DNA of 64,000 nucleotides, from contig NC_089312.1 of the NCBI RefSeq assembly GCF_036669915.1, forward strand, positions 18,644,317 through 18,708,316. Reading direction: 5' to 3'. Positions 1 through 64,000 of the stretch are shown here, in pieces. Below the pieces are notes generated by a model. The model worked only from the letters and a program-made list of their open reading frames with translations, did not search any database and was not told where the DNA came from. The first letter of the stretch is position 1. Each line of letters opens with the position of its first letter. Made by a program: the position numbers and the translations under genes. This DNA comes from Pocillopora verrucosa. Lineage: Eukaryota; Cnidaria; Anthozoa; Scleractinia; Pocilloporidae.

Positions 1-101
1 GAAAAAAAAACATGTTACTTTCGAGACAACGTGTAATTGTTTAAACATGTATTCGATGGACGCTACAATGTATGTTCTGGAAATACAAGAAGGAAACAAA
101 C

Positions 102-318
102 CTTCTGTATGGTAAATCCATTCTGCTCCACAGTGTGGTTATTGCACATGGCTCCTATTGCTACACTAAGGTTCACTCGGAGAGCGTATTGCACACAGAT
201 ACCAAGAAAGATCATGATGGCCACTACATATCTTTTGGGAAAACTGGATTTTTTCGTGGAATCCTTCTCGTCTACCCCCTCGACGGGATCTGGTCGAGGT
301 TCTTCGGTGTCCGCCATT
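102..318 (-). CDS. SLC17-type anion transporter, first coding exon (partial)
   Basis: This is the N-terminal exon of a solute carrier 17 (sialin / vesicular glutamate / phosphate transporter) family protein. The ATG at 318 opens an acidic cytosolic N-terminus of about 30 residues. A basic stretch (KRYVVAIM) then leads into the first membrane helix, which ends in the family hallmark YALRVNLSVAI followed by an NHT glycosylation sequon. Family members are major-facilitator proteins of 12 helices, so only the first helix is here. The reading frame continues past a good splice donor (AAG|GTTTGT, intron from 101), so I end the exon at 102 in phase 1. The remaining exons must lie left of the window. 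The open plus-strand frame over the same bases is a shadow. The SLC17 family call is fairly secure from the helix 1 signature; the substrate cannot be told from this exon. Confidence 0.75.
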
Positions 319-3300
319 ATCAATTCGCTATTTAAAGGAGATGAATACGAGTTATATTTATTAAAACCCTCTTTGCCGACAGACCGATCGACTGATACCA
401 AGCAAGTGCATAATTAGCTGGTCTGCTAACTGTAGCAGGTCAACAGACCGTCTGTTTGACCGGTTCAGTCGACTTTACCATCGTTGTAGGCCTTTTTGCA
501 CGATTTACCCTCTTTCTCACACCTCACGCACTGACCGTGACTCTACCATCTAGTCATTGGGACCTTCATTCATTGAGAAGTACTGATCCGTACCAAATTA
601 CTAGCTCTTAACTTAACCTGTAAAACAGCAATTAGATAACCTGATTGCTTTTCTTGTACTAAACCCTCCCTGATACATTCTACAAAAGGTGGGAAACTGA
701 TTTGTCAATAAAGTCATTTACAATTATTTCAGTGCCGCTACTAGGCTTCAAGGCTCCCAAACATCTCTAATATGTTTCTCTCGTTAATTAAACGTAACAA
801 AATTGTATTCACCTTTGTTAATTTTATCATTCTTACTTTTAATGTAGTTTTACCTAGTCGTATCTTTTTTCTCGTTTTAGATCAAAAGATCAAGGCACAT
901 CAAGTTTAACTTTGTTTGAACTGGTACCATGAGACCTCGACAATCAAAACGCGATGAAGACTAAGGTTTTACTAAGATAACTTTAAACCACCTAGATGGT
1001 TTTAGATACTGCTAGAGAAAGCTAATCTAAATATCTCTTAGATATGCGCTAGAATTGAACATAACTTAAAATAGAAGTTTTACATTTTCACCGCCCGTTT
1101 GAAACAAGCTAAATTATTTAACAGCCACCTAATCCTTCGTTCCTTATATCATTTCTTGTTTTCGTGGTTGCTTTAAACGTCTGATTCACGGCTAAGTTCA
1201 ACAAAATTCAATTCTTCAATCCCTTCAATAAAAATTAAGAAATCAAAAAGATATTTCTTCACAGTAGCGTTCTTTGGAGATACCCTGATTCGTAAGTAAC
1301 TATACCAGTCAAAGATCAATTATAACCAGTGGTTGTATGGTTCTGATGCTAAAGGAAGAGTTCTCAAAGGTCATACAAGCCACTGAAAAATTGAGGAAAC
1401 GTCAAGAAGAAACACTATGAAGTTTTGTCACTTTTGGCTAAGAAAGAATGAGTATAATTACCTTTGAAGATATCCCTGTGAAGCAGTTATTGTTTTATTC
1501 ACAGTAACAGGTACATCTCAGCTGCAAGACATTCGCCCTCTTCTCGGTCCAGATCTGAATTTCAAAAATTTATCACTAGACAAGTCTTCTCTCGGTATCA
1601 GGAAAATATTGAATTTTCCTTTGACGTGCGTTGAGTCCTTCGCCAGTTGGCTCTTTTCACTATTAAAAGTCTTTTAAACGGATCAAAAACTCAGGAAGAA
1701 ACCTGCTTTGAGTAAATAGCCCGCCTCTTCTCGGGTTTCCTTGTCACTATTGCCAATATTATTAATATTTCATTAAAAACACTGACGGCGTTAATGAAGC
1801 GTATCAACCGAAACGAAAGTATCCAGTAAGAAAATTTACCCACCAAAAAATTCACGTTCAGTCGAAATCGGACCGAGAAAGATTACAAATTGCAAAGAAT
1901 TAGTCCAATACTTTATTAAAGATATGTTTGAGTGGAAATTACAACTTAAACGGTGAGCAAAATGTAATTCCCCATTCCACGGTAACATAAACTCGGTTAA
2001 ATTGTAAGTCGGAATCCAGAGGGTATTAGAAATTTCGCCGGGATATTGTCGAATAAAATCTTTCAGGGTTAAAGATATTGAATATAGTCTTAGGACGATC
2101 ATCACTATGTTGAGTAAGTAGCTTGACAATAAAAGTGGCTGTTTTTCCTCTGCTATTGTTATTATGGCGAGAGAGTCTCACTGGAAATAACATGATTGCT
2201 AGTAATCAAATGCCAATTTGTATTTTAAGCACCTTGTGCTAAGAAAGCATTAACGTCCTCATAAGTTAATGTTGTCATCGAAAACTTCTTTGGTTAGGAA
2301 GTAAAATATTATTTCGAATCCGTATTGCCTAGCTAGTTATTAACTCTTGGAAGACTGAGCGTTGTCAGGGAAACGCGTCTCCAAAATAATCCTAAGACAG
2401 TACATGTCATTTCCAGTACTTTCCAATAAGCCATGTTATGATCTTAACATGCTGTTTTTAGCAATTTGGCATTTCAGTGCTGGGCAGCAAACTACCTAGG
2501 TTATCAAAATTTATCAAAGTTAACGTAGTCTTAAGAAAAGCATTTTTCAATCGAGATAATAATTAGAAGCTATTCACATGGAATGAAGAAGAACCTACCA
2601 CTCGGAACCTTTAGAGGGTAACAATTTTTCGCTTGTTGCACGAGCACGAAAGAGGTTTTCTTAATGAATCACTCTCTGAAAACGCATCCTCTTAGAGGCT
2701 GTTTTACGCGTATGAAAAAACCCATAGTAATGGGAAACCCTTGAAGGAAAAATTGATTTCAATTTGTTTCACAAGAAAATTCGGTTTTCTTAAACAACGA
2801 TTGGCGAACACATCTTTAACACAAAAGGAATGTTATCTCCTTTGAGTCAAGTCCAGTGGGAAAAACCCGCAAGGTGTATAACAGTGAAATATGCAATGCT
2901 TTTCTTTCATATTGGTTAACACTATATTCAACACTAGGATGATTCTCCTCCTGAAATCTTCCTCCCGCCGTGTAAACGGCTTTACTGAAGATCACTGACA
3001 AGAGTGTGTTTGTGCACGACTGTATGCAGTGGTGTTCCTTGGCAGAGGCGTGGCTAGACAAGCGAAGCGATTGGGTGCCGTGAACTTCTCCTTCTGAGAA
3101 TTTCTTTAAGTCAACTATTTACAAACCCTATCATTTGGGTGGAGAAAACGTGCTACTCCGCCAGAAGAATCAGCAGAGCGTAAATATTTTCCAGTAATTG
3201 ATACTCATCTATACACGGGAAACTTTCCAATGTACGAATAAGTATCAAGCACTGTAAAAGATTTTCGTGAAACATCCCCTGTTCACACACTGCTCGTGCA

Positions 3301-3613
3301 AAAAAATGTAATTTTTAGTAAAACACGGTGTGGATATCGATACGACAATCTGGCTGGTATAGGTATCCCATGGGTGTAGCACAGTTTAACCCCCACCCCA
3401 TCCATTTAAACATTTCTTGCTATGGTCTGCTTGATATATTTATTTTTAATCAGTTATGTTTTCATGAAGCCGAGTTGGAGAGATAATAATGCATGCGCAC
3501 AATTTAACATGATATCAATCTGGCTCATAACATATTTCCAATTTGATCAAGTCAATGTCGTTCTGATGATAGCAAAGGGTAAATGCACTTCAGATGAACG
3601 ATTGAAATAAATA
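319..3613. other. Intergenic, nothing recognised
   Basis: AT-rich DNA between the SLC17 first exon and the GPCR. The first few hundred bases presumably hold the SLC17 5' UTR and promoter. Open frames here (for example around 1836-2129 and 2816-3061, both minus) have no recognisable domains and unremarkable composition. I see no repeat family shared with the rest of the window. Confidence 0.5.
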
Positions 3614-4639
3614 TTACAGTTGTTCATTCACAGGATGCTGAGAACCAGTTATTTGTGTGGGGTGCGAAACCTCGTTCACTATGATAATATTATTTTCAGT
3701 GCATGGCAATAATTTCCGGTAAGCCTTTTGGAAATCGCGGTTTGATAGCCAGTAGATGAGAGGATTGATGGAACTTGACGTGAAGATCAGAAACCCGTTG
3801 AGCATGAAAACTCCACGTGGTAAATTCCCGCCTCCTGTGAACGTGTCTGCAAAATCTATGATGGAGACTGGAAACCAACACAAGCTGAATCCCAAGGTGG
3901 CGAACATCATCGTCCGGGTGGCACGAATTTCGCGCGCCTTTCTCGACTGTCGATTGGCTTGACCAGAATTGTCTTCCATTTGCGCGACTTGTCGGTTGTT
4001 TGCCCTTATCGCCATGATGCATTTCGTGTAGCTGAATCCGATAAGTCCTAGTGGAAACGCAATGAACAGAAGCTGGACGATCGTGGTGTAAATCAAGTTG
4101 ACGTTGAAGGGATATATACAGAAAGCTTTGCCTCCATTAAAAGCGTAATATCCCCAGCCCGTTAAAGGAGGAACACTTGCAATACTTGGTAAAATCCACA
4201 GAAAGGCAATCATGCAAATCACGTTTCCCTTGGTAAAGATGGCTTTGCAATCAAACGGTCGGCAAATGGCGAAGTAGCGATTTAAAGCGATCACCGACAT
4301 ATTAATTTGCGAAACAATTCCAAACGAAAACATGAAAAACCCTTGAAGATCGCATACCACTGCGCTGAACGGCCAATCCCCTGAGATAAGCACGCACAGT
4401 GTTAGTGGCATACAAACAACCGCCATTAAAATATCGCTCACCGCCAAGTTTGTAACAAACATGTTTGACACAGTTCGGAGGGCAGGGGTCCGGAGAACAG
4501 CCACACAGATCATAACGTTGCCAAAGAACGCTAATGCAATGAGAACAATGAGGGCGGTTAATTCCAGGACCTTAAGTGGGATGCTGCGTTGCGCTAAGTC
4601 TACCACTAACTGTGGATATTCGTCCAACGAGGCCACCAT
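3614..4639 (-). CDS. Class A (rhodopsin-family) GPCR, melatonin-receptor-like
   Basis: A complete intronless seven-helix receptor of 341 residues at the plasma membrane. Visible landmarks are the helix 1 GN pair (Asn41), helix 2 LAVSD (Asp69), Cys96 at the top of helix 3 paired with Cys174 in extracellular loop 2, Trp148 in helix 4, CWFP in helix 6 (254-257) and NPLIY in helix 7 (292-296). An amphipathic helix 8 follows. The usual DRY at the end of helix 3 is NRY (120-122), a substitution found in vertebrate melatonin receptors, which the overall sequence resembles; unlike those receptors it keeps the standard NPxxY. The N-terminus is short, with no signal peptide or sequon. The start at 4639 is the first ATG and leaves the expected short extracellular tail. 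Cnidarians have large intronless expansions of this receptor class, so the ligand cannot be assigned. An amine, melatonin-like compound or peptide are all possible. Confidence 0.88.
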   Translation of the reverse strand: MVASLDEYPQLVVDLAQRSIPLKVLELTALIVLIALAFFGNVMICVAVLRTPALRTVSNMFVTNLAVSDILMAVVCMPLTLCVLISGDWPFSAVVCDLQGFFMFSFGIVSQINMSVIALNRYFAICRPFDCKAIFTKGNVICMIAFLWILPSIASVPPLTGWGYYAFNGGKAFCIYPFNVNLIYTTIVQLLFIAFPLGLIGFSYTKCIMAIRANNRQVAQMEDNSGQANRQSRKAREIRATRTMMFATLGFSLCWFPVSIIDFADTFTGGGNLPRGVFMLNGFLIFTSSSINPLIYWLSNRDFQKAYRKLLPCTENNIIIVNEVSHPTQITGSQHPVNEQL

Positions 4640-4770
4640 CGTTGCAAATGCCTTTTCACTATTAGCTCTCTAACTCTAAACTGTAAACAAAAACAACATT
4701 AAGGAAATAAAAATGAAATAAGAATATAAATGTTTTTGTTCTTTCAATTAGAGAGGGACAAAAAAAAAAC

Positions 4771-4850
4771 CTCTGAGTTCCCATAAGAAACCGAACTACT
4801 CGACCCTTCAGATTCTGCGCTTTAATGCTTTACCACTGAGCTACAGAGAA
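4771..4850 (-). repeat. tRNA-derived SINE head
   Basis: Read on the minus strand, the segment has a pol III A box (TAGCTCAGTGGTA) and a degraded B box (AGTTCGGTTTC). A T-run follows. The cloverleaf cannot be closed cleanly, so this is a decayed SINE rather than a working tRNA gene. Confidence 0.55.
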
Positions 4851-5224
4851 CTATGTGGAGAGCTACACCATCACCAGGTTCACACATGACACGAGTCCTG
4901 CATACTGCCAAGATCAACGATGTCCAAACCCACGTATGAGTAAACAGAAAACGAAAAGCGGTAAATTCTGACCTCGTTAATGAAAAAAATGTACAGACAC
5001 ACACGCCAACTGAACATAGTGAAAGAAGGCCTCTGATGAAGTAACAACAGGAAAAGCACTACCCTTGCTTGTCTTGGTCTGACCTAATTAGGAATACCTC
5101 ATGAAGCTACGTTCACTTCTAATAAGAAAAGAGGCACAGGCGTTTATCTAAGATCCATTGGCCGCCTAATTGGTTGCAGCAGGCAGAATAAATATAATAA
5201 TACAACATCAAACATACTTCTAGA

Positions 5225-5560
5225 GCTTGGTCGCGTAATCGACCGAATAAGTGCGTACAACGGAGAAAGTAATTTTGAAACTAAACGAATTAGTTCGTAC
5301 AACTAACGAAGTATCGCAATTAGAGCCGATCGAAGACGTACAAACAACTAAACATGTGGCGTTTAAAACTGAGCGAGTACTAAATGTACACAGAGAGATT
5401 TCACAACATACTGAAACATCTGTACAACGAACTAAATGACATTTACTATTGACCAAGTGGGTGCGCACAACTTGTGGACTGATGTTTACATTTGAAAGGA
5501 ACTGACAGGGTGGTGTTTATAATTGATAGACAAATGAGTGCGTTATGTCCACAAATGTAT
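5225..5560. repeat. Degenerate short tandem repeat
   Basis: A loosely repeated motif built around GTACAAC and ACTAA recurs roughly every 40-55 bases. It keeps one frame open on each strand, which explains the antiparallel open frames without implying a gene. Confidence 0.35.
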
Positions 5561-7960
5561 AATTAAGAGTGAGGGCAAAAGATTTCTCTTGACGGAAAAA
5601 AAGGAAAAGATTCATATCAATCTATAAATTTAGTTTTTAAATAATCTGCGCGCCATACACATCTGCAGACTTGATTCTCTTTGAAATCCTAGGTTTCAAT
5701 TTGTTAGACCGGAAGTAAACAATGCTGCTTTTTTACATCCCATTGGTCCATTGGTACCAAGAAAAACAAACCCAGTCAGTCCGTTCCATAAGCATTTTTG
5801 ATATATTTTCAGTCGATCAGTAATATTTTTAAGATCAAGTGCTCTTTAAACTTAATTCTCCTTGAAAAGAAAACTAAAGCTGACCACAAGGAGATGCTGA
5901 TAAGAATACAGTCCTAGTTATTTGAGTAAAATATCCGAAGGAAGGTTACATGCAGACAAAATGTGCTGAATGCACCTGCCCCTGACCCTAAATCAACGGA
6001 TCTGAGAAGGAAAACTTCGAGTGATCTCGCTACTCCATGATCAAATCATAGTAAAAAGACAAACTGCCAAGCTCTTTAATGACAAATGGAAATGTCTTAT
6101 TTCAAAATATTTTGTTCCAGAAATTTTTCCATCACCAACGTCTCAATAGGACAAATAAATTTACCTACTTTTAATCAATGTTCTCATGTTTTTAAAATTT
6201 TTAATCAGTAGCACCTAGCATTGATTTGTCTATTGTAGTCTTCAAAGTGGCAATTTTCTTTTTAAATGGTATCTACTTTACTGTATGTTTTGTTTTATTG
6301 TACGTAACTTATAGATTTTGAGACACCCGCACACTCAGACCAGAAGAAAGGCGTCAAATTTTCAGTAAGAATCGGGCTACTCGTTGGGAGACGAATAGCA
6401 ACAAAAGATTATGTCTCTTTTTAAACCTATATGTATACCCAATTCAGAAAGAGTACAAAACCTTATCATTTAAGGGGATCAAAACCATACCCTAGAGGGA
6501 CACACACGCCTACAAACTCTGAATAACATTCACTCTAGCTAATGTTTTCTGATTTAAATCACTTTTAGCGCCGTTTTATTTCGGCTCCATCGAGGGAGAT
6601 GATAGGAGAGCGACAGCTGGGGTATGGTTTGGGAAATACGAGAATCAAACTAACTTACCTAAGTGATTTGGGCAAACAAGAAAAAATACACTCAGTGACA
6701 CAAAAAGAATAGTAGCAGCGACATAGAGACCAAGAAGTCCATTTTGATGACTGCTCTTCTTACGGTGTTTCTCAATTTACCGAGAGTTGCGATAAATCTT
6801 AATTTCATAACGGAAAGAAAAATATAAATTAATGTAGTCTGTCAACCATTGAGCGTGTGACAACACAGTCAATGACCAATCAGATTCCGAGAACTACACA
6901 CTGATTAGTCAAAACAGTAAACAATCTTTATCTCGATAACAGATTTTCGACGAGCAATTTCAAAAAATGACAGCTTATTTTTACAAACTTTCATTAGTTT
7001 GAATCAAAAGCTTACGGTAGCTACATTGGATTCATGCACATATTATATCTGCCAGCCCTTTCCAGATTTTGATTATCAATGATTTCTTCGTCTTTGGCCA
7101 GTTTCAATCGTGGAAAATGCACGTTTCACTTAGCCACTTGAACTTTTTCTTGTGTGTGCGGAATCGTTGCTTGAGTTTAGTTTTGGTCACTTTCCCTCAG
7201 GGGTAATTTGTGTTGCATTCATAAACTTCCCCAGATCATTTCTTCCGATCTTAATTTCAAGCGGCAAACTAACGAGCTAATGACAAATAGGATATGTGGC
7301 AAAACTGGCCTTGGAAAAAGCTGTTTCTTATGTTATGAGTTCAGCTTTTTTAAAAACAAGCTTCTCCTAGTTCCATCCTTTCCCTTTTAACGTAAAAATC
7401 TGTTGAAGTGCTGGAAAATAAAGCATCCTGATCATCGGCAAAAAATGAAAGTAATTAAATTATCACTTGTATTTATGATTTCAGATATCGAAGGGAAAGC
7501 AATAGATTGGAAATCAGCCTGCGGATTTAAAACTCAGACCGGTTATCTGTTTATTCTGAATGAAACATCCAATTAAAGAAATTTTCTTTATCTTCCATTA
7601 TTTCAGATTTCGGTTAATTTTACTGAAAATTTTAATGGCAAACCCCTTTCATTCCCATGAATTTTTCATCTAAATTATTGACAGTGACATAGTCAGCTAC
7701 ATGGAACATGATCTTCACATGTGTGAAATCCACCTTTGTCTTCATTATTATGACAATAAGTGAAACTTTTTTTTTTCATTATTATGACAATAAGTGAACC
7801 GAACTCGTGTAAGTTAAAGTCTTCGGTCAAAAGGTCATAAAATCAGACATATCGGTGCATTTAAAATTCAACATATCTACGAAATCCAAGAAAACTTCCC
7901 CCAAAAATCGTTTCTGATTCGATCATCCGTTGTTATTAATCCTAATCCATAAACTTAAAT
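5561..7960. other. Intergenic, nothing recognised
   Basis: AT-rich sequence upstream of the GPCR. No open frame has a recognisable domain, and no repeat shared with other parts of the window was seen. Confidence 0.5.
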
Positions 7961-8445
7961 TCAAATCGATCATTAAATATGGATTTGTTTGCCAAACCAA
8001 TTATTTTCGACGCATGCAAGACGAGATTCGTGAAAATAGGTTTCATTTCTACATGTTTTTCATTACTTCATTAATACCCTGATCAAATCGATCATTAAAT
8101 ATGGATTTGTTTGCCAAACCAATTATTTTCGACGCGTGCAAGATGAGATTCGTGAAAATAAGTTTCATTTTTACAAGTTTTTCATTACTACATTAATACC
8201 CTGATCAAATTGATCATTGAATATGGATTTGTTTGCCAAACCAATTATTTTCGACGCGTGCAAGATGAGATTCGTGAAAATAAGTTTCATTTTTACAAGT
8301 TTTTCATTACTACATTAATACCCTGATCAAATTGATCATTGAATATGGATTTGTTTGCCAAACCAATTATTTTCGACGCATGCAAGACGAGATTCGTGAA
8401 AATAGGTTTCATTTTTACAAGTTTTTCATTACTACATTAATACCT
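7961..8445. repeat. 122-bp tandem repeat, four copies
   Basis: Four head-to-tail units start at 7961, 8083, 8205 and 8327, with a constant period of 122 bases. Each contains TTTGTTTGCCAAACCAATT and GAGATTCGTGAAAATA. Units 2 and 3 share variants (GACGCGTGCAAGATGAG) while units 1 and 4 share others (GACGCATGCAAGACGAG), which suggests internal copying or unequal exchange. There is no coding content. Confidence 0.9.
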
Positions 8446-10523
8446 TAATTTGCACAGAAAGAGAACGAAAATACACTCAGTGGAGGAAAAAAATGCTGCA
8501 CTTAAAACTGCATCTATATTTGCTTCTGCAAATTGAACACTGGCAAAGTTGCTTGATGAAATGTTCACGAACAACTTTTAGAAAAGTCTTGAAATTTGAA
8601 TTGTTCTTCCGATCTTTCTCCTAATGAAGTGAGCGTGTACAATTTACAATTAAAACAATGACAAATTGAAGATTTTAACGGCACAATTATTCCCCCCTGA
8701 TGTTTCTGAAACTGTTCTTCATATAGGAAATTGATAAACAACATTCCAATTACCGTCAAAATTTGCGTGAAATCTATTATGAAATGTGGATATCTAACTA
8801 AAATTTCCAACAAAGGGGGTGGAAGAACTCTGGATCGCAAAACACGCAAATTTCTGAATTTGACACGAAAAACATCCTCTGAATGAGAGGAATTCTCTAT
8901 AAAACTTGTGATTTTTATCCCTGCCACTAAAAAAAATATACATAAAATTAATGGCACTGTCCACTATTGAGAATAACAAAGAGTAACTTAACCTTTCGAA
9001 AATTGTCCTCGAATAAGACTATGGACACCCCTCTGTTGAAACTTTCCTCGCATCCTGTCTGCCTATCGTCGACGTAATGGAGTCTAACCCCTCCTCAATT
9101 TCGGTCTCATGTGTTTTGGCGATAAACAGGGCAACGGCTGTCTGAGAGCCTTTGACATGTCATTCTCGCTATTGGGACTTGTGCGGCCAGGTTACTGAGT
9201 TGTTTGCCACGTAAAGGAAAGAACTATGGATCGAGAACACAATTACATCCTATAGTCACTCGAAAAAATAAATAACTTTTAAAAGCCTGACCGGGTTATT
9301 TGAACGGTGGCTATTGCTATCCACTGGATAAATCTCTACCCCGTGGATAGTACAATACATTTTTTGTGTGGCTTGATAGCGAGTTATCCGTTTGCCTCTG
9401 AATATTCCTCAGTTTAAATTGTTCAAAAAGTGATTAGATTAACGCTATTGCGCGAAAATAAAATAGCTACAGGTATATTCAATTCCTGCGAATGAGAAGC
9501 CAATACGTTGTTTCTTTATATTTCATTGCGATTTACAATCGAACGCAGAGTTTACATTTAAAATCATAAATCACAACAAGGAAGTTTAAGGTATGATATC
9601 AGTAAAACAGAACCAGTCCATCGCAGGTAGTGACTGTCAGTCGCTAACAGATACAATTGTAAGTTCCGAGCGGGGGCAGTGTGACTTGGCAGCGTTCAGA
9701 CGAAGGTAATGTTTCATTTCATATCCAAACAAATGGATCGTCCATGTGGTGGAATAAAAAAAATCATTCGCTTTGTAGATCTGTCCGTAATGATTACCTA
9801 AAACCAAACTGGATGCAAGTAATTAAACCTCTCTTCAAATTTTAGATAGAAAACATCTAGTTTTTAATCTCAGTAAGGGCTCGTTCCATAAGATTCATGT
9901 AAGAACAAGTCTTATTACAGATCGAGGTAGCGTGTCCTGTTAGGCGGCGAAACCCCATAACTATGTGTGCTCATCATAAAAGCCTTCTGGCAAATACATT
10001 AACAGACACAGCCTATTCAATAATACCCTGCAGGAAACTGAATGGTTATTTTGAAAAACAGAGGAAGGTCTCCTTCTAGAAAAGCATTAAAATTTGTGTT
10101 TGACCATCCCACCATTCACACGAAATCTACATCTTAAATAGCCTGAATGCATGTGTTCAGGCAACCAGCTGGGCTGATAAATTTCATTCTCTCTGAAATT
10201 TGTGTGTTCCAACAATTAGTGGATTAATATTTTGTACCGTTTCAGTCCTCAGTGCAGAATATAGACTGAAATTTTAAAAAAAGTTAAAAATTGGACAATA
10301 ACGTACAATGAAATTTTTTTTCCAAAATATATTTTTTCCTGACGTCGTTCCTCAGCGACTTAAAACTCTATTTCAACTTATTTACCTTGATATTAAAATG
10401 AATTTTTGCGAAAACTTTAATTTCCTTTTTCCTCAGTGAGTCATACGTTTGTGAGAACTCACTTCCACAGTCTCTGGACATCGCAAATTAAAAATGAGAA
10501 GGAAAATATAGCTGGTGAAAGAA
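8446..10523. other. Intergenic, nothing recognised
   Basis: No gene, RNA or repeat recognised. The longest open frame (8565-8957, minus) has no domain or homology that I can recognise and is probably chance. Confidence 0.45.
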
Positions 10524-10878
10524 GAGAAGTGTTGAACTTCCATATTTTTGTTTGCAAATAGTGAATAAAACTTGATGGTCTGAATTTGCGACCACTAAGT
10601 CGCTAACGCGCGACTAAAAGTTACTGCATGTGGGCGACCAGAATTTAAATTTTAATGCAACTTATTCTTCGGGTGAGCCAGCGCTCAAGGAACGAAAGGA
10701 GAGAAGTGTTGAAATTCAATGTCTGCGTTTGCAAATAGTGAATGAAACTTGTTGGTCTGAATTTGCGACCACTAAGTCGCTAATGCGCGAATAAAAATTA
10801 CTGGATGTGGGCGACCAGAATTTAAATTTTTAACGCAGCTTATTCTTCATGTGAACCAGCGCTCAAGGAACGGAAGGC
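10524..10878. repeat. Direct tandem duplication of about 177 bp
   Basis: Two adjacent copies start at 10524 and 10701, each beginning GAGAAGTGTTGAA and ending CAAGGAACG-AAGG. They share GAATTTGCGACCACTAAGTC and GGGCGACCAGAATTTAAA, with scattered substitutions. Each half also holds complementary GGTCGCA/TGCGACC-like words. Confidence 0.85.
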
Positions 10879-13800
10879 AAATCTTTTTTCTCTCTCTTCG
10901 TCTTTTTTCGGTGCGCTTCTTTCCACCCAAGTGAAGATCGTTCATCAATACCCACGAGTAGGAATATGTTACAAGCAAAATTGCAAAAATTTAACGAACT
11001 GGAATATTTCTTCTGAAGACGGCAAAAACAATGTCTGGTTGCCACTTGGCGCCTGCGTAGGAAAGTTAATTTCTTACCCCGAGGCCAGACATAAATTAAG
11101 AAGATATTTGTGAAAAACGTTTCAGAAAGCCAAGTGGTGTGGTTTTTTTATTTTGTTTTTTTTAATCATTTGGTTCAACTTTTTATGAAGTAGGCGAAGA
11201 TAATTTCCGTTGACCATTAAACGGATGAAAATTTAAGAAGCCAAACAAAAAAAATAATTCTCCGGAAGTCATCTTTCTTGTGGCATAAAAAACATCAAGA
11301 ACAGTGTGCATTAGTGTTCATAATCATTTTGAAATATTTCAGCGTCACAGAGAACAGATCACGTCATTATCCTCTCCTTTATATCAGATTCGCACGCAAA
11401 ACAGTCTTTTAATGGCTTCGAAAGTAGTTCAACTAAAAAATATAAAAAGTTATTTGATGAAAAAGTGATTATACTGGCGCTCTGGCGTCATAATTAAATA
11501 GCGAGCGATAACAAAAGTCTTCAGTCTCAAGGAATATTCTAGGACCGAGCATATATTTTGCTTTTTGTTTTAGTTCCTTAATCATGAGGAAAAGTTTGCT
11601 TTTGAAAATATAATTACAAACAGCGCTACAAATAAGATTGTTTTACCACTTTTGGCTTCTTATGTCCTGACGTATTTTCTTAAGTTCCAATCTGAAGTTG
11701 CCTCTTCCAGTAGGTAGGTGAGTCTACAGAAGGAGATCTTGTGATAGGTTCACATCGACTTGCAAAACAGACGAATCTGAATTTAATCAAGGATTATCAC
11801 TGACATATGTGCGAATTAATCGATACATTTTTCTTCTAATAAATCGAATTCAATTCATGCTAAGTTGTATTTTTGCCCCTTTACAGGTATATTTTTAAAA
11901 ATGTTACCCATGCCTGGAGGATTTAAGACAACTTTCCTCTTTTTGCATGATCTTGACAAAAAATGTAGATTAAGTTCAGAGCCACCTTAAATCTTCGAAA
12001 TATTGAGTTAGTTCTTTGCCTGCTGGTTGTTGTTTGATGTAGCACGAACTCGTTCAAAATAAGGGTCTTTTCGAATATATTTTTTGGCAACCTCTTCCCT
12101 GATCGATAAATTAACAAAAGATAGCAAAGACGTTACACAAATCCATTAACGAAGCAAAAAAATAGAAATCTGTATGTTGTTAAGAACGTTGCTAAAAATA
12201 GGGAAAAAATTTGTTGTCAATGTTGTCATTTTGAATCCAAGTTAATCCTCTAAATCCCTAAATACTTTCATCACTTTTTGATTCGTTTTTAGCTCTGTTG
12301 TGTCTTTTTCTACTCTAGCAAACTATACTTACATGTTTCCTTCTTTTTCAAGTCAATTACCCCTGACGCTACTGAACACCGACTAAAGATTGTTGTGCCT
12401 AACAATCCTTTTGACCCCTAAATCCTTAGAGCATTACCGCTGAATGAACACTAAGATATCCGCTTGGATATCACCATGCAGTTAAAAGCACATTATTTCA
12501 AAGGAGAGAAATCTCGATATCAAAGTAACCTTTAGCTCCTTAGAGGACAAAAATGAAAAAAAAAAGGAAAAAAAAAAGAGAAAAACAAAAAAGCAACGAC
12601 GGTCGAGGACAACAAAATTAACAAGACTTACAAATGACAGGATCGGAACACTTAGGCTGGATTTTTCGGCACTGTCAAGCCGCTGCAATCTGTTAAATAA
12701 AGCATAAACTTCAGTGGTTCTTTATGAAACCGCATAAAAAGGAAAAAAAAAAGAACAGGAAGTCTGTTCAGCTAAGAGAAAAGAAACGGAAAAAAACAGT
12801 ATGTCAAAAAGGCCTTTAAAGGTAAGCTGTCTGGCAAAGAGCCGCGTGAATAACCGGTAAGCCGGGTTGTAGTAACTAGTCAACCACCTCGTTCCAAAAT
12901 AAGCTTGAAGACGTTTGAAGACTGATCTGTCGCTATTTTCCAAATGGCTCGACAATCCTTTCGCTTCGATGATCAGTGGCGAGACTAAAATGTGACTTGG
13001 CTGCCTCGAAAGCTAATGTTTTATTTCATACAGAATTAGATGGACAGCACACGCTTTCTTTCTTATTATTGACGTACGTGTAATTAATGAAATTGTGTCT
13101 ACCATCACTGTGCTTTTAGCTTTTCAAGCTTAGAAAAGGTTCCGGCTTCTTTCGTATTTTCCTAATAATGTGAAAATAAAGGAAAGTTTAATGGAAAGGA
13201 GATTAAACGCGACGCTGAAAGACTGACACTGAAAGAAGCAAGGTTGGTTCTTTTAATGCCGAACGTCACACATTATCATCGCTGTACTACAAATTGAGAT
13301 ATTGTTGTCTTTTCAGCCTTCCAGAATGCGTCTTAAGTCAGAAGACCTTAAGCCTACCGTCACAACGTGGAGACGAAACTTAAGTGGAGAAAACTAAACG
13401 GCCTATATTACGATTTGCGAAACAAACTATGTACGTGATAAGGAGTTAAAGTGAGAAAGCGAATTATAAAAACATAAAAAAAAATTAACGTTACAGAGGT
13501 AATTACAGAAGAGTGGCTTCGCATAAAAATCGGGTAGAAGACCGCAATGTAATCAATCCCCATTCAGCTTATACCATTTTTTTCAATTAAGTGTAAGTAA
13601 ACTTTTTTTTACGCCAATTTAATTATCTACCATTTCACCTGTTTGAGAAAAAAGATTTAACAAGATTAAAAACCAGACCAGTCAAAATTGTAATGTACAA
13701 TTGTTTTTCACATAGTACAACATTTGAAAATATTTGGGTCGATTTTTAAACTACATGTAAAAATTAATACAAAATTGATGGGAACGTGAAGGATGGAATA

Positions 13801-14120
13801 AAACAGAACGTTAAAAATTTGACTGGCGGAGTTCTAACCAGACCGACCACCGCTACTTATACAATATCTGAGATAATACGAGCGCCCTAATCGGTGAAAA
13901 ACCTATCGTTTTATGCAGCGGTAAACCGTATAAAGCAACCTTGTAAGCGAACTTGCTATTGGTTTACCGGCGTAATATTGGGAAAACACCTCTGGCTTGC
14001 TATTTACAAACTCTTCTCGTAATCTCCCAGCATTCTGCGCGGGTTTTAAATCCGGTAAACCGATGGAAAAGGTCCTCAATAGAGGATGGTTCTGAAGATA
14101 CACGTTTTTTTCTTTTTTTT
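10879..14120. other. Intergenic, nothing recognised
   Basis: AT-rich, no supported gene. An inverted pair of GGTAAACC-type words around 13918-13975 could be the remains of a small foldback repeat. The poly-A and poly-T runs near 12550-12600 create spurious open frames. Confidence 0.45.
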
Positions 14121-14467
14121 CGTTTCAGTAGTGTTTCTTAGCTGCGAGGATCTCTTAATTTCATCTTTCCACCGCAGTGCAAATATGTGAATTTTCATAT
14201 ATCTAAAATCTTCATTCACTTGGATGTTTATTTGGACCCAATTCATTGACCAGCTCCCAGTTGGCTTGTTAGCTCAATTGGTAGAGCGCTGCACCGGTAT
14301 CGCAGAGGTCATGGGTTCAAATCCCGTACGGGCCTGAAAATTTTTTTTTTCAGGTCCTATTAACAACTACTCGTTTCAGTAGTGTTTCTTAGCTGCGAGG
14401 ATCTCTTAATTTCATCTTTCCACCGCAGTGCAAATATGTGAATTTTCATATATCTAAAATCTTCATA
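14121..14467 (+). repeat. tRNA-derived SINE with duplicated 3' tail
   Basis: A pol III tRNA-like head (14263-14334) is followed by a T-rich linker and a tail that begins CGTTTCAGTAGTGTTTCTTA and ends TATCTAAAATCTTCAT (14372-14467). A practically identical tail also lies in front of the head (14121-14216), so the head is bracketed by direct copies about 251 bases apart. The same tail recurs at 27062-27300, which confirms an interspersed family. Confidence 0.8.
14263..14334 (+). tRNA. tRNA-like SINE head, nominal anticodon GGT (Thr)
   Basis: The 72 bases fold as a near-canonical cloverleaf. The acceptor arm pairs GGCTTGT with ACGGGCC, the D arm GCTC/GAGC, and the T arm ATGGG/CCCGT with loop TTCAAAT. 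The anticodon stem CTGCA/CGCAG has one A-C mismatch, and the loop CCGGTAT has C instead of U at position 33. That defect and the attached SINE tail argue for a SINE head rather than a translating tRNA. Confidence 0.5.
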
Positions 14468-14653
14468 TTCAGACCTATTCAGGTTTTTCTGAAAAAGTGT
14501 ATTGAAGTGGAATTCCGGCCAAGACCTTTAACAATAATTAATCAATAGCTTCAAGCAACACCTTGGTTCCCGATATTGTAGGTGTAAACGACATTACCAG
14601 TATCGCGGGACGCTCGTTATTTATGAACCCAGTAGTGAGTTAGCTTTCTGTAA

Positions 14654-14727
14654 AGACTCTGTAGCACAGTGATATGGTGTCAGAACGCAGACTCCGAAGG
14701 TCTAAGGTTCGATTCCTCATAGGGATT
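14654..14727 (+). repeat. Second tRNA-like SINE head
   Basis: It has A-box-like GTAGCACAGTGATATGG and an exact B box (GGTTCGATTCC), with a mostly paired acceptor (AGACTCT / AGGGATT). The anticodon region (ACTCCGAAGGT) does not give a clean seven-base loop with U33. It is followed by a T-rich tract. Probably a SINE from a different tRNA than the neighbouring one. Confidence 0.5.
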
Positions 14728-15917
14728 CAAATTTTTTTCTATGACTCAAGATCGTGAAAAGACGAAAAAAACATCTTTTTCAGCATCGGCAGAGCTTTGC
14801 CTAGTCCTTGTCCAGAAGGTGAACGAAATCAGGGGATTGGTCGAACACGAACGCAAGCGCCTGTTTCGCATTTCTTCGCTTAAAAAATAAGTAAATATTA
14901 GAAATAAAACAGCGATGGAAGTTATAATCACACTATAGATCAATACATATGATCCAATAACGTAATGCAAAGGGAAAAAGATTTTGAAACACTTCTCACC
15001 ATTTCGCCCGCTCTTTCCGTCTCTGGACAACAATTATGGTAGATCCAAGGTAATTTGGTATTATCAACTGCGCTGATGACGATTTCAATTTCTTACATGA
15101 AAATTAATGCCAAAATTTCAATTCACTCGTTTATGAAAACTTCCAATGTACCTTACAAACCCAGAATCATGGTACAGATAGTATTGAGGTAAAATAGTTA
15201 ATGATTAATACTAACACACATGATGGAAAACTAAGTGCGATTTATTTGGCCTGAAATCAATTCTAAAAAACGTGAATATTAAACTTAAAGATGAAAGTAA
15301 TAATATTTCAACCAAAAAAGTTATTTTCAGTGAAATTCAAACGGATAACAATAGCAAAAGCCTTTTGTCAGTTATCAGTAAATCTAACTTCAAATGTCAG
15401 TTGTCTGTTAACATTTCTGGTGTTTGTGAGTTGTCAGTCAACCCCGTTCAGAACCTCTGACAAATCCCTTACAGATGTGATAACAATTTTACGCCAAATT
15501 GTAATTCCACATGCTGGATATACCTAAAATATATTAGTAGGACATCTTTACTTTGTTGTTTCTTTTTTTTCAGTACTCTATCATGTGAAATCAGTTGTAT
15601 TTAACTAGTTTAAATAATGTCACCTTTTCATAATTTCAGTATTTGTAAAAGGAACATCCAATTGAAAAAGGACACGTTGAGGCTTCAAACTCGTCATTAT
15701 AAAAGTGTCCAAAAATTCTGACATCTATTGAAAAAAAGGAAAAAGAAGTCAGCAACAATCTAAGGGAGACAAGATCTGCTTCCACAAAACCGAAACAGAA
15801 ATTGCAAGGGAACAGTGAAATTGTCGACAAGGGGAGACTTTTGCATATAGTCGCAATGAACACAATCAAAGAACCTTAATTTTTATGGCTTGTTTTAGAT
15901 AAATGCAACATGCATGT
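14728..15917. other. Intergenic, nothing recognised
   Basis: No supported gene. The open frames at 14746-15033 (minus) and 15272-15527 (plus) have no recognisable domain. Confidence 0.4.
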
Positions 15918-16350
15918 TTGTTATTTAATCAAAGGACACCTGTCGCATTACATCTTATTTTCAATATTTTGCTTGATTGTAGCCCTCCAACAAACTTGGC
16001 TGTCTCACTAACTACACTTTCTGACTGGAATGTTCTCTCAGGTGAAGCCGATAAACTGATTTCACGCAAGCACTTTTCAAACTACAAGTATGATTTTCAT
16101 CTCTGGAGCGATGACTCTCCCACATAGGTTGCGTGTTTGTTATCTAATCAAAAGACACTTGTCGCATTACATCTGATTTTCAATATTTTGCTTGATTGTA
16201 GCCCTCCAACAAACTTGGCTGTCTCACTAACTACACTTTCTGACTGGAATGTTCTCTCAGGTGAAGCCGATAAACTGATTTCACGCAAGCACTTTTCAAA
16301 CTACAAGTATGATTTTCATCTCCGGAGCGATGACTCTCCCACATAGGTTG
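15918..16350 (+). repeat. Tandem duplication of about 217 bp with an open frame in each copy
   Basis: Two near-identical copies (about 15918-16131 and 16135-16350) each encode the same peptide core, CSPPTNLAVSLTTLSDWN to HFSNYKYDFHL. Each has a possible splice acceptor (GATTGTAG|CCCTCC) at the same place inside. Both copies keep the frame, with few differences. This could be a duplicated exon of an unrecognised gene or simply a recent repeat. I cannot name a family. Confidence 0.55.
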
Positions 16351-17222
16351 CGAAGAGAGGCAAATGGGGGCATTTACACCTGGTGCCAACAGAGAGCAAG
16401 CCAAGGGCTTACGTCATTGCAAAAAGCCTAACAGCGAGCGGTTCTGGAAGTACCAGTCTGATATAGATAACCATGTTATAAAAAAATGAACATGATATTA
16501 CCAATGTTTCAGGGTTAGTTGGGGACAATGCCTCGACCCAAAACACCAGCTAACAACACCAGAAATTTTGGAAAGGAGATGATTTTGTAGGATGCTACCC
16601 ACATGTACTAAACATTATGCTGGGATGGATATGCTAGGCTGGGTGTGGGGCCAAGGGTGACGTGAACAACCCCTAAGTTTTACAATTGTTCCATAAAATA
16701 TCCAAGCCAATACAAAGTTATATATGTTTCTCTAGGTATTCTAAGTAAGGAGCCACCCCTTTCTCAGACATTTATTGACACCAAGTGGACTTATTATCGT
16801 AAAACTCTCCAGTGGTATCTTAAGTATGGAAAAGCTTTTTTTTAGGGCTCACTGAGCGTCTCCCTCAAAGACTGCCAAAATCAGATAGCCACAACATTAT
16901 TTGGCGAAATGTCATTAAGCTGAGATCCAGTCCTCTGATTCACTTTGAAATCAAATTTTTGTAGGTTTTTTAAATCTTCGATATCATCCCCTCTATGAAT
17001 ACATCCCAAGCTAGCGATGCAGAACTTGGATTCTCAAATGGTTACCCAGCATGGCCAGCAACTGTTCTGAAGCACCATGAAACTTTAACTGAAATGTTGA
17101 TGTCTCCATAGAATATTTTCCTCTAACATCACAACAGGTAAATATGTCACTGAAGGACCCAGCAGTTATTAACACTTTAACTCCCAAGATCTGATCGCCA
17201 ATTCACAACGACTAAACTGTAA
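16351..17222. other. Intergenic, weak repeat traces
   Basis: No gene recognised. Near 17170 a short piece (CTTTAACTCCCAAGATCT) matches the terminal repeat of the MITE family seen at 28.6, 32.2, 45.7 and 60.8 kb. Confidence 0.4.
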
Positions 17223-17230
17223 CTGACAAG

Positions 17231-18145
17231 AGAGGGGCATTGGAATTTACGGTTTTGCGGTTTTGGCTATTTTTTAGATCGGTTTTTGTGCCAAAAAAAA
17301 CTTCAGTTTCTAGGTTTTGGTGTTCATTGCGGTTTGCGGATTTTTCGTTTTTTTAGTATCCGGTTGTCGGTTTTCGCGAAAAATATTAACGGGTTTTCGG
17401 ACTTGATATCCGATGCGGTTTTCGGTTTTTCCTATTTGACCTATTTGGGTTCCGGTTTCTCTACGATCTGAGCGACAATTACGCTCCTCCACTGATCTTG
17501 AATAGCAGCTAAACGCAAATGTTATTAAATTTAAATATCGCAGGGATCCCCAGGGGGGAAGGGTACGGCTAAGCGCGGAACATTGCCAGGGTTTCTTTAT
17601 CAATGCCACATCGAGGTTGATGACCAAGTTACAGGCCACACGTGACTGATTGATTCAACATTCCAATAGAATCTCCAAACTTTCAGGTCTTAGTTCGCAA
17701 ACGGAAATGTTAGATTAGGGATTTTCGATGAAACTTTCCACAGCTATAGCTATTTGCGACTGCAAAATTGCAATCCTATAAAGGACTTTTGTGCGAATTT
17801 CCTTAATCTAACTGGGCTCCATTACCAGCTACTGAGTCCGCAGAGACAACGCCCGAGGTCCTCGAGAGAGAAGCTGTTAATTTAAGCAGTTATTAGAAGA
17901 TACGAATGCCAAGTCCATGGCATTCATAAATCCTATAATTAAATTAGTGTAGTTTACTCTGTATGTTCCACTTGTCACCACTGTTTCGGATCGATCAGGG
18001 TTTTAATTACTGGGATGTGAAAATGTATCGGTTTTGACAGTTTTGCATGCATTTTTCCGTTTTTATCGAATTTTTTATCGGTTTTTCAGTTTTGGATAAT
18101 TTTTTCCACGGTTTTGTGGTTTCTAATAGGCCCCAATGCCCCCCT
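17231..18145. mobile_element. Non-autonomous hAT-like element with 8-bp target duplication
   Basis: The ends are inverted: left AGAGGGGCATTGG and, reading inward on the other strand, right AGGGGGGCATTGG. Both are flanked by the direct repeat CTGACAAG (17223-17230 and 18146-18153), the 8-bp duplication typical of hAT transposons. Subterminal regions are full of CGGTTTT-type repeats (17250-17460 and 18028-18118). No transposase frame is visible in about 0.9 kb, so it would need a transposase from elsewhere. It stops about 120 bases before the start codon of decarboxylase copy 1. Confidence 0.75.
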
Positions 18146-18267
18146 CTGACAAGAAAATTACAAAAATGCGGTTTTGAACGAACATGACAGTTCTGGGTTA
18201 CGTAACTCCTGTGAGGTTTAAAGCTAATCAACATAACAACGACCCACAAACTACTTGCAACACAATC

Positions 18268-19668
18268 ATGGGCAGCAAACTTTATGGCCATGTTCAACGG
18301 ACTCTTTCCGGGCAGCGAACCACCAATACTTATGGTGTTGGTCAATGGATTCCTTCTGACCAGAAAGTTCTTGACAAATGGTTAGCCAACTTGATAACAG
18401 AAGTCAAAATTAAATCCAAAGATAAGTTAGAGTTATTGCTGGTTCTTCATCCACCAGCTGAAGATGAAGAGACAGCTAGAGCTGAAACTCAGCCGGTAGC
18501 TGCTAACGGTAAAGAAGAAGACCTCGGTCTCCATCCACCGGTTCAAGAATTATTGAAAGCTATCATATCCGACCCCAAAATCTACATGTTCTTCCATCAG
18601 ATGTTCCAGCAACAGTACACTGAGCTCCCACATATTTCGGAAAGGACAAAGATTTCTAGCTGGCAATTGATGATTATATTAATTGACTACATCATGACAA
18701 CAGCTCCAGAGTACAGCAAAGCTGGTTTGGTTAGTTTCCCCATCAACGCAATCCTGAACTGGCCGATGGCTACGACTGCTGGATTTGCTGCTTTCCTCGA
18801 CGACAAAGTCAACACGTTGTTCAAAAGTATTCTCAACTATTGGGGAAAGTTTCTTTCCAGTTCTGCTTCTTGTTACGTGTTGAATGAAAATCCTCGTCAT
18901 GGTTGGTTTGGTGAAGATGCAATGCAAGCAATGCCAAACTTCGACCAAGAGTTTAAATGTAAACCTAATGAAAAACATTATGGTTTTACATCATGGGATG
19001 ATTTCTTCACCAGAGAGTTTCGTGATGGCATTCGTCCAGTAGAATCTCCGGACGACGATTCCATTGTTGCGAATGCTTGTGAGTCGGCGCCATATCAGAT
19101 CTCTACAGCCGTAAAACACAGGGACTTCTTCTGGATAAAGCACCAACGGTACTCATTGGACTTCATCCTGAACATGAGTGACCTTGCCAAGCAATTTCAT
19201 GGTGGAACCGTCTACCAAGCGTTCCTAAGGGCCACCAGTTATCACCGATTTCACAGTCCTGTGTCCGGTACCATTTACAAGACAGAACTCGTGGATGGTT
19301 CTTATTATTCTGCAACCCACGACATTCAGGATGACCCTGCATCGCCCAACATGTCACGAGGATACATAGCCCAAGTAGCTGCCAGAGGTATTATCTACAT
19401 TCAAGCTGACAATCCTGATATTGGCTTAATGTGCTTCGTATCAATCGGTATGTCAGAGGTGTCTTCCAACGAAATCACCGTTGAAGAAAAGGATAAAGTG
19501 AAGAAAGGTGACCAGCTCGGTATGTTTCACTTTGGTGGGTCCACGTATCTACTGATATTTCGCCCTGAAGTAAATATCAAGTTCGATACGAGAGGTCAAA
19601 TGCCAGGTCTAGATACCGAAAACATTCCGGTTAAATCGAAAATTGCAACCGTGCATCCAGCAATCTAA
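18268..19668 (+). CDS. PsiD-like pyruvoyl-dependent decarboxylase, copy 1 (intact)
   Basis: Predicted decarboxylase of 466 residues in the PSD superfamily, in the branch with an additional N-terminal helical domain (as in fungal tryptophan decarboxylase PsiD). A weakly conserved N-terminus is followed by the extra domain (about 85-205, with HPPVQELLKAIISDP and LNYWGKFLSSSAS) and the catalytic domain (about 215-466). The latter shows WDDFFTREFRDGIRPV, NACES, SYHRFHSPVSG and GMFHFGGST. By family analogy, self-cleavage between Gly424 and Ser425 would give a large beta chain and a 42-residue alpha chain with an N-terminal pyruvoyl group. I chose ATG 18268 because it matches the start context of copies 2, 4 and 5; an in-frame ATG at 18184 exists. 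Copy 1 alone has about 17 extra residues near the N-terminus and Phe for Trp in the HRxH motif. It has one exon. AATAAA lies at 20504. The substrate is unproven. Confidence 0.88.
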   Translation: MGSKLYGHVQRTLSGQRTTNTYGVGQWIPSDQKVLDKWLANLITEVKIKSKDKLELLLVLHPPAEDEETARAETQPVAANGKEEDLGLHPPVQELLKAIISDPKIYMFFHQMFQQQYTELPHISERTKISSWQLMIILIDYIMTTAPEYSKAGLVSFPINAILNWPMATTAGFAAFLDDKVNTLFKSILNYWGKFLSSSASCYVLNENPRHGWFGEDAMQAMPNFDQEFKCKPNEKHYGFTSWDDFFTREFRDGIRPVESPDDDSIVANACESAPYQISTAVKHRDFFWIKHQRYSLDFILNMSDLAKQFHGGTVYQAFLRATSYHRFHSPVSGTIYKTELVDGSYYSATHDIQDDPASPNMSRGYIAQVAARGIIYIQADNPDIGLMCFVSIGMSEVSSNEITVEEKDKVKKGDQLGMFHFGGSTYLLIFRPEVNIKFDTRGQMPGLDTENIPVKSKIATVHPAI

Positions 19669-20848
19669 GCAACTAGTAAGGATTTTGATGAACAGCTTGA
19701 TTTTATCAATGTTCAGTATGAACATAACAATTCTCTTTCTTTCCTCTTAGGAAAAGTCTTTTTGTAATAATGAAATTGATTTTTTTTTTTTTTTTATCAA
19801 AGGTTATCATTTTTTTTTATCAAAGGTTATCATTTTTTTTTTTTTATCAAAGGTTATCATTTTAGCTAAATTTAGAAGTGTTTAGCAATTATTTAAATTA
19901 GGAATGTTCTGCGGGCTTAGATTTTGTGAATAATTTAGGCATGCAAGATTATCCTGGAATCCTTATGGAGTTTTGTGAGCCTTGGTTTGTCATGTGCTGC
20001 AGCAAGACCACACATTTATATTCACCATTTGAGTGATTGGTCCTCAACCGTTGTGATAGGCCTTAATTTTTGTACGATAATCGTCATCGATAGTCGTGTT
20101 TGGGTTTGTCCTTGCTAAGCGTCCTCAGCGGGAAGTTTTGTTCAAGGTTTTAGTTCTCGAGGTTTGGAAGTTTTTCAAACACCAGTTGTTTTTTCGAATG
20201 TTTCGTGAAATTATTCTTGTATTTGAAAACAGTCCAATAATATGTGGAAAAAACCTTTTTTATGCAAATCTTTTTGTGCCACAAGCATATCTAATAATTG
20301 ATAGTGTATTTTCAAACCGAAGCATTTAATCACTTAATCAAGCATTTGCGATGGCATTTTTAATAATAATTACGAACCAAAGGTTTCTTAACTCACATTT
20401 GGAGCGAAAGGTATTCCATACCATGGTTTACCGAAAGTGTGATTATAGAGAACTTAATCCTCGATGTGTACATTACCACTTCGTTGATTTTCTGATATGT
20501 AGAAATAAAGCACTGAAAGTGTGTGAAGGGCTTAGGTGTTTTGCTTTCAACTGTTCTTATTAAAAACATCATATTCCACACAACACACCACCTGGAGGAC
20601 ACATTCTAGCCTCAAGGGAACCTGCTTGGTCCATTTTTAGTAACACAATTGTCAATTTTGGCATCGTTAATCTCTGTCAATTATAACAACCCATAAAATA
20701 CCGTAACGTTAGAGCCACTGAAGTTACTGCATCAGCACGTTTTTTGCCGCTAACCCAACCGTTTAAAGACACTTTAAACACTAGGCCAAAATTGATGAGA
20801 TTGGATTGAATAATTGCTGTAGGATTTTATATATATATATGTACTATA
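19669..20848 (+). other. 3' UTR and downstream unit DNA of decarboxylase copy 1
   Basis: Homologous to the DNA downstream of the other copies. It holds a triple repeat of a T-run plus ATCAAAGGTTATCAT (about 19775-19862). The polyadenylation signal AATAAA at 20504-20509, in the shared context GATATGTAGAAATAAAGCACTG, is about 0.84 kb after the stop. The shared tail word GGTCCATTTTTAGTAACACA follows near 20630. Confidence 0.7.
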
Positions 20849-21431
20849 TATACATAAGTTAAAGAATTAAAGAGGACGCATCGATTCTCTGTGACTCTGA
20901 GTTTCGCACCTAAGCACTCGTCAGACAGAACTTTATTCAATGAAAAACATACCTCCTTATGTACAAATTAGCTAAGTAGCTAAACATGCAAAGGAACATA
21001 ATTTGGTTTAATCAAACGGCATCATCGGCAGAGAGTTTCTTAACTTCCTCAGTAAACATTTTCCGAAAAATCACCGGCACAACAAGATTTTCAACAGGAA
21101 CAAAATAAAAGTTTGTTGTAGCTATACAGAAAACCTACAAACCATAATTAAGAAACACATCAGAAAAATCCTCGAGACAAGCGAGACACCCTCCACGGAA
21201 AGCAACTGTAACTGCAGGAAAAAAAACCACTGCCCTCTATGGCTCTATAGAATCTTTATTCCACACGTAGATTAGATCATCACACCAGTGAATAAATTAG
21301 CTACTTATCTAATTTGTATATAAGGAGGTATGTTTTTCATTGAATAAAGTTCTGTCTGACGAGCGCTTAAGCGCAAAACTCAGAGTCACAGAGAATCGAT
21401 GCGTTCTCTTAAATTCTTTAACTTATGTATA
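20849..21431. mobile_element. Foldback / long-TIR element
   Basis: Inverted arms of about 140 bases (20849-20990 and 21287-21431) enclose about 300 bases. The arms share TACATAAGTTAAAGAATT, GCATCGATTCTCTGTGACTC and CATACCTCCTTAT in opposite orientation. TA-rich sequence flanks the left end. It is inserted in the downstream part of decarboxylase unit 1 and splits the unit's shared tail. No coding frame. Confidence 0.8.
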
Positions 21432-22275
21432 CTTAGCTCTGCTACCACAGCATTGAGCACTTTACGCCAAGGTAGACTCTACCCACATTCATTTACATTT
21501 ACCATATATATTTGTATATGAGATAGAACATCGATCACATAGAAACCTACTCTAGCTTCTCTGGGCCCAAGCCGGGAATTTTGATTTTCTGGATGATCTA
21601 AACATTGCGCTGTCATCAAGCCTAACAAATTCTACCGAATGAAATTGATAAGTCGAGCGAACCTATTTGGTCCATTTTTAGTAACACAATTGTCAATTGT
21701 GCGCTAACCCAACCGTCTAACCACTAGGCCAAAATGAATGAGATTGGCTTGAATAAGTGCTGTAGGATTTTAAAGGTTATCTTAGATATATACATATATA
21801 TATTTCTATATTACATTGAAGAAATGTAAAATGGTTTCCGTGTTTACATAGCCTGATGTAAACACGCGGGAGGTTGGGAGAACACGAGATAAGCGTAGGA
21901 AACCACGACGCGAAGCAGAGTGGTTTCCAGCTTATCCTGTGGTTTCCAGCTTTATACAGTTGAAGGTTTCTTTATTCTTCTCTTTCTTTTATTCAACTTA
22001 TTACTTCGGGACTAGCTCAAATCTTTCATGGAAAGTGTGGGTCACCGACTATAAAGCTGACGCTTACGGAGCTGTCAATCTCCAACCTTCGTTATCCTTT
22101 TACACTTGACTAGCGAATCACGTTAAGCCACGCAGAGCAGAGTTTGCATACTAAGTAGGCACCTTCGAGATGTTTACGCTTTACAAAAGGATTTTCTAAC
22201 TTAAATTTTTTTTAGTCTTACGGTCAAGTTCGGGCAAAACAAAAACAAGATTGACAATATAAAAATTACAATAAA
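21432..22275. other. Unit-tail remnant and unassigned DNA
   Basis: A second copy of the unit tail (GGTCCATTTTTAGTAACACA to GCTGTAGGATTTTAAAGG, about 21668-21780) resumes here. After it come TA-rich repeats and DNA with no recognised gene. Confidence 0.5.
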
Positions 22276-23490
22276 CTTACTAACAGAACCAAAATCATAG
22301 TTGAGAAGAAATCCTAAGAGAAAATAGTCCTCGAAGACTGTTATATAAAGACCGAATAAACAGAAAATTTGGAGGAGAAAGGGCGTATCCTAGGTACCGC
22401 CTCCAAGAGAGCTACGTGCTATTCGTATAAGTTTCCTGATTATAAACTCAGTGGGGAGGATGAAAAGTACTACATATTTACACCTTAAGTCACATCTAAG
22501 AAAAAGAGATGTCGAACGTGTTAAAATAAGACCGCCAAAAGGAATAAGAAATGATCGACTGGCTTATCAGAATTTTTACTGAATGGCTTATGGTAATATA
22601 TTATTCATTTTCAACGTCTAGATAAGCCAAAAAACACCTGTAATGAAAATTCTTGCTAGATGCCAATTTTGTCTATTAACACGGCGCTCAATCCTGATAT
22701 GTGCAACCAACTGAAATAAGTTATTTTCCGAGAGACTTCACATAATTCAAAACAAAATTAAAAGGGTCGTCGGAAGCACAAAATGACGGTTGGCGACTGA
22801 TTAAACGATAAAACAAGACTACCCTGAGGGCAGAGTTGAAAAACACCGTTTCATTCCAACCGTCCTATTTCAACTGTGCTAATTCTGTGCCCAAAAATTT
22901 CTTACTAACAGAATCAAAATCATAGTCGAGGAGATATCCTAAGAGAAAATAGTCCTCGAAGACTGTTACATAACGACAGAATAAACAGAAAATTCGGAGG
23001 AGAAAGGGCGTACCCTAGGTACCGCCTCCAAGAGAGCTACGTGCTATTCGTATAAGTTTCCTGATTATAAACTCAGTGGGGAGGATGAAAAGTACTACAT
23101 CTTTACACCTTAAGTCACATCTAAGAAAAAGAGATGTCGAACGTGTTAAAATAAGACCGCCAAAAGGAATAAGAAATGATCGACTGTCTTATCAGAATTT
23201 TTACTGAATGGCTTATTATAATATATTATTCATTTTCAACGTCAAGATAAGCCAAAAAACACCTATAATGAAAATTCTCGCTAGATGCCAATTTTTAACA
23301 CGGCGCTCAATCCTGATATGTGCAACCAACTGAAATAAGATATTTTTCGAGAGACTTTACATAATTTAAAAAAAAAATTTCAAGCGTCGTTGAAAGTACA
23401 AAATGGCGGTTGGCGACTGATTAAACGATAAAACAATACTACCCTGTGGGCAGAGTTAAAAAACACCGTTTCATTTCAACTGTCCTATTA
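22276..23490. repeat. Direct tandem duplication of about 625 bp
   Basis: CTTACTAACAGAA starts at 22276 and again at 22901. The two copies are collinear through GGAGGAGAAAGGGCGTA, CTAGGTACCGCCTCCAAGAG and TACCCTG-GGGCAGAGTT, with small indels (for example TGTCTATT present only in copy 1 near 22670). The last part of the unit also occurs at 28370-28490 and 45480-45600, so the duplication includes a dispersed repeat. Confidence 0.85.
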
Positions 23491-23509
23491 CAACATTGGA
23501 GAAAAGGAA

Positions 23510-23690
23510 AAAACAAAGGCTTCTCAAGCGCAGTTCCACGCACACGCATTCCAAGTTTTGTTTTTAATCATCTCCTTAAGTTTTGCTAAATCATTTCTAA
23601 ACTCAAAAAACGCGTGTGAGACAGAAGTTTACGAGAATCGATGAGTCTCCAAGTTCCTGTTTGTCTAATGACGTAAATCCGTGGAAAGTG
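23510..23690 (+). repeat. Orphan piece of decarboxylase 5' flank
   Basis: CAAAGGCTTCTCAAGCGCAG through GTTTGTCTAATGACGTA matches 34910-35110 and, in part, the 5' flanks of copies 2, 4 and 5. No decarboxylase coding sequence follows it directly. Confidence 0.6.
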
Positions 23691-23984
23691 TTTCCGAGAG
23701 TTCTTTTGTCGTGGATATCCAAGTATTGTTTTAATATGTATCTATCATCAAGTAATAACCATTTTGTGGTTAGTAGTATAGTAGATAGGGTGTTTGAGAA
23801 CATTTTTACATAATGGTCTCGAACCGTCATCTATTATACTTCTACCCTTTTTGTTACTCTCATCTAAATACGTGCAGGTCTCGATGCCGATTGTGCGGTA
23901 GGTTTGATTCCTAACTTGGGCTCAGAAATATTTTTGACTAATTAATTGCTCGGAGGATACCTCCAAATTTCAATCAGTTCGTCC

Positions 23985-24988
23985 AGTCAACGCAAAATTG
24001 ACATGTTGTTTGAACTGATGGGTCTGCAGAAATAAAAAGGCGTTGATATACTAACGTACGCGCGTGTAATATCATGTACTTGTCTAAACTGACATTGATT
24101 GACGATGTTTGGAATAAAAATAAACTTTTCTTCATGTGAAGGCATTGTTTGGAATGTGATGCTGTTAGCAGAAATTTTTGAAAAGAATATCTCGATATTT
24201 CACCACTCTGATTCTCAATCAAAGCTAATGTGGTAAAACAGGAGTCAGTTAAACAAGCGTCATAAACGTTACAGTTTCAAGAATTGGAATAAGTCTACTC
24301 ATTCTAATATTTGATAATACTCTCATTTAAACTGCATTTGGCTACGAATTAATGGTATCTTACTCTCTCAACATATTTTGAATGTGATCTTTAAATTAGG
24401 TTGACATTCATGTTATGATCCATGGACTACTGAGGACTATTGAAAGCTAAAATGTTCTTGCTCGGGATAATTTGTCTTAGGCCAAATCTCACAATGATCC
24501 AAACAAAGACGCGCATCTCTGATATTCAAACAGACAACAAAGAGCGTCTATTTCGGTGAACCACTTCAGTTCCCTGTAACCTAAAGTTCAAGAAAGCATG
24601 ACCCCTCAGAAAGTGAGTGAAACGCGGTTATTCCCTTATTCTTGTATACTCCGATAAGAACATTTGCATGTAGACGTCTCCAAAATGTTTTACTTTATTT
24701 AATTCACTCGGAACATAGCTTATGCCTTTCACACTCCGGCATATTGTTCGCAATGAGACCAACCCTTAACAACCTCTTGATGGTCATGGTATGGAAGGGG
24801 CCTGTCATCTGAACAAAGCGCTTTTATCCTTTATCAGGCAGGAAACATTTCCAGATAAAGGTTTCTCAAGCAAATTTCCGCCCACACGCATTCCAGCGTC
24901 AGGTCCGCCTGCAGTTAAAAGCAGACACTTTCAACAGTAGTATATCATTTAAGAGCAAAACGAGCCGCGAACTACATGCAACATAATC
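23985..24988 (+). promoter_or_regulatory. 5' flank of decarboxylase copy 2
   Basis: This 1-kb block is shared with the units at 29.7, 41.2, 46.6 and 63.8 kb. Landmarks are TATACTAACGTACGCGCG, ACAGGAGTCAGTTAAACAAG and the GGCCTGTCATCTG-ACAAAGCGC module. A TATA-like TATATCA lies at 24941-24947, 42 bases before the start codon. It presumably holds the promoter. Confidence 0.6.
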
Positions 24989-26344
24989 ATGAGCTCCAAA
25001 CCTTACCGTGTTGGTCAATGGATTCCTTCTGACCAGAAAGTTATTGACAAATGGTTAGCCAACTTAACCACAGAAGTCCAAACTAAATAAAAAGATAAGT
25101 TAGAGTTATTGATGGTTCTTCATCCACCAGCTGTAAATGGAGAGACAGATTGTGGTGAAACTCGACCGGTAGTTGCTTACGGTACAGAGGAAGACCTCGG
25201 TCTTCACCCACCCGTTCAAGAATTATTGAAAGCTATCATCTCCGATCCCGAGATCAACATGTTCTTCCATCAGATGTTCTGGCAACAGTACAAGAATACA
25301 GAAAGTTCGAAAAGAACAAGGATCCCTTGCTGGCAACTTATGATTATTTTAATCGACTACATCATGACAACAGCTCCAGAGTACAACAAAACCAGTTTTT
25401 TTGGTCTCCCTATCAATGTAATCCTGAACTGGCCGATGGTTACGACTGCTGGATTTTCTGCTTTCCTCAACGACAAAGTCAACACGTTGTTCAAAAGTAT
25501 TCTCAACTATTGGGGAAAGTTTCTTTCCAGTTCTGCTTCTTGTCACGTGTTGACTGATGATCCTCGTCATGGTTGGTTTGGTGAAGACGCAATGCAAGCA
25601 ATGCCAAACTTCGTCCATGAATTCAAATGCAAGCCTAATGAAAAACATTATGGTTTTACCTCATGGGATGACTTCTTCACCAGAGAGTTTCGTGATGGCA
25701 TTCGTCCAGTAGCATCTCCGGACGACGATTCCATTGTTGCGAATGCCTGTGAGTCGGCGCCATACCAGATCTCAACGGCCGTGAAAAAGAGGGACTTCTT
25801 CTGGGCAAAGCACCAACGGTACTCATTGGACTTCATCCTGAACATGAGTGACCTTGCCAAGCAATTTCATGGTGGAACCGTCTACCAAGCGTTCCTAAGT
25901 GCCACCAATTATCACCGATGGCACAGTCCTGTGTCGGGCACCATTTACAAGATAGAACTCGTGGATGGTTCTTATTATTCTGCAACCCACGACTTTCAGG
26001 AGAACCCTTCGTCGCCCAACATATGCATGTCACAAGGATACCTAGCCCAAGTAGCTGCCAGAGGTATTATCTACATTCAAGCTGATAATCCCGACATTGG
26101 CTTGATGTGCTTCGTATCGCTCGGTATGTCAGAGGTGTCCTCCAACGAAATCAAGATTAAAGAAAAGGATAAAGTGAAGAAAGGTGACCAGCTCGGCATG
26201 TTTCACTATGGTGGGTCCACCCATCTACTGATATTTCGCCCTGGAGTTAATATTGAGTTCGATACGAGAGGTCAAACGCCAGGTCTGCATACCGAAAATA
26301 TTCCTGTTAAATCGAAAATTGCGACCGTACATCCATCAACCTAA
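24989..26344 (+). pseudogene. PsiD-like decarboxylase, copy 2 (one early nonsense codon)
   Basis: Collinear with copy 5 over its whole length, but codon 34 is TAA (25088-25090) where copy 5 has TAC. No other lesion was found. Translation could restart at the in-frame Met at 25109, giving 411 residues that keep the whole extra N-terminal helical domain and the catalytic domain. The latter includes SNYHRWHSPVSG-type His residues, NACES and GMFHYGGST; the pyruvoyl serine would be Ser410 in full-length numbering, or Ser370 from 25109. The lost 40 residues are outside the recognisable domains, so the product could still be active; otherwise this is a young pseudogene. Polyadenylation signal AATAAA at 27033. 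Single exon, same strand and flanks as its neighbours. Confidence 0.8.
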
Positions 26345-27061
26345 GCAAATATAAATATGGATTGTGATAAACAGCTTGATTTTGACAGAGTTCGGCGTGA
26401 ACATGATAATTTTCTTTCTTTCCTCTTAGATGTCTTTTGATGATAGGGAAATTTAGTTTTTTTCATTTTTACCTTGTCAATCGTATGAACTACTAAATTT
26501 AGAAGTGTTCGGCAACTACTAAAATTAGGAATGTTCTGGCTTAGTGTTTGTGAATTGTTTAGGCCTGTTAGATAATTTTGCAATCCTTATGCGAGTCTCA
26601 TGTGAGCCTTGGTTTGTTATGTGCTGCAAGACCACACATTAATTTTTACCTTTTGAGTAGTTGGTCCTCGACCGTTGTAATAGGCTTGTTGTACGATAAT
26701 TGTCATCGCTGGCCGTGTTTGTGCTTGTCCTTGCTTAGAGCCCTCGACGGGAGATTTTGTTCAAGGTTTTAGCCATCGAAGTTTGCAAGTTTTTCAGGCA
26801 TATCTATTTGTGCCAGGAGCATGTCAAATAATTAATGGTGTATTTTCAAACCGAAGCATTTAATCACTTATTCTAGCATTTGCGATGGGATTTGTAATAA
26901 TAATTACTAACCAAGAGTTTCTTAACTCACATTTGGAGTGAAAGATATTCCCATAGTTTACCGAAAGTGCGATAATAGTAAACTTAATCCTTGATGTGCA
27001 CATCACCTCTTAGTTGATTTTTGATATGTAGAAATAAAGCACTGCAAGAATATTAAGGGAT
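26345..27061 (+). other. 3' UTR region of decarboxylase copy 2
   Basis: Shared with the other units. It contains TTTCTTTCTTTCCTCTTAGA just after the stop, the GCCTTGGTTTGTTATGTGCTG block and the polyadenylation signal AATAAA at 27033-27038. Open frames here are not conserved as proteins. Confidence 0.6.
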
Positions 27062-27300
27062 TTGGAAGATCCTCGCAGCTAAGAACACTACTGAAACTAG
27101 TAGTTGTAAGTAGGACCTGAAAAAAATTTTTCAGGCCCGTACGGGAAAAAAAGAAAAAAAAAAAAAAGAAAAAAAAAAAAATTTTTTTCAGGTCCTACTT
27201 ACAACTACTAGTTTCAGTAGTGTTCTTAGCTGCGAGGATCTTCTAATTTCATCTTCCACCGCAGTGCAAATATGTGAATTCTCATATATCTAAAATCTTC
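27062..27300. repeat. SINE copies in inverted (hairpin) arrangement
   Basis: Two copies of the SINE tail face each other: 27066-27135 on the minus strand and 27176-27245 on the plus strand. They are separated by a purine tract of A and G. Arms share GATCCTCGCAGCTAAGAACA and ACTAGTAGTTGTAAGTAGGA. The left arm keeps a bit of the tRNA head (CAGGCCCGTACGGG). The right arm continues to the family end, TATCTAAAATCTTCAT. It is inserted just beyond the polyadenylation signal of copy 2. Confidence 0.8.
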
Positions 27301-27496
27301 ATTAAGGGATTTGTTTTGCTTTCAATTGTTCTTGTTAAAAACATTACATTCCACACAACACCTCACCAGGAGAACAAATTCTAGCCTCGAGCGAATCTGT
27401 TTGGTCCATTTTTAGTAACAGAATTGTCCATTGTGTGCTAACCCAACCGTTTGAATACTAGGCCAAAAGTAATTAGGATTTTAAAGGCATTCTTTG

Positions 27497-27501
27497 ATAT
27501 A

Positions 27502-27556
<55 letters not shown>
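27497..27556. repeat. TA microsatellite
   Basis: Alternating TA with occasional CA/TG steps. It lies in the unit tail, just before the TIR element at 27561, and creates artefactual IYIYIY open frames. Confidence 0.95.
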
Positions 27557-27560
<4 letters not shown>

Positions 27561-27965
27561 TTTAAAGAAAGCGACAAAACTTACAATACATGTAATACAT
27601 GTTTCGACCGAAACTTCCGTCATCTTCAATTAATTAATGTGCAAAGCGTTGGAAGTTCAATTTATAGAGTAAGTAACATAATGCTAATTATGATAAATGG
27701 TGACATCAAGAAAATAAGTAAAGCATGAAAATGTGAGAATAGAAAGTTTAGTTTTACAGATGTAGATTTACATGGTGTAATTGTTGATTCAAGGATGCTT
27801 GTTCTTTTTGAATATGATTAGCTTCATTTATCTTGAGTTGGAAACCGGTAGAGGCGTGATCGAAAACATGGAAGCTATCTGCTGAACACAAGGCACATTG
27901 TCGCGCGACAACGCTTTTGTCAAAACATGTATTACAGACTTAAAAGTTTTGTCGCTTTCTTTAAA
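27561..27965. mobile_element. MITE-like element with inverted ends
   Basis: Inverted ends: left TTTAAAGAAAGCGACAAAAC then GTAATACATGTTTCGAC; right CAAAACATGTATTACAGACT then GTTTTGTCGCTTTCTTTAAA. The roughly 400-base element has no transposase. A partial copy with the right end lies in unit 4 (44683-45043), so it entered before those units separated. Confidence 0.75.
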
Positions 27966-28299
27966 TTCTTGACTTGCCTGCTAATATCAAGACCCTTTAT
28001 ATCTATATAAATATATTTATATATTAAATAGAATCCTTCTTTAGGCCCAAGCCGGGAGTTTAAGCTTTAGTTTTCTAAGAGATTTTCAAGATGACCTAAA
28101 CATTGCGCTGTTGTTAGTCAAGCCGAACAAATTCTGACGAATTAAATAAGTCATCATCATAGGCTTAGTATCTTTAAAGAGAACCGCATTCAATTTGAAA
28201 AGTTTTAATAATCTGATTTTGCATCGAGCATAATCCCTAGGGGATTCGATATTAAACAAATATTTTAAGACTGACTTTAGTGCTATGCAGCCTTCGATG

Positions 28300-28590
28300 A
28301 AGAAGAAACTTCAATTCTTTATACAGAGTTAATTTGACTCATTTTTGAAGGGATGGCATTATTCTTAGACAAGAAGGCGCTCAATCCAAATATGTGCAAC
28401 CAACTGAAGTAAGATATATTTCGAGAGACTTTACATAATATAAAAAAGATTAAAAGCGTCGTCGAAAGCACAAAATGGCGGTTGGCAATACATGGACTTT
28501 TGGGCAGGTAAACGAACCCTAAAATATAGTACTGCAATTGAGCACTTAGCTGGCTGTAGCTTGGTCGCAGAATCTTCAAATGAAAGTCTA
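28300..28590. repeat. Dispersed repeat, also at 45.4-45.67 kb and in the 625-bp duplication
   Basis: GGCGCTCAATCC-ATATGTG, CGAGAGACTTTACATAAT and AAAAGCGTCGTCGAAAGCA recur in order at 22680-22800, 23290-23410, 28370-28490 and 45480-45600. No coding function recognised. Confidence 0.65.
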
Positions 28591-28798
28591 TAACCCTTCA
28601 ACTCCAAGATCTCATTAGTTTTTCCCCCTTACTTTCTGCCATACAATTTTTATGATGTCAATTGGAGAATTTGGTAATGGAACAACTAAAAATCCCCTAA
28701 TTGATATTTTTCGTTATTCCAATCGCTTCTAGGCTTGATATTGTCTAAATATTGTGAGGAAAATTTTTCTATTGGTCACTCATGGGAGGTAAAGGGTC
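28591..28798. mobile_element. Small TIR element (MITE), copy a
   Basis: Ends are roughly inverted: TAACCCTTCAACTCCAAGATC on the left, and CATGGGAGGTAAAGGGTC on the right reading outward. The same element is at 32207-32487, about 45690-45880 and 60821-61112. Confidence 0.65.
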
Positions 28799-28851
28799 AA
28801 ACAAAATTAAGAAAATTGAGCCTTACAAGATTACATTGACCTAAATCAGTG

Positions 28852-29037
28852 AACTTGAGACTGCGGCAAATTATACTTTTTTCGTCGACCGTGGCACTGT
28901 TTACAACTGCAAGCAGAAACCGCGTGGATTTCATAAGTACGATGCCAATTGAACATCGTCCTCTTCTTAATCTATTCCAAAAATGGCTCACAATCTTTTC
29001 CTATATCCTTAAAGCAAAGTATTTATTTGAAATCGAC
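28852..29037 (-). repeat. Internally inverted piece of the RecQ-carrying repeat block
   Basis: This segment is the reverse complement of 40320-40500, 46345-46555 and 62998-63200 (TTTCTGCTTGCATTTGTAAA, GTGCCACGGTCGACGAAAAA). Its flanks (TCAGTCGAAAGAATCGCTGC after it) remain in the usual orientation. Confidence 0.75.
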
Positions 29038-29321
29038 GCTGCAAGTGTGAAGAAAGGGCTACTCTTTTTTCAGTCGAAAGAATCGCTGCAAGAAACAACT
29101 AGCTTTAAATTAAGTGACTGAACGTCCGGCAGCTGGACACGGTCTTAATAAATTCACAGCACCATTCGCAAAAAGACCGAAGGTTGAAAGCGGACAATCC
29201 ACTTGGTTCAAGTACATTAAGATAGTGCACCTGGTCTTCTGTGAGAGCTTTAACGGGCGGCACGGTAGATATAGTGACCGGTTCCTTCAAGAGAAGAGAG
29301 GTGATTGATCACTGGCGCTCC

Positions 29322-29471
29322 TTAATATATTAAAGATTTTCCATAGCCAGTTTGTAACGAAATGGAGACATCGTTACCTTCCAAAAACATATCTATGGCT
29401 TTCTGCTGTTCTTCTTGAAATGTCTCTATCCCAAAAGTCGCGCAAACTTGCCTTAAAACCTTGTCGTACAT
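29322..29471 (-). pseudogene. RecQ-like helicase first-exon fragment (a)
   Basis: The minus-strand frame from ATG 29471 reads as the start of a RecQ-family DNA helicase. It has the Q-motif-like FGIETFQEEQQKAI and a Walker A TGYGKS, then stops (TAA) directly after SLIY, where other copies have CAA. The rest of the helicase (DEAH box, motifs II-VI) is absent. Related fragments sit at 34.4, 40.9, 55.3 and 63.4 kb, always in the same repeat context. This is probably a first exon carried along by a mobile or duplicated block, not a working gene. Confidence 0.7.
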
Positions 29472-29619
29472 CGCTGTCGTCTGAAAAGTTGACCATGAAA
29501 GAGTTTTGTTCAACCTCTGCTTCGTTAGTTAAATTACCAACTCTAGCCAACCAAAATTGACGAAAGAATTGGCAAGAGAGGTTAGCCAATAAAAAGTCAT
29601 TATACATTTTCTTGAAAAA

Positions 29620-29735
29620 GAGTGACGTCACGGAACACGATTAATGTCAGGTTTGGGTAGACGTTACCTCGCCTCCGTTTTACCTTGGGGGGAGGAGGGG
29701 AGGGTACAGCTTTACGAAGGCTAGATCAGTTGTCA
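29620..29735. repeat. Right terminal repeat of the RecQ-carrying block
   Basis: GTGACGTCACGGAACACGAT through CGCCTCCGTTTTACCTTGGG and AAGGCTAGATCAG is the right end seen also at 34660, 41105 and 63655. The matching inverted left end is missing here because the block was rearranged. Confidence 0.65.
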
Positions 29736-30124
29736 CCAAAACGCTTTTCCACATAAGCAATCTTATCAAGAAAAAGCGCTGCATGTCAATGTCTACGCAA
29801 TATTGACGTATTATTTGAACCACTGGGATTGCAGAAACAAATAGGCTTTGATATACTAACGTACGCGCATGTTATACCTTATGCTTGTCTAAACTGACAT
29901 TGATTGACGATGCTTGGAATGAAAACAACTTTATCAAGTGCGCTAAGAACTAAGCTTTTTTTCTTCGTGTGAAGGCGTTGTTTGGAATATGATGTTGTTA
30001 GCAGGAATGCTTAAAAAGAATATTTCGATATTTCACCGCTCTGATTCTCAATCAAAGTTAATGTGGTAAAACAGGAGTCAGTTAAACAAGCGTCATAAAC
30101 GTTACAGGTTCAAGAATTGGAATT
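29736..30124 (+). promoter_or_regulatory. 5' flank remnant of decarboxylase copy 3
   Basis: Homologous to the distal 5' flanks of copies 2, 4 and 5, from ACCAAAACGCTTTTCCACA to TTCAAGAATTGGAAT. The proximal promoter has been deleted: the sequence jumps directly into the middle of the coding region at 30125. Confidence 0.65.
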
Positions 30125-30774
30125 GTGATGGCATTCGTCCAGTAGCATCTCCGGACGACGATTCCATTGTTGCGAATGCCTGTGAGTCGGCGCCATACCA
30201 GATCTCTACAGCCGTGAAAAAGAAGGACTTCTTCTGGGCAAAGCACCAACGGTACTCATTGGGCTTCATCCTGAACATGAGTGACCTTGCCAAGCAATTT
30301 CATGGTGGAACCGTCTACCAAGCGTACCTAAGTGCCACCAGTTATCACCGATGGCACAGTCCTGTGTCGGGCACCATTTACAAGATAGAACTCGTGGATC
30401 GTTCTTATTATTCTGCAACATACCACATTCAGGATAACCCCGCATCGCCTAACATATGCATGTCACAAGGCTACCTAGCCCAAGTAGCTGCCAGAGGAAT
30501 TATCTACATTCAAGCTGATAATCCCGACATTGGCTTGATGTGCTTCGTATCGCTCGGTATGTCAGAGGTGTCCTCCAAAGAAATCACGATTGAAGAAAAG
30601 GATAAAGTGAAGAAATGTGACCAGCTCGGCATGTTTCACTATGGTGGGTCCACCCATCTACTGATATTTCGCCCTGGAGTTAATATTGAGTTCGATACGA
30701 GAGGTCAAACGCCAGGTCTGCATACCGAAAATATTCCTGTTAAATCGAAAATTCATCAACCTAGGCAAATATAA
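30125..30774 (+). pseudogene. PsiD-like decarboxylase, copy 3 (5'-truncated)
   Basis: Open frame matching copy 2 from the DGIRPV motif to the C-terminus. A deletion that fused the distal flank (ending GAATTGGAAT) to codon DG removed the promoter and all sequence upstream of DG, so the N-terminal domain is gone. His motif YHRWH, the Gly-Gly-Ser-Thr cleavage site and most of the alpha chain remain. The C-terminus is altered by a 13-base deletion after KSKI, giving a different last few residues. Gly to Cys in KKCDQLG is a further change near the cleavage site. Without the N-terminal domain and promoter it is almost certainly non-functional. The middle and 3' part was copied to 59 kb (copy 6). 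Confidence 0.85.
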
Positions 30775-32059
30775 ATATGGATTTTGATAAACAGCTTGAT
30801 TTTGACAGAGTTCGGCGTGAACATGATAATTTTCTTTCTTTCCTCTTAGATGTCTTTTGACAATAAGGAAATTGAGTTTTTTCCATTTTCACTTCGTCAA
30901 TTATTATGAACTACGAAAATTTAGAAGTATTTGGCAACTAGTAAAATTAGAAATGTTCCAGCTTAGTGTTTGTGAATTGTTTAGGCCTGTTAGATTATTT
31001 TGGAATCCTTATGCGAGTCTCGTGAGCCTTGGTTTGTTATGTGCTGCAAGACTACACATTTATTTTTATCTTTTTAGTAGTTGGTCCTTGACCGATGTAA
31101 TAGGCTTGTTGTACGATAATTGTCGTCGCTAGTCGTGTTTGGGCTTGTCCTTGCTTAGAGTCCTCAACGGGAAATTTTGTTGGAGGTTTTAGCCATCGAA
31201 GTTTGGAAGTGGTTCTAGCACATCTTTTCGTGCCACGAGCATGTCTAATAATTGATGGTGTATTTTCAAACCAAAGCATTTAATCACTTATTTTAGCTTA
31301 TGTTAGCATTTGTGATGGGATTTTTAATAATAGATATTATCATGCTTTACCGAAAGTGCAATAGTAGTAAACCTTATCCTCGATGTACACATTACCACTT
31401 AGTTGGTTTCTGATATGTAGAAATAAAGCACTGCAAGAATGTTAGGGGCTTAGATGTTTTGCTTTCAACTTTTCTTATTTAAAAAATCACATTCCACACA
31501 ACACAACAATTCACCGAGAGAACAAATTCTAGCCTCGAGCGAAACTATTTGGTCCACTTTTAGTAACACAATTGTCAATTGTGTGCTAATCCAACCGTTT
31601 GAATACTAGGCCAAGAGTAATTAGGATTTTAAAGGCATTCATTCTCAATGCATTAATCCTCGGTGTGCACATTACCACTTTGTTGATTTCTGATATGTAG
31701 AAATAAAGCACTGCAAGAGTGTATTCAAACAATCAGCTGCAATCCTAAAAGAGGTGCCAGTTTTTGAATTCCTGAACTCCTTCTTATTTGGTGGGTATTT
31801 TCGTTGCTCAGCCCATTCCTTGTCTTTCTTGCGCATTCGACAAGATTAGAAAACTAAGCTGAACGTACCCGAACGTGATTAACAATCACCAATATTTGCT
31901 CTGAAATAATGTTTCGAAGGAAACTATAGGTTTACATGAGGATAAGGTTTTCTACGCCTTTAGGGAGAATGAGGTAGTCGGTTAGTGACCACCAAAAAAC
32001 AAATCGGTCAGCCAGCCCACGGAAGATCTCAAGCTACTGAAGGGAAGGAGAGATCAATC

Positions 32060-32095
32060 AGAGAGACAGACAGACAAACAGACAGACAGACACGC
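32060..32095. repeat. CAGA-type microsatellite
   Basis: GACAGACAGACAAACAGACAG-type run; it recurs at 51440-51462 and 60680-60710 in related DNA. Confidence 0.8.
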
Positions 32096-32206
32096 GAAAT
32101 AAAGACGGATGGACTGATGGAGAGGCGAAGGGATAGACTGGCTTAAGGACGGCAGAACGGACGGATGGCTGTAGCTTGGTTGCAGAATTCTTCAACTGAA
32201 AATCTG

Positions 32207-32487
32207 TAACCCTTGAACTCCAAGATCTCATTAGTTATTCTCCTTACTTTCTGCTTTACAATTTTTATGATGTCTATTTGGAGAATGTGGTAATGGAACA
32301 ACTAATAATCCCCTAATTGATATTTTTGTTTTTTCCCATCACTTCTAGGCCTGATATGGTCTTGTTATTTAGCCTGCGTTGCAGGTGGTTTGCGGTCTTG
32401 TGGGCGGAGAAAAAAACCGCAGACCGCCGGCAACGCAGGCTATTTGTTATTGTGAGGAAAAATTTTTCTATCGGGAGGTAAAGGGTC
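32207..32487. mobile_element. MITE copy b, with a nested hairpin element
   Basis: Same family as 28591-28798 (CTTGAACTCCAAGATCTCAT to GGGAGGTAAAGGGTC), interrupted at 32370 by a 74-base hairpin element. Confidence 0.65.
32370..32443. mobile_element. 74-base perfect-ended hairpin element in a MITE
   Basis: TAGCCTGCGTTGC at the left is mirrored by GCAACGCAGGCTA at the right, and GGTTTGCGGTCT by AGACCGC. A loop of purines and A lies between. TTGTTATT occurs on both sides (32362-32369 and 32444-32451), compatible with an 8-bp target duplication. The uninterrupted relatives at 28.7 and 45.8 kb lack it. The same insertion is at 60984-61057, so it predates the segmental duplication. Confidence 0.75.
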
Positions 32488-32883
32488 AAACAAAATTAAG
32501 AAAATTTAGCCTTACAAGATTACATTGACCTAAATCAGTGAAAAGGGTGAAGGTGTAGCTACCATTTACGCGCCACAAGTTAAATTATGATGTGCTTTGC
32601 GTGCGTACAACGTTTCCCGACCCTTCTTTCTTATGTCAGTTTAAAAGCGTTGTTGTCTCTCAATTTTAAGGCTTTATAACCGACATGTCCCTCTCGATTG
32701 ATTTTCGTGACATTAGCCTTAAGGACCTTTGAACAAAAGTTATTTGGATGTTAGATGTAAATGTTTTGGAAATAGTGAAACAAAGTAGTTGATAAGATGG
32801 TCGCATTCTATACTTGTGGACATTAGATGCAGTTAACTTGTTTATTAATCGATTTACTGTATCCTAAGTTAATGCATAAAGGA

Positions 32884-32926
<43 letters not shown>

Positions 32927-34039
32927 TATGACAGGGTGATTTAGTGTTATCAATTCAGTTGATAACGTCAATTAACCACCTTAAAGAGTTCAGTTCAAAA
33001 GCGTTCAAACTCTCTACAGTGGCCAATTTGCGCTATCAGGTCAGCTGATAACACTAAATTACTAGTTAATGTAGGCTAATTGTTGGAAGCTAATTGTGAC
33101 CGTTTCTGAATTTTGCCAACTTGTGGAAAAAATTATTTGTCATTATCAACGATGGTTTGAGTTTACGACGTTAACACTTAATCTGCGTGATAGGTGAGAA
33201 GGAGTACTGGTAATAAATAAGTTATAGAGGTATATGGTGCCCCCAGATATGTGGTTTTTAAGCCGTTCTGGTACAAAGACAGGTCGGTGTACATTTTTAC
33301 CATTTTGGTTTAAAATTAGGTATAGTTTTCAAGAAAACCACACAAGTGTATAAACTTATCAGTTTTCAACATGAATCAAAGTGAAACACAAGTATGAAAA
33401 ATATATTTTTGGGTGATTTTTGTAACTTCTTAACTTCGGCACTGATACAAGCCTTTTCAAATTCTTCTACAACATAGCGTAAAGGATTCTCAAACCAAAC
33501 AAAATTTGTCTGATGTAGATATTAGAGGCCAGGTACAAAACTAAATATAGAAATAGTACTTCTTATATCTGAAATAGGGTCTGGGTGGATAATCCCTGCC
33601 AAACATCCCGAGGCGGATCTTCCTCCCTATCGGGGGTGGCATCGTGACGACCTGAGTGGAGCTTAACTTTTATCTTTAAAAATCTCATTACAATGAATTG
33701 AAAAAAGTTTATCCAGCAAGAATTTAGCACCTATGAGCATTGATTTGAAACATCGAGAATCGGCCGAAAAAATGAAATAGTATCTTCTCATTTGGCCCAA
33801 TGACCCCTTCGGCTAAACTTTGTTTGCGCAAGGCCCATATTTGAACCATTTTGCTCCTAAACTGGGTCAGTCTGGTTAAATATTGGCAGTATTAAAATAA
33901 ACCAATTAATCGTGTTTAAAGCAACATACAGTGTACTACCCATGAAAAGTTGAAAATTCGGCCGTTCAGACGGAGCCCAAGGAAGTTTTTATGACTCTTT
34001 GTCCAGTCTCTTGGATGTGTCCAGAAGAAGTTTTATCAG
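32488..34039. repeat. Long non-coding dispersed repeat
   Basis: Its second half (from about 33080) recurs at 38963-40077, and all of it at 61113-62784. Segments also occur at 51560-52138. Landmarks are GGTATATGGTGCCCCCA, CATCCCGAGGCGGATC and CTCATTTGGCCCAATGACCC. No conserved reading frame; function unknown. Confidence 0.65.
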
Positions 34040-34786
34040 TAGCCTACGTGTAGCCCCACCCTCCCCCACCTCCCAGGTGAAACGGAGGCGACGGAACGTT
34101 TACGCAAACCTGACACTTTTCGTGTTCAGTGACTTCATTCCAATTTATGCAAAATGATGCCATTTTTGCGAAGTGGCACGTGTTAGCGTGAAGGTTATCG
34201 AGATAAACAACAACACTGAAGTGAATTCATTTTCCATTTTTCAGGTAAATTTGCAATTCAGCGTCCGATTTCAAATAAATATAAACGGGCGGCACAATAG
34301 ACATAGTGACCGGTTTCTTCTAAAGAAGAGAGGTGATCGATCACTGGCGCTGCTTGATATATTAAAGATTTTTCATAGCCAATTGGTAACGAAATGGAGA
34401 CATCGTTACCTTCCAAAAACATATTTATGACTTTCTGCTGTTCTTCTTGAGATGTCTCTATCCCAAAAGTCGTGCAAACTTGCCTTAAAACCTAGTCGTA
34501 CATCGCTGTTGTCTGAAAAGTTGACCCTCAAAGACTTCTGTTCACCGTCCGGTTCGTTACTTTGAAAATAAATTACCTACTCTAACAAATCAGAATTGAC
34601 GAAAAAATATGCAAAGAGAGATTAACCAATGAAAAGTCATTATACATTTTCTTGCAAGAGTGACATCACAGAACACGATTAGTGTCAAGTTTGCTTAGAC
34701 TTTATCACGCCTCCGTTTCACTTGGGGGGGGGGGGGGAAGGGGAAAGGGGAGGTTACGGCTACACATAGGCCGGATCAGTGGCACA
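34040..34786. mobile_element. TIR-bounded repeat block with RecQ fragment (b)
   Basis: The left end (AGCCTACGTGTAGC, then GTGAAACGGAGGCG, then CAAACCTGACACTTTTCGTG) is the inverted counterpart of the right end (GAACACGATTAGTGTCAAG, GCCTCCGTTTCAC, a run of about 14 G, GCTACACATAGGCC). The ends are over 100 bases long. The inside has a minus-strand RecQ-like exon fragment. About 370 bases found in the sister copy at 63.0-63.39 kb are missing. Confidence 0.65.
34330..34503 (-). pseudogene. RecQ-like helicase first-exon fragment (b)
   Basis: Same exon as fragment (a), starting at ATG 34503. Codon 4 is TAG, and the Walker A is changed (GYEKS instead of GYGKS). It ends in the SLIYQ context without further helicase motifs. 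The premature TAG is shared with the 63.4 kb copy, as expected from the segmental duplication. Confidence 0.65.
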
Positions 34787-35480
34787 CTCCGGGATATTAC
34801 CAACGGAGGCCAACCCTCAACAACCTGTCGATGGTCACGGTATTAAAGAGGCCTGTCATCTATACAAAGGGATTTTATCCTTTATCAGGCAGGAAAAATT
34901 TCGAAACAAAGGCTTCTCAAGCGCAGTTCCACACACACGCATTCCAAGTTTTGTTTTTAACCATCTCAATAAGTTTTGCTAAATCATGTCTAAAACTAAA
35001 AAAAACGCTTCTTATCCGTTTCAAATCTTCTTCCAACTAACCTTGTTACGACTTGTGAGAAAGAAGTTTACGAGAATTGATGAGTCATCAAGTTCCTGTT
35101 TGTCTAACGACGTAGAGCGTCTATTTCGGTGAACCACTTCATTCCATTGTATTCTAAAGTTCAAGAAAAAATGACCCCTCAGAAAGTGAGTGAAACGCGG
35201 TAATTCCCTTATTCCTGTATACTCCGTTTAGATAATCTGCATGTAGACGTCTTCAAAATGTTTCACTTTGTTTAGTTCACGCGGAACATGGGATATGTCT
35301 TTCACACTCCAGAATATTGCCGACAGAGGCCAAGTCTCAATAACCTGTTGATGTCGACAGTTTGAAAGAGGCCTGTCTCCTGTACAAAGCACCTTTGTCC
35401 TTTATCAGGCAGGAAGGTACAATTAATTCCTATCATCTAGACAAAGCGTTTTTATCCTTTATCAATCAACAGAGGCAAAT
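34787..35480 (+). promoter_or_regulatory. Orphan 5' flank of a lost decarboxylase unit
   Basis: Matches proximal 5' flanks of copies 2, 4 and 5, including ACACTCC-GGATATTGCC, the GAGGCCTGTC...TTTATCAGGCAGGAA module repeated two or three times, and CTTCTCAAGCGCAGTTCCAC. No decarboxylase coding sequence follows; from about 35480 the DNA is unrelated. It probably marks a seventh unit whose gene was deleted. Confidence 0.65.
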
Positions 35481-36479
35481 AAACGACTGTGTTTTTAGAC
35501 TTTTCGATTCATCCAAATATTTGACAACTTTGAGGTCAAATATCTCCCCTTGCCAGAAAGCTACAACACTAATCTTGATTTCCCTTTATAACCCATCATT
35601 TCATCTCTGAAAATCATCAAAAAAGTATTTGGGCGCTACCGTATTTTTGTCTTGGATGCCTTTCAAAATCTGCGACTGTGATAACTTTCTCTCAACTACA
35701 CCTGTCACGCAATTCTTGCTCTAGACAGTCACTTCACCAAATGAACCTACATTTTTTTAGCTCTTTCTACAAGATGATTGATCAAGAAAGGTAAAAAATC
35801 GGAAAAACTTTCGAGACTTTTTTTGGGAATGAAAAATTTCACGTTTAGAGAGTTGCATGTAGGCGAAAAATCGATGAGAAAATCGTAGTGTTTCTTTCTT
35901 CTGTTTTTTATTACTTTGGAGATTTGCTAAAATTAGCAAATATGGCTTTTGTACGGAAAAAACATTCATTAGTCTATCATTTGACTGTTAATCATCATCA
36001 TTGCTCATTTTAGGAGATTTTACAGTCACACGCTGCGTGTTGGTTGACATTATTACAAGTTCCAGTGTGCTACAACTTCGGCTTTTACAGACGAGAAATT
36101 CTGCGCTCTCGCTTGAAAGTAAATATCAATAGTTCTATCAAACTAAAAACTGTGCTTCTATCCCGAAAATAAAATCAAAATAGGGTTGTCGTTGTCACTT
36201 ACCGCCATCGAACATTTCCAAGCAGAACTCTGCTAAGCTAACATCTGTTGCGTGACCCGAAGACTGTCCGTAGGAATTATTCAAGCCCGTTATTCATGCT
36301 GTCTGCTAGATAACAATTTCAGAATAATCTGCAGATCTCTATGATTATTTGCTTGCTTCGATCGTAAAATATCTGCATTTTTTTTCAAGCATTCTATTAC
36401 TACATATAAATCTACATCTCTCTAGATCGAGTGTTGCCGGCGTTCGATTGCGTGACTTATAAAATTTATTAAGAACGAG
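35481..36479. other. Unassigned DNA
   Basis: AT-rich; no recognisable gene or repeat. Confidence 0.4.
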
Positions 36480-37030
36480 CCAGTAGTATTTAGACCAGTA
36501 GGCTTCCTCTCCTGCAGTCTTCGTCTAAATTTTGCAAGGTCCCTTCCTATCTTCTGCCTTGTTCGGTCAGTTTCGACTGAAGCTAGATCATCGGCATCGG
36601 ATCGGCCTCTTCGTCCTCATTCATATCTACAGAGGGGGACCTCGTCAATAAACCAATTTTTGTTACGGTAGATAACCGGCTGAAGTATCGAGCGATTTAC
36701 TGCTCTATCAACCAGTCAGTCTCAGACAACAGGGAAGTGTCGTCTCTTAAACTCGATATTAAGGCGGTTGCTTTACTAGTTTCCTCCCCTGTCCAGCTCA
36801 CGTCTAGGTGATAATTCTTTGCTTTCTGAGAAAAGGTGGCTGTTTTTTGTGTTTGCCTTTGTTAGGGTGCTTTTGGATGGCAGTCAATGATACATCCTTC
36901 CTCTTAGCAAGAGTATCTCGCTTTCTTGTTCTGTCTGTGACGGACTGGGTATAGTTCTCGCGATGACCCGCGTTCAGAGATCTGTGCACGTTGCAGATAA
37001 CCACCCGCGTCTACGATTAGTTTGCTGAAG
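36480..37030 (-). pseudogene. Decayed coding sequence, unknown family
   Basis: Base composition is clearly less AT-rich than around it. On the minus strand long coding-like pieces appear in changing frames: a basic stretch TDRTRKRDTLAKRKDVSL (36.9 kb), then YHLDVSWTGEETSKATALIS, an acidic DMNEDEEADPMPM, and DRTRQKIGRDLAKFRRRLQ (36.55 kb). These are separated by stops and frame changes. This looks like a broken gene or exon with acidic and basic low-complexity segments. I do not recognise the family. Confidence 0.45.
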
Positions 37031-37337
37031 GTTTTTAATGTGATGAGCCTAGTGAGACCGTGAGGTGCTCCAAACTGTGCTAGTTGGTGTGCACTATAAA
37101 CTTGTCGCAGTTCTAAAGTCAGAGGGAGGATTGCCTACCTCTAGTTATGTGAGCGCCTCTACAGTACCTGCGTATCCCTAGCAATCATATGATATAAAGT
37201 TCATCACAGTCACATATCACCAGTTAGGAAAACTGATGTTCAGATAAGCGCTCTTCTTGCCCTTCTTCCTTATTCATTGCCGACTCTAAGATAGCAGTTA
37301 CAGTACGTGTTCTATTAGGTTTACGGTCACCTTGCCA

Positions 37338-37595
37338 CTAGGAAGACTCGCCACCAGCTTTGATTTCTTCTGCCATCTTCAGATTCACCTCTCTCTCAAC
37401 TTTACGTCTCCGATTTTTATATGGAGGATACTGGCATTTACGAACCGAAGGTCTGAATCTCACACCAAGTTGTGCACGATATTTGAGGCATATCTTGAAA
37501 TCGCGGCCTTCGTAATCTCCAAATAAGCCAAAACGCGCTAGAATAAGCTTATTCACGAACGAAACGCATGTTTGGGAGACATTGACGTCTCTCAA
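37338..37595 (-). pseudogene. Exon-like Cys/His open frame, uncharacterised
   Basis: About 85 codons on the minus strand, ending in TAG at 37338. It has no ATG at its left limit, so any gene would enter by splicing. The peptide has a spaced motif (KICLKYRAQLGVRFRPS then KCQYPPYKN) reminiscent of a short Cys/His domain common in transposon-linked cnidarian proteins. It may be the upstream part of the same broken gene as 36480-37030. Weak call. Confidence 0.35.
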
Positions 37596-38962
37596 ATGTT
37601 TTTTTTATGCTGTAAACCCACGAATTTAGAGGTATGAACTGTTGCCGTCCCTGGCCAGCGCGAGAAAAATAACATTTTATTCGACAATTAGTTGCAAATG
37701 AACAAGAAAGAGGAAAATGTTACCGGAAGTGTAAATTCTTTAAGAGTTTCAGAGACGTTTCAGAGATGTTTATCTTCGGCTGTCACAAAAAATTGACTCC
37801 CTCTTAAATTTAATGGGAAAAATGAACCCACAAACTCCTTGTTGAAAAAAAAAGGAATTCATTTGACCGATACGCCCGCTGTTTCAATTTTGCTTTTTCC
37901 TCGGGCTGTTATTAAACAGTTCATAAATTGACCAATGAATAAAATATTTTGAAATACCGTTCGGAATTTGCCTTTTTTTTCGTGCAAATCAAGGGTAGAC
38001 AAAGTTTTTAAAACATTTGACAAGAATTTCATGGGCTTTACCTCGATAATTTTTGTCGGCCAGAGTCAAGACGCGCCAAGCTAAGCGACATCACCCTCCA
38101 GCAAAATAATTTTCCAAAGAATAAATGTGGCGAGCGTGAGGAAACGCACATTTTTTTTCATTATTGTGATCAAAGCCCAATGATGTACCTAAATTGGTGC
38201 TTACGGTATCAAACCATTGATTATGACAGTGAGCTTAATTTTGCTGTCGAGGTCGACGTGATTTCACATTAAAAGCGTTTTTGACGAAACAAACTATTGA
38301 GCATCACTGCACGAACTGAGAAAGTAAAAACTTGTATTTATCTCCCACTCGTTTCGTCTGACAATAGTAGACTTCATCGAGCAGTTTTACAAGTAGGGTA
38401 AATAAGCTTGCTCATATACAACTAGTAAATAAATTGCCTCTTTTTCTATTGAAGCCAGTGGATAGAATTCGCCAGGTGCGCCTACGGTGTTATGTATGCG
38501 TGACATTTTCGGACGTTACATGCACGAGTACGTGATCCGTTTGAGGGTCACAGATTTAGGGTAAATATTTGACCCCTCAACATCACGTAATGTCTCTAGT
38601 TTACAGAGGTCTTAGAAAGCATCATTGCATGGATTTGCCTTCTGCGCGTAGAAGGCTAAAAGCGAATTTCTCGGGCGTAATTGCTTTTCATTTCTCAATT
38701 GATGTTGTTGCAAACACAGTTTTTGGGGGTCACGAAACAAAAAAACTTATCAGGACCTAGTTTCATGTTCTAATGGAAATAAATAGCAAATAAAAACACA
38801 TTGTCTTAAGAAATACAGTTATAAATAATAGGAGTTCTTTGAAACAAATAGTGATAGAAAAGGTTTCAGTTATGGTCAATATTGACTTTTCGTAGCCAAC
38901 TTGCAAATCTGAGGGAATGCACTGAGGGAATTAAAAAAACATACATGTGCGATAATGCAAGC
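37596..38962. other. Unassigned DNA
   Basis: No supported gene or shared repeat; open frames are short and without domains. Confidence 0.4.
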
Positions 38963-40077
38963 TAATGGAAGCTAATTGTGACCGTTTCGGAATTTTGCCA
39001 ACTTGTGGAAAAAATGATTTGTCATTATCAACGATGGTTTGAGTTTACGACGTTAACGCTTGATCTGCGTAATAGTTAAGAAGGAGTGCTGGTAATAAAT
39101 AAGTTATAGAGGTATATGGTGCCCCCAAATATGAGGTTTTTAAGCCGTTCTGGTGCAAAGGCAGGTCGGTGTACATTTTTACCATTTTGGTTTAGAATTA
39201 GGTATGTTTTTCAAGAAAACCACGCAAGGGTCTAAACGTAACTGATTCTTCAACATGAATCAAAGTGAAGGACAAGTATGAAAAACATGTTTTTCTACTG
39301 TTTTTCTTTTTGGGTGATTTTTGTAACTTCTTAACTTCGGCACTGATACAAGCCTTTTCAAATTCTTCTACAACATAGCGTAAAGGATTCTCAAACCAAA
39401 CAAATTTGTCTGGTGTGGATATTAGAGGCCAGGTACCAAACTAAATATAGAAATAGCACTTTTTTTTATCTGAAAATAGGGTCTGGGTGGATAATCTCTG
39501 CCAAACATCCCGAGGCGGATCCCCCCTCCCTATCCGGGGTGGCATCGTGACAACCTGAGTGGAGCTTAACTTTTATCTTTAAAAATCTCATTACGACGAA
39601 TTGAAAAAAGTTTATCCAGCAAGAATTTAAAAATGAAAAAATGAAATAACGGGTATCTTCTCATTTGGCCCAATGACCCCTTCTGGTAAACTTTGTTTGC
39701 ACAAGGCCCATATTTTCTTCCTGAACTGGGCCAGCCTGGTTAAATATTGGCAGTATTAAAATAAACTAATTAACTTGTTAACTTGTTTGTTGATTGATTT
39801 GTTGTAGAAAAGCGACCCCTTCTGGTAAACTTTGTTAGCACAGGGCTCATATTTGAACCCTTTTGCTCCTAAACTGGGCCAGCTTGGTTAAATATTGGCA
39901 GTATAAAAATAAACTAATTAATTAATGAATCCCACAAAGTTCTGGACATCGTATTTAAAGCAACATACAGTGTCACATCCATAAAAAGTTGAAAATTCGG
40001 CCATTCAGACGGAGCCCTGGGAAGTTTTGATGATTCTTTGTCCAGTCTCTTGGATGTTTCCTGAAGAAGTTTGATCA
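38963..40077. repeat. Second copy of the long dispersed repeat
   Basis: Collinear with 33080-34039 and 61820-62784, more diverged than those two are from each other. A local duplication of the GCGACCCCTTCTGGTAAACT to TGGCAGTAT stretch occurs at 39680-39910. It leads directly into the left end of a RecQ block. Confidence 0.75.
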
Positions 40078-41222
40078 GTAGCCTACGTGTGGCCGTACCC
40101 TCCCCCACCCCCAAGGTGAAACGGAGGCGGGGGAATGTCTACGCAAACCTGACACTTATCGTCTTCCGTGACTTCATTCTAATTTATGCAAAATAATGCC
40201 ATTTGATAATATTTTTTTTGCGAAGTGGCACGTGTTAGCGTGAAGGTTATCGAGATAAACAACAACACTGAAGTGAATTCATTTTCCATTTTTCGGGTGA
40301 ATTTGCAATTCAGCGTCCGATTTCAAATAAATATTTTGCTTTAAGGATATAGGAAAAGATTATGGGCGATTTTTGATATAGAGTAAGAAGAGGATTAGCA
40401 TCGCACCTACGAAATCCGCGCGGTTTCTGCTTGCATTTGTAAACAGTGCCACGGTCGACGAAAAAAGTTGGATCATTTGCCGCAGTCTCAAGGTTCTTAC
40501 AGATTTCTTTAATAGATAGTTATGCTGCAAGTGTGAGGAAAGAGCGACTCTTTTCTCAGTCGAAAGGATCGCTCCTTGCTTAGGGTTAATTTAAGTGACT
40601 AAACGTCCGGCAGCCGGACACGGCCTTAATAAATTCGAAGCACCGTTAACAGAAAGACCGAAGGTTGAAGGCGGACAGTCCTCTTCGCCTAAGTACATTA
40701 AGATGGTGCACCTGGTCTTCTGCGAGAGCTTTAACGGGCGATACAATAGATATAGTGACCGGTTTCTTCTAGAAAAGAGAGGCGATCCTTTACTGGCGCT
40801 GCTTGATATATTAAAGATTTTCCATAGCCAGATGGTAACGAGATGCAGACATCGGTACCTTCCAAAAACATATCTATGGCTTTCTGCGGTCTTCTTGAGA
40901 TGTCTCTATCCCAAAAGTCGCGCAAACTTGCCTTAAAACCTTGTCGTTGATCGCTGTTGTCTAAAAAATTGACCATGAAAGACTTTTGTTCACCGTCTGG
41001 TTTGTTAGTTTGAAAATAAATTACCAACTCTAGCCAATCAGGATTGACGAAATTCGACAGAAGGGGTTAACCAATAAAGAGTCATTATACATTTTCTTGC
41101 AAAAGAGTGACGTCACGGAACACAATTAGTGTCAGGTTTGGGTAGGCGTTACCTCGCCTCCGTTTCACCTTGGCGGGGGGGAAGGGGAGGGGAGTGTACA
41201 GCTACACGCGTAGGCTAGATCA
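40078..41222. mobile_element. TIR-bounded repeat block with RecQ fragment (c)
   Basis: The most complete block in the window. The left end, about 40078-40180 (AGCCTACGTGTGGC, GTGAAACGGAGGCGG, CAAACCTGACACT), is inverted relative to the right end, about 41105-41222 (GTGTCAGGTTTGGG, CGCCTCCGTTTCACC, GCTACACGCGTAGGCT). Inside are a recurrent short open frame (about 40330-40500, minus) and a RecQ-like exon. No transposase is visible. Confidence 0.65.
40800..40965 (-). pseudogene. RecQ-like helicase first-exon fragment (c)
   Basis: Preserves KAIDMFLEG and an intact Walker A (SGYGKSLIYQAAP). It has lost the initiator ATG and has a one-base deletion in the EEQQ motif, so the two halves are in different frames. 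No further helicase motifs. Confidence 0.65.
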
Positions 41223-42492
41223 GTGGCCACCAAAACGCTTTTTCACATAAGCAATCTTATTAAGAAAAAGCGCTGCATGTCGATTTTTATGCAATATATA
41301 CGTGTTATTTGAACTGTTGGGTTTGCAGGAACAAAAAGGCTTTGGTATACTAACGTACGCGCATGCAATATCTTCTACTTGCTTAAACTGATATTGATTG
41401 ACGATGCTTGGAATGAAAATAACCTTATCAGGTGTACTGAGAACTAAACTTTTTTTCTTCGTGTGAAGGGTTGTTTGGAATGTGATTTTGTTAGCAGGAA
41501 TGTTTGAAAAGAATATTTCGATATTTCACCGCTCTGATTCTCAGTCCAAGCTAATGTGGTAAAACAGGAGTCAGTTAAACAAGGGTTATAAACGTTACAG
41601 TTTAAAGAATTGGAATAAGTTTACTCATTCTATTATTTTGATAGAAATCTCATTTAAACTGCGTTTGGATACGAATTAATTGTATCTTAGTACCTCAACA
41701 TATTTCGAATGTGATATTTAAATCAGGTTGACATTTATGTTATGATCCACGGACTACTGGAGGACTATTGAAAGCCAAAATGTTCTTCCTCGGGATAATT
41801 TGTCTTAAGCCAAATCCCACAATGATATTCAAACAGACAACAAAGAGCGTCTATTTCAGTGAACCATTTCAGTTCATTGTAATCTAAAGCTCGAGATGAA
41901 ATGACCCCTCGTTTGGAAAGTAAGTAAAACGTGGTTACTCCCTTATTCCTGTGTACTCCGATAAGATAATCTGCATGTAGACATCTCCAAAATGTTTTAC
42001 TTTGTTTAGTTCACGCTGGACATAGGATAATGCCTTTCACACTCCAGCATATTGCCAAGGAAGGCCAATCCTAATCAACTTATTGATGCCGATAGTTTGA
42101 AAGAGGCCTGTCATCTGGACAAAGCGCTTTTATCCTTTATGAGGCAGGAAAAATTTCCAGACAAAGGCTTCTCAAGCGCAGTTCCACACATACCCATTCC
42201 AAGTTTTGTTTTTAACCATCTCATTAAGTTTTGCTAAATCATTTCTAAAACTCCAAAACCGCTGGTGAGAAAGAAGTTTACGAGTCATCTGGACAAAGCA
42301 CTTTTATCAAGCAGGAAGATACAGTTAACCTCTGTCATCCTGAAAAAACGCTTTTATCCTTTACCAGGCACATGCATTTTAGCGTCATTTGCGCTTGCGC
42401 GATGAAATCGATATTCCTGTTAAAAGCAGACCATTCAAAAGGAGTATATCATTTACGAGCAAAACAAGCCGCGAACTACATGCAACATAATC
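41223..42492 (+). promoter_or_regulatory. 5' flank of decarboxylase copy 4
   Basis: Collinear with the other 5' flanks. The TATA-like TATATCA is at 42445-42451. The CATCTGGACAAAGC...TTTATC...CAGGAA module occurs at 42108, 42286 and, degenerate, about 42330. Confidence 0.6.
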
Positions 42493-43832
42493 ATGAGCTC
42501 CAAACCTCACCGTGTTGGTCAATGGATTCCCTCTGACCACAAATTTCCAGACAAATGGTTAGCCAACTTGATCATAGAAGTCCAAACTAAATGCAAAGAT
42601 AAGTAAGCGTTATTGATGGCTCTTCATCCACCAACTGAAGATGAAGAAACAGCTAGTGGTGAAACTCCGCCGATAGTTGCTCATGGTACAGAGGAAGACT
42701 TCCGTCTCCATCCACTCGTTCAAGAATTATTGAAAACTATCATCTCCGACCCCGTAATCGACATGTTCTTCCATCAGATGTTCTGTACAAGATTCGAGAT
42801 AGTTCGATAGGAACAAGGATCCCTTGCTGGCAACTGATGATTATTTTAATCGACTACAACACGACAAAAGCTCCAGAGTACGAAACCAGTTTGGTTGGCT
42901 TCCCCATTAATGTAATCCTGAACTGGCCGATGGCTACGACTGCTGGATTTGCTGCTTTTCTCAAAGACAAAGTCATCACGTTGCTCAAAAGTATTCCCAA
43001 CCACTGAAGAAAGTTTCTTTCCAGTTCTGCTTCTTATTACGTGTTGAATGATGATCCACGTCATGGTTGGTTTGGTAAGGACGCAATGCAAGCAATGCCA
43101 AACTTCGACTATGAGTTCAAATGCAAGCCCAGAGAAAAACATCACTGTTTTACATCATGGGATGATTTCTTCACTAGAGAGTTTCGTGATGGCATTCGTC
43201 CAGTAGAATCTTCGGACGACGATTCCATAGTTACGAATGCTTGTGAGTCGGCGCCACATTATATCTCTACCGCCGTTAAGAAGAGGGACTTCTTCGGGTT
43301 AAAGCACCAACGGTACTCACTGGACTTCATCCTGAACATGAGTGACCTTGCCAAGCAATTTCATGGTGGAACCGTCTACCAAGCGTTCGTAAGTGCCACC
43401 AGTTATCACCGTTGGCACATTCCTGTGTCGGGCACTATTTACAAGACAGAACTCGTGGATGGTTCTTATTATTCTGCAACCCACGACATCCAGGATGATC
43501 CTGCATTGCCCAACATATCACAAGGATACCTAGCCCAAGTAGCTGCCAGAGGTATTATCTACATTCAAACTGACAATCCCCGCTTTGGCTTGATGTGCTT
43601 CGCATCAATTGGCATGTCAGAGGTGTCCTCTAACGAAATCACCGTTGAAGAAAAGGATAAAGTGAAGAAAGGTGACCAGTTCGACATGTTTCACTATGGT
43701 GGGTCCACGCATTTACTGATATTTCGCCCTGGAGTAAATATCAAGTTCGATACGAGAGGTCAAACGCCAGGTCTGGATACCAAAAATATTCTAGTTAAGT
43801 CGAAAATTGCGACCGTACATCCATCAATTTAA
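42493..43832 (+). pseudogene. PsiD-like decarboxylase, copy 4 (multiply disrupted)
   Basis: Full-length relative of copy 5 with at least three lesions. Codon 38 is TAA (42604-42606, where copy 5 has TTA). An indel cluster around 42785-42810, just after HQMF, shifts the frame and creates TAG. A TGA at 43005-43007 replaces the Trp of NYWGKF. From 43008 the catalytic part is open to the natural stop and still encodes YHRWH and MFHYGGST. It also has substitutions at normally constant places: PRFGL for PDIGL, QFDMF for QLGMF and FGLKH for FWIKH. This is a pseudogene. Polyadenylation signal AATAAA at 44522. Confidence 0.9.
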
Positions 43833-44682
43833 GCAAATATAAACAAGGCTGTTAAAAAACAGCTTGATTTTGCTTGTATTCAGTGTCGACATGATAATTT
43901 TCTTTCTTTCCTCTTAGAAGGTGTCTTTTGACAATAAGGAAATTGAGTTTTTTTCATTTTCATTTCGTCAATTGTTATGAACCACTAAATTTAGAAGTAT
44001 TTGGCAACTACTAAAATTAGGAATGTTCTGGCTTAGTGTCTGTGATTTGTTTAGGCCTGTTAGATTATTTTGCAATCCTTATGCGAGTCTTGTGAGCCTT
44101 GGTTTGTTGTGTGCTGCAAGACCACACGTTTATTTTTACCTTTTGAGTAGTTGGTCCTCCATCGATGTAATAGGCTTGTTGTACGATAATTGTCATCGCT
44201 GGCCGTGTTTTTGCTAATCCTTGCTTAGAGTCCTCAACGGGAAATTTTGTTCAAGAAATTAGCCATGGAGGTTTGGAAGTTTTTCAAGCACATCTTTTCG
44301 TGCCACGAGCATGACTAATAATTGATGGTTTATTTTTAAACCGAAGCATTTAATCACTTATTTTAGCATTTGTGAGGGATTTTTAATGATGATTACTGAC
44401 CAAACGTTTCTTAACTCACATTTGGAGTGAAAGATATTCCCATGGTTTACCGAAAGTGCGATGATAGTAAACTTAATCCTCGATGTGCACATCACCACTT
44501 GGTTGATTTCTGATATGTAGAAATAAAGCACTGCAAGAGTGTTTAGTGCTTTGATGTTTTGCTCAGGGTTGTTGTCAAAAACATGACATTACACACAACA
44601 CCTCACCTGCAGAAAAATTCTAGCCTCGAGCGAACCTGTTTGGTCTATTTTTAGTAACACAATTGTCAATTGTGTTACTAAA
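43833..44682 (+). other. 3' UTR region of pseudogene copy 4
   Basis: Shared unit DNA with AATAAA at 44522-44527 and the tail word TAGTAACACAATTGTCAATTG near 44650. Confidence 0.6.
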
Positions 44683-45043
44683 ATTGGAAGTTGAATTTAT
44701 ATAGTAAGTAGAACAATGCTAATTATGATAAATGGTGACAACAAGAAAATAGGTAAAGCATGAAAGTGTGAGAATATAAAGGATAGTTTTAGATTTACAT
44801 GGTGTAATTGTTGATTCAAGGATGGTTGTTCTTTTTGAATATGAATAGCCTCATTTATCTTGAGTTGGAAACCGGTTGAGGCCTGCGTGATCCAAAACAT
44901 GGAAGTTATCTGCTGAACACAAGGCACATTGTCGCGCGACAACGCTTCCAACGCTTTGTACATTAATTAACTGAAGATGACAGAAGTTTCTGTCGAAACA
45001 TGTATTACAGACTTAAAAGTTTTGTCGCTTTCTTTAAATTCTT
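44683..45043. mobile_element. Left-truncated copy of the MITE at 27561
   Basis: Collinear with the inner and right parts of 27561-27965, ending GTTTTGTCGCTTTCTTTAAA. The left inverted end is missing. Confidence 0.7.
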
Positions 45044-45077
45044 GACTTGCCTGCTAATATCAAGACCCTTTGGAAAT

Positions 45078-45079
45078 AC

Positions 45080-45140
<61 letters not shown>
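45078..45140. repeat. TA microsatellite
   Basis: CATA then uninterrupted TA repeats. Confidence 0.95.
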
Positions 45141-45143
<3 letters not shown>

Positions 45144-45359
45144 CTATATTACATAGAAACCTTTTTTAGGCCCGAGCCGGGAATTTAAGCTTTAGTTTTC
45201 TAAGAGATTTTCAAGATGACCTAAACATTGCAAACAAAAATTCTGCCGAATTAAATTAATGAGTTATCATCATAGGCTTAGTATCTTTAAAGAGAACCGC
45301 ATTCAATTCGACCAGTTTTAGTAATCTGATTTTGCATCAAGCATAGTCCTTTGGGGATA

Positions 45360-45880
45360 CGATATTTAACAAATATTTTAAGACTGACTTAAGCAATATG
45401 CAGCCTTCAATGAAGAAGAAATTTCAGCTCTACGTACAGAGAAAATTTGCCTCATTTTTGAAGGGATGGCATTCTTAGACAAGACGGCGCTCAATCCAAA
45501 TATGTGTAACCAACTGAAATAAGATATATTTCGAGAGACTTTACATAATTTAAAAAAGATTAAAAGCGTCGTCGAAAGCAGAAAATTGCGATTGGCGATA
45601 CATGGACTTTTTTGCAGGTAAACAAACCCTAAAATATAGTATTAAAATTGAGTACTTAGCTGGCTGTAGCTCGGTCACAGAACTCTTCATTGGTTATTCC
45701 CCTTACTTTCTGCCATACAATTTTTATGACGTCAATTTGGAAAATTTGGTAATGGAACAACTAACAGTCCCCTAATTAATATTTTTCGTTTTTCCAATCG
45801 CTTCTAGGCTTGATATTGTCTAAATATCGTGAGGGAAAAATATTTCTATTGGTCACTCATGGGAGGTAAAGGGTCAAACA
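45360..45880. repeat. Dispersed repeat plus MITE copy c
   Basis: Collinear with 28250-28798. The left MITE end is lost (CTCTTCATTGGTTATTCCCC), while the right end (CATGGGAGGTAAAGGGTC) is present. Confidence 0.6.
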
Positions 45881-46039
45881 AAATTAAGGAAAATCAGCCT
45901 TACAAGATTACATTGACCTAAATCAATGAAATTCACAGGAGATTAGTTTGTTGCAATATCCACGAGCTGAAGATAACGCATGACTTTAATGTGTTTTAAA
46001 ATGAGCTTGGAACTTAAAGAAACTTACTATCACCATCCA

Positions 46040-46619
46040 GGGGGGGAGGGGAGGGTGAAGGTGTAGCTACCATTTACGCGCCACAATTTGAATTATTATG
46101 TGCTTTGCGTGCGTATTACTTTTCCCGCCCCTTCTTTCTCATGTGAGTTTAACCCTTTAAACCCCAAAATCTCATTGGTAATTATCCTTAATTTCTGCTG
46201 AACGATTCTCACAATGTTGGTTTGGAGACTTTGATATAATTTATGCAAAATTTTTGGCGAAGTGGCACGTGTTAGCGTGAAGGTTATCGAGGTAAACAAC
46301 AACACTGAAGTGAATTCATTTTCCATTTTTCAGGTAAACTTGTAATTCAGTGTCCGATTTCAAATAAATATTTTGCTTTAAGGATATAGGAAAAGATTAT
46401 GAGCGATGTTTGGTATAGAGTAAGAAAAGGACGATGTTCGATCAGCATCGCGCTAATGAAATCCAGGCGGTTTCTGCTTGCATTTGTAAACAGTGCCACG
46501 GTCGACGAAAAAAGTTGGACCACTTGCTGCAGTCTCAAGGATTTTACAGATTTCTTTAAGAGAAAGTCACACTGCAAGCGTGAAGAAAGAGTGATTTTTT
46601 TTCTCAGTCGAAAGAATCC
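46040..46619. repeat. Partial RecQ-type block without the RecQ exon
   Basis: GGCGAAGTGGCACGTGTTAG to TTTCTCAGTCGAAAGAATC matches the interior of 40220-40570. It is cut before the helicase fragment and joined to AAGTAGGCTAGGTCAGTGG, the outer right end. The recurrent minus-strand open frame is present. Confidence 0.6.
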
Positions 46620-47670
46620 CAAGTAGGCTAGGTCAGTGGTCACCAAAGCGCTTTTCCAAATAGGCAATCGAATTTAAAAATAGCACTGCCTGTCAATGTC
46701 TACGCAATATTGACGTGTTGTTTGAACGGGTACACTAAGAACTAAGCTTTTTTTTCGTGTGAAAGTGTTGTTTTGATCGTGATGTTGTTAGCAGGAATGT
46801 ATGAAAAGAATATTTCGATATTTCACCGCTCTGACTCTCAATCAAAGTTAATGTGGTAAAACAGGAGTCAGTTTAACAAGCGTCATAAACGTTACAGTTT
46901 AAAGAATTGGAATAAGTCTACTCATTAAAAGATTTGATAGAACTCTCATTAAAATTGCGTTTGGCTACGAATTAATTGTATCTTACTCTCTCAACATATT
47001 TTGAATGTGATCTCAAAATCAGGTTGACATTTATGTTATGATCCACGGACTACGTACTGGAAGACTATTGAAAGCCAAAATGTTCTTGCTCGGAATAATT
47101 TTACTTAGGCCAATCCCACAATGATTCAAACAAAGACACACATCTCTGATATTCAAACAGACAACAAAGAGTGTCTATTTCGGTGAACCACTTCAGTTAA
47201 TTGTACTAACGTTCAAGAAAAAAATGACCCCTCAGAAAGTGAGTGAAAGGCGCTTATTTCCTTATTCTTGTATACTCCGATAAGATGACCTGCATGTAGA
47301 CGTCTCCAAAATGTTTTACTTTGTTTAGTTCACATGGAACATAGAATATGTCTTTCACACTCCAGGATATTGCCGACATAGACCAAGCCTCAATAACCTG
47401 TTGATGTTCACAGTTTGAAAGAGGCCTGTCTCCTGTACAATGCGCTATTATCCTTTATCAGTCAGGAAGATACGATTAATTCCTGTCATCTAGACAAAAA
47501 GCTTTTATCCTGTATCAGGCAGGAAAAATTTCCAGACAAAGGCTTCTCAAGCATGGTTGCACGCACATGCATTCCAGCGTCAATTGCCCTTGCTTGTTAA
47601 AAGCAGACACATTCAACAGAAGTATATCATTTACGAGCAAAACGAGTCGCGAACTACATGCAACATAATC
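46620..47670 (+). promoter_or_regulatory. 5' flank of decarboxylase copy 5
   Basis: Collinear with the flanks of copies 2 and 4. It has the CCTGTC...ACAA...TTTATCAG-CAGGAA module at 47425 and 47485, and TATA-like TATATCA at 47623-47629, 42 bases before the ATG. The region is presumed to be the promoter of an intact gene. Confidence 0.6.
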
Positions 47671-49038
47671 ATGAGCTCCAAACCTCACCGTGTTGGTCAA
47701 TGGATTCCGTCTGACCTCAAATTTCCCGACAAATGGTTAGCCAACTTGATCATAGAAGTCCAAACTAAATACAAAGATAAGTTAGCGTTATTGATGGCTC
47801 TTCATCCACCAGCTGAAGACGAAGAAACAGCTAGTGGTGAAACTCCGCCGGTAGTTGCTCACGGTACAGAGGAAGACCTCGGTCTCCATCCACCCGTTCA
47901 AGAATTATTGAAAGCTATCATCTCCGACCCCGAGATCAACATCTTTTTCCATCAGATGTTCTGGCAACAGTTCGAGAATCCAGATAGTTCGAGAGGGACA
48001 AGGATCCCTCGCTGGCAACTGATGATTATTTTAATTGATCACATCATGACTACAGCTCCAGAGTACAAGGAAGGTTTTTTGGTTGGCGCCCCCATCGCTG
48101 TTATACTAAACTGGCCGATGATTACCACTTCTGGATTTGCTGCTTTTCTCAACGACAAAGTCAACACGTTGTTCAAAAATATTCTCAATTATTGGGGAAA
48201 GTTTCTTTCCAGTTCTGCTTCTTGTTACGTGTTGAATGAAGATCCCCACCATGGTTGGTTTGGTAAAGACGCAATGAAAGCAATGCCAAACTTCGACCTA
48301 GAGTTCAAATGCAAGCCCAGAGAAAAACATCATGGTTTTACATCATGGGATGATTTCTTCACCAGAGAGTTTCGTGATGGCATTCGTCCAGTAGAATCTC
48401 CGGGCGACGAATCCATTGTTGCAAATGCCTGTGAGTCGGCGCCATATCAGATCTCTACAGCCGTGAAAAACAGGGACTTCTTCTGGATAAAGCACCAACG
48501 GTACTCATTGGACTTCATCCTGAACATGAGTGACCTTGCAAAGCAATTTTATGGTGGAACCGTCTACCAAGGGTTCCTAAGTCTCACCAGTTACCACCGA
48601 TGGCACAGTCCTGTGTCGGGCACCATTTACAAGACAGAACTCGTGGATGGTTCTTATTTTTCTGTAGCCCATAACAACCAGGATGACCTTGCATTGATGA
48701 GCCCATGCATATCACAAGGATACCTAGCCCAAGTAGCTGCCAGAGGTATTATCTACATTCAAGCTGATAATCCCGACATTGGCTTGATGTGCTTTGTGTC
48801 AATCGGTATGGCAGATGTGTCCTCCAACGAAATCACCGTTAAAGAAAAGGATAAAGTGAAGAAAGGTGACCAGCTCGGCATGTTTCACTATGGTGGGTCC
48901 ACCCATCTACTGATATTTCGCCCTGAAGTTAAAATCGAGTTCGATACGAGAGGTCAAACGCCAGGTCTGCATACCGATAACATCCCGGTGAAATCAAAAA
49001 TTGCGACCGTACATCCGCAATCTAGGAAATTTAAGTAA
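47671..49038 (+). CDS. PsiD-like pyruvoyl-dependent decarboxylase, copy 5 (intact)
   Basis: 455 residues, one exon, no lesions. The extra N-terminal domain spans about 70-190 (HPPVQELLKAI, NYWGKFLSSSASCYVL). The catalytic PSD domain spans about 195-455: WDDFFTREFRDGIRPV (226-241), NACES (252-256, aligned with the motif that has a catalytic Asp in bacterial PSDs), YHRWH (308-312) and GGST (408-411). Known family chemistry predicts autocleavage before Ser410, which becomes the pyruvoyl cofactor of the alpha chain. No signal peptide or membrane helix is visible, unlike mitochondrial PSD, so the enzyme is probably soluble and cytosolic. ATG 47671 is conserved among copies; the frame is open upstream to 47557. 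The C-terminus (QSRKFK) is slightly longer than in copy 1. Polyadenylation signal AATAAA at 49691. An aromatic amino acid is the likeliest substrate by family branch, but that is unproven. Confidence 0.9.
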   Translation: MSSKPHRVGQWIPSDLKFPDKWLANLIIEVQTKYKDKLALLMALHPPAEDEETASGETPPVVAHGTEEDLGLHPPVQELLKAIISDPEINIFFHQMFWQQFENPDSSRGTRIPRWQLMIILIDHIMTTAPEYKEGFLVGAPIAVILNWPMITTSGFAAFLNDKVNTLFKNILNYWGKFLSSSASCYVLNEDPHHGWFGKDAMKAMPNFDLEFKCKPREKHHGFTSWDDFFTREFRDGIRPVESPGDESIVANACESAPYQISTAVKNRDFFWIKHQRYSLDFILNMSDLAKQFYGGTVYQGFLSLTSYHRWHSPVSGTIYKTELVDGSYFSVAHNNQDDLALMSPCISQGYLAQVAARGIIYIQADNPDIGLMCFVSIGMADVSSNEITVKEKDKVKKGDQLGMFHYGGSTHLLIFRPEVKIEFDTRGQTPGLHTDNIPVKSKIATVHPQSRKFK

Positions 49039-50060
49039 GGATTTTGATAAACATCGTGATTTTGTCAGTTTTCGGTGTGAACGTGATAATTTTCTTTCTT
49101 TCCTCTTAGATGTCTTTTAACAATAGGGAAATTTAGTTTTTTTTTATTTTCACATCGTCAATTGTTATGAACAACTAAATTTTGAAGTGTTTGGCAACAA
49201 CTAAATGTAGAAATGTTCTGGCTTAAAGTTTGTGAATTATTTAGGCCTGTAAGATTATTTTGGAACCCTTATGCGAGTCTCGTGAGCCTTGGTTTGTTAT
49301 GTGCTGCAAGACCACACATTTATTTTTACCTTTTTAGTAGTTGGTCCTCGACCGTTGTCAAAGCCTGTTAAACGATAATTGTCATCGCTAGCGGTGTTTT
49401 TGCTAGTCCTTGCCTAGAGTCCTCAACGGGAAATTTTGTTCAAGTTTGGAAGTTTTTCAAGCAATCTTTTTGTGCCACGAGCATGTCTAAGAATTGATGG
49501 TGTAGTTTCAAACCGAAGTCTTTAATTATTTATTTTAGCATTTGCGATAGGAGTTTTAGTAATAACTACTAGACGTTTCTTAACTCACATTTGGAGTGAA
49601 AGATATTCCCATGGTTTACCGAAAGTGCGATAATAGTAAACTTAATTCTCGATGTGCACATTACGACTTCGTTGATTTCCGATATGTAGAAATAAAGTAA
49701 TGCAAGAGTGTTAATTAAGGGCTTTCTTTTGCTTTAAATTGTTCTTATCAAAACCATCACATTCCACACAACACCTCAGCTGGAGAACAAATTTTAACCT
49801 CGAGCGAACCTGTTTGGTCCATTTTTAGTAACACAATTGTCAATTGTGTGCTAACCCAACCGTTTAAACATTAGGCCAAAATTAATGAGATTTGCTCGAA
49901 TAAGTGCTGTACGATTTTAAAGGTTATCTCTGATATATACATATATATTTCTACATTACATAGAAACCTTCTATGGGCCAAAGCCAGGAATTTAAGCTTT
50001 AGTTTTAGATTTTCAAGATGGCCTAAACATTGCGCTGTAGTAAGTCAAGCCTAACCACAG
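49039..50060 (+). other. 3' UTR and tail of decarboxylase unit 5
   Basis: Shared with other units through TTTCTTTCTTTCCTCTTAGA, AATAAA (49691-49696) and the tail TAGTAACACAATTGTCAATTG to ACCGTTTAAACATTAGGCC. Confidence 0.65.
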
Positions 50061-51559
50061 GCAGCCGAAGCTCCAGCTGTGAGATGATCATCTTGCACAA
50101 TAACAGTCATGGCGGAATTATATGAGCTTGTATGAGAATATTTACGACCGCTCTATGGAATACAACAATCCGTCAAATTCTCAATAAAAATACCTCACCT
50201 TACTTCCACAGCGTATCACTTGTGATCTGACAGCTTTCTTTGATGAAAAGAATCCATTTTAGCGAGTTGTCCATTTCGAGGTTTTCAACGTACATAAGAA
50301 AAGCCAAAGGCTGAACACTCCACTTTCGAACGCCCGATCCGAGAAGCGAAAAATCCCAACGCAAAATGACCGGGCGGCCACAAATACAACGCAGAATCCA
50401 AGCACATATACTTTAGTTTCATTTCAATTCGATACAAACTCAATCTTCCCCGCGCATCGGACGCTAAGCCACAGTTTCTTGGTATGAAGAAATTGTCGTA
50501 GCACCACGGGTGCCAAGTTACGGTGTGGTCCCCGGTGGGGCTCAGTTTGAAAAGGAGGCAGGGTTACCAAGCTGATTTTTAACGGTCGTGTGTCAAGGTT
50601 GACATGTACGTGGGCTGTTAGAAACCTATGAACTGGAAATTTTTGAAGCAAACTGCGGCTTGGCGTCGGATGCAAGGGAAGGATTGAGTTTGTAGTGAAT
50701 TTAAATGAACCATCTTGAGTAAACGCGAAGATCAATATCTATTCACTGATTTCTAATAGACCTATTAGAACATACGACAAGTAACAACGAATAAACAGCG
50801 AACATTTCGAGTTGGGTACGAAAATCTTCGATTTCCTCGATAGTCGCCATGTTGTGACCTAACGTGGTTATCATTGAATCTGATAAATATCCCAGCTCAG
50901 GGCACCACGTTTCTCGCTAGAGCTATTGTGTTTCTTACTTTAGCCAATATGTATAGCCATGGCTGTAAATATTTCTTTGCTGATACTTGGAAGGTCAAGC
51001 CTGAACTTTCTGCTTCCAAGCCGGCACCGGACGGAAGCCTTACTTGCTATTTCCTCGTTTTCCTCGGCATGGCACAAAAACCCTCGTTCACCGTTATATG
51101 TCTACCTCAATAAGGAACCTACAGAACTGTATTTAAAAGAGCTTGCATTACAGTCAGCTGTACATCTAAAAGAGGTGCCAGTTTCCAGTATTGTCGTTGC
51201 TTAGCCCAATCCTTGTCTTTCCTATGCATTCGACATGATGAGAAAAGTAAACTGAACGTACATAAACGTGATTAACAATAGTGCATCAATATTTGCTCCG
51301 ACATATTTGTTTCGAAGGAACCTATAACCTTGCATGAGGATAAGGTTTTTCTACGCCTGTGAGGAGACTGAAGTAGTCGCTAAGTCACCACCAAAAATCA
51401 AATCAGTCAAATCTGAAGGGAAGGAAAGATCAACCGGAAAGACAGACAGACACGCGAAATATAGACAGATGGACTGATAGAGAAGCAAAGGGATAGACAG
51501 GCTTAAGAAACATACTATCCCCATCTAGGGGCGGAGGGGAGGGTGAAAGTGTAGCCACC
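50061..51559. other. Unassigned DNA with repeat traces
   Basis: Around 50420-50740 the composition is less AT-rich, but neither strand gives a protein that I recognise. From about 51120 the DNA is a diverged relative of 31740-32110 (AAAGAGGTGCCAGTTT, CAGACACGCGAAATA). Confidence 0.4.
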
Positions 51560-52420
51560 ATTTACGCACCACAAGTTGAATTATTATGTGCTTTGCGAGC
51601 GTATTACTTTTCCCGCCCCTTCTCTCTCATATGAGTTTAAAAGCGTTGTTGTCTCTCAGTTTTAAGGCTTTATAACCGACATTTGAATTCTGTCGCTTTC
51701 GATTGGTTTTCGTCACATAAGCCTTGTGGAACTTTGAACAAAAGTTATTTGGACGTTAGATTTAAATATCTGGAGATAGTGAGGCAACCGCGCTGTTGAT
51801 AAGATGGTCGCATTCTATACTTGTGGATATTGGATGCAGTTAACTTGTTTATTGATCGATTTGTTATAGAAAAGCGACCCCTTCTGGTAACTTTGTTTGG
51901 ACAAGGCCCATATTTGAACCCTTTTGTTCCTGAACTGGGCCAGCCTGTTTAAATATTGGCAGAATTAAAATAAACTAATTAATTAATTAAACCCACAAAG
52001 TTCTGGACATCGTGGGTAAAGCAACATACAGCTTACCCATAAAAAATTGAAAATTCGGCTTTTCAGACGGAGTCCAAGGAAGTATTTATGACTCTTCATC
52101 CAGTCTCTTGGATGTGTCCAGAAGAAGTTTGATCAGTAGCCTACGTGTAGCCGTACCCTCCCCCAACCCCCAAGGTGAAACGGAGGCGACGGAACGTTTA
52201 CGCAAACCTGACACTTTTCGTGTTCAGTGACTTCATTCTAATTTTTGCAAAATAATGCCATTTTTGCGAAGTGGCACGTGTTAGCGTAAGGGTTATCGAG
52301 ATAAACAACAACACTGAAGTGAATTCGTTTTCCATTTTTCGGGTAAATTTGCGATTCAGCGTCCGATTTCAAGTATATAGTTTGCTGTAAGGATATCAGT
52401 AAAGATTATACACGATTTTT
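51560..52420. repeat. Dispersed repeat with truncated left end of a RecQ block
   Basis: 51560-52138 matches parts of 32560-34039. 52139-52420 is the left end of the TIR block (AGCCTACGTGTAGCCGTACC, GTGAAACGGAGGCG), which breaks off before the helicase fragment. Confidence 0.6.
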
Positions 52421-52676
52421 GTTAATAAACAAATTATTAAACATGAATTAACTAGTAAACACCTTTAAGGTCATTAGTTGTTAGCATCTGAGAATTTTGT
52501 TTACCACTCAACATCAAAGTGTTCCCCATCAATTGATACTCCTTCTGCTTTTAACTCATCAATTTCTTCAAGGTGTGTCCAAGGCAAGCTTTCAATTCTT
52601 CATAGTCTTCTTTATCTATGGAATGATATTAGACATGATCCACTGACTGTAACATATTTTGAGCACCAATACAAAA

Positions 52677-54672
52677 TTAATAAGATTTATTTTTAATTAA
52701 TAAAATGTCTCTTAGCTTGGCATCTAACAGTTTATCATTAGTATCGTTGCTCTTATTTGACAGGAATTTAGATGTTAAGATATTAGAATCTCTGCACTTA
52801 CCATTGTACAATGCCAGAGTATACTGGTATTCGTATGTCGCCTTATTCTCACACAGAATGTTGAAAACAGCCATTACTGTGCCAATCCTTTTACTTGTCC
52901 TCCTCCCATCAGCTGCAAATCTAAGCTTAATTTTTGATCCATCTTTTTTTATGGCATCCTTAACTTCTGGTATTGCGATTAAATACTGTAAAACACCAAG
53001 AACGCTCCTCCGGGCACCATCAGCTTGTTTGGCCTGCATTTATTTAAAACCCAAAAAAATTAATTATTCTGTAAATTATTATGCTTGCCACAGTCACATT
53101 ACAAATTGAACACTACAAATCAAAATAAATTTAAATAGTACTGGTGCACAGTGTCACTTATGATACCCGGAAATCATCCTAGGTGGAATATGTGGCCATG
53201 ATTTTGCCAACAAGCGTGGGTGGGAAACTGTCAAAAACACTGCTAAGCTTTTGGATGCTTTTCATCACCATCCCCACCCTCACCTCAACTTTTGGTGATA
53301 AGGTTTGCTAAGCAAATGCCAATAGATGGGATATGAATAGTCGTGTTCTCTAAAACTTAATTTACCTCCGGGATTTGAATTACTTTGATTTCCTTATTTT
53401 GGGAACTCCTTTCCTGCTTGATAGCGGAAAGTGGCGGGACGTGACTTCCAACTTTCTCAAGGAGCGCCATCCTCAGTTCGTGGTATGCTTTGTCACTGAC
53501 AAGTCCTTCATCCTTAGCTGCCAACATCCTTTGTACGACCTCGTGAGCGTAGCCCTAATCGTCATCGCCGTCATATTGGTAGTCAGATAGTGGGATCGCT
53601 AATTCACGGCCGCTTACATCAAATTTAACCTGTGTGAAAAAAAGAAACAAAGAGCATCTAAATAATTACGCTAGAAAATAAGAGACATCTGCACGAGTAA
53701 AATCAGGTAAACTACGTTAATCAACAAAAGAATCGCAAAATAAATGATTCTCTGAGGTCGGCCAAAAGAAAAGAGATGCGGCGATGGGGTTTAAATGTTA
53801 GTAACATGTGCAAAACAGCACAACTGCGACTACGTGCAATGTTTTCCCATTTTCAGCCATTTTTCTCTACTGTTTCATCTGAAAGCCCGCTGAAAGTTAT
53901 CGATATACCGTGGGCACACTTCATACGTCACCCTTTCAGCTTGTACAGCGATGGCACATATCAGCTTCTTCATGAAAACTATTAGCGGCAAAGCGAATCG
54001 AAAGCAAAGAAAAATTTATTTGAGGTTTAAATTGACAGTGTTTTTTTTTTAAATCAGAAGTCGATAATTGCACTAAACTCTGGCAAAATAATAGTAACCA
54101 AACTGTTTTGTCTTCACCTTATATCGCCTGCATAAAAATTTTATTTCAGACGCTCTCTTAAAGATTCTTTGCTGATAGCTTGAAAGGAATAAACAGCGAC
54201 AGGTGAATATAATACTGAGTAATTATCAAGGAAATTTTGCAATGATACTTACCTCGATTAGTTTAAATTCTGCTGGTAAAATCTTTGCAGCATTTCGGAG
54301 GTAGTCTCCGTTTTTTTTCCTCTTCAAAGACCGCGCAGCCCTGTTCACGTCCCAATAGCTTTTGCGGCTGACGTTAAATTTGACGGTGTTCTTTTTTTGG
54401 GAAACTTCGTGTCTTAGAAGCTGAAGTTCCTGGCGAAGCTGGAAAACTTCAGCTCTTCTCTCTGCCAATTCCGTCGCCTGGCCATTAATGATCTTAACAT
54501 GTTCCACTTTTTCAGCTCGTAGCTGCTCATTCTCAGCGCGCAGATGGTAATTACGCTGGTCGTACGCCTCAAGGAGTGGCAAAGAGATGGCAGACTGCTC
54601 TACCTCAAAATGGCTCGGTTCGCGTCTGTAGAGGGCGCTTGGCGCCTTCTCTATCTTAAACTTGGAAAACAT
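52677..54672 (-). pseudogene. Three-exon gene of unknown function with one in-frame TAG
   Basis: Exon 1 (54253-54672) starts at ATG 54672 and encodes 140 residues, including a heptad-rich coiled coil (YHLRAENEQLRAEKVEHV) and a basic tail. It ends at a strong donor (GAG|GTAAGT). Exon 2 (53366-53629) follows acceptor TTTCACACAG and ends GAG|GTAAAT. Exon 3 (52677-53033) follows ATGCAG and has FAADGRRTSKRIGTVMAVF. All junctions are phase 0 and keep one frame, which supports the model. The only interruption is TAG at 53555-53557, inside exon 2 after DDD. The family looks like an uncharacterised cnidarian, possibly element-associated, protein; I cannot name it. It may be a pseudogene, a nonsense allele or a sequence error. 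Confidence 0.6.
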
Positions 54673-55081
54673 TTTCGACGATCTCTTTTGATGACACGAG
54701 CGAAATGATTGTTGTCAAGTGATAATAGCGAAATGATCGTTGTCGAGTGCACGCGTCTCTATAACCATTTACTCCATTAGCATGACAACAAGAAAACAAT
54801 GGTGTCAACTGAGCGCGAATTTCAAAGACGCTTAGCTGCGCTCAAAACATGTTATAGGCCGGTAACTTAACCTTTGACGATTAAGAGACAAAGACGAGAA
54901 AACAATACACAACTGACCACGAAAGCGTTGCAAGTTATGAATACTCTAGTGGAACTAACGCACTAAAAGTGTTTCGTACCCTGAACCCTGTTACAATTTC
55001 TTAGATTGACTAATTCAGTATAATCTGGAATATGTTTGCGAAGAGTTAAAATCGATTAGTTTGAATTGGGGGAGTAACTTT

Positions 55082-55440
55082 TGTAACAGCTAGACACGGT
55101 CTTAATAAATTCGCAGCACCGTTCCCAAAAAGACCGAAGGTTGAAGGTGGGCAGTCCTCTTGGCCCAAGTACATTAAGATAGTGCACCTGGTCTTCAGCG
55201 AGAGCTTTAACGAGCGGTACAATAGATATAGTGACCGGTTTCTTAGAGAGAAGAGAGGCGATCGATCACTGGCGCTACTTGATATATTAAAGATTTTCCA
55301 TAGCCAGTTGATAACGAAATGGAGACATCGGTACCTTCCAAAAACATATCTATGGCTTTCTGCTGTTCTTTTTGAGATGTCTTTATCCCAAAAGTCGCGT
55401 AAACTTGCCTTAAAACCTTTTGAGGCTGAACAGCCCAAGA
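55082..55440 (-). pseudogene. RecQ-like helicase first-exon fragment (d)
   Basis: The helicase frame is at about 55270-55417 (KEQQKAIDMFLEG, STGYGKSLIYQ, Walker A intact). ATG is lost, and CAA|GTAGCG after SLIYQ could be the exon's original splice donor. It has the neighbouring repeat sequence (CTAGACACGGTCTTAATAAA) but no TIRs close by. Confidence 0.6.
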
Positions 55441-55740
55441 GGTACTAAACCCGCCCTTTTTAACTTCTAAAAGCTATGATGAGCACCTCAGTACCTTTCT
55501 TAGAAAGCGCAGTCAGAGGGTCTGAATGGGAGGGTCAAAATGTCGGTTGTCGGTTAAAATTTCATTACTTTGTCGGTTGTCGGTTAAGATTTTTTGACCT
55601 TTGTCGGTTGTCGGTAAATCTCAGTTAATAATTAAAAATACACGTTAATTATTCACATTTATTATGCAATTTGCCCAGTTTTAAGACTTTAAACTCTAGA
55701 CGAAGTGTAATACTTGTAATAATTCATTATTTGTTTTCAC

Positions 55741-56001
55741 TTAAACCTCGTTAACGCTGTTTTTTAATTTAGCAACGTGCTCATCTACCCCACTTTTGTT
55801 TGCAAATCTAGTATACCGATAAAATTCACCAAAGCTTTTATTAAAGATGTGAATTTTTTTCCTGTCGACTACGGGGCATCGAAGTAAATCAAGAGAGGTA
55901 AATTCTACAAAGAATGAAACACCCACTCTAGCCCCTGGGATACCTAATTTTAATTTGTAAGCTACGGAAGTCTTTTTTCCGAGACGTCCACAAAAACTCA
56001 C
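55741..56001 (-). other. Exon-like open frame, unknown
   Basis: About 86 codons, open without ATG at its left limit (GTG). A possible splice acceptor (AAGTGTAG) precedes it. It lies inside the TIR-bounded element, downstream of the gene below and on the same strand. The peptide (LGIPGARVGVSFFVEFTSLD and onward) resembles no family I know. Confidence 0.3.
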
Positions 56002-56134
56002 TACACTTATTATTCAACGGCTCTCGTGGCTTTTCTGCGAGGTTTCTTTTTTTTCTCTTTTTTTTGGCCAAAAATTTGGTTGTCATACGTATCAATCTGC
56101 ACCGTTAAATGGGTTTTTTAACTGTTAGTACCTC

Positions 56135-58670
56135 TTACATGTCGAGACGCACAAATGCACGAACAGCCCTGCCGGATCGGGTAACACACGCTCTGTTGAC
56201 AACCTCTGGATGTTCTTCAAAATCTGATTCCTCGTCATCCGAATCTGTCTCATACTCATCGATTTGTACTTCTCTGTGATCCTCAAACACCTCAGTAACA
56301 TCCCCTTCGTCCACAAATTGTATGCTGACAACGCGTTGTGCATTTGCTGACGATACAGTGTTTTCTTCAGGATATCGAAGCCTCTCTTCAGACTCGTCGG
56401 TGTGGTGAACGGCGTAGACAGCTGGCGGCAAGGCCCCAGCCTTATCTTTTGTGGTCTCACTCCTAACCGTCCGTTGGCGTACTGGTCTGTAACTCTCTAG
56501 CCGCTCTTTTATCTGTCCTTCCATCCCTGGTGTTATGTCCTCACTTGGCAAAGGTGTCATCGTAGCTATAGCAGAAAGGGGCCTGGCGGATTGAGTTACC
56601 GGATAGTAGGATTTGTCATGCGTGTAGTACTTTGCTGCCCATCTAGATGTGCGCTTCAGAGATTCCTTGCAAATTGTTCCAAAATCCTGGGCATATGTAA
56701 GTACCGTAAATGTCTCGCGTTTAAGGTGCGAAACAGCGCGCAAATTTTCCACTACTGTTGTGAGCAACGTTTCGAGCAGCAGATCATCTACAAATTGGGG
56801 GCTAATGTCCATCACGTTCTTGTATAGCCTTTCTATGCCCTTTTTAAGTAAAGACACAGATACTTGCGTCTTCTGTGATACAGTTCCCTGTGGACCATTG
56901 GTTGCAGACGTCTCGCTCAACTGGTAGCGTTCTTTCACCTTACTCACAGTGTCTTTTACATAGCTGTCAATCTTTGTCACGTTCTCTTTTGCTTGTTTCA
57001 AGGACACTCCGTCTGGTTTCATACCCTTAGAATGAATTCCAAAGGTATCGTAAAGGGAGCCAAGAATCCCCAGAAAAGATACAGTTTCTGAGAGGTTCGT
57101 CACTAGTTTTGGTTAAACAGAGTTCGTTTTTCTTGAATCCGCAAAACTTACATGCACTTCGCTATCAGCCATGGAATCAGCATCTAACTTTTTAAGATCT
57201 TCTTCCCTACCTGAGAAGATTCAGAATTTACAAATTTTTTGTTGTTTTCTGTGTTTTCAGCCATGATTTGGGCTTTGGCCACGGTTTCTTTTACCAACGC
57301 TACAAGAAGACGGCGCGAACATTGGTTGTCTTGGTTTATTTTTAAAAATACATTTTAGCCCGGCAAATTCTTTATTTTAGCACGCAAAATGCGCCACAAT
57401 GCCCATCAAAGTGATAATAATACAGTTTTTAGCCGGAATTTAAAAGAAACTATCTTTACATAGCGAACGCACCAAGTGAGCGTTTTTCGTTGTATAAACA
57501 AGGCAGTGTTTATAAACAAGGAATACCGCAGAATTTCCAAAGTAGCGAAATTTATGACTTTTGAAAATCAGGTAAACGAACTACAAGTGCTAATTCAGCC
57601 CTACCATCCTGAAACTTTTGAAGGTCTCCTTGTTGCCTTTCGTTTCTCTCGATGTCACCTCCTTCAGTCATGATCCTCTTTGCCAGATTTTCATCTTCTT
57701 TTGCTTCTTCTCGTGAATTCCGTTTCCTTCTCACTTTTGACTCGTCACCTTTCTTCTCAGTGTCGTTCATTGACTTCTGCTTGCTTTTATCAGGTGTAGC
57801 CGGCGCCTTCAGCAACACTACTGGCTTTCCGGTCAGTTTGTGACCTCTTCGATAATGTGTACTAAAATATTAAATACCGTGTGTTTTAAGTTTTCTCTTT
57901 AGTAGGCTTTTGAGAAACTTACACAGTTATTATCAGCAAATGCTCGTCAAGATGTATAAAACGTGCACATCGAGCGAAATCTCTCGTGCGTAGCTTCCCT
58001 CGAGGAGAGAATTGAATATTATTTGAACGTCTGGTTTTCAGAAACGAATAAATTTAAGGGCGTGTATAAATAAACGGGGTCTTTAATATGTTAAGCTACA
58101 CTGTTGTTCATTCACCAATTAATCAGAAAGAAGCTTATAAACTGATTTACTCGCTACTTCTTTGTAGAGATTTTTCTTCTCAATTTTCGCATTCAAATGG
58201 ACGGTGAAAAAGAAAAAAAAAACATTCCGCTCCACAAAACAACAACAAAAAAAACGGTGGAACCAGAGTTTAACCACGTTAATATTTGAGCTTAATATTT
58301 AACTACAGAACTAAAGTGATTCATCAAACTCCGCTGCACGCGTTCCACACTTACCGTTGAGCTCACTGCTACTTTCATCCGATATTAAATTTGGAAGTTC
58401 AAGCTGCCATTGCCCATCCGTCACAATTGCAAAATTTTCGCATTTGCCCGCAGGCGATTTCGCCAGGCGAAATAACTTTAACGAAAATCCGCCAATTCCA
58501 TATTGATGTGCCTGCTCCTTTAGTCCTAAAAACTCCGTAAGATGTTTTTTTAGTTCAGATACTCCTCTATGAGCTTCTTTGTCTACTGGGACCCTGCTTC
58601 GATGACGTTCGATGGCGACTTCTTCACCTTTTCGAAAAAAACTCACGATGACTTCAGCAATCCCAGTCAT
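56135..58670 (-). pseudogene. Three-exon gene of unknown function inside a TIR element, one in-frame TAA
   Basis: Exon 1 (58355-58670) starts at ATG 58670 (MTGIAEVIVSFFRKGEE) and ends AACG|GTAAGT. Exon 2 (57605-57844) is basic and charged (KVRRKRNSREEAKEDENLAK) and ends GATG|GTAGGG. Exon 3 (56135-57210) follows TTCTCAG and ends with a very acidic stretch and TRSGRAVRAFVRLDM. All joins are phase 1, and the total length is a whole number of codons: 543 residues if the single TAA at 57113-57115 is read through. The acceptor of exon 2 is weak. A GTAAGT at 57151 could mark an extra intron around the stop, but the only nearby acceptor leaves just 49 bases and breaks the frame. The C-terminal signature reminds me of element-linked cnidarian proteins. 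Function unknown. Confidence 0.55.
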
Positions 58671-58708
58671 GACCCGACCGCATGAACAAACAACGAGCAA
58701 TAAAAAGA

Positions 58709-58812
58709 CAACAGCAGGGCGTCTCGTCGGCTCGATTATGATCCGCTGTTCTTGAAATGAGACAGCAGGGCGTCTTGTCAGCCCGATTACGAGCCGCTGT
58801 TCTAGAAATGAG
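58709..58812. repeat. Two-copy tandem repeat upstream of the element gene
   Basis: GACAGCAGGGCGTCT-GTC...CGATTA-GA-CCGCTGTTCT-GAAATGA occurs twice in a row, just before the start codon of the minus-strand gene. It is probably in the 5' UTR or promoter and keeps the frame open by chance. Confidence 0.65.
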
Positions 58813-59053
58813 CCCACGCTGCTCACCGAAAAGAAGGATCCCGTGGATTTAAAGTAATTTGAAGACAAGAAATTCTATAATTCGGCTAAATTTGGAATTA
58901 ATGTGGTTACGTCGGGTGAAGAAGGATTTTCTGAGCTAGAAATCATCAAAATGCTGTTCTTTATGAATACAAACATCCCTATCACGTCTGATTATGTCGG
59001 TTGTCGGTTAGAATTTATTTTGTCGCTAGTCGGTTAACCCCATTCACACCCTC

Positions 59054-59502
59054 AATTTCATGGTGGAACCGTCTACCAAGCGTACCTAATTAAAAAAAGT
59101 GCCACCAGTTATCACCGATGGCACAGTCCTGTGTCGGGCACCATTTACAAGATAGAACTCGTGGATGGTTCTTATTATTCTGCAACATACCACATTCAGG
59201 ATAAACCCGCATCGCCTAACATATGCATGTCACAAGGATACCTAGCCCAAGTAGCTGCCAGAGGAATTATCTACATTCAAACTGATAATCCCGACATTGG
59301 CTTGATGTGCTTCGTATCGCTCGGTATGTCAGAGGTGTCCTCCAAAGAAGATCACGATCACGATTGAAGAAAAGGATAAAGTGAAGAAAGGTGACCAGCT
59401 CGGCATGTTTCACTATGGTGGTTCCACCCATCTACTGATATTTCGCCCTAGAGTTAATATTGAGTTCGATACGAGAGGTCAAACGCCAGGTCTGCATACC
59501 GA
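59054..59502 (+). pseudogene. PsiD-like decarboxylase, copy 6 (fragment)
   Basis: The fragment begins abruptly at the right end of the TIR element, in the QFHGGTVYQ motif. A nine-base insertion (ATTAAAAAA, with an in-frame stop) lies near 59088. A seven-base insertion in the SSKEIT region near 59347 shifts the frame and ends the open frame at 59367. The Gly-Gly-Ser-Thr codons are still present at about 59420, out of frame. The 3' end of the gene is missing: a deletion between two GAAAAT words joins ACCGAAAAT to TTAGAAGTATTTGG of the 3' UTR. It was copied together with the DNA downstream of copy 3. Certainly non-functional. Confidence 0.9.
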
Positions 59503-60820
59503 AAATTTAGAAGTATTTGGCAACTAGTAAAATTAGAAATGTTCTAGCTTAGTGTTTGTGAATTGTTTAGGCCTGTTAGATTATTTTGGAATCCTTATGC
59601 GAGTCTCGTGAGCCTTGGTTTGTTATGTGCTGCAAGACTACACATTTATTTTTATCTTTTTAGTAGTTGGTCCTCGACCGATGTAATAGGCTTGTTGTAC
59701 GATAATTGTCGTCGCTAGTCGTGTTTGGGCTTGTCCTTGCTTAGAGTCCTCAACGGGAAATTTTGTTCGAGGTTTTAGCCATCGAAGTTTGGAAGTGGTT
59801 CCAGCACATCTTTTCGTGCCACGAGCATGTCTAATAATTGATGGTGTATTTTCAAACCGAAGCATTTAATCACTTATTTTAGCTTATTTTAGCATTTGTG
59901 ATGGGATTTTTAATAATAATTACTCACCAAAAGTTTCTGAACTCACATATGGAGTGCAAGATATTATCATGCTTTACCGAAAGTGCAATAGTAGTAAACC
60001 TTATCCTCGATGTGCACATTACCACTTAGTTGGTTTCTGATATGTAGAAATAAAGCACTGCAAGAATGTTAGGGGCTTACATTTTTTGCTTTCAACTTTT
60101 CTTATTTAAAAAATCACATTCCACACAACACAACAACTCACCGAGAGAACAAATTCTAGCCTCGAGCGAAACTATTTGGTCCACTTTTAGTAACACAATT
60201 GTCAATTGTGTGCTAATCCAACCGTTTGAATACTAGGCCAAGAGTAATTAGGATTTTAAAGGCATTCATTCTCAATGCATTAATCCTCGGTGTGCACATT
60301 ACCACTTTGTTGATTTCTGATATGTAGAAATATAGCACTGCAAGAGTGTATTCAAACAATTAGCTGTAATCCTAAAAGAGGTGCCAGTTTTTGAACTCCT
60401 GAACTCCTTCTTATTTGGTGGGTATTTTCGTTGCTCAGCCCATTCCTTGTCTTTCTTGCGCATTCGACAAGATTAGAAAACTAAGCTGAACGTACCCGAA
60501 CGTGATTAACAATCACCAATATTTGTTTCGAAGGAAACTATAGGTTTACATGAGGATAAGGTTTTCTACGCCTTTAGGGAGAATGAGGTAGTCGGTTAGT
60601 GACCACCAAAAAACAAATCGGTCAGCCAGCCCACGGAAGATCTCAAGCTACTGAAGGGAAGGAGAGATCAATCAGAGAGACAGACAGACAAACAGACAGA
60701 CAGACACGCGAAATAAAGACGGATGGACTGATGGAGAGGCGAAGGGATAGACTGGCTTAAGGACGGCAGAACGGACGGATGGCTGTAGCTTGGTTGCAGA
60801 ATTCTTCAACTGAAAATCTG

Positions 60821-61112
60821 TAACCCTTGAACTCCAAGATCTCATTAGTTATTCTCCTTACTTTCTGCTTTACAATTTTTATGATGTCTATTTGGAGAAT
60901 GTGGTAATGGAACAACTAATAATCCCCTAATTGATATTTTTGTTTTTTCCCATCACTTCTAGGCCTGATATGGTCTTGTTATTTAGCCTGCGTTGCTGGT
61001 GGTTTGCGGTCTTGTGGGCGGAGAAAAAAACCGCAGACCGCCGGCAACGCAGGCTATTTGTTATTGTAAGGAAACATTTTTCTATTGGCTACTCATGGGA
61101 GGTAAAGGGTCA
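60821..61112. mobile_element. MITE copy d with nested hairpin element
   Basis: Same as 32207-32487 but with the complete right end (CTACTCATGGGAGGTAAAGG). The nested hairpin is at 60984-61057. Confidence 0.65.
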
Positions 61113-61618
61113 AACAAAATTAAGAAAATTTAGCCTTACAAGATTACATTGACCTAAATCAGTGAAAGTCACAGGGAATTAGTTTGTTGCAATATCCACG
61201 AGCTGCATGCCTTGAATGTGCTTTAGAATGTCCTGGGAACTTAAAGAAACATACTGCCACCATTGGGGGGGGGAGAAAAGGGTGAAGGTGTAGCTACCAT
61301 TTACGCGCCACAAGTTAAATTATTATGTGCTTTGCGTGCGTACAACGTTTCCCGACCCTTCTTTCTTATGTCAGTTTAAAAGCGTTGTTGTCTCTCAGTT
61401 TTAAGGCTTTATAACCGACATGTCCCTCTCGATTGATTTTCGTGACATTAGCCTTATGGACCTTTGAACAAAAGTTATTTGGATGTTAGATTTAAATGTT
61501 TTGGAAATAGTGAAACAAAGTAGTTGATAAGATGGTCGCATTCTATACTTGTGGACATTAGATGCAGTTAACTTGTTTATTAATCGATTTACTGTATCCT
61601 AAGTTAATGCATAAAGGT

Positions 61619-61661
<43 letters not shown>

Positions 61662-62784
61662 TATGACAGGGTGATTTAGTGTTATCAATTCAGTTGATAA
61701 CGTCAATTAACCACCTTAAAGAGTTCAGTTCAAAAGCGTTCAAACTCTCTACAGAGGCCAATTTGCGCTATCAAGTCAGCTGATAACACTAAATTACTAG
61801 TTAATGTAGGCTAATTGTTGGAAGCTAATTGTGACCGTTTCGGAATTTTGCCAACTTGTGGAAAAAATTATTTGTCATTATCAACGATGGTTTGAGTTTA
61901 CGACGTTAACACTTAATCTGCGTGATAGGTGAGAAGGAGTACTGGTAATAAATAAGTTATAGAGGTATATGGTGCCCCCAGATATGTGGTTTTTAAGCCG
62001 TTCTGGTACAAAGACAGGTCGGTGTACATTTTTACCATTTTGGTTTAAAATTAGGTATAGTTTTCAAGAAAACCACACAAGTGTATAAACGTAACTTATC
62101 AGTTTTCAACATGAATCAAAGTGAAACACAAGTATGAAAAATATATTTTTGGGTGATTTTTGTAACTTCTTAACTTCGGCACTGATACAAGCCTTTTCAA
62201 ATTCTTCTACAACATAGCGTAAAGGATTCTCAAACCAAACAAAATTTGTCTGGTGTAGATATTAGAGGCCAGGTACAAAACTAAATATAGAAATAGCACT
62301 TCTTATATCTGAAATAGGGTCTGAGTGGATAATCCCTGCCAAACATCCCGAGGCGGATCTTCCTCCCTATCGGGGGTGGCATCGTGACGACCTGAGTGGA
62401 GCTTAACTTTTATCTTTAAAAATCTCATTACAATGAATTGAAAAAAGTTTATCCAGCAAGAATTTAGCACCTATGAGCATTGATTTGAAACATCGAGAAT
62501 CGGCCGAAAAAATGAAATAGTATCTTCTTATTTGGCCCAATGACCCCTTCGGCTAAACTTTGTTTGCGCAAGGCCCATATTTGAACCAGTTTTGCTCCTA
62601 AACTGGGTCAGTCTGGTTAAATATTGGCAGTATTAAAATAAACCAATTAATCGTGTTTAAAGCAACATACAGTGTACTACCCATGAAAAGTTGAAAATTC
62701 GGCCGTTCAGACGGAGCCCAAGGAAGTTTTTATGACTCTTTGTCCAGTCTCTTGGATGTGTCCAGAAGAAGTTTTATCAGTAGC

Positions 62785-63782
62785 CTACGTGTAGCCCCAC
62801 CCTCCCCCACCTCCCAGGTGAAACGGAGGCGACGGAACGTTTACGCAAACCTGACACTTTTCGTGTTCAGTGACTTCATTCCAACTTATGCAAAATAATG
62901 CCATTTTTGCGAAGTGGCACGTGTTAGCGTGCAGGTTATCGAGATAAACAACAACACTGAAGTGAATTCATTTTCCACTTTTCAGGTAAATTTGCAATTC
63001 AGCGTCCGATTTCAAATAAATATTTTGCTTTAAGGATATAGGGAAAGATTATGAGCGATTTTTGGTATAGAGTAAGAAGAGGACGATGTTCGATTAGCAT
63101 CGCACTTATGAAATCCACGCGGTTTCTGCTTGCATTTGTAAACAGTGCCACGGTCGACGAAAAAAGTTGGATCATTTGCCGCAGTCTCAAGGTTTTTTAG
63201 GATTTCTATAAGAGAAAGTCACACTACAAGCGTGAATAAAGAGTTTTTTTTTTCTCAGTCGAAAGAATCGCTGCAAGAAACAACTATCTTTAAATTAATT
63301 AAGTGACTCAACGTCCGGCAGCCTGACACGTTCTTAATAGCTTCGCAACACCGTTCGCAAAGAGACCGAAGGTTAAAGGTGGACAAACGAAATGGAGACA
63401 TCGTTACCTTCCAAAAACATATTTATGACTTTCTGCTGTTCTTCTTGAGATGTCTCTATCCCAAAAGTCGTGCAAACTTGCCTTAAAACCTAGTCGTACA
63501 TCGCTGTTGTCTGAAAAGTTGACCCTCAAAGACTTCTGTTCACCGTCCGGTTCGTTACTTTGAAAATAAATTACCTACTCTAACAAATCAGAATTGACGA
63601 AAAAATATGCAAAGAGAGATTAACCAATGAAAAGTCATTATACATTTTCTTGCAAGAGTGACATCACAGAACACGATTAGTGTCAAGTTTGCTTAGACTT
63701 TATCACGCCTCCGTTTCACTTTGGGGGGGGGGGGGGAAGGGGAAAGGGGAGGTTACGGCTACACATAGGCCGGATCAGTGGT
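62785..63782. mobile_element. TIR-bounded repeat block with RecQ fragment (e)
   Basis: Left end at about 62785-62885 and right end at about 63655-63782, as in the 34.0 and 40.1 kb blocks. It contains the recurrent minus open frame (62999-63190). The helicase fragment (63389-63501, ATG at 63501, with the same premature TAG as fragment b) is cut by a deletion at about 63388. Confidence 0.65.
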
Positions 63783-64000
63783 CACCAAAACGCTTTTCCA
63801 CATAAGAAATCGAATTAATAAAAAGCACCGCGTGTCAATGTCTACGCAATACTGATGTGTTGTTTGCACAGTTGGGTTTGCAGAAACAAAAAGGCTTTGA
63901 TATACTAACTTACGAGCATGTAATATCTATACTTGTCTAGGCTGACATTGATTGACGATGCTTGGAATAAAAATAATCTTATCAGGTGCACTAAGAACTA
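63783..64000 (+). promoter_or_regulatory. Start of the 5' flank of another decarboxylase unit (runs off the edge)
   Basis: ACCAAAACGCTTTTCCACAT, TGTTTGCACAGTTGGGTTTG and CTGACATTGATTGACGATGC match the distal 5' flanks at 29.7, 41.2 and 46.6 kb in order. In intact units the coding start follows about 1.0-1.3 kb later. Confidence 0.65.

Follow-up and report, generated by a model that had tools for sequence, protein, structure and literature searches.

An animal genome was found to carry a tandem array of intronless decarboxylase genes, and it is fairly likely that these genes encode a pyruvoyl-dependent, cytosolic amino-acid decarboxylase of the PSDC family, which comprises PsiD and a fungal arginine decarboxylase, and that they descend from a bacterial gene that was taken up and then amplified.

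An array of intact and broken PSDC-type genes

The window, the 64-kb stretch of DNA analysed here, was initially annotated as holding six head-to-tail copies over about 41 kb, two of them intact, and the tblastn coordinates of six PsiD-like copies on the + strand confirmed this. Copy 1 (18268..19668, +) is an intact single-exon gene with its ATG at 18268 and a product of 466 aa; its reading frame is already open from an upstream ATG at 18184. Copy 5 (47671..49038, +), also intact and single-exon, has its ATG at 47671 and a product of 455 aa. Copy 2 (24989..26344, +) has a single in-frame stop near codon 34, the remainder being open across both domains. Copy 3 (30097..30774, +) is a 5'-truncated pseudogene that retains the catalytic domain, copy 4 (42493..43832, +) is a pseudogene whose N-terminal half is interrupted by stops and a frameshift, and copy 6 (59008..59515, +) is a remnant of the catalytic domain split over two frames. 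Because tblastn found no family member at 59515-64000, the end of the feature, originally set at 63782, lies about 4 kb too far.

Genome-wide tblastn and a domain scan showed that the tandem amplification in animal DNA is larger than first described. The array extends past the window with nine more main copies, giving 15 main copies on a single strand across 134 kb of one contig, five intact and ten broken; two N-terminal fragments, 25 and 44 aa long, come in addition. A dispersed singleton copy, also intact, lies 7 Mb from the array, and every intact copy consists of one uninterrupted exon. Contamination was rejected, since the array lies within a 36.6 Mb contig with animal genes beside it; a class A GPCR and a vesicular-glutamate-transporter-like exon are found nearby. 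The possibility that the singleton is a processed retrocopy was also rejected: by eye, no poly-A is present at its junction, and beyond that point it runs into new sequence while the array copies go on. We therefore favour segmental copying. An upstream coding exon was provisionally set aside as well, as the ATG fits the bacterial N-terminus and the preceding open frame is, by eye, conserved no better than the flank. Length differences among copies in this open frame stay in frame.

Pairwise comparison of the six intact copies gave dN/dS values of 0.27-0.47 in all 15 pairs, and neutrality was rejected in each of the five pairs tested (p 2e-4 or lower). These data show that the intact copies are under purifying selection, and from their sequences several copies look functional. 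The array could instead be mostly a decaying relic, with copies maintained by duplication and none expressed now, a reading that fits the two fragments and the two thirds of main copies that are broken; however, six intact copies with such dN/dS values and preserved catalytic motifs make it very unlikely. We propose that amplification proceeded via tandem segmental duplication after uptake; of the 15 main copies five stay intact under purifying selection, as does the singleton.

Domain architecture and catalytic motifs

The PsiD-type two-part architecture of the initial annotation was borne out by Pfam. PF12588 (PSDC) and PF02666 (PS_Dcarbxylase) were both found in copies 1 and 5, for which this check had been suggested, and in copy 2, scanned as the frame downstream of its stop, with E values of 2e-35 to 6e-42 (6e-38 to 6e-42 for PF12588), far above the cut-offs. 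In copies 3 and 4 the open frames gave PF02666 alone, and copy 4 has a partial PF12588 match in the genome-wide scan; genome-wide, PF12588 has 12 matches, all above cut-off.

The motifs WDDFF, NACES, YHRWH and GGST named in the same annotation are present, with copy 1 reading YHRFH (19240..19254, +) for YHRWH. A protein alignment of 26 rows, six from this animal and 20 bacterial, shows no variation in the Glu of ACE, in the first His of YHxxH or in GGST, the last of which occurs in all six intact copies. In copy 1, GGST is encoded at 19534..19545 (+), and its Ser (codon 19540-19542) is the expected self-cleavage residue. The protein would be made from one exon, with no evident leader, and would cut itself before this Ser, which would become the pyruvoyl cofactor; a free amino acid could then be decarboxylated to an amine in the cytosol.

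Relationship to PsiD, arginine decarboxylase and phosphatidylserine decarboxylases

The best PDB sequence matches were PsiD (1.6e-61) and the Aspergillus oryzae arginine decarboxylase 9jer (8.6e-60), whereas E. coli PSD reached only 6e-9. Folds were compared with a structure model whose confidence is moderate (pLDDT 72, pTM 0.74; four further models scored lower), and TM-scores by target were 0.74-0.75 for five PsiD chains, 0.68 for the Aspergillus arginine decarboxylase and 0.51-0.59 for E. coli PSD. PsiD, the L-tryptophan decarboxylase of Psilocybe (PMC12603985; PDB 8x4q, 8zia), resembles the animal protein in its PSDC and PS_Dcarbxylase domains, its fold, YHRWH and ACES, but the two share only 40% identity over 330 columns, and the animal protein has GGST where GGSS is reported for PsiD. 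The Aspergillus enzyme (PDB 9jer, 9jf5), whose arginine substrate is taken from the PDB titles, resembles it in family, fold, WDxFFTR, NACES, FW-K and VYQAFLSA, but differs in its YHCWN for YHRWH and in overall sequence (39.5% identity over 332 columns).

The array genes are distinct from canonical PISD, as the initial annotation had implied. PISD proper is encoded elsewhere in the host, by a multi-exon gene on a different contig, and canonical animal PISD has introns, LGST and no PSDC, whereas the array genes are single-exon and carry both GGST and PSDC; canonical PISD was therefore rejected. GGST is also carried by some canonical type II PSDs. Another reading is a non-mitochondrial phosphatidylserine decarboxylase that serves lipid metabolism and came by horizontal transfer, as has been suggested for PSD genes of sponges. 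It agrees with the PF02666 catalytic domain and with GGST, and all NCBIfam matches are to phosphatidylserine or archaetidylserine decarboxylases, though below half of their cut-offs. Three putatively transferred genes of the sponge Amphimedon, prokaryote-type members of the PSD superfamily in a non-bilaterian animal that we liken to the array genes from their description, are classed as PSDs (PMC4784904). Against this reading, the array proteins have the PSDC domain, amino-acid decarboxylases are by far their best matches, they have Glu where canonical SPADG has Asp (by eye, against the host PISD), and the host already has PISD, so we consider a lipid role improbable. A coral proteome lists a protein named phosphatidylserine decarboxylase, whose type is not given in the text (PMC7006924).

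A probable bacterial origin

Sequences were compared in a set of two fungal chains, bacterial rows and this animal's copies as the sole animal; a relative occurred in 24 plasmid records, loci from 12 of which were used, and one fragment (G897) failed the blastp step and lies outside the tree. Animal and bacterial proteins are homologous from near the N-terminus (RVGxWLPSDQ), with identities of 47-57% for 11 of the 21 bacterial rows and 36-42% for the other ten. The closest sampled relatives are the former, bacterial PSDC-type proteins named 'phosphatidylserine decarboxylase family protein' (from Enterobacter plasmid pUPC1, Photobacterium, a Methylococcaceae MAG and genome G001, among others), which share near-full collinearity and GGST with the animal proteins but are rare and patchy among the bacteria sampled, and whose relatives in the phylum of G001 have, by eye, a leader. 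Since these proteins are closer than fungal PsiD, horizontal transfer is suggested, and the gene was probably gained in this way, with uptake of a bacterial gene into the animal lineage as the probable course.

In the tree, PsiD, 9jer, 11 bacteria and the animal copies fall on one side, the order among them being unsettled and PsiD forming a long branch. When fungal rows were left out, the animal copies were nested among bacteria, with support of 100/100 for this side and 87/84 for the next fork. A fungal rather than bacterial donor would suit a family known from fungi, the position of PsiD and 9jer on the animal side, and the AU test, which rejected neither the grouping of the animal copies with PsiD (p 0.33) nor that with 9jer (p 0.11). 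However, the animal proteins have 40% identity to both fungal chains, the entire fungal sample, against the higher values for the 11 bacteria, and share with those bacteria the NACESAP, YHRWHSPVSG-type and GGST motifs; we therefore regard a fungal donor as unlikely. A viral vector was rejected, as no relative was found in viral contigs in two scans, and phage records gave only six weak matches, with 24-28% identity.

Candidate substrates

The label 'tryptophan-decarboxylase-like' in the initial annotation is not supported as a statement of substrate, nor is the step to tryptamine, because PsiD and the Aspergillus arginine decarboxylase are about equally close, the motif is GGST rather than GGSS, and antiporters lie beside three of the 11 nearer bacterial relatives. 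Of 217 discriminating positions, the animal consensus has the residue of the arginine enzyme (9jer/9jf5) at 50 and that of PsiD at 57. Among the 51 such positions that the animal copies share with at least nine of the 11 nearer bacteria, 26 agree with the arginine enzyme, PsiD differing there, and 25 with PsiD. At positions 271-272 (FW) and 299-307 (the YQAFLSA region) the animal proteins side with the arginine enzyme and the bacteria, not with PsiD, while at others, e.g. 310, 364 and 405, they agree with PsiD. The GGSS motif, absent here, is described as unique to PsiD (PMC6121855).

Furthermore, a basic amino acid/polyamine antiporter lies directly upstream in Enterobacter, Photobacterium and genome G827, that is, in three of the 19 bacterial neighbourhoods inspected, seven of which are known from ORF lists alone, where an antiporter could be missed. 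Plesiomonas, adjoining Photobacterium in the tree, is without an antiporter; the loci L073 and L074 lie outside the inspected set. Arginine, which would yield agmatine, or another basic amino acid is our first guess at the substrate, tentatively and at slightly under even confidence. An aromatic amino acid is the second guess, possible but doubtful, and tryptamine is no more likely than agmatine to be the product.

An aromatic amino-acid decarboxylase, acting on tryptophan or the like, would produce tryptamine or phenethylamine-type amines by a pyruvoyl instead of a PLP enzyme. PsiD is indeed the best PDB match of the animal protein in both sequence and fold. The usual PLP decarboxylases DDC, HDC and TDC are, according to PMC10244343, almost exclusive to Bilateria with a few cnidarian exceptions, which would leave room for another route. 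Tryptamine is reported from jellyfish mucus, being 7.8-fold enriched in Aurelia stress mucus (PMC6165293), which would lean this way if the host is a cnidarian; the same report attributes it to the usual AADC/DDC. The near-equal closeness of the arginine enzyme, GGST in place of GGSS, the FW and YQAFLSA positions (set against 310, 364 and 405, which side with PsiD), and the three antiporters, which best fit basic amino acids, stand against it, and we rate this reading as rather unlikely.

Implications for amine synthesis in animals

Glutamate decarboxylase is generally present in animals. Neither PF00282 nor human AADC matched anything in the host, but this exon-wise search lacked a positive control from a genome with introns, and its outcome would mean that glutamate decarboxylase was missed too, so absence of a PLP aromatic decarboxylase from the host is not claimed. 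A PLP decarboxylase motif pattern occurred at 8 places in the host, against 5 for the reversed control.

Amine synthesis in non-bilaterian animals is an open question, and in its title PMC10244343 presents the monoaminergic system as a bilaterian innovation. We see it as an even prospect that a bacterial pyruvoyl amino-acid decarboxylase was acquired, amplified to 15 copies plus the dispersed one, and put to use, independently of PLP, in making a bioactive amine such as agmatine, tryptamine or a similar compound for chemical defence or signalling. If so, and if the host is a non-bilaterian animal, an intact and amplified bacterial-type pyruvoyl enzyme would give an animal a separate route to amines, and invertebrate genes annotated 'phosphatidylserine decarboxylase' may be amino-acid decarboxylases.

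An expanded decarboxylase array separate from PISD

A profile search of the 353-Mb assembly for the N-terminal domain PSDC (PF12588) returned 12 matches, all above the cut-off, of which 11 lie at C1:18.66-18.80 Mb (C1 being the contig that carries the window) and one at 25.81 Mb, while 0 of 14 control genomes (prokaryotes where named) gave a PF12588 match. With one intact copy as the tblastn query, 17 places were located in the array region, all on the + strand; two are short N-terminal fragments and the other 15 are main copies, which extend over C1:18662635-18796956. Six of the 15 lie inside the window; the total leaves out C1:18708317-18715816, 7,500 bases read as N within the array just past the window, which may hide further copies. 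Full-length open frames with the conserved ATG were found in copy 1 (window 18268-19668), copy 5 (window 47671-49038), the copies at C1:18752743, 18764836 and 18786001, and a dispersed singleton near C1:25808750. The tandem PsiD-like array proposed in the initial annotation is real, and bigger than the six copies seen there (15 main copies plus the singleton).

The catalytic domain PS_Dcarbxylase (PF02666) gave 19 matches genome-wide, 16 on C1 (array and singleton) and three in exons at C2:585163-586407, on another contig. Judged by eye, these exons belong to a canonical phosphatidylserine decarboxylase gene (PISD) with introns and the motifs SPADG, YHSFHSP and LGST, and the genome-wide profile search found no PF12588 match at them. 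An identity of the array with PISD is ruled out by this separate, intron-bearing C2 gene without PF12588; the array genes are other than PISD.

Gene anatomy, selection and host setting

Each of the six intact copies consists of one exon coding for 448-469 residues, starting directly before RVGQWIPSDQKVLDKWL or a close variant, and copy 1 has 16 extra residues at its N-terminal start compared with the other intact copies. Their N-terminal block is collinear with that of bacterial relatives (for example, RVGKWLPSDQVVLDRWV), and no leader ahead of it was visible by eye. The catalytic motifs are retained, with YHRFH instead of YHRWH in copy 1. GC content is 0.44-0.45 in the coding parts versus 0.39 in the region. 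Across the 15 pairs of intact copies, dN/dS was 0.27-0.47 at a dS of 0.09-0.27, and neutrality was rejected in all five pairs tested (p 5e-11 to 2e-4, with approximate site counts). Likeness between copies reaches well beyond the coding part, indicating that the array arose by tandem segmental duplication.

Copy 5 and four further loci (L001, L002, L004 and L005) have 59-67 codons of open frame, about 200 bases, ahead of the ATG; its length differs from copy to copy by multiples of three, and no ATG stands at its start. Between copies 1 and 2, a direct repeat (window 22276-23200) pairs two stretches of 300 nt with 96% identity, set 625 bases apart. At window 15903-16346, two adjoining open frames are nearly identical, forming a short tandem repeat of ~220 bases.

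The array has an animal context, with a class A GPCR, a vesicular-glutamate-transporter-like exon and a PISD gene; the narrower assignment of the host to the cnidarians is that of the initial annotation. The GPCR (window 3614-4669, - strand) is one open frame about 14 kb upstream of copy 1, and in the PDB it comes closest to melatonin-related, muscarinic, melatonin and dopamine receptors. The exon (window 63-413, - strand) resembles vesicular glutamate transporter 2. Further upstream, two - strand loci (L042 and L043) hold open frames similar by eye to this exon, suggesting that an SLC17-type tandem gene group may adjoin the array. According to PMC10244343, DDC, HDC and TDC hardly occur outside Bilateria; our uncontrolled searches of the host genome for such genes were empty or ambiguous, and absence is not inferred from them.

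Family, fold and substrate

In a PDB sequence search, the best matches were PsiD (8x4q, 1.6e-61; 8zia, 2.7e-61) and 9jer (8.6e-60), with E. coli PSD at 6e-9. For the copy at C1:18752743, an AlphaFold2 model built from 12 input rows (pLDDT 72, pTM 0.74) had PsiD as its top structural match (TM by target 0.74-0.75), followed by 9jer and 9jf5 (0.68) and E. coli PSD (0.51-0.59). By their PDB titles, 9jer and 9jf5 are Aspergillus oryzae arginine decarboxylase without and with arginine, respectively; thus, two amino-acid specificities already exist in this family.

Among the 217 columns separating PsiD from arginine decarboxylase, the animal consensus agrees with the arginine enzyme in 50 and with PsiD in 57; in the 51 of these common to the animals and at least nine of the 11 nearer bacteria, 26 match the arginine enzyme and 25 PsiD. 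Since overall identities are also nearly equal (39.5% to arginine decarboxylase, 40.3% to PsiD), similarity leaves the substrate undecided. The animal proteins have GGST, as the initial annotation noted, and so do all 21 bacterial rows, whereas GGSS is reported in PMC6121855 to be unique to PsiD; GGST speaks against PsiD proper.

Amino-acid decarboxylase systems usually pair the decarboxylase gene with an adjoining antiporter. In Enterobacter, Photobacterium and a third bacterial genome, G827, the gene directly upstream of the decarboxylase codes for a transporter that passes the cut-off of TIGR00905 ('basic amino acid/polyamine antiporter'). None of the three exceeded any substrate-specific equivalog cut-off, the best such model being arginine-ornithine, then histidine-histamine. 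These were three of 19 neighbourhoods inspected (11 via annotation and eight via ORF lists, among which the family was checked for G827 alone), and all three are within the nearer clade, whose 11 bacteria were all inspected. The antiporters favour a basic amino acid as the substrate in those three bacteria; for the animal enzyme they point the same way with less force. The initial annotation had read the genes as tryptophan-decarboxylase-like and the product, by inference, as an amine; the genes most likely do belong to an amino-acid decarboxylase family, and tryptamine is one option for the product but not the best supported. Tryptamine is reported from jellyfish mucus (PMC6165293), and a coral proteome has an entry named phosphatidylserine decarboxylase (PMC7006924).

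Bacterial relatives and origin

Relatives are rare among the bacteria sampled: at E 1e-40, they occurred in 4/297 genomes in the phylum of G001 and 1/369 in the class of G002, and PF12588 in 5/398 genomes of the G002 phylum, each count including the centre genome. Four loci from the G001 phylum (L010, L057, L058 and L059, in G001, G174, G038 and G090) show by eye N-terminal extensions resembling export signals. A twin-arginine pattern is present in one of them, and no such extension is seen in, for example, L009 and L011. Besides the nearer clade there is a more remote bacterial PSDC clade with the motifs FQ[YF]GGST and SACEA, to which five loci on Burkholderiaceae plasmids (L061-L065) belong; DNA ligase D, a manganese catalase and a response regulator are among their neighbours in single records.

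The animal copies formed one clade (100/100) in trees of 29, 27 and 19 rows. In the 29- and 27-row trees, a 100/100 branch splits off ten rows (seven Burkholderiaceae and three others). On its other side stand the animals and 11 bacteria, joined by PsiD and 9jer whenever these are in the tree. Within that side no sister to the animals was firmly placed; a grouping with Lactobacillus, Photobacterium, Plesiomonas and Aeromonas reached 87/84 with the fungal rows left out. In AU tests, neither holding the animals with PsiD (p 0.33) nor with the arginine enzyme (p 0.11) was rejected, both fungal chains being long branches. The animal proteins, represented by the host copies alone, share 47-57% identity with the 11 nearer bacteria versus 40% with the fungi, represented by two chains, so that uptake of the gene from a bacterium is the simplest reading of these identities at this sampling.

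In a search of openly accessible journal papers, no publication on PsiD-type decarboxylases in cnidarians was found by title or abstract opening. The nearest published precedent found is the sponge Amphimedon, for which PMC4784904 lists three putatively transferred PSD genes. Most likely, the array represents a family of amino-acid decarboxylase genes that an animal gained by horizontal transfer and then amplified.
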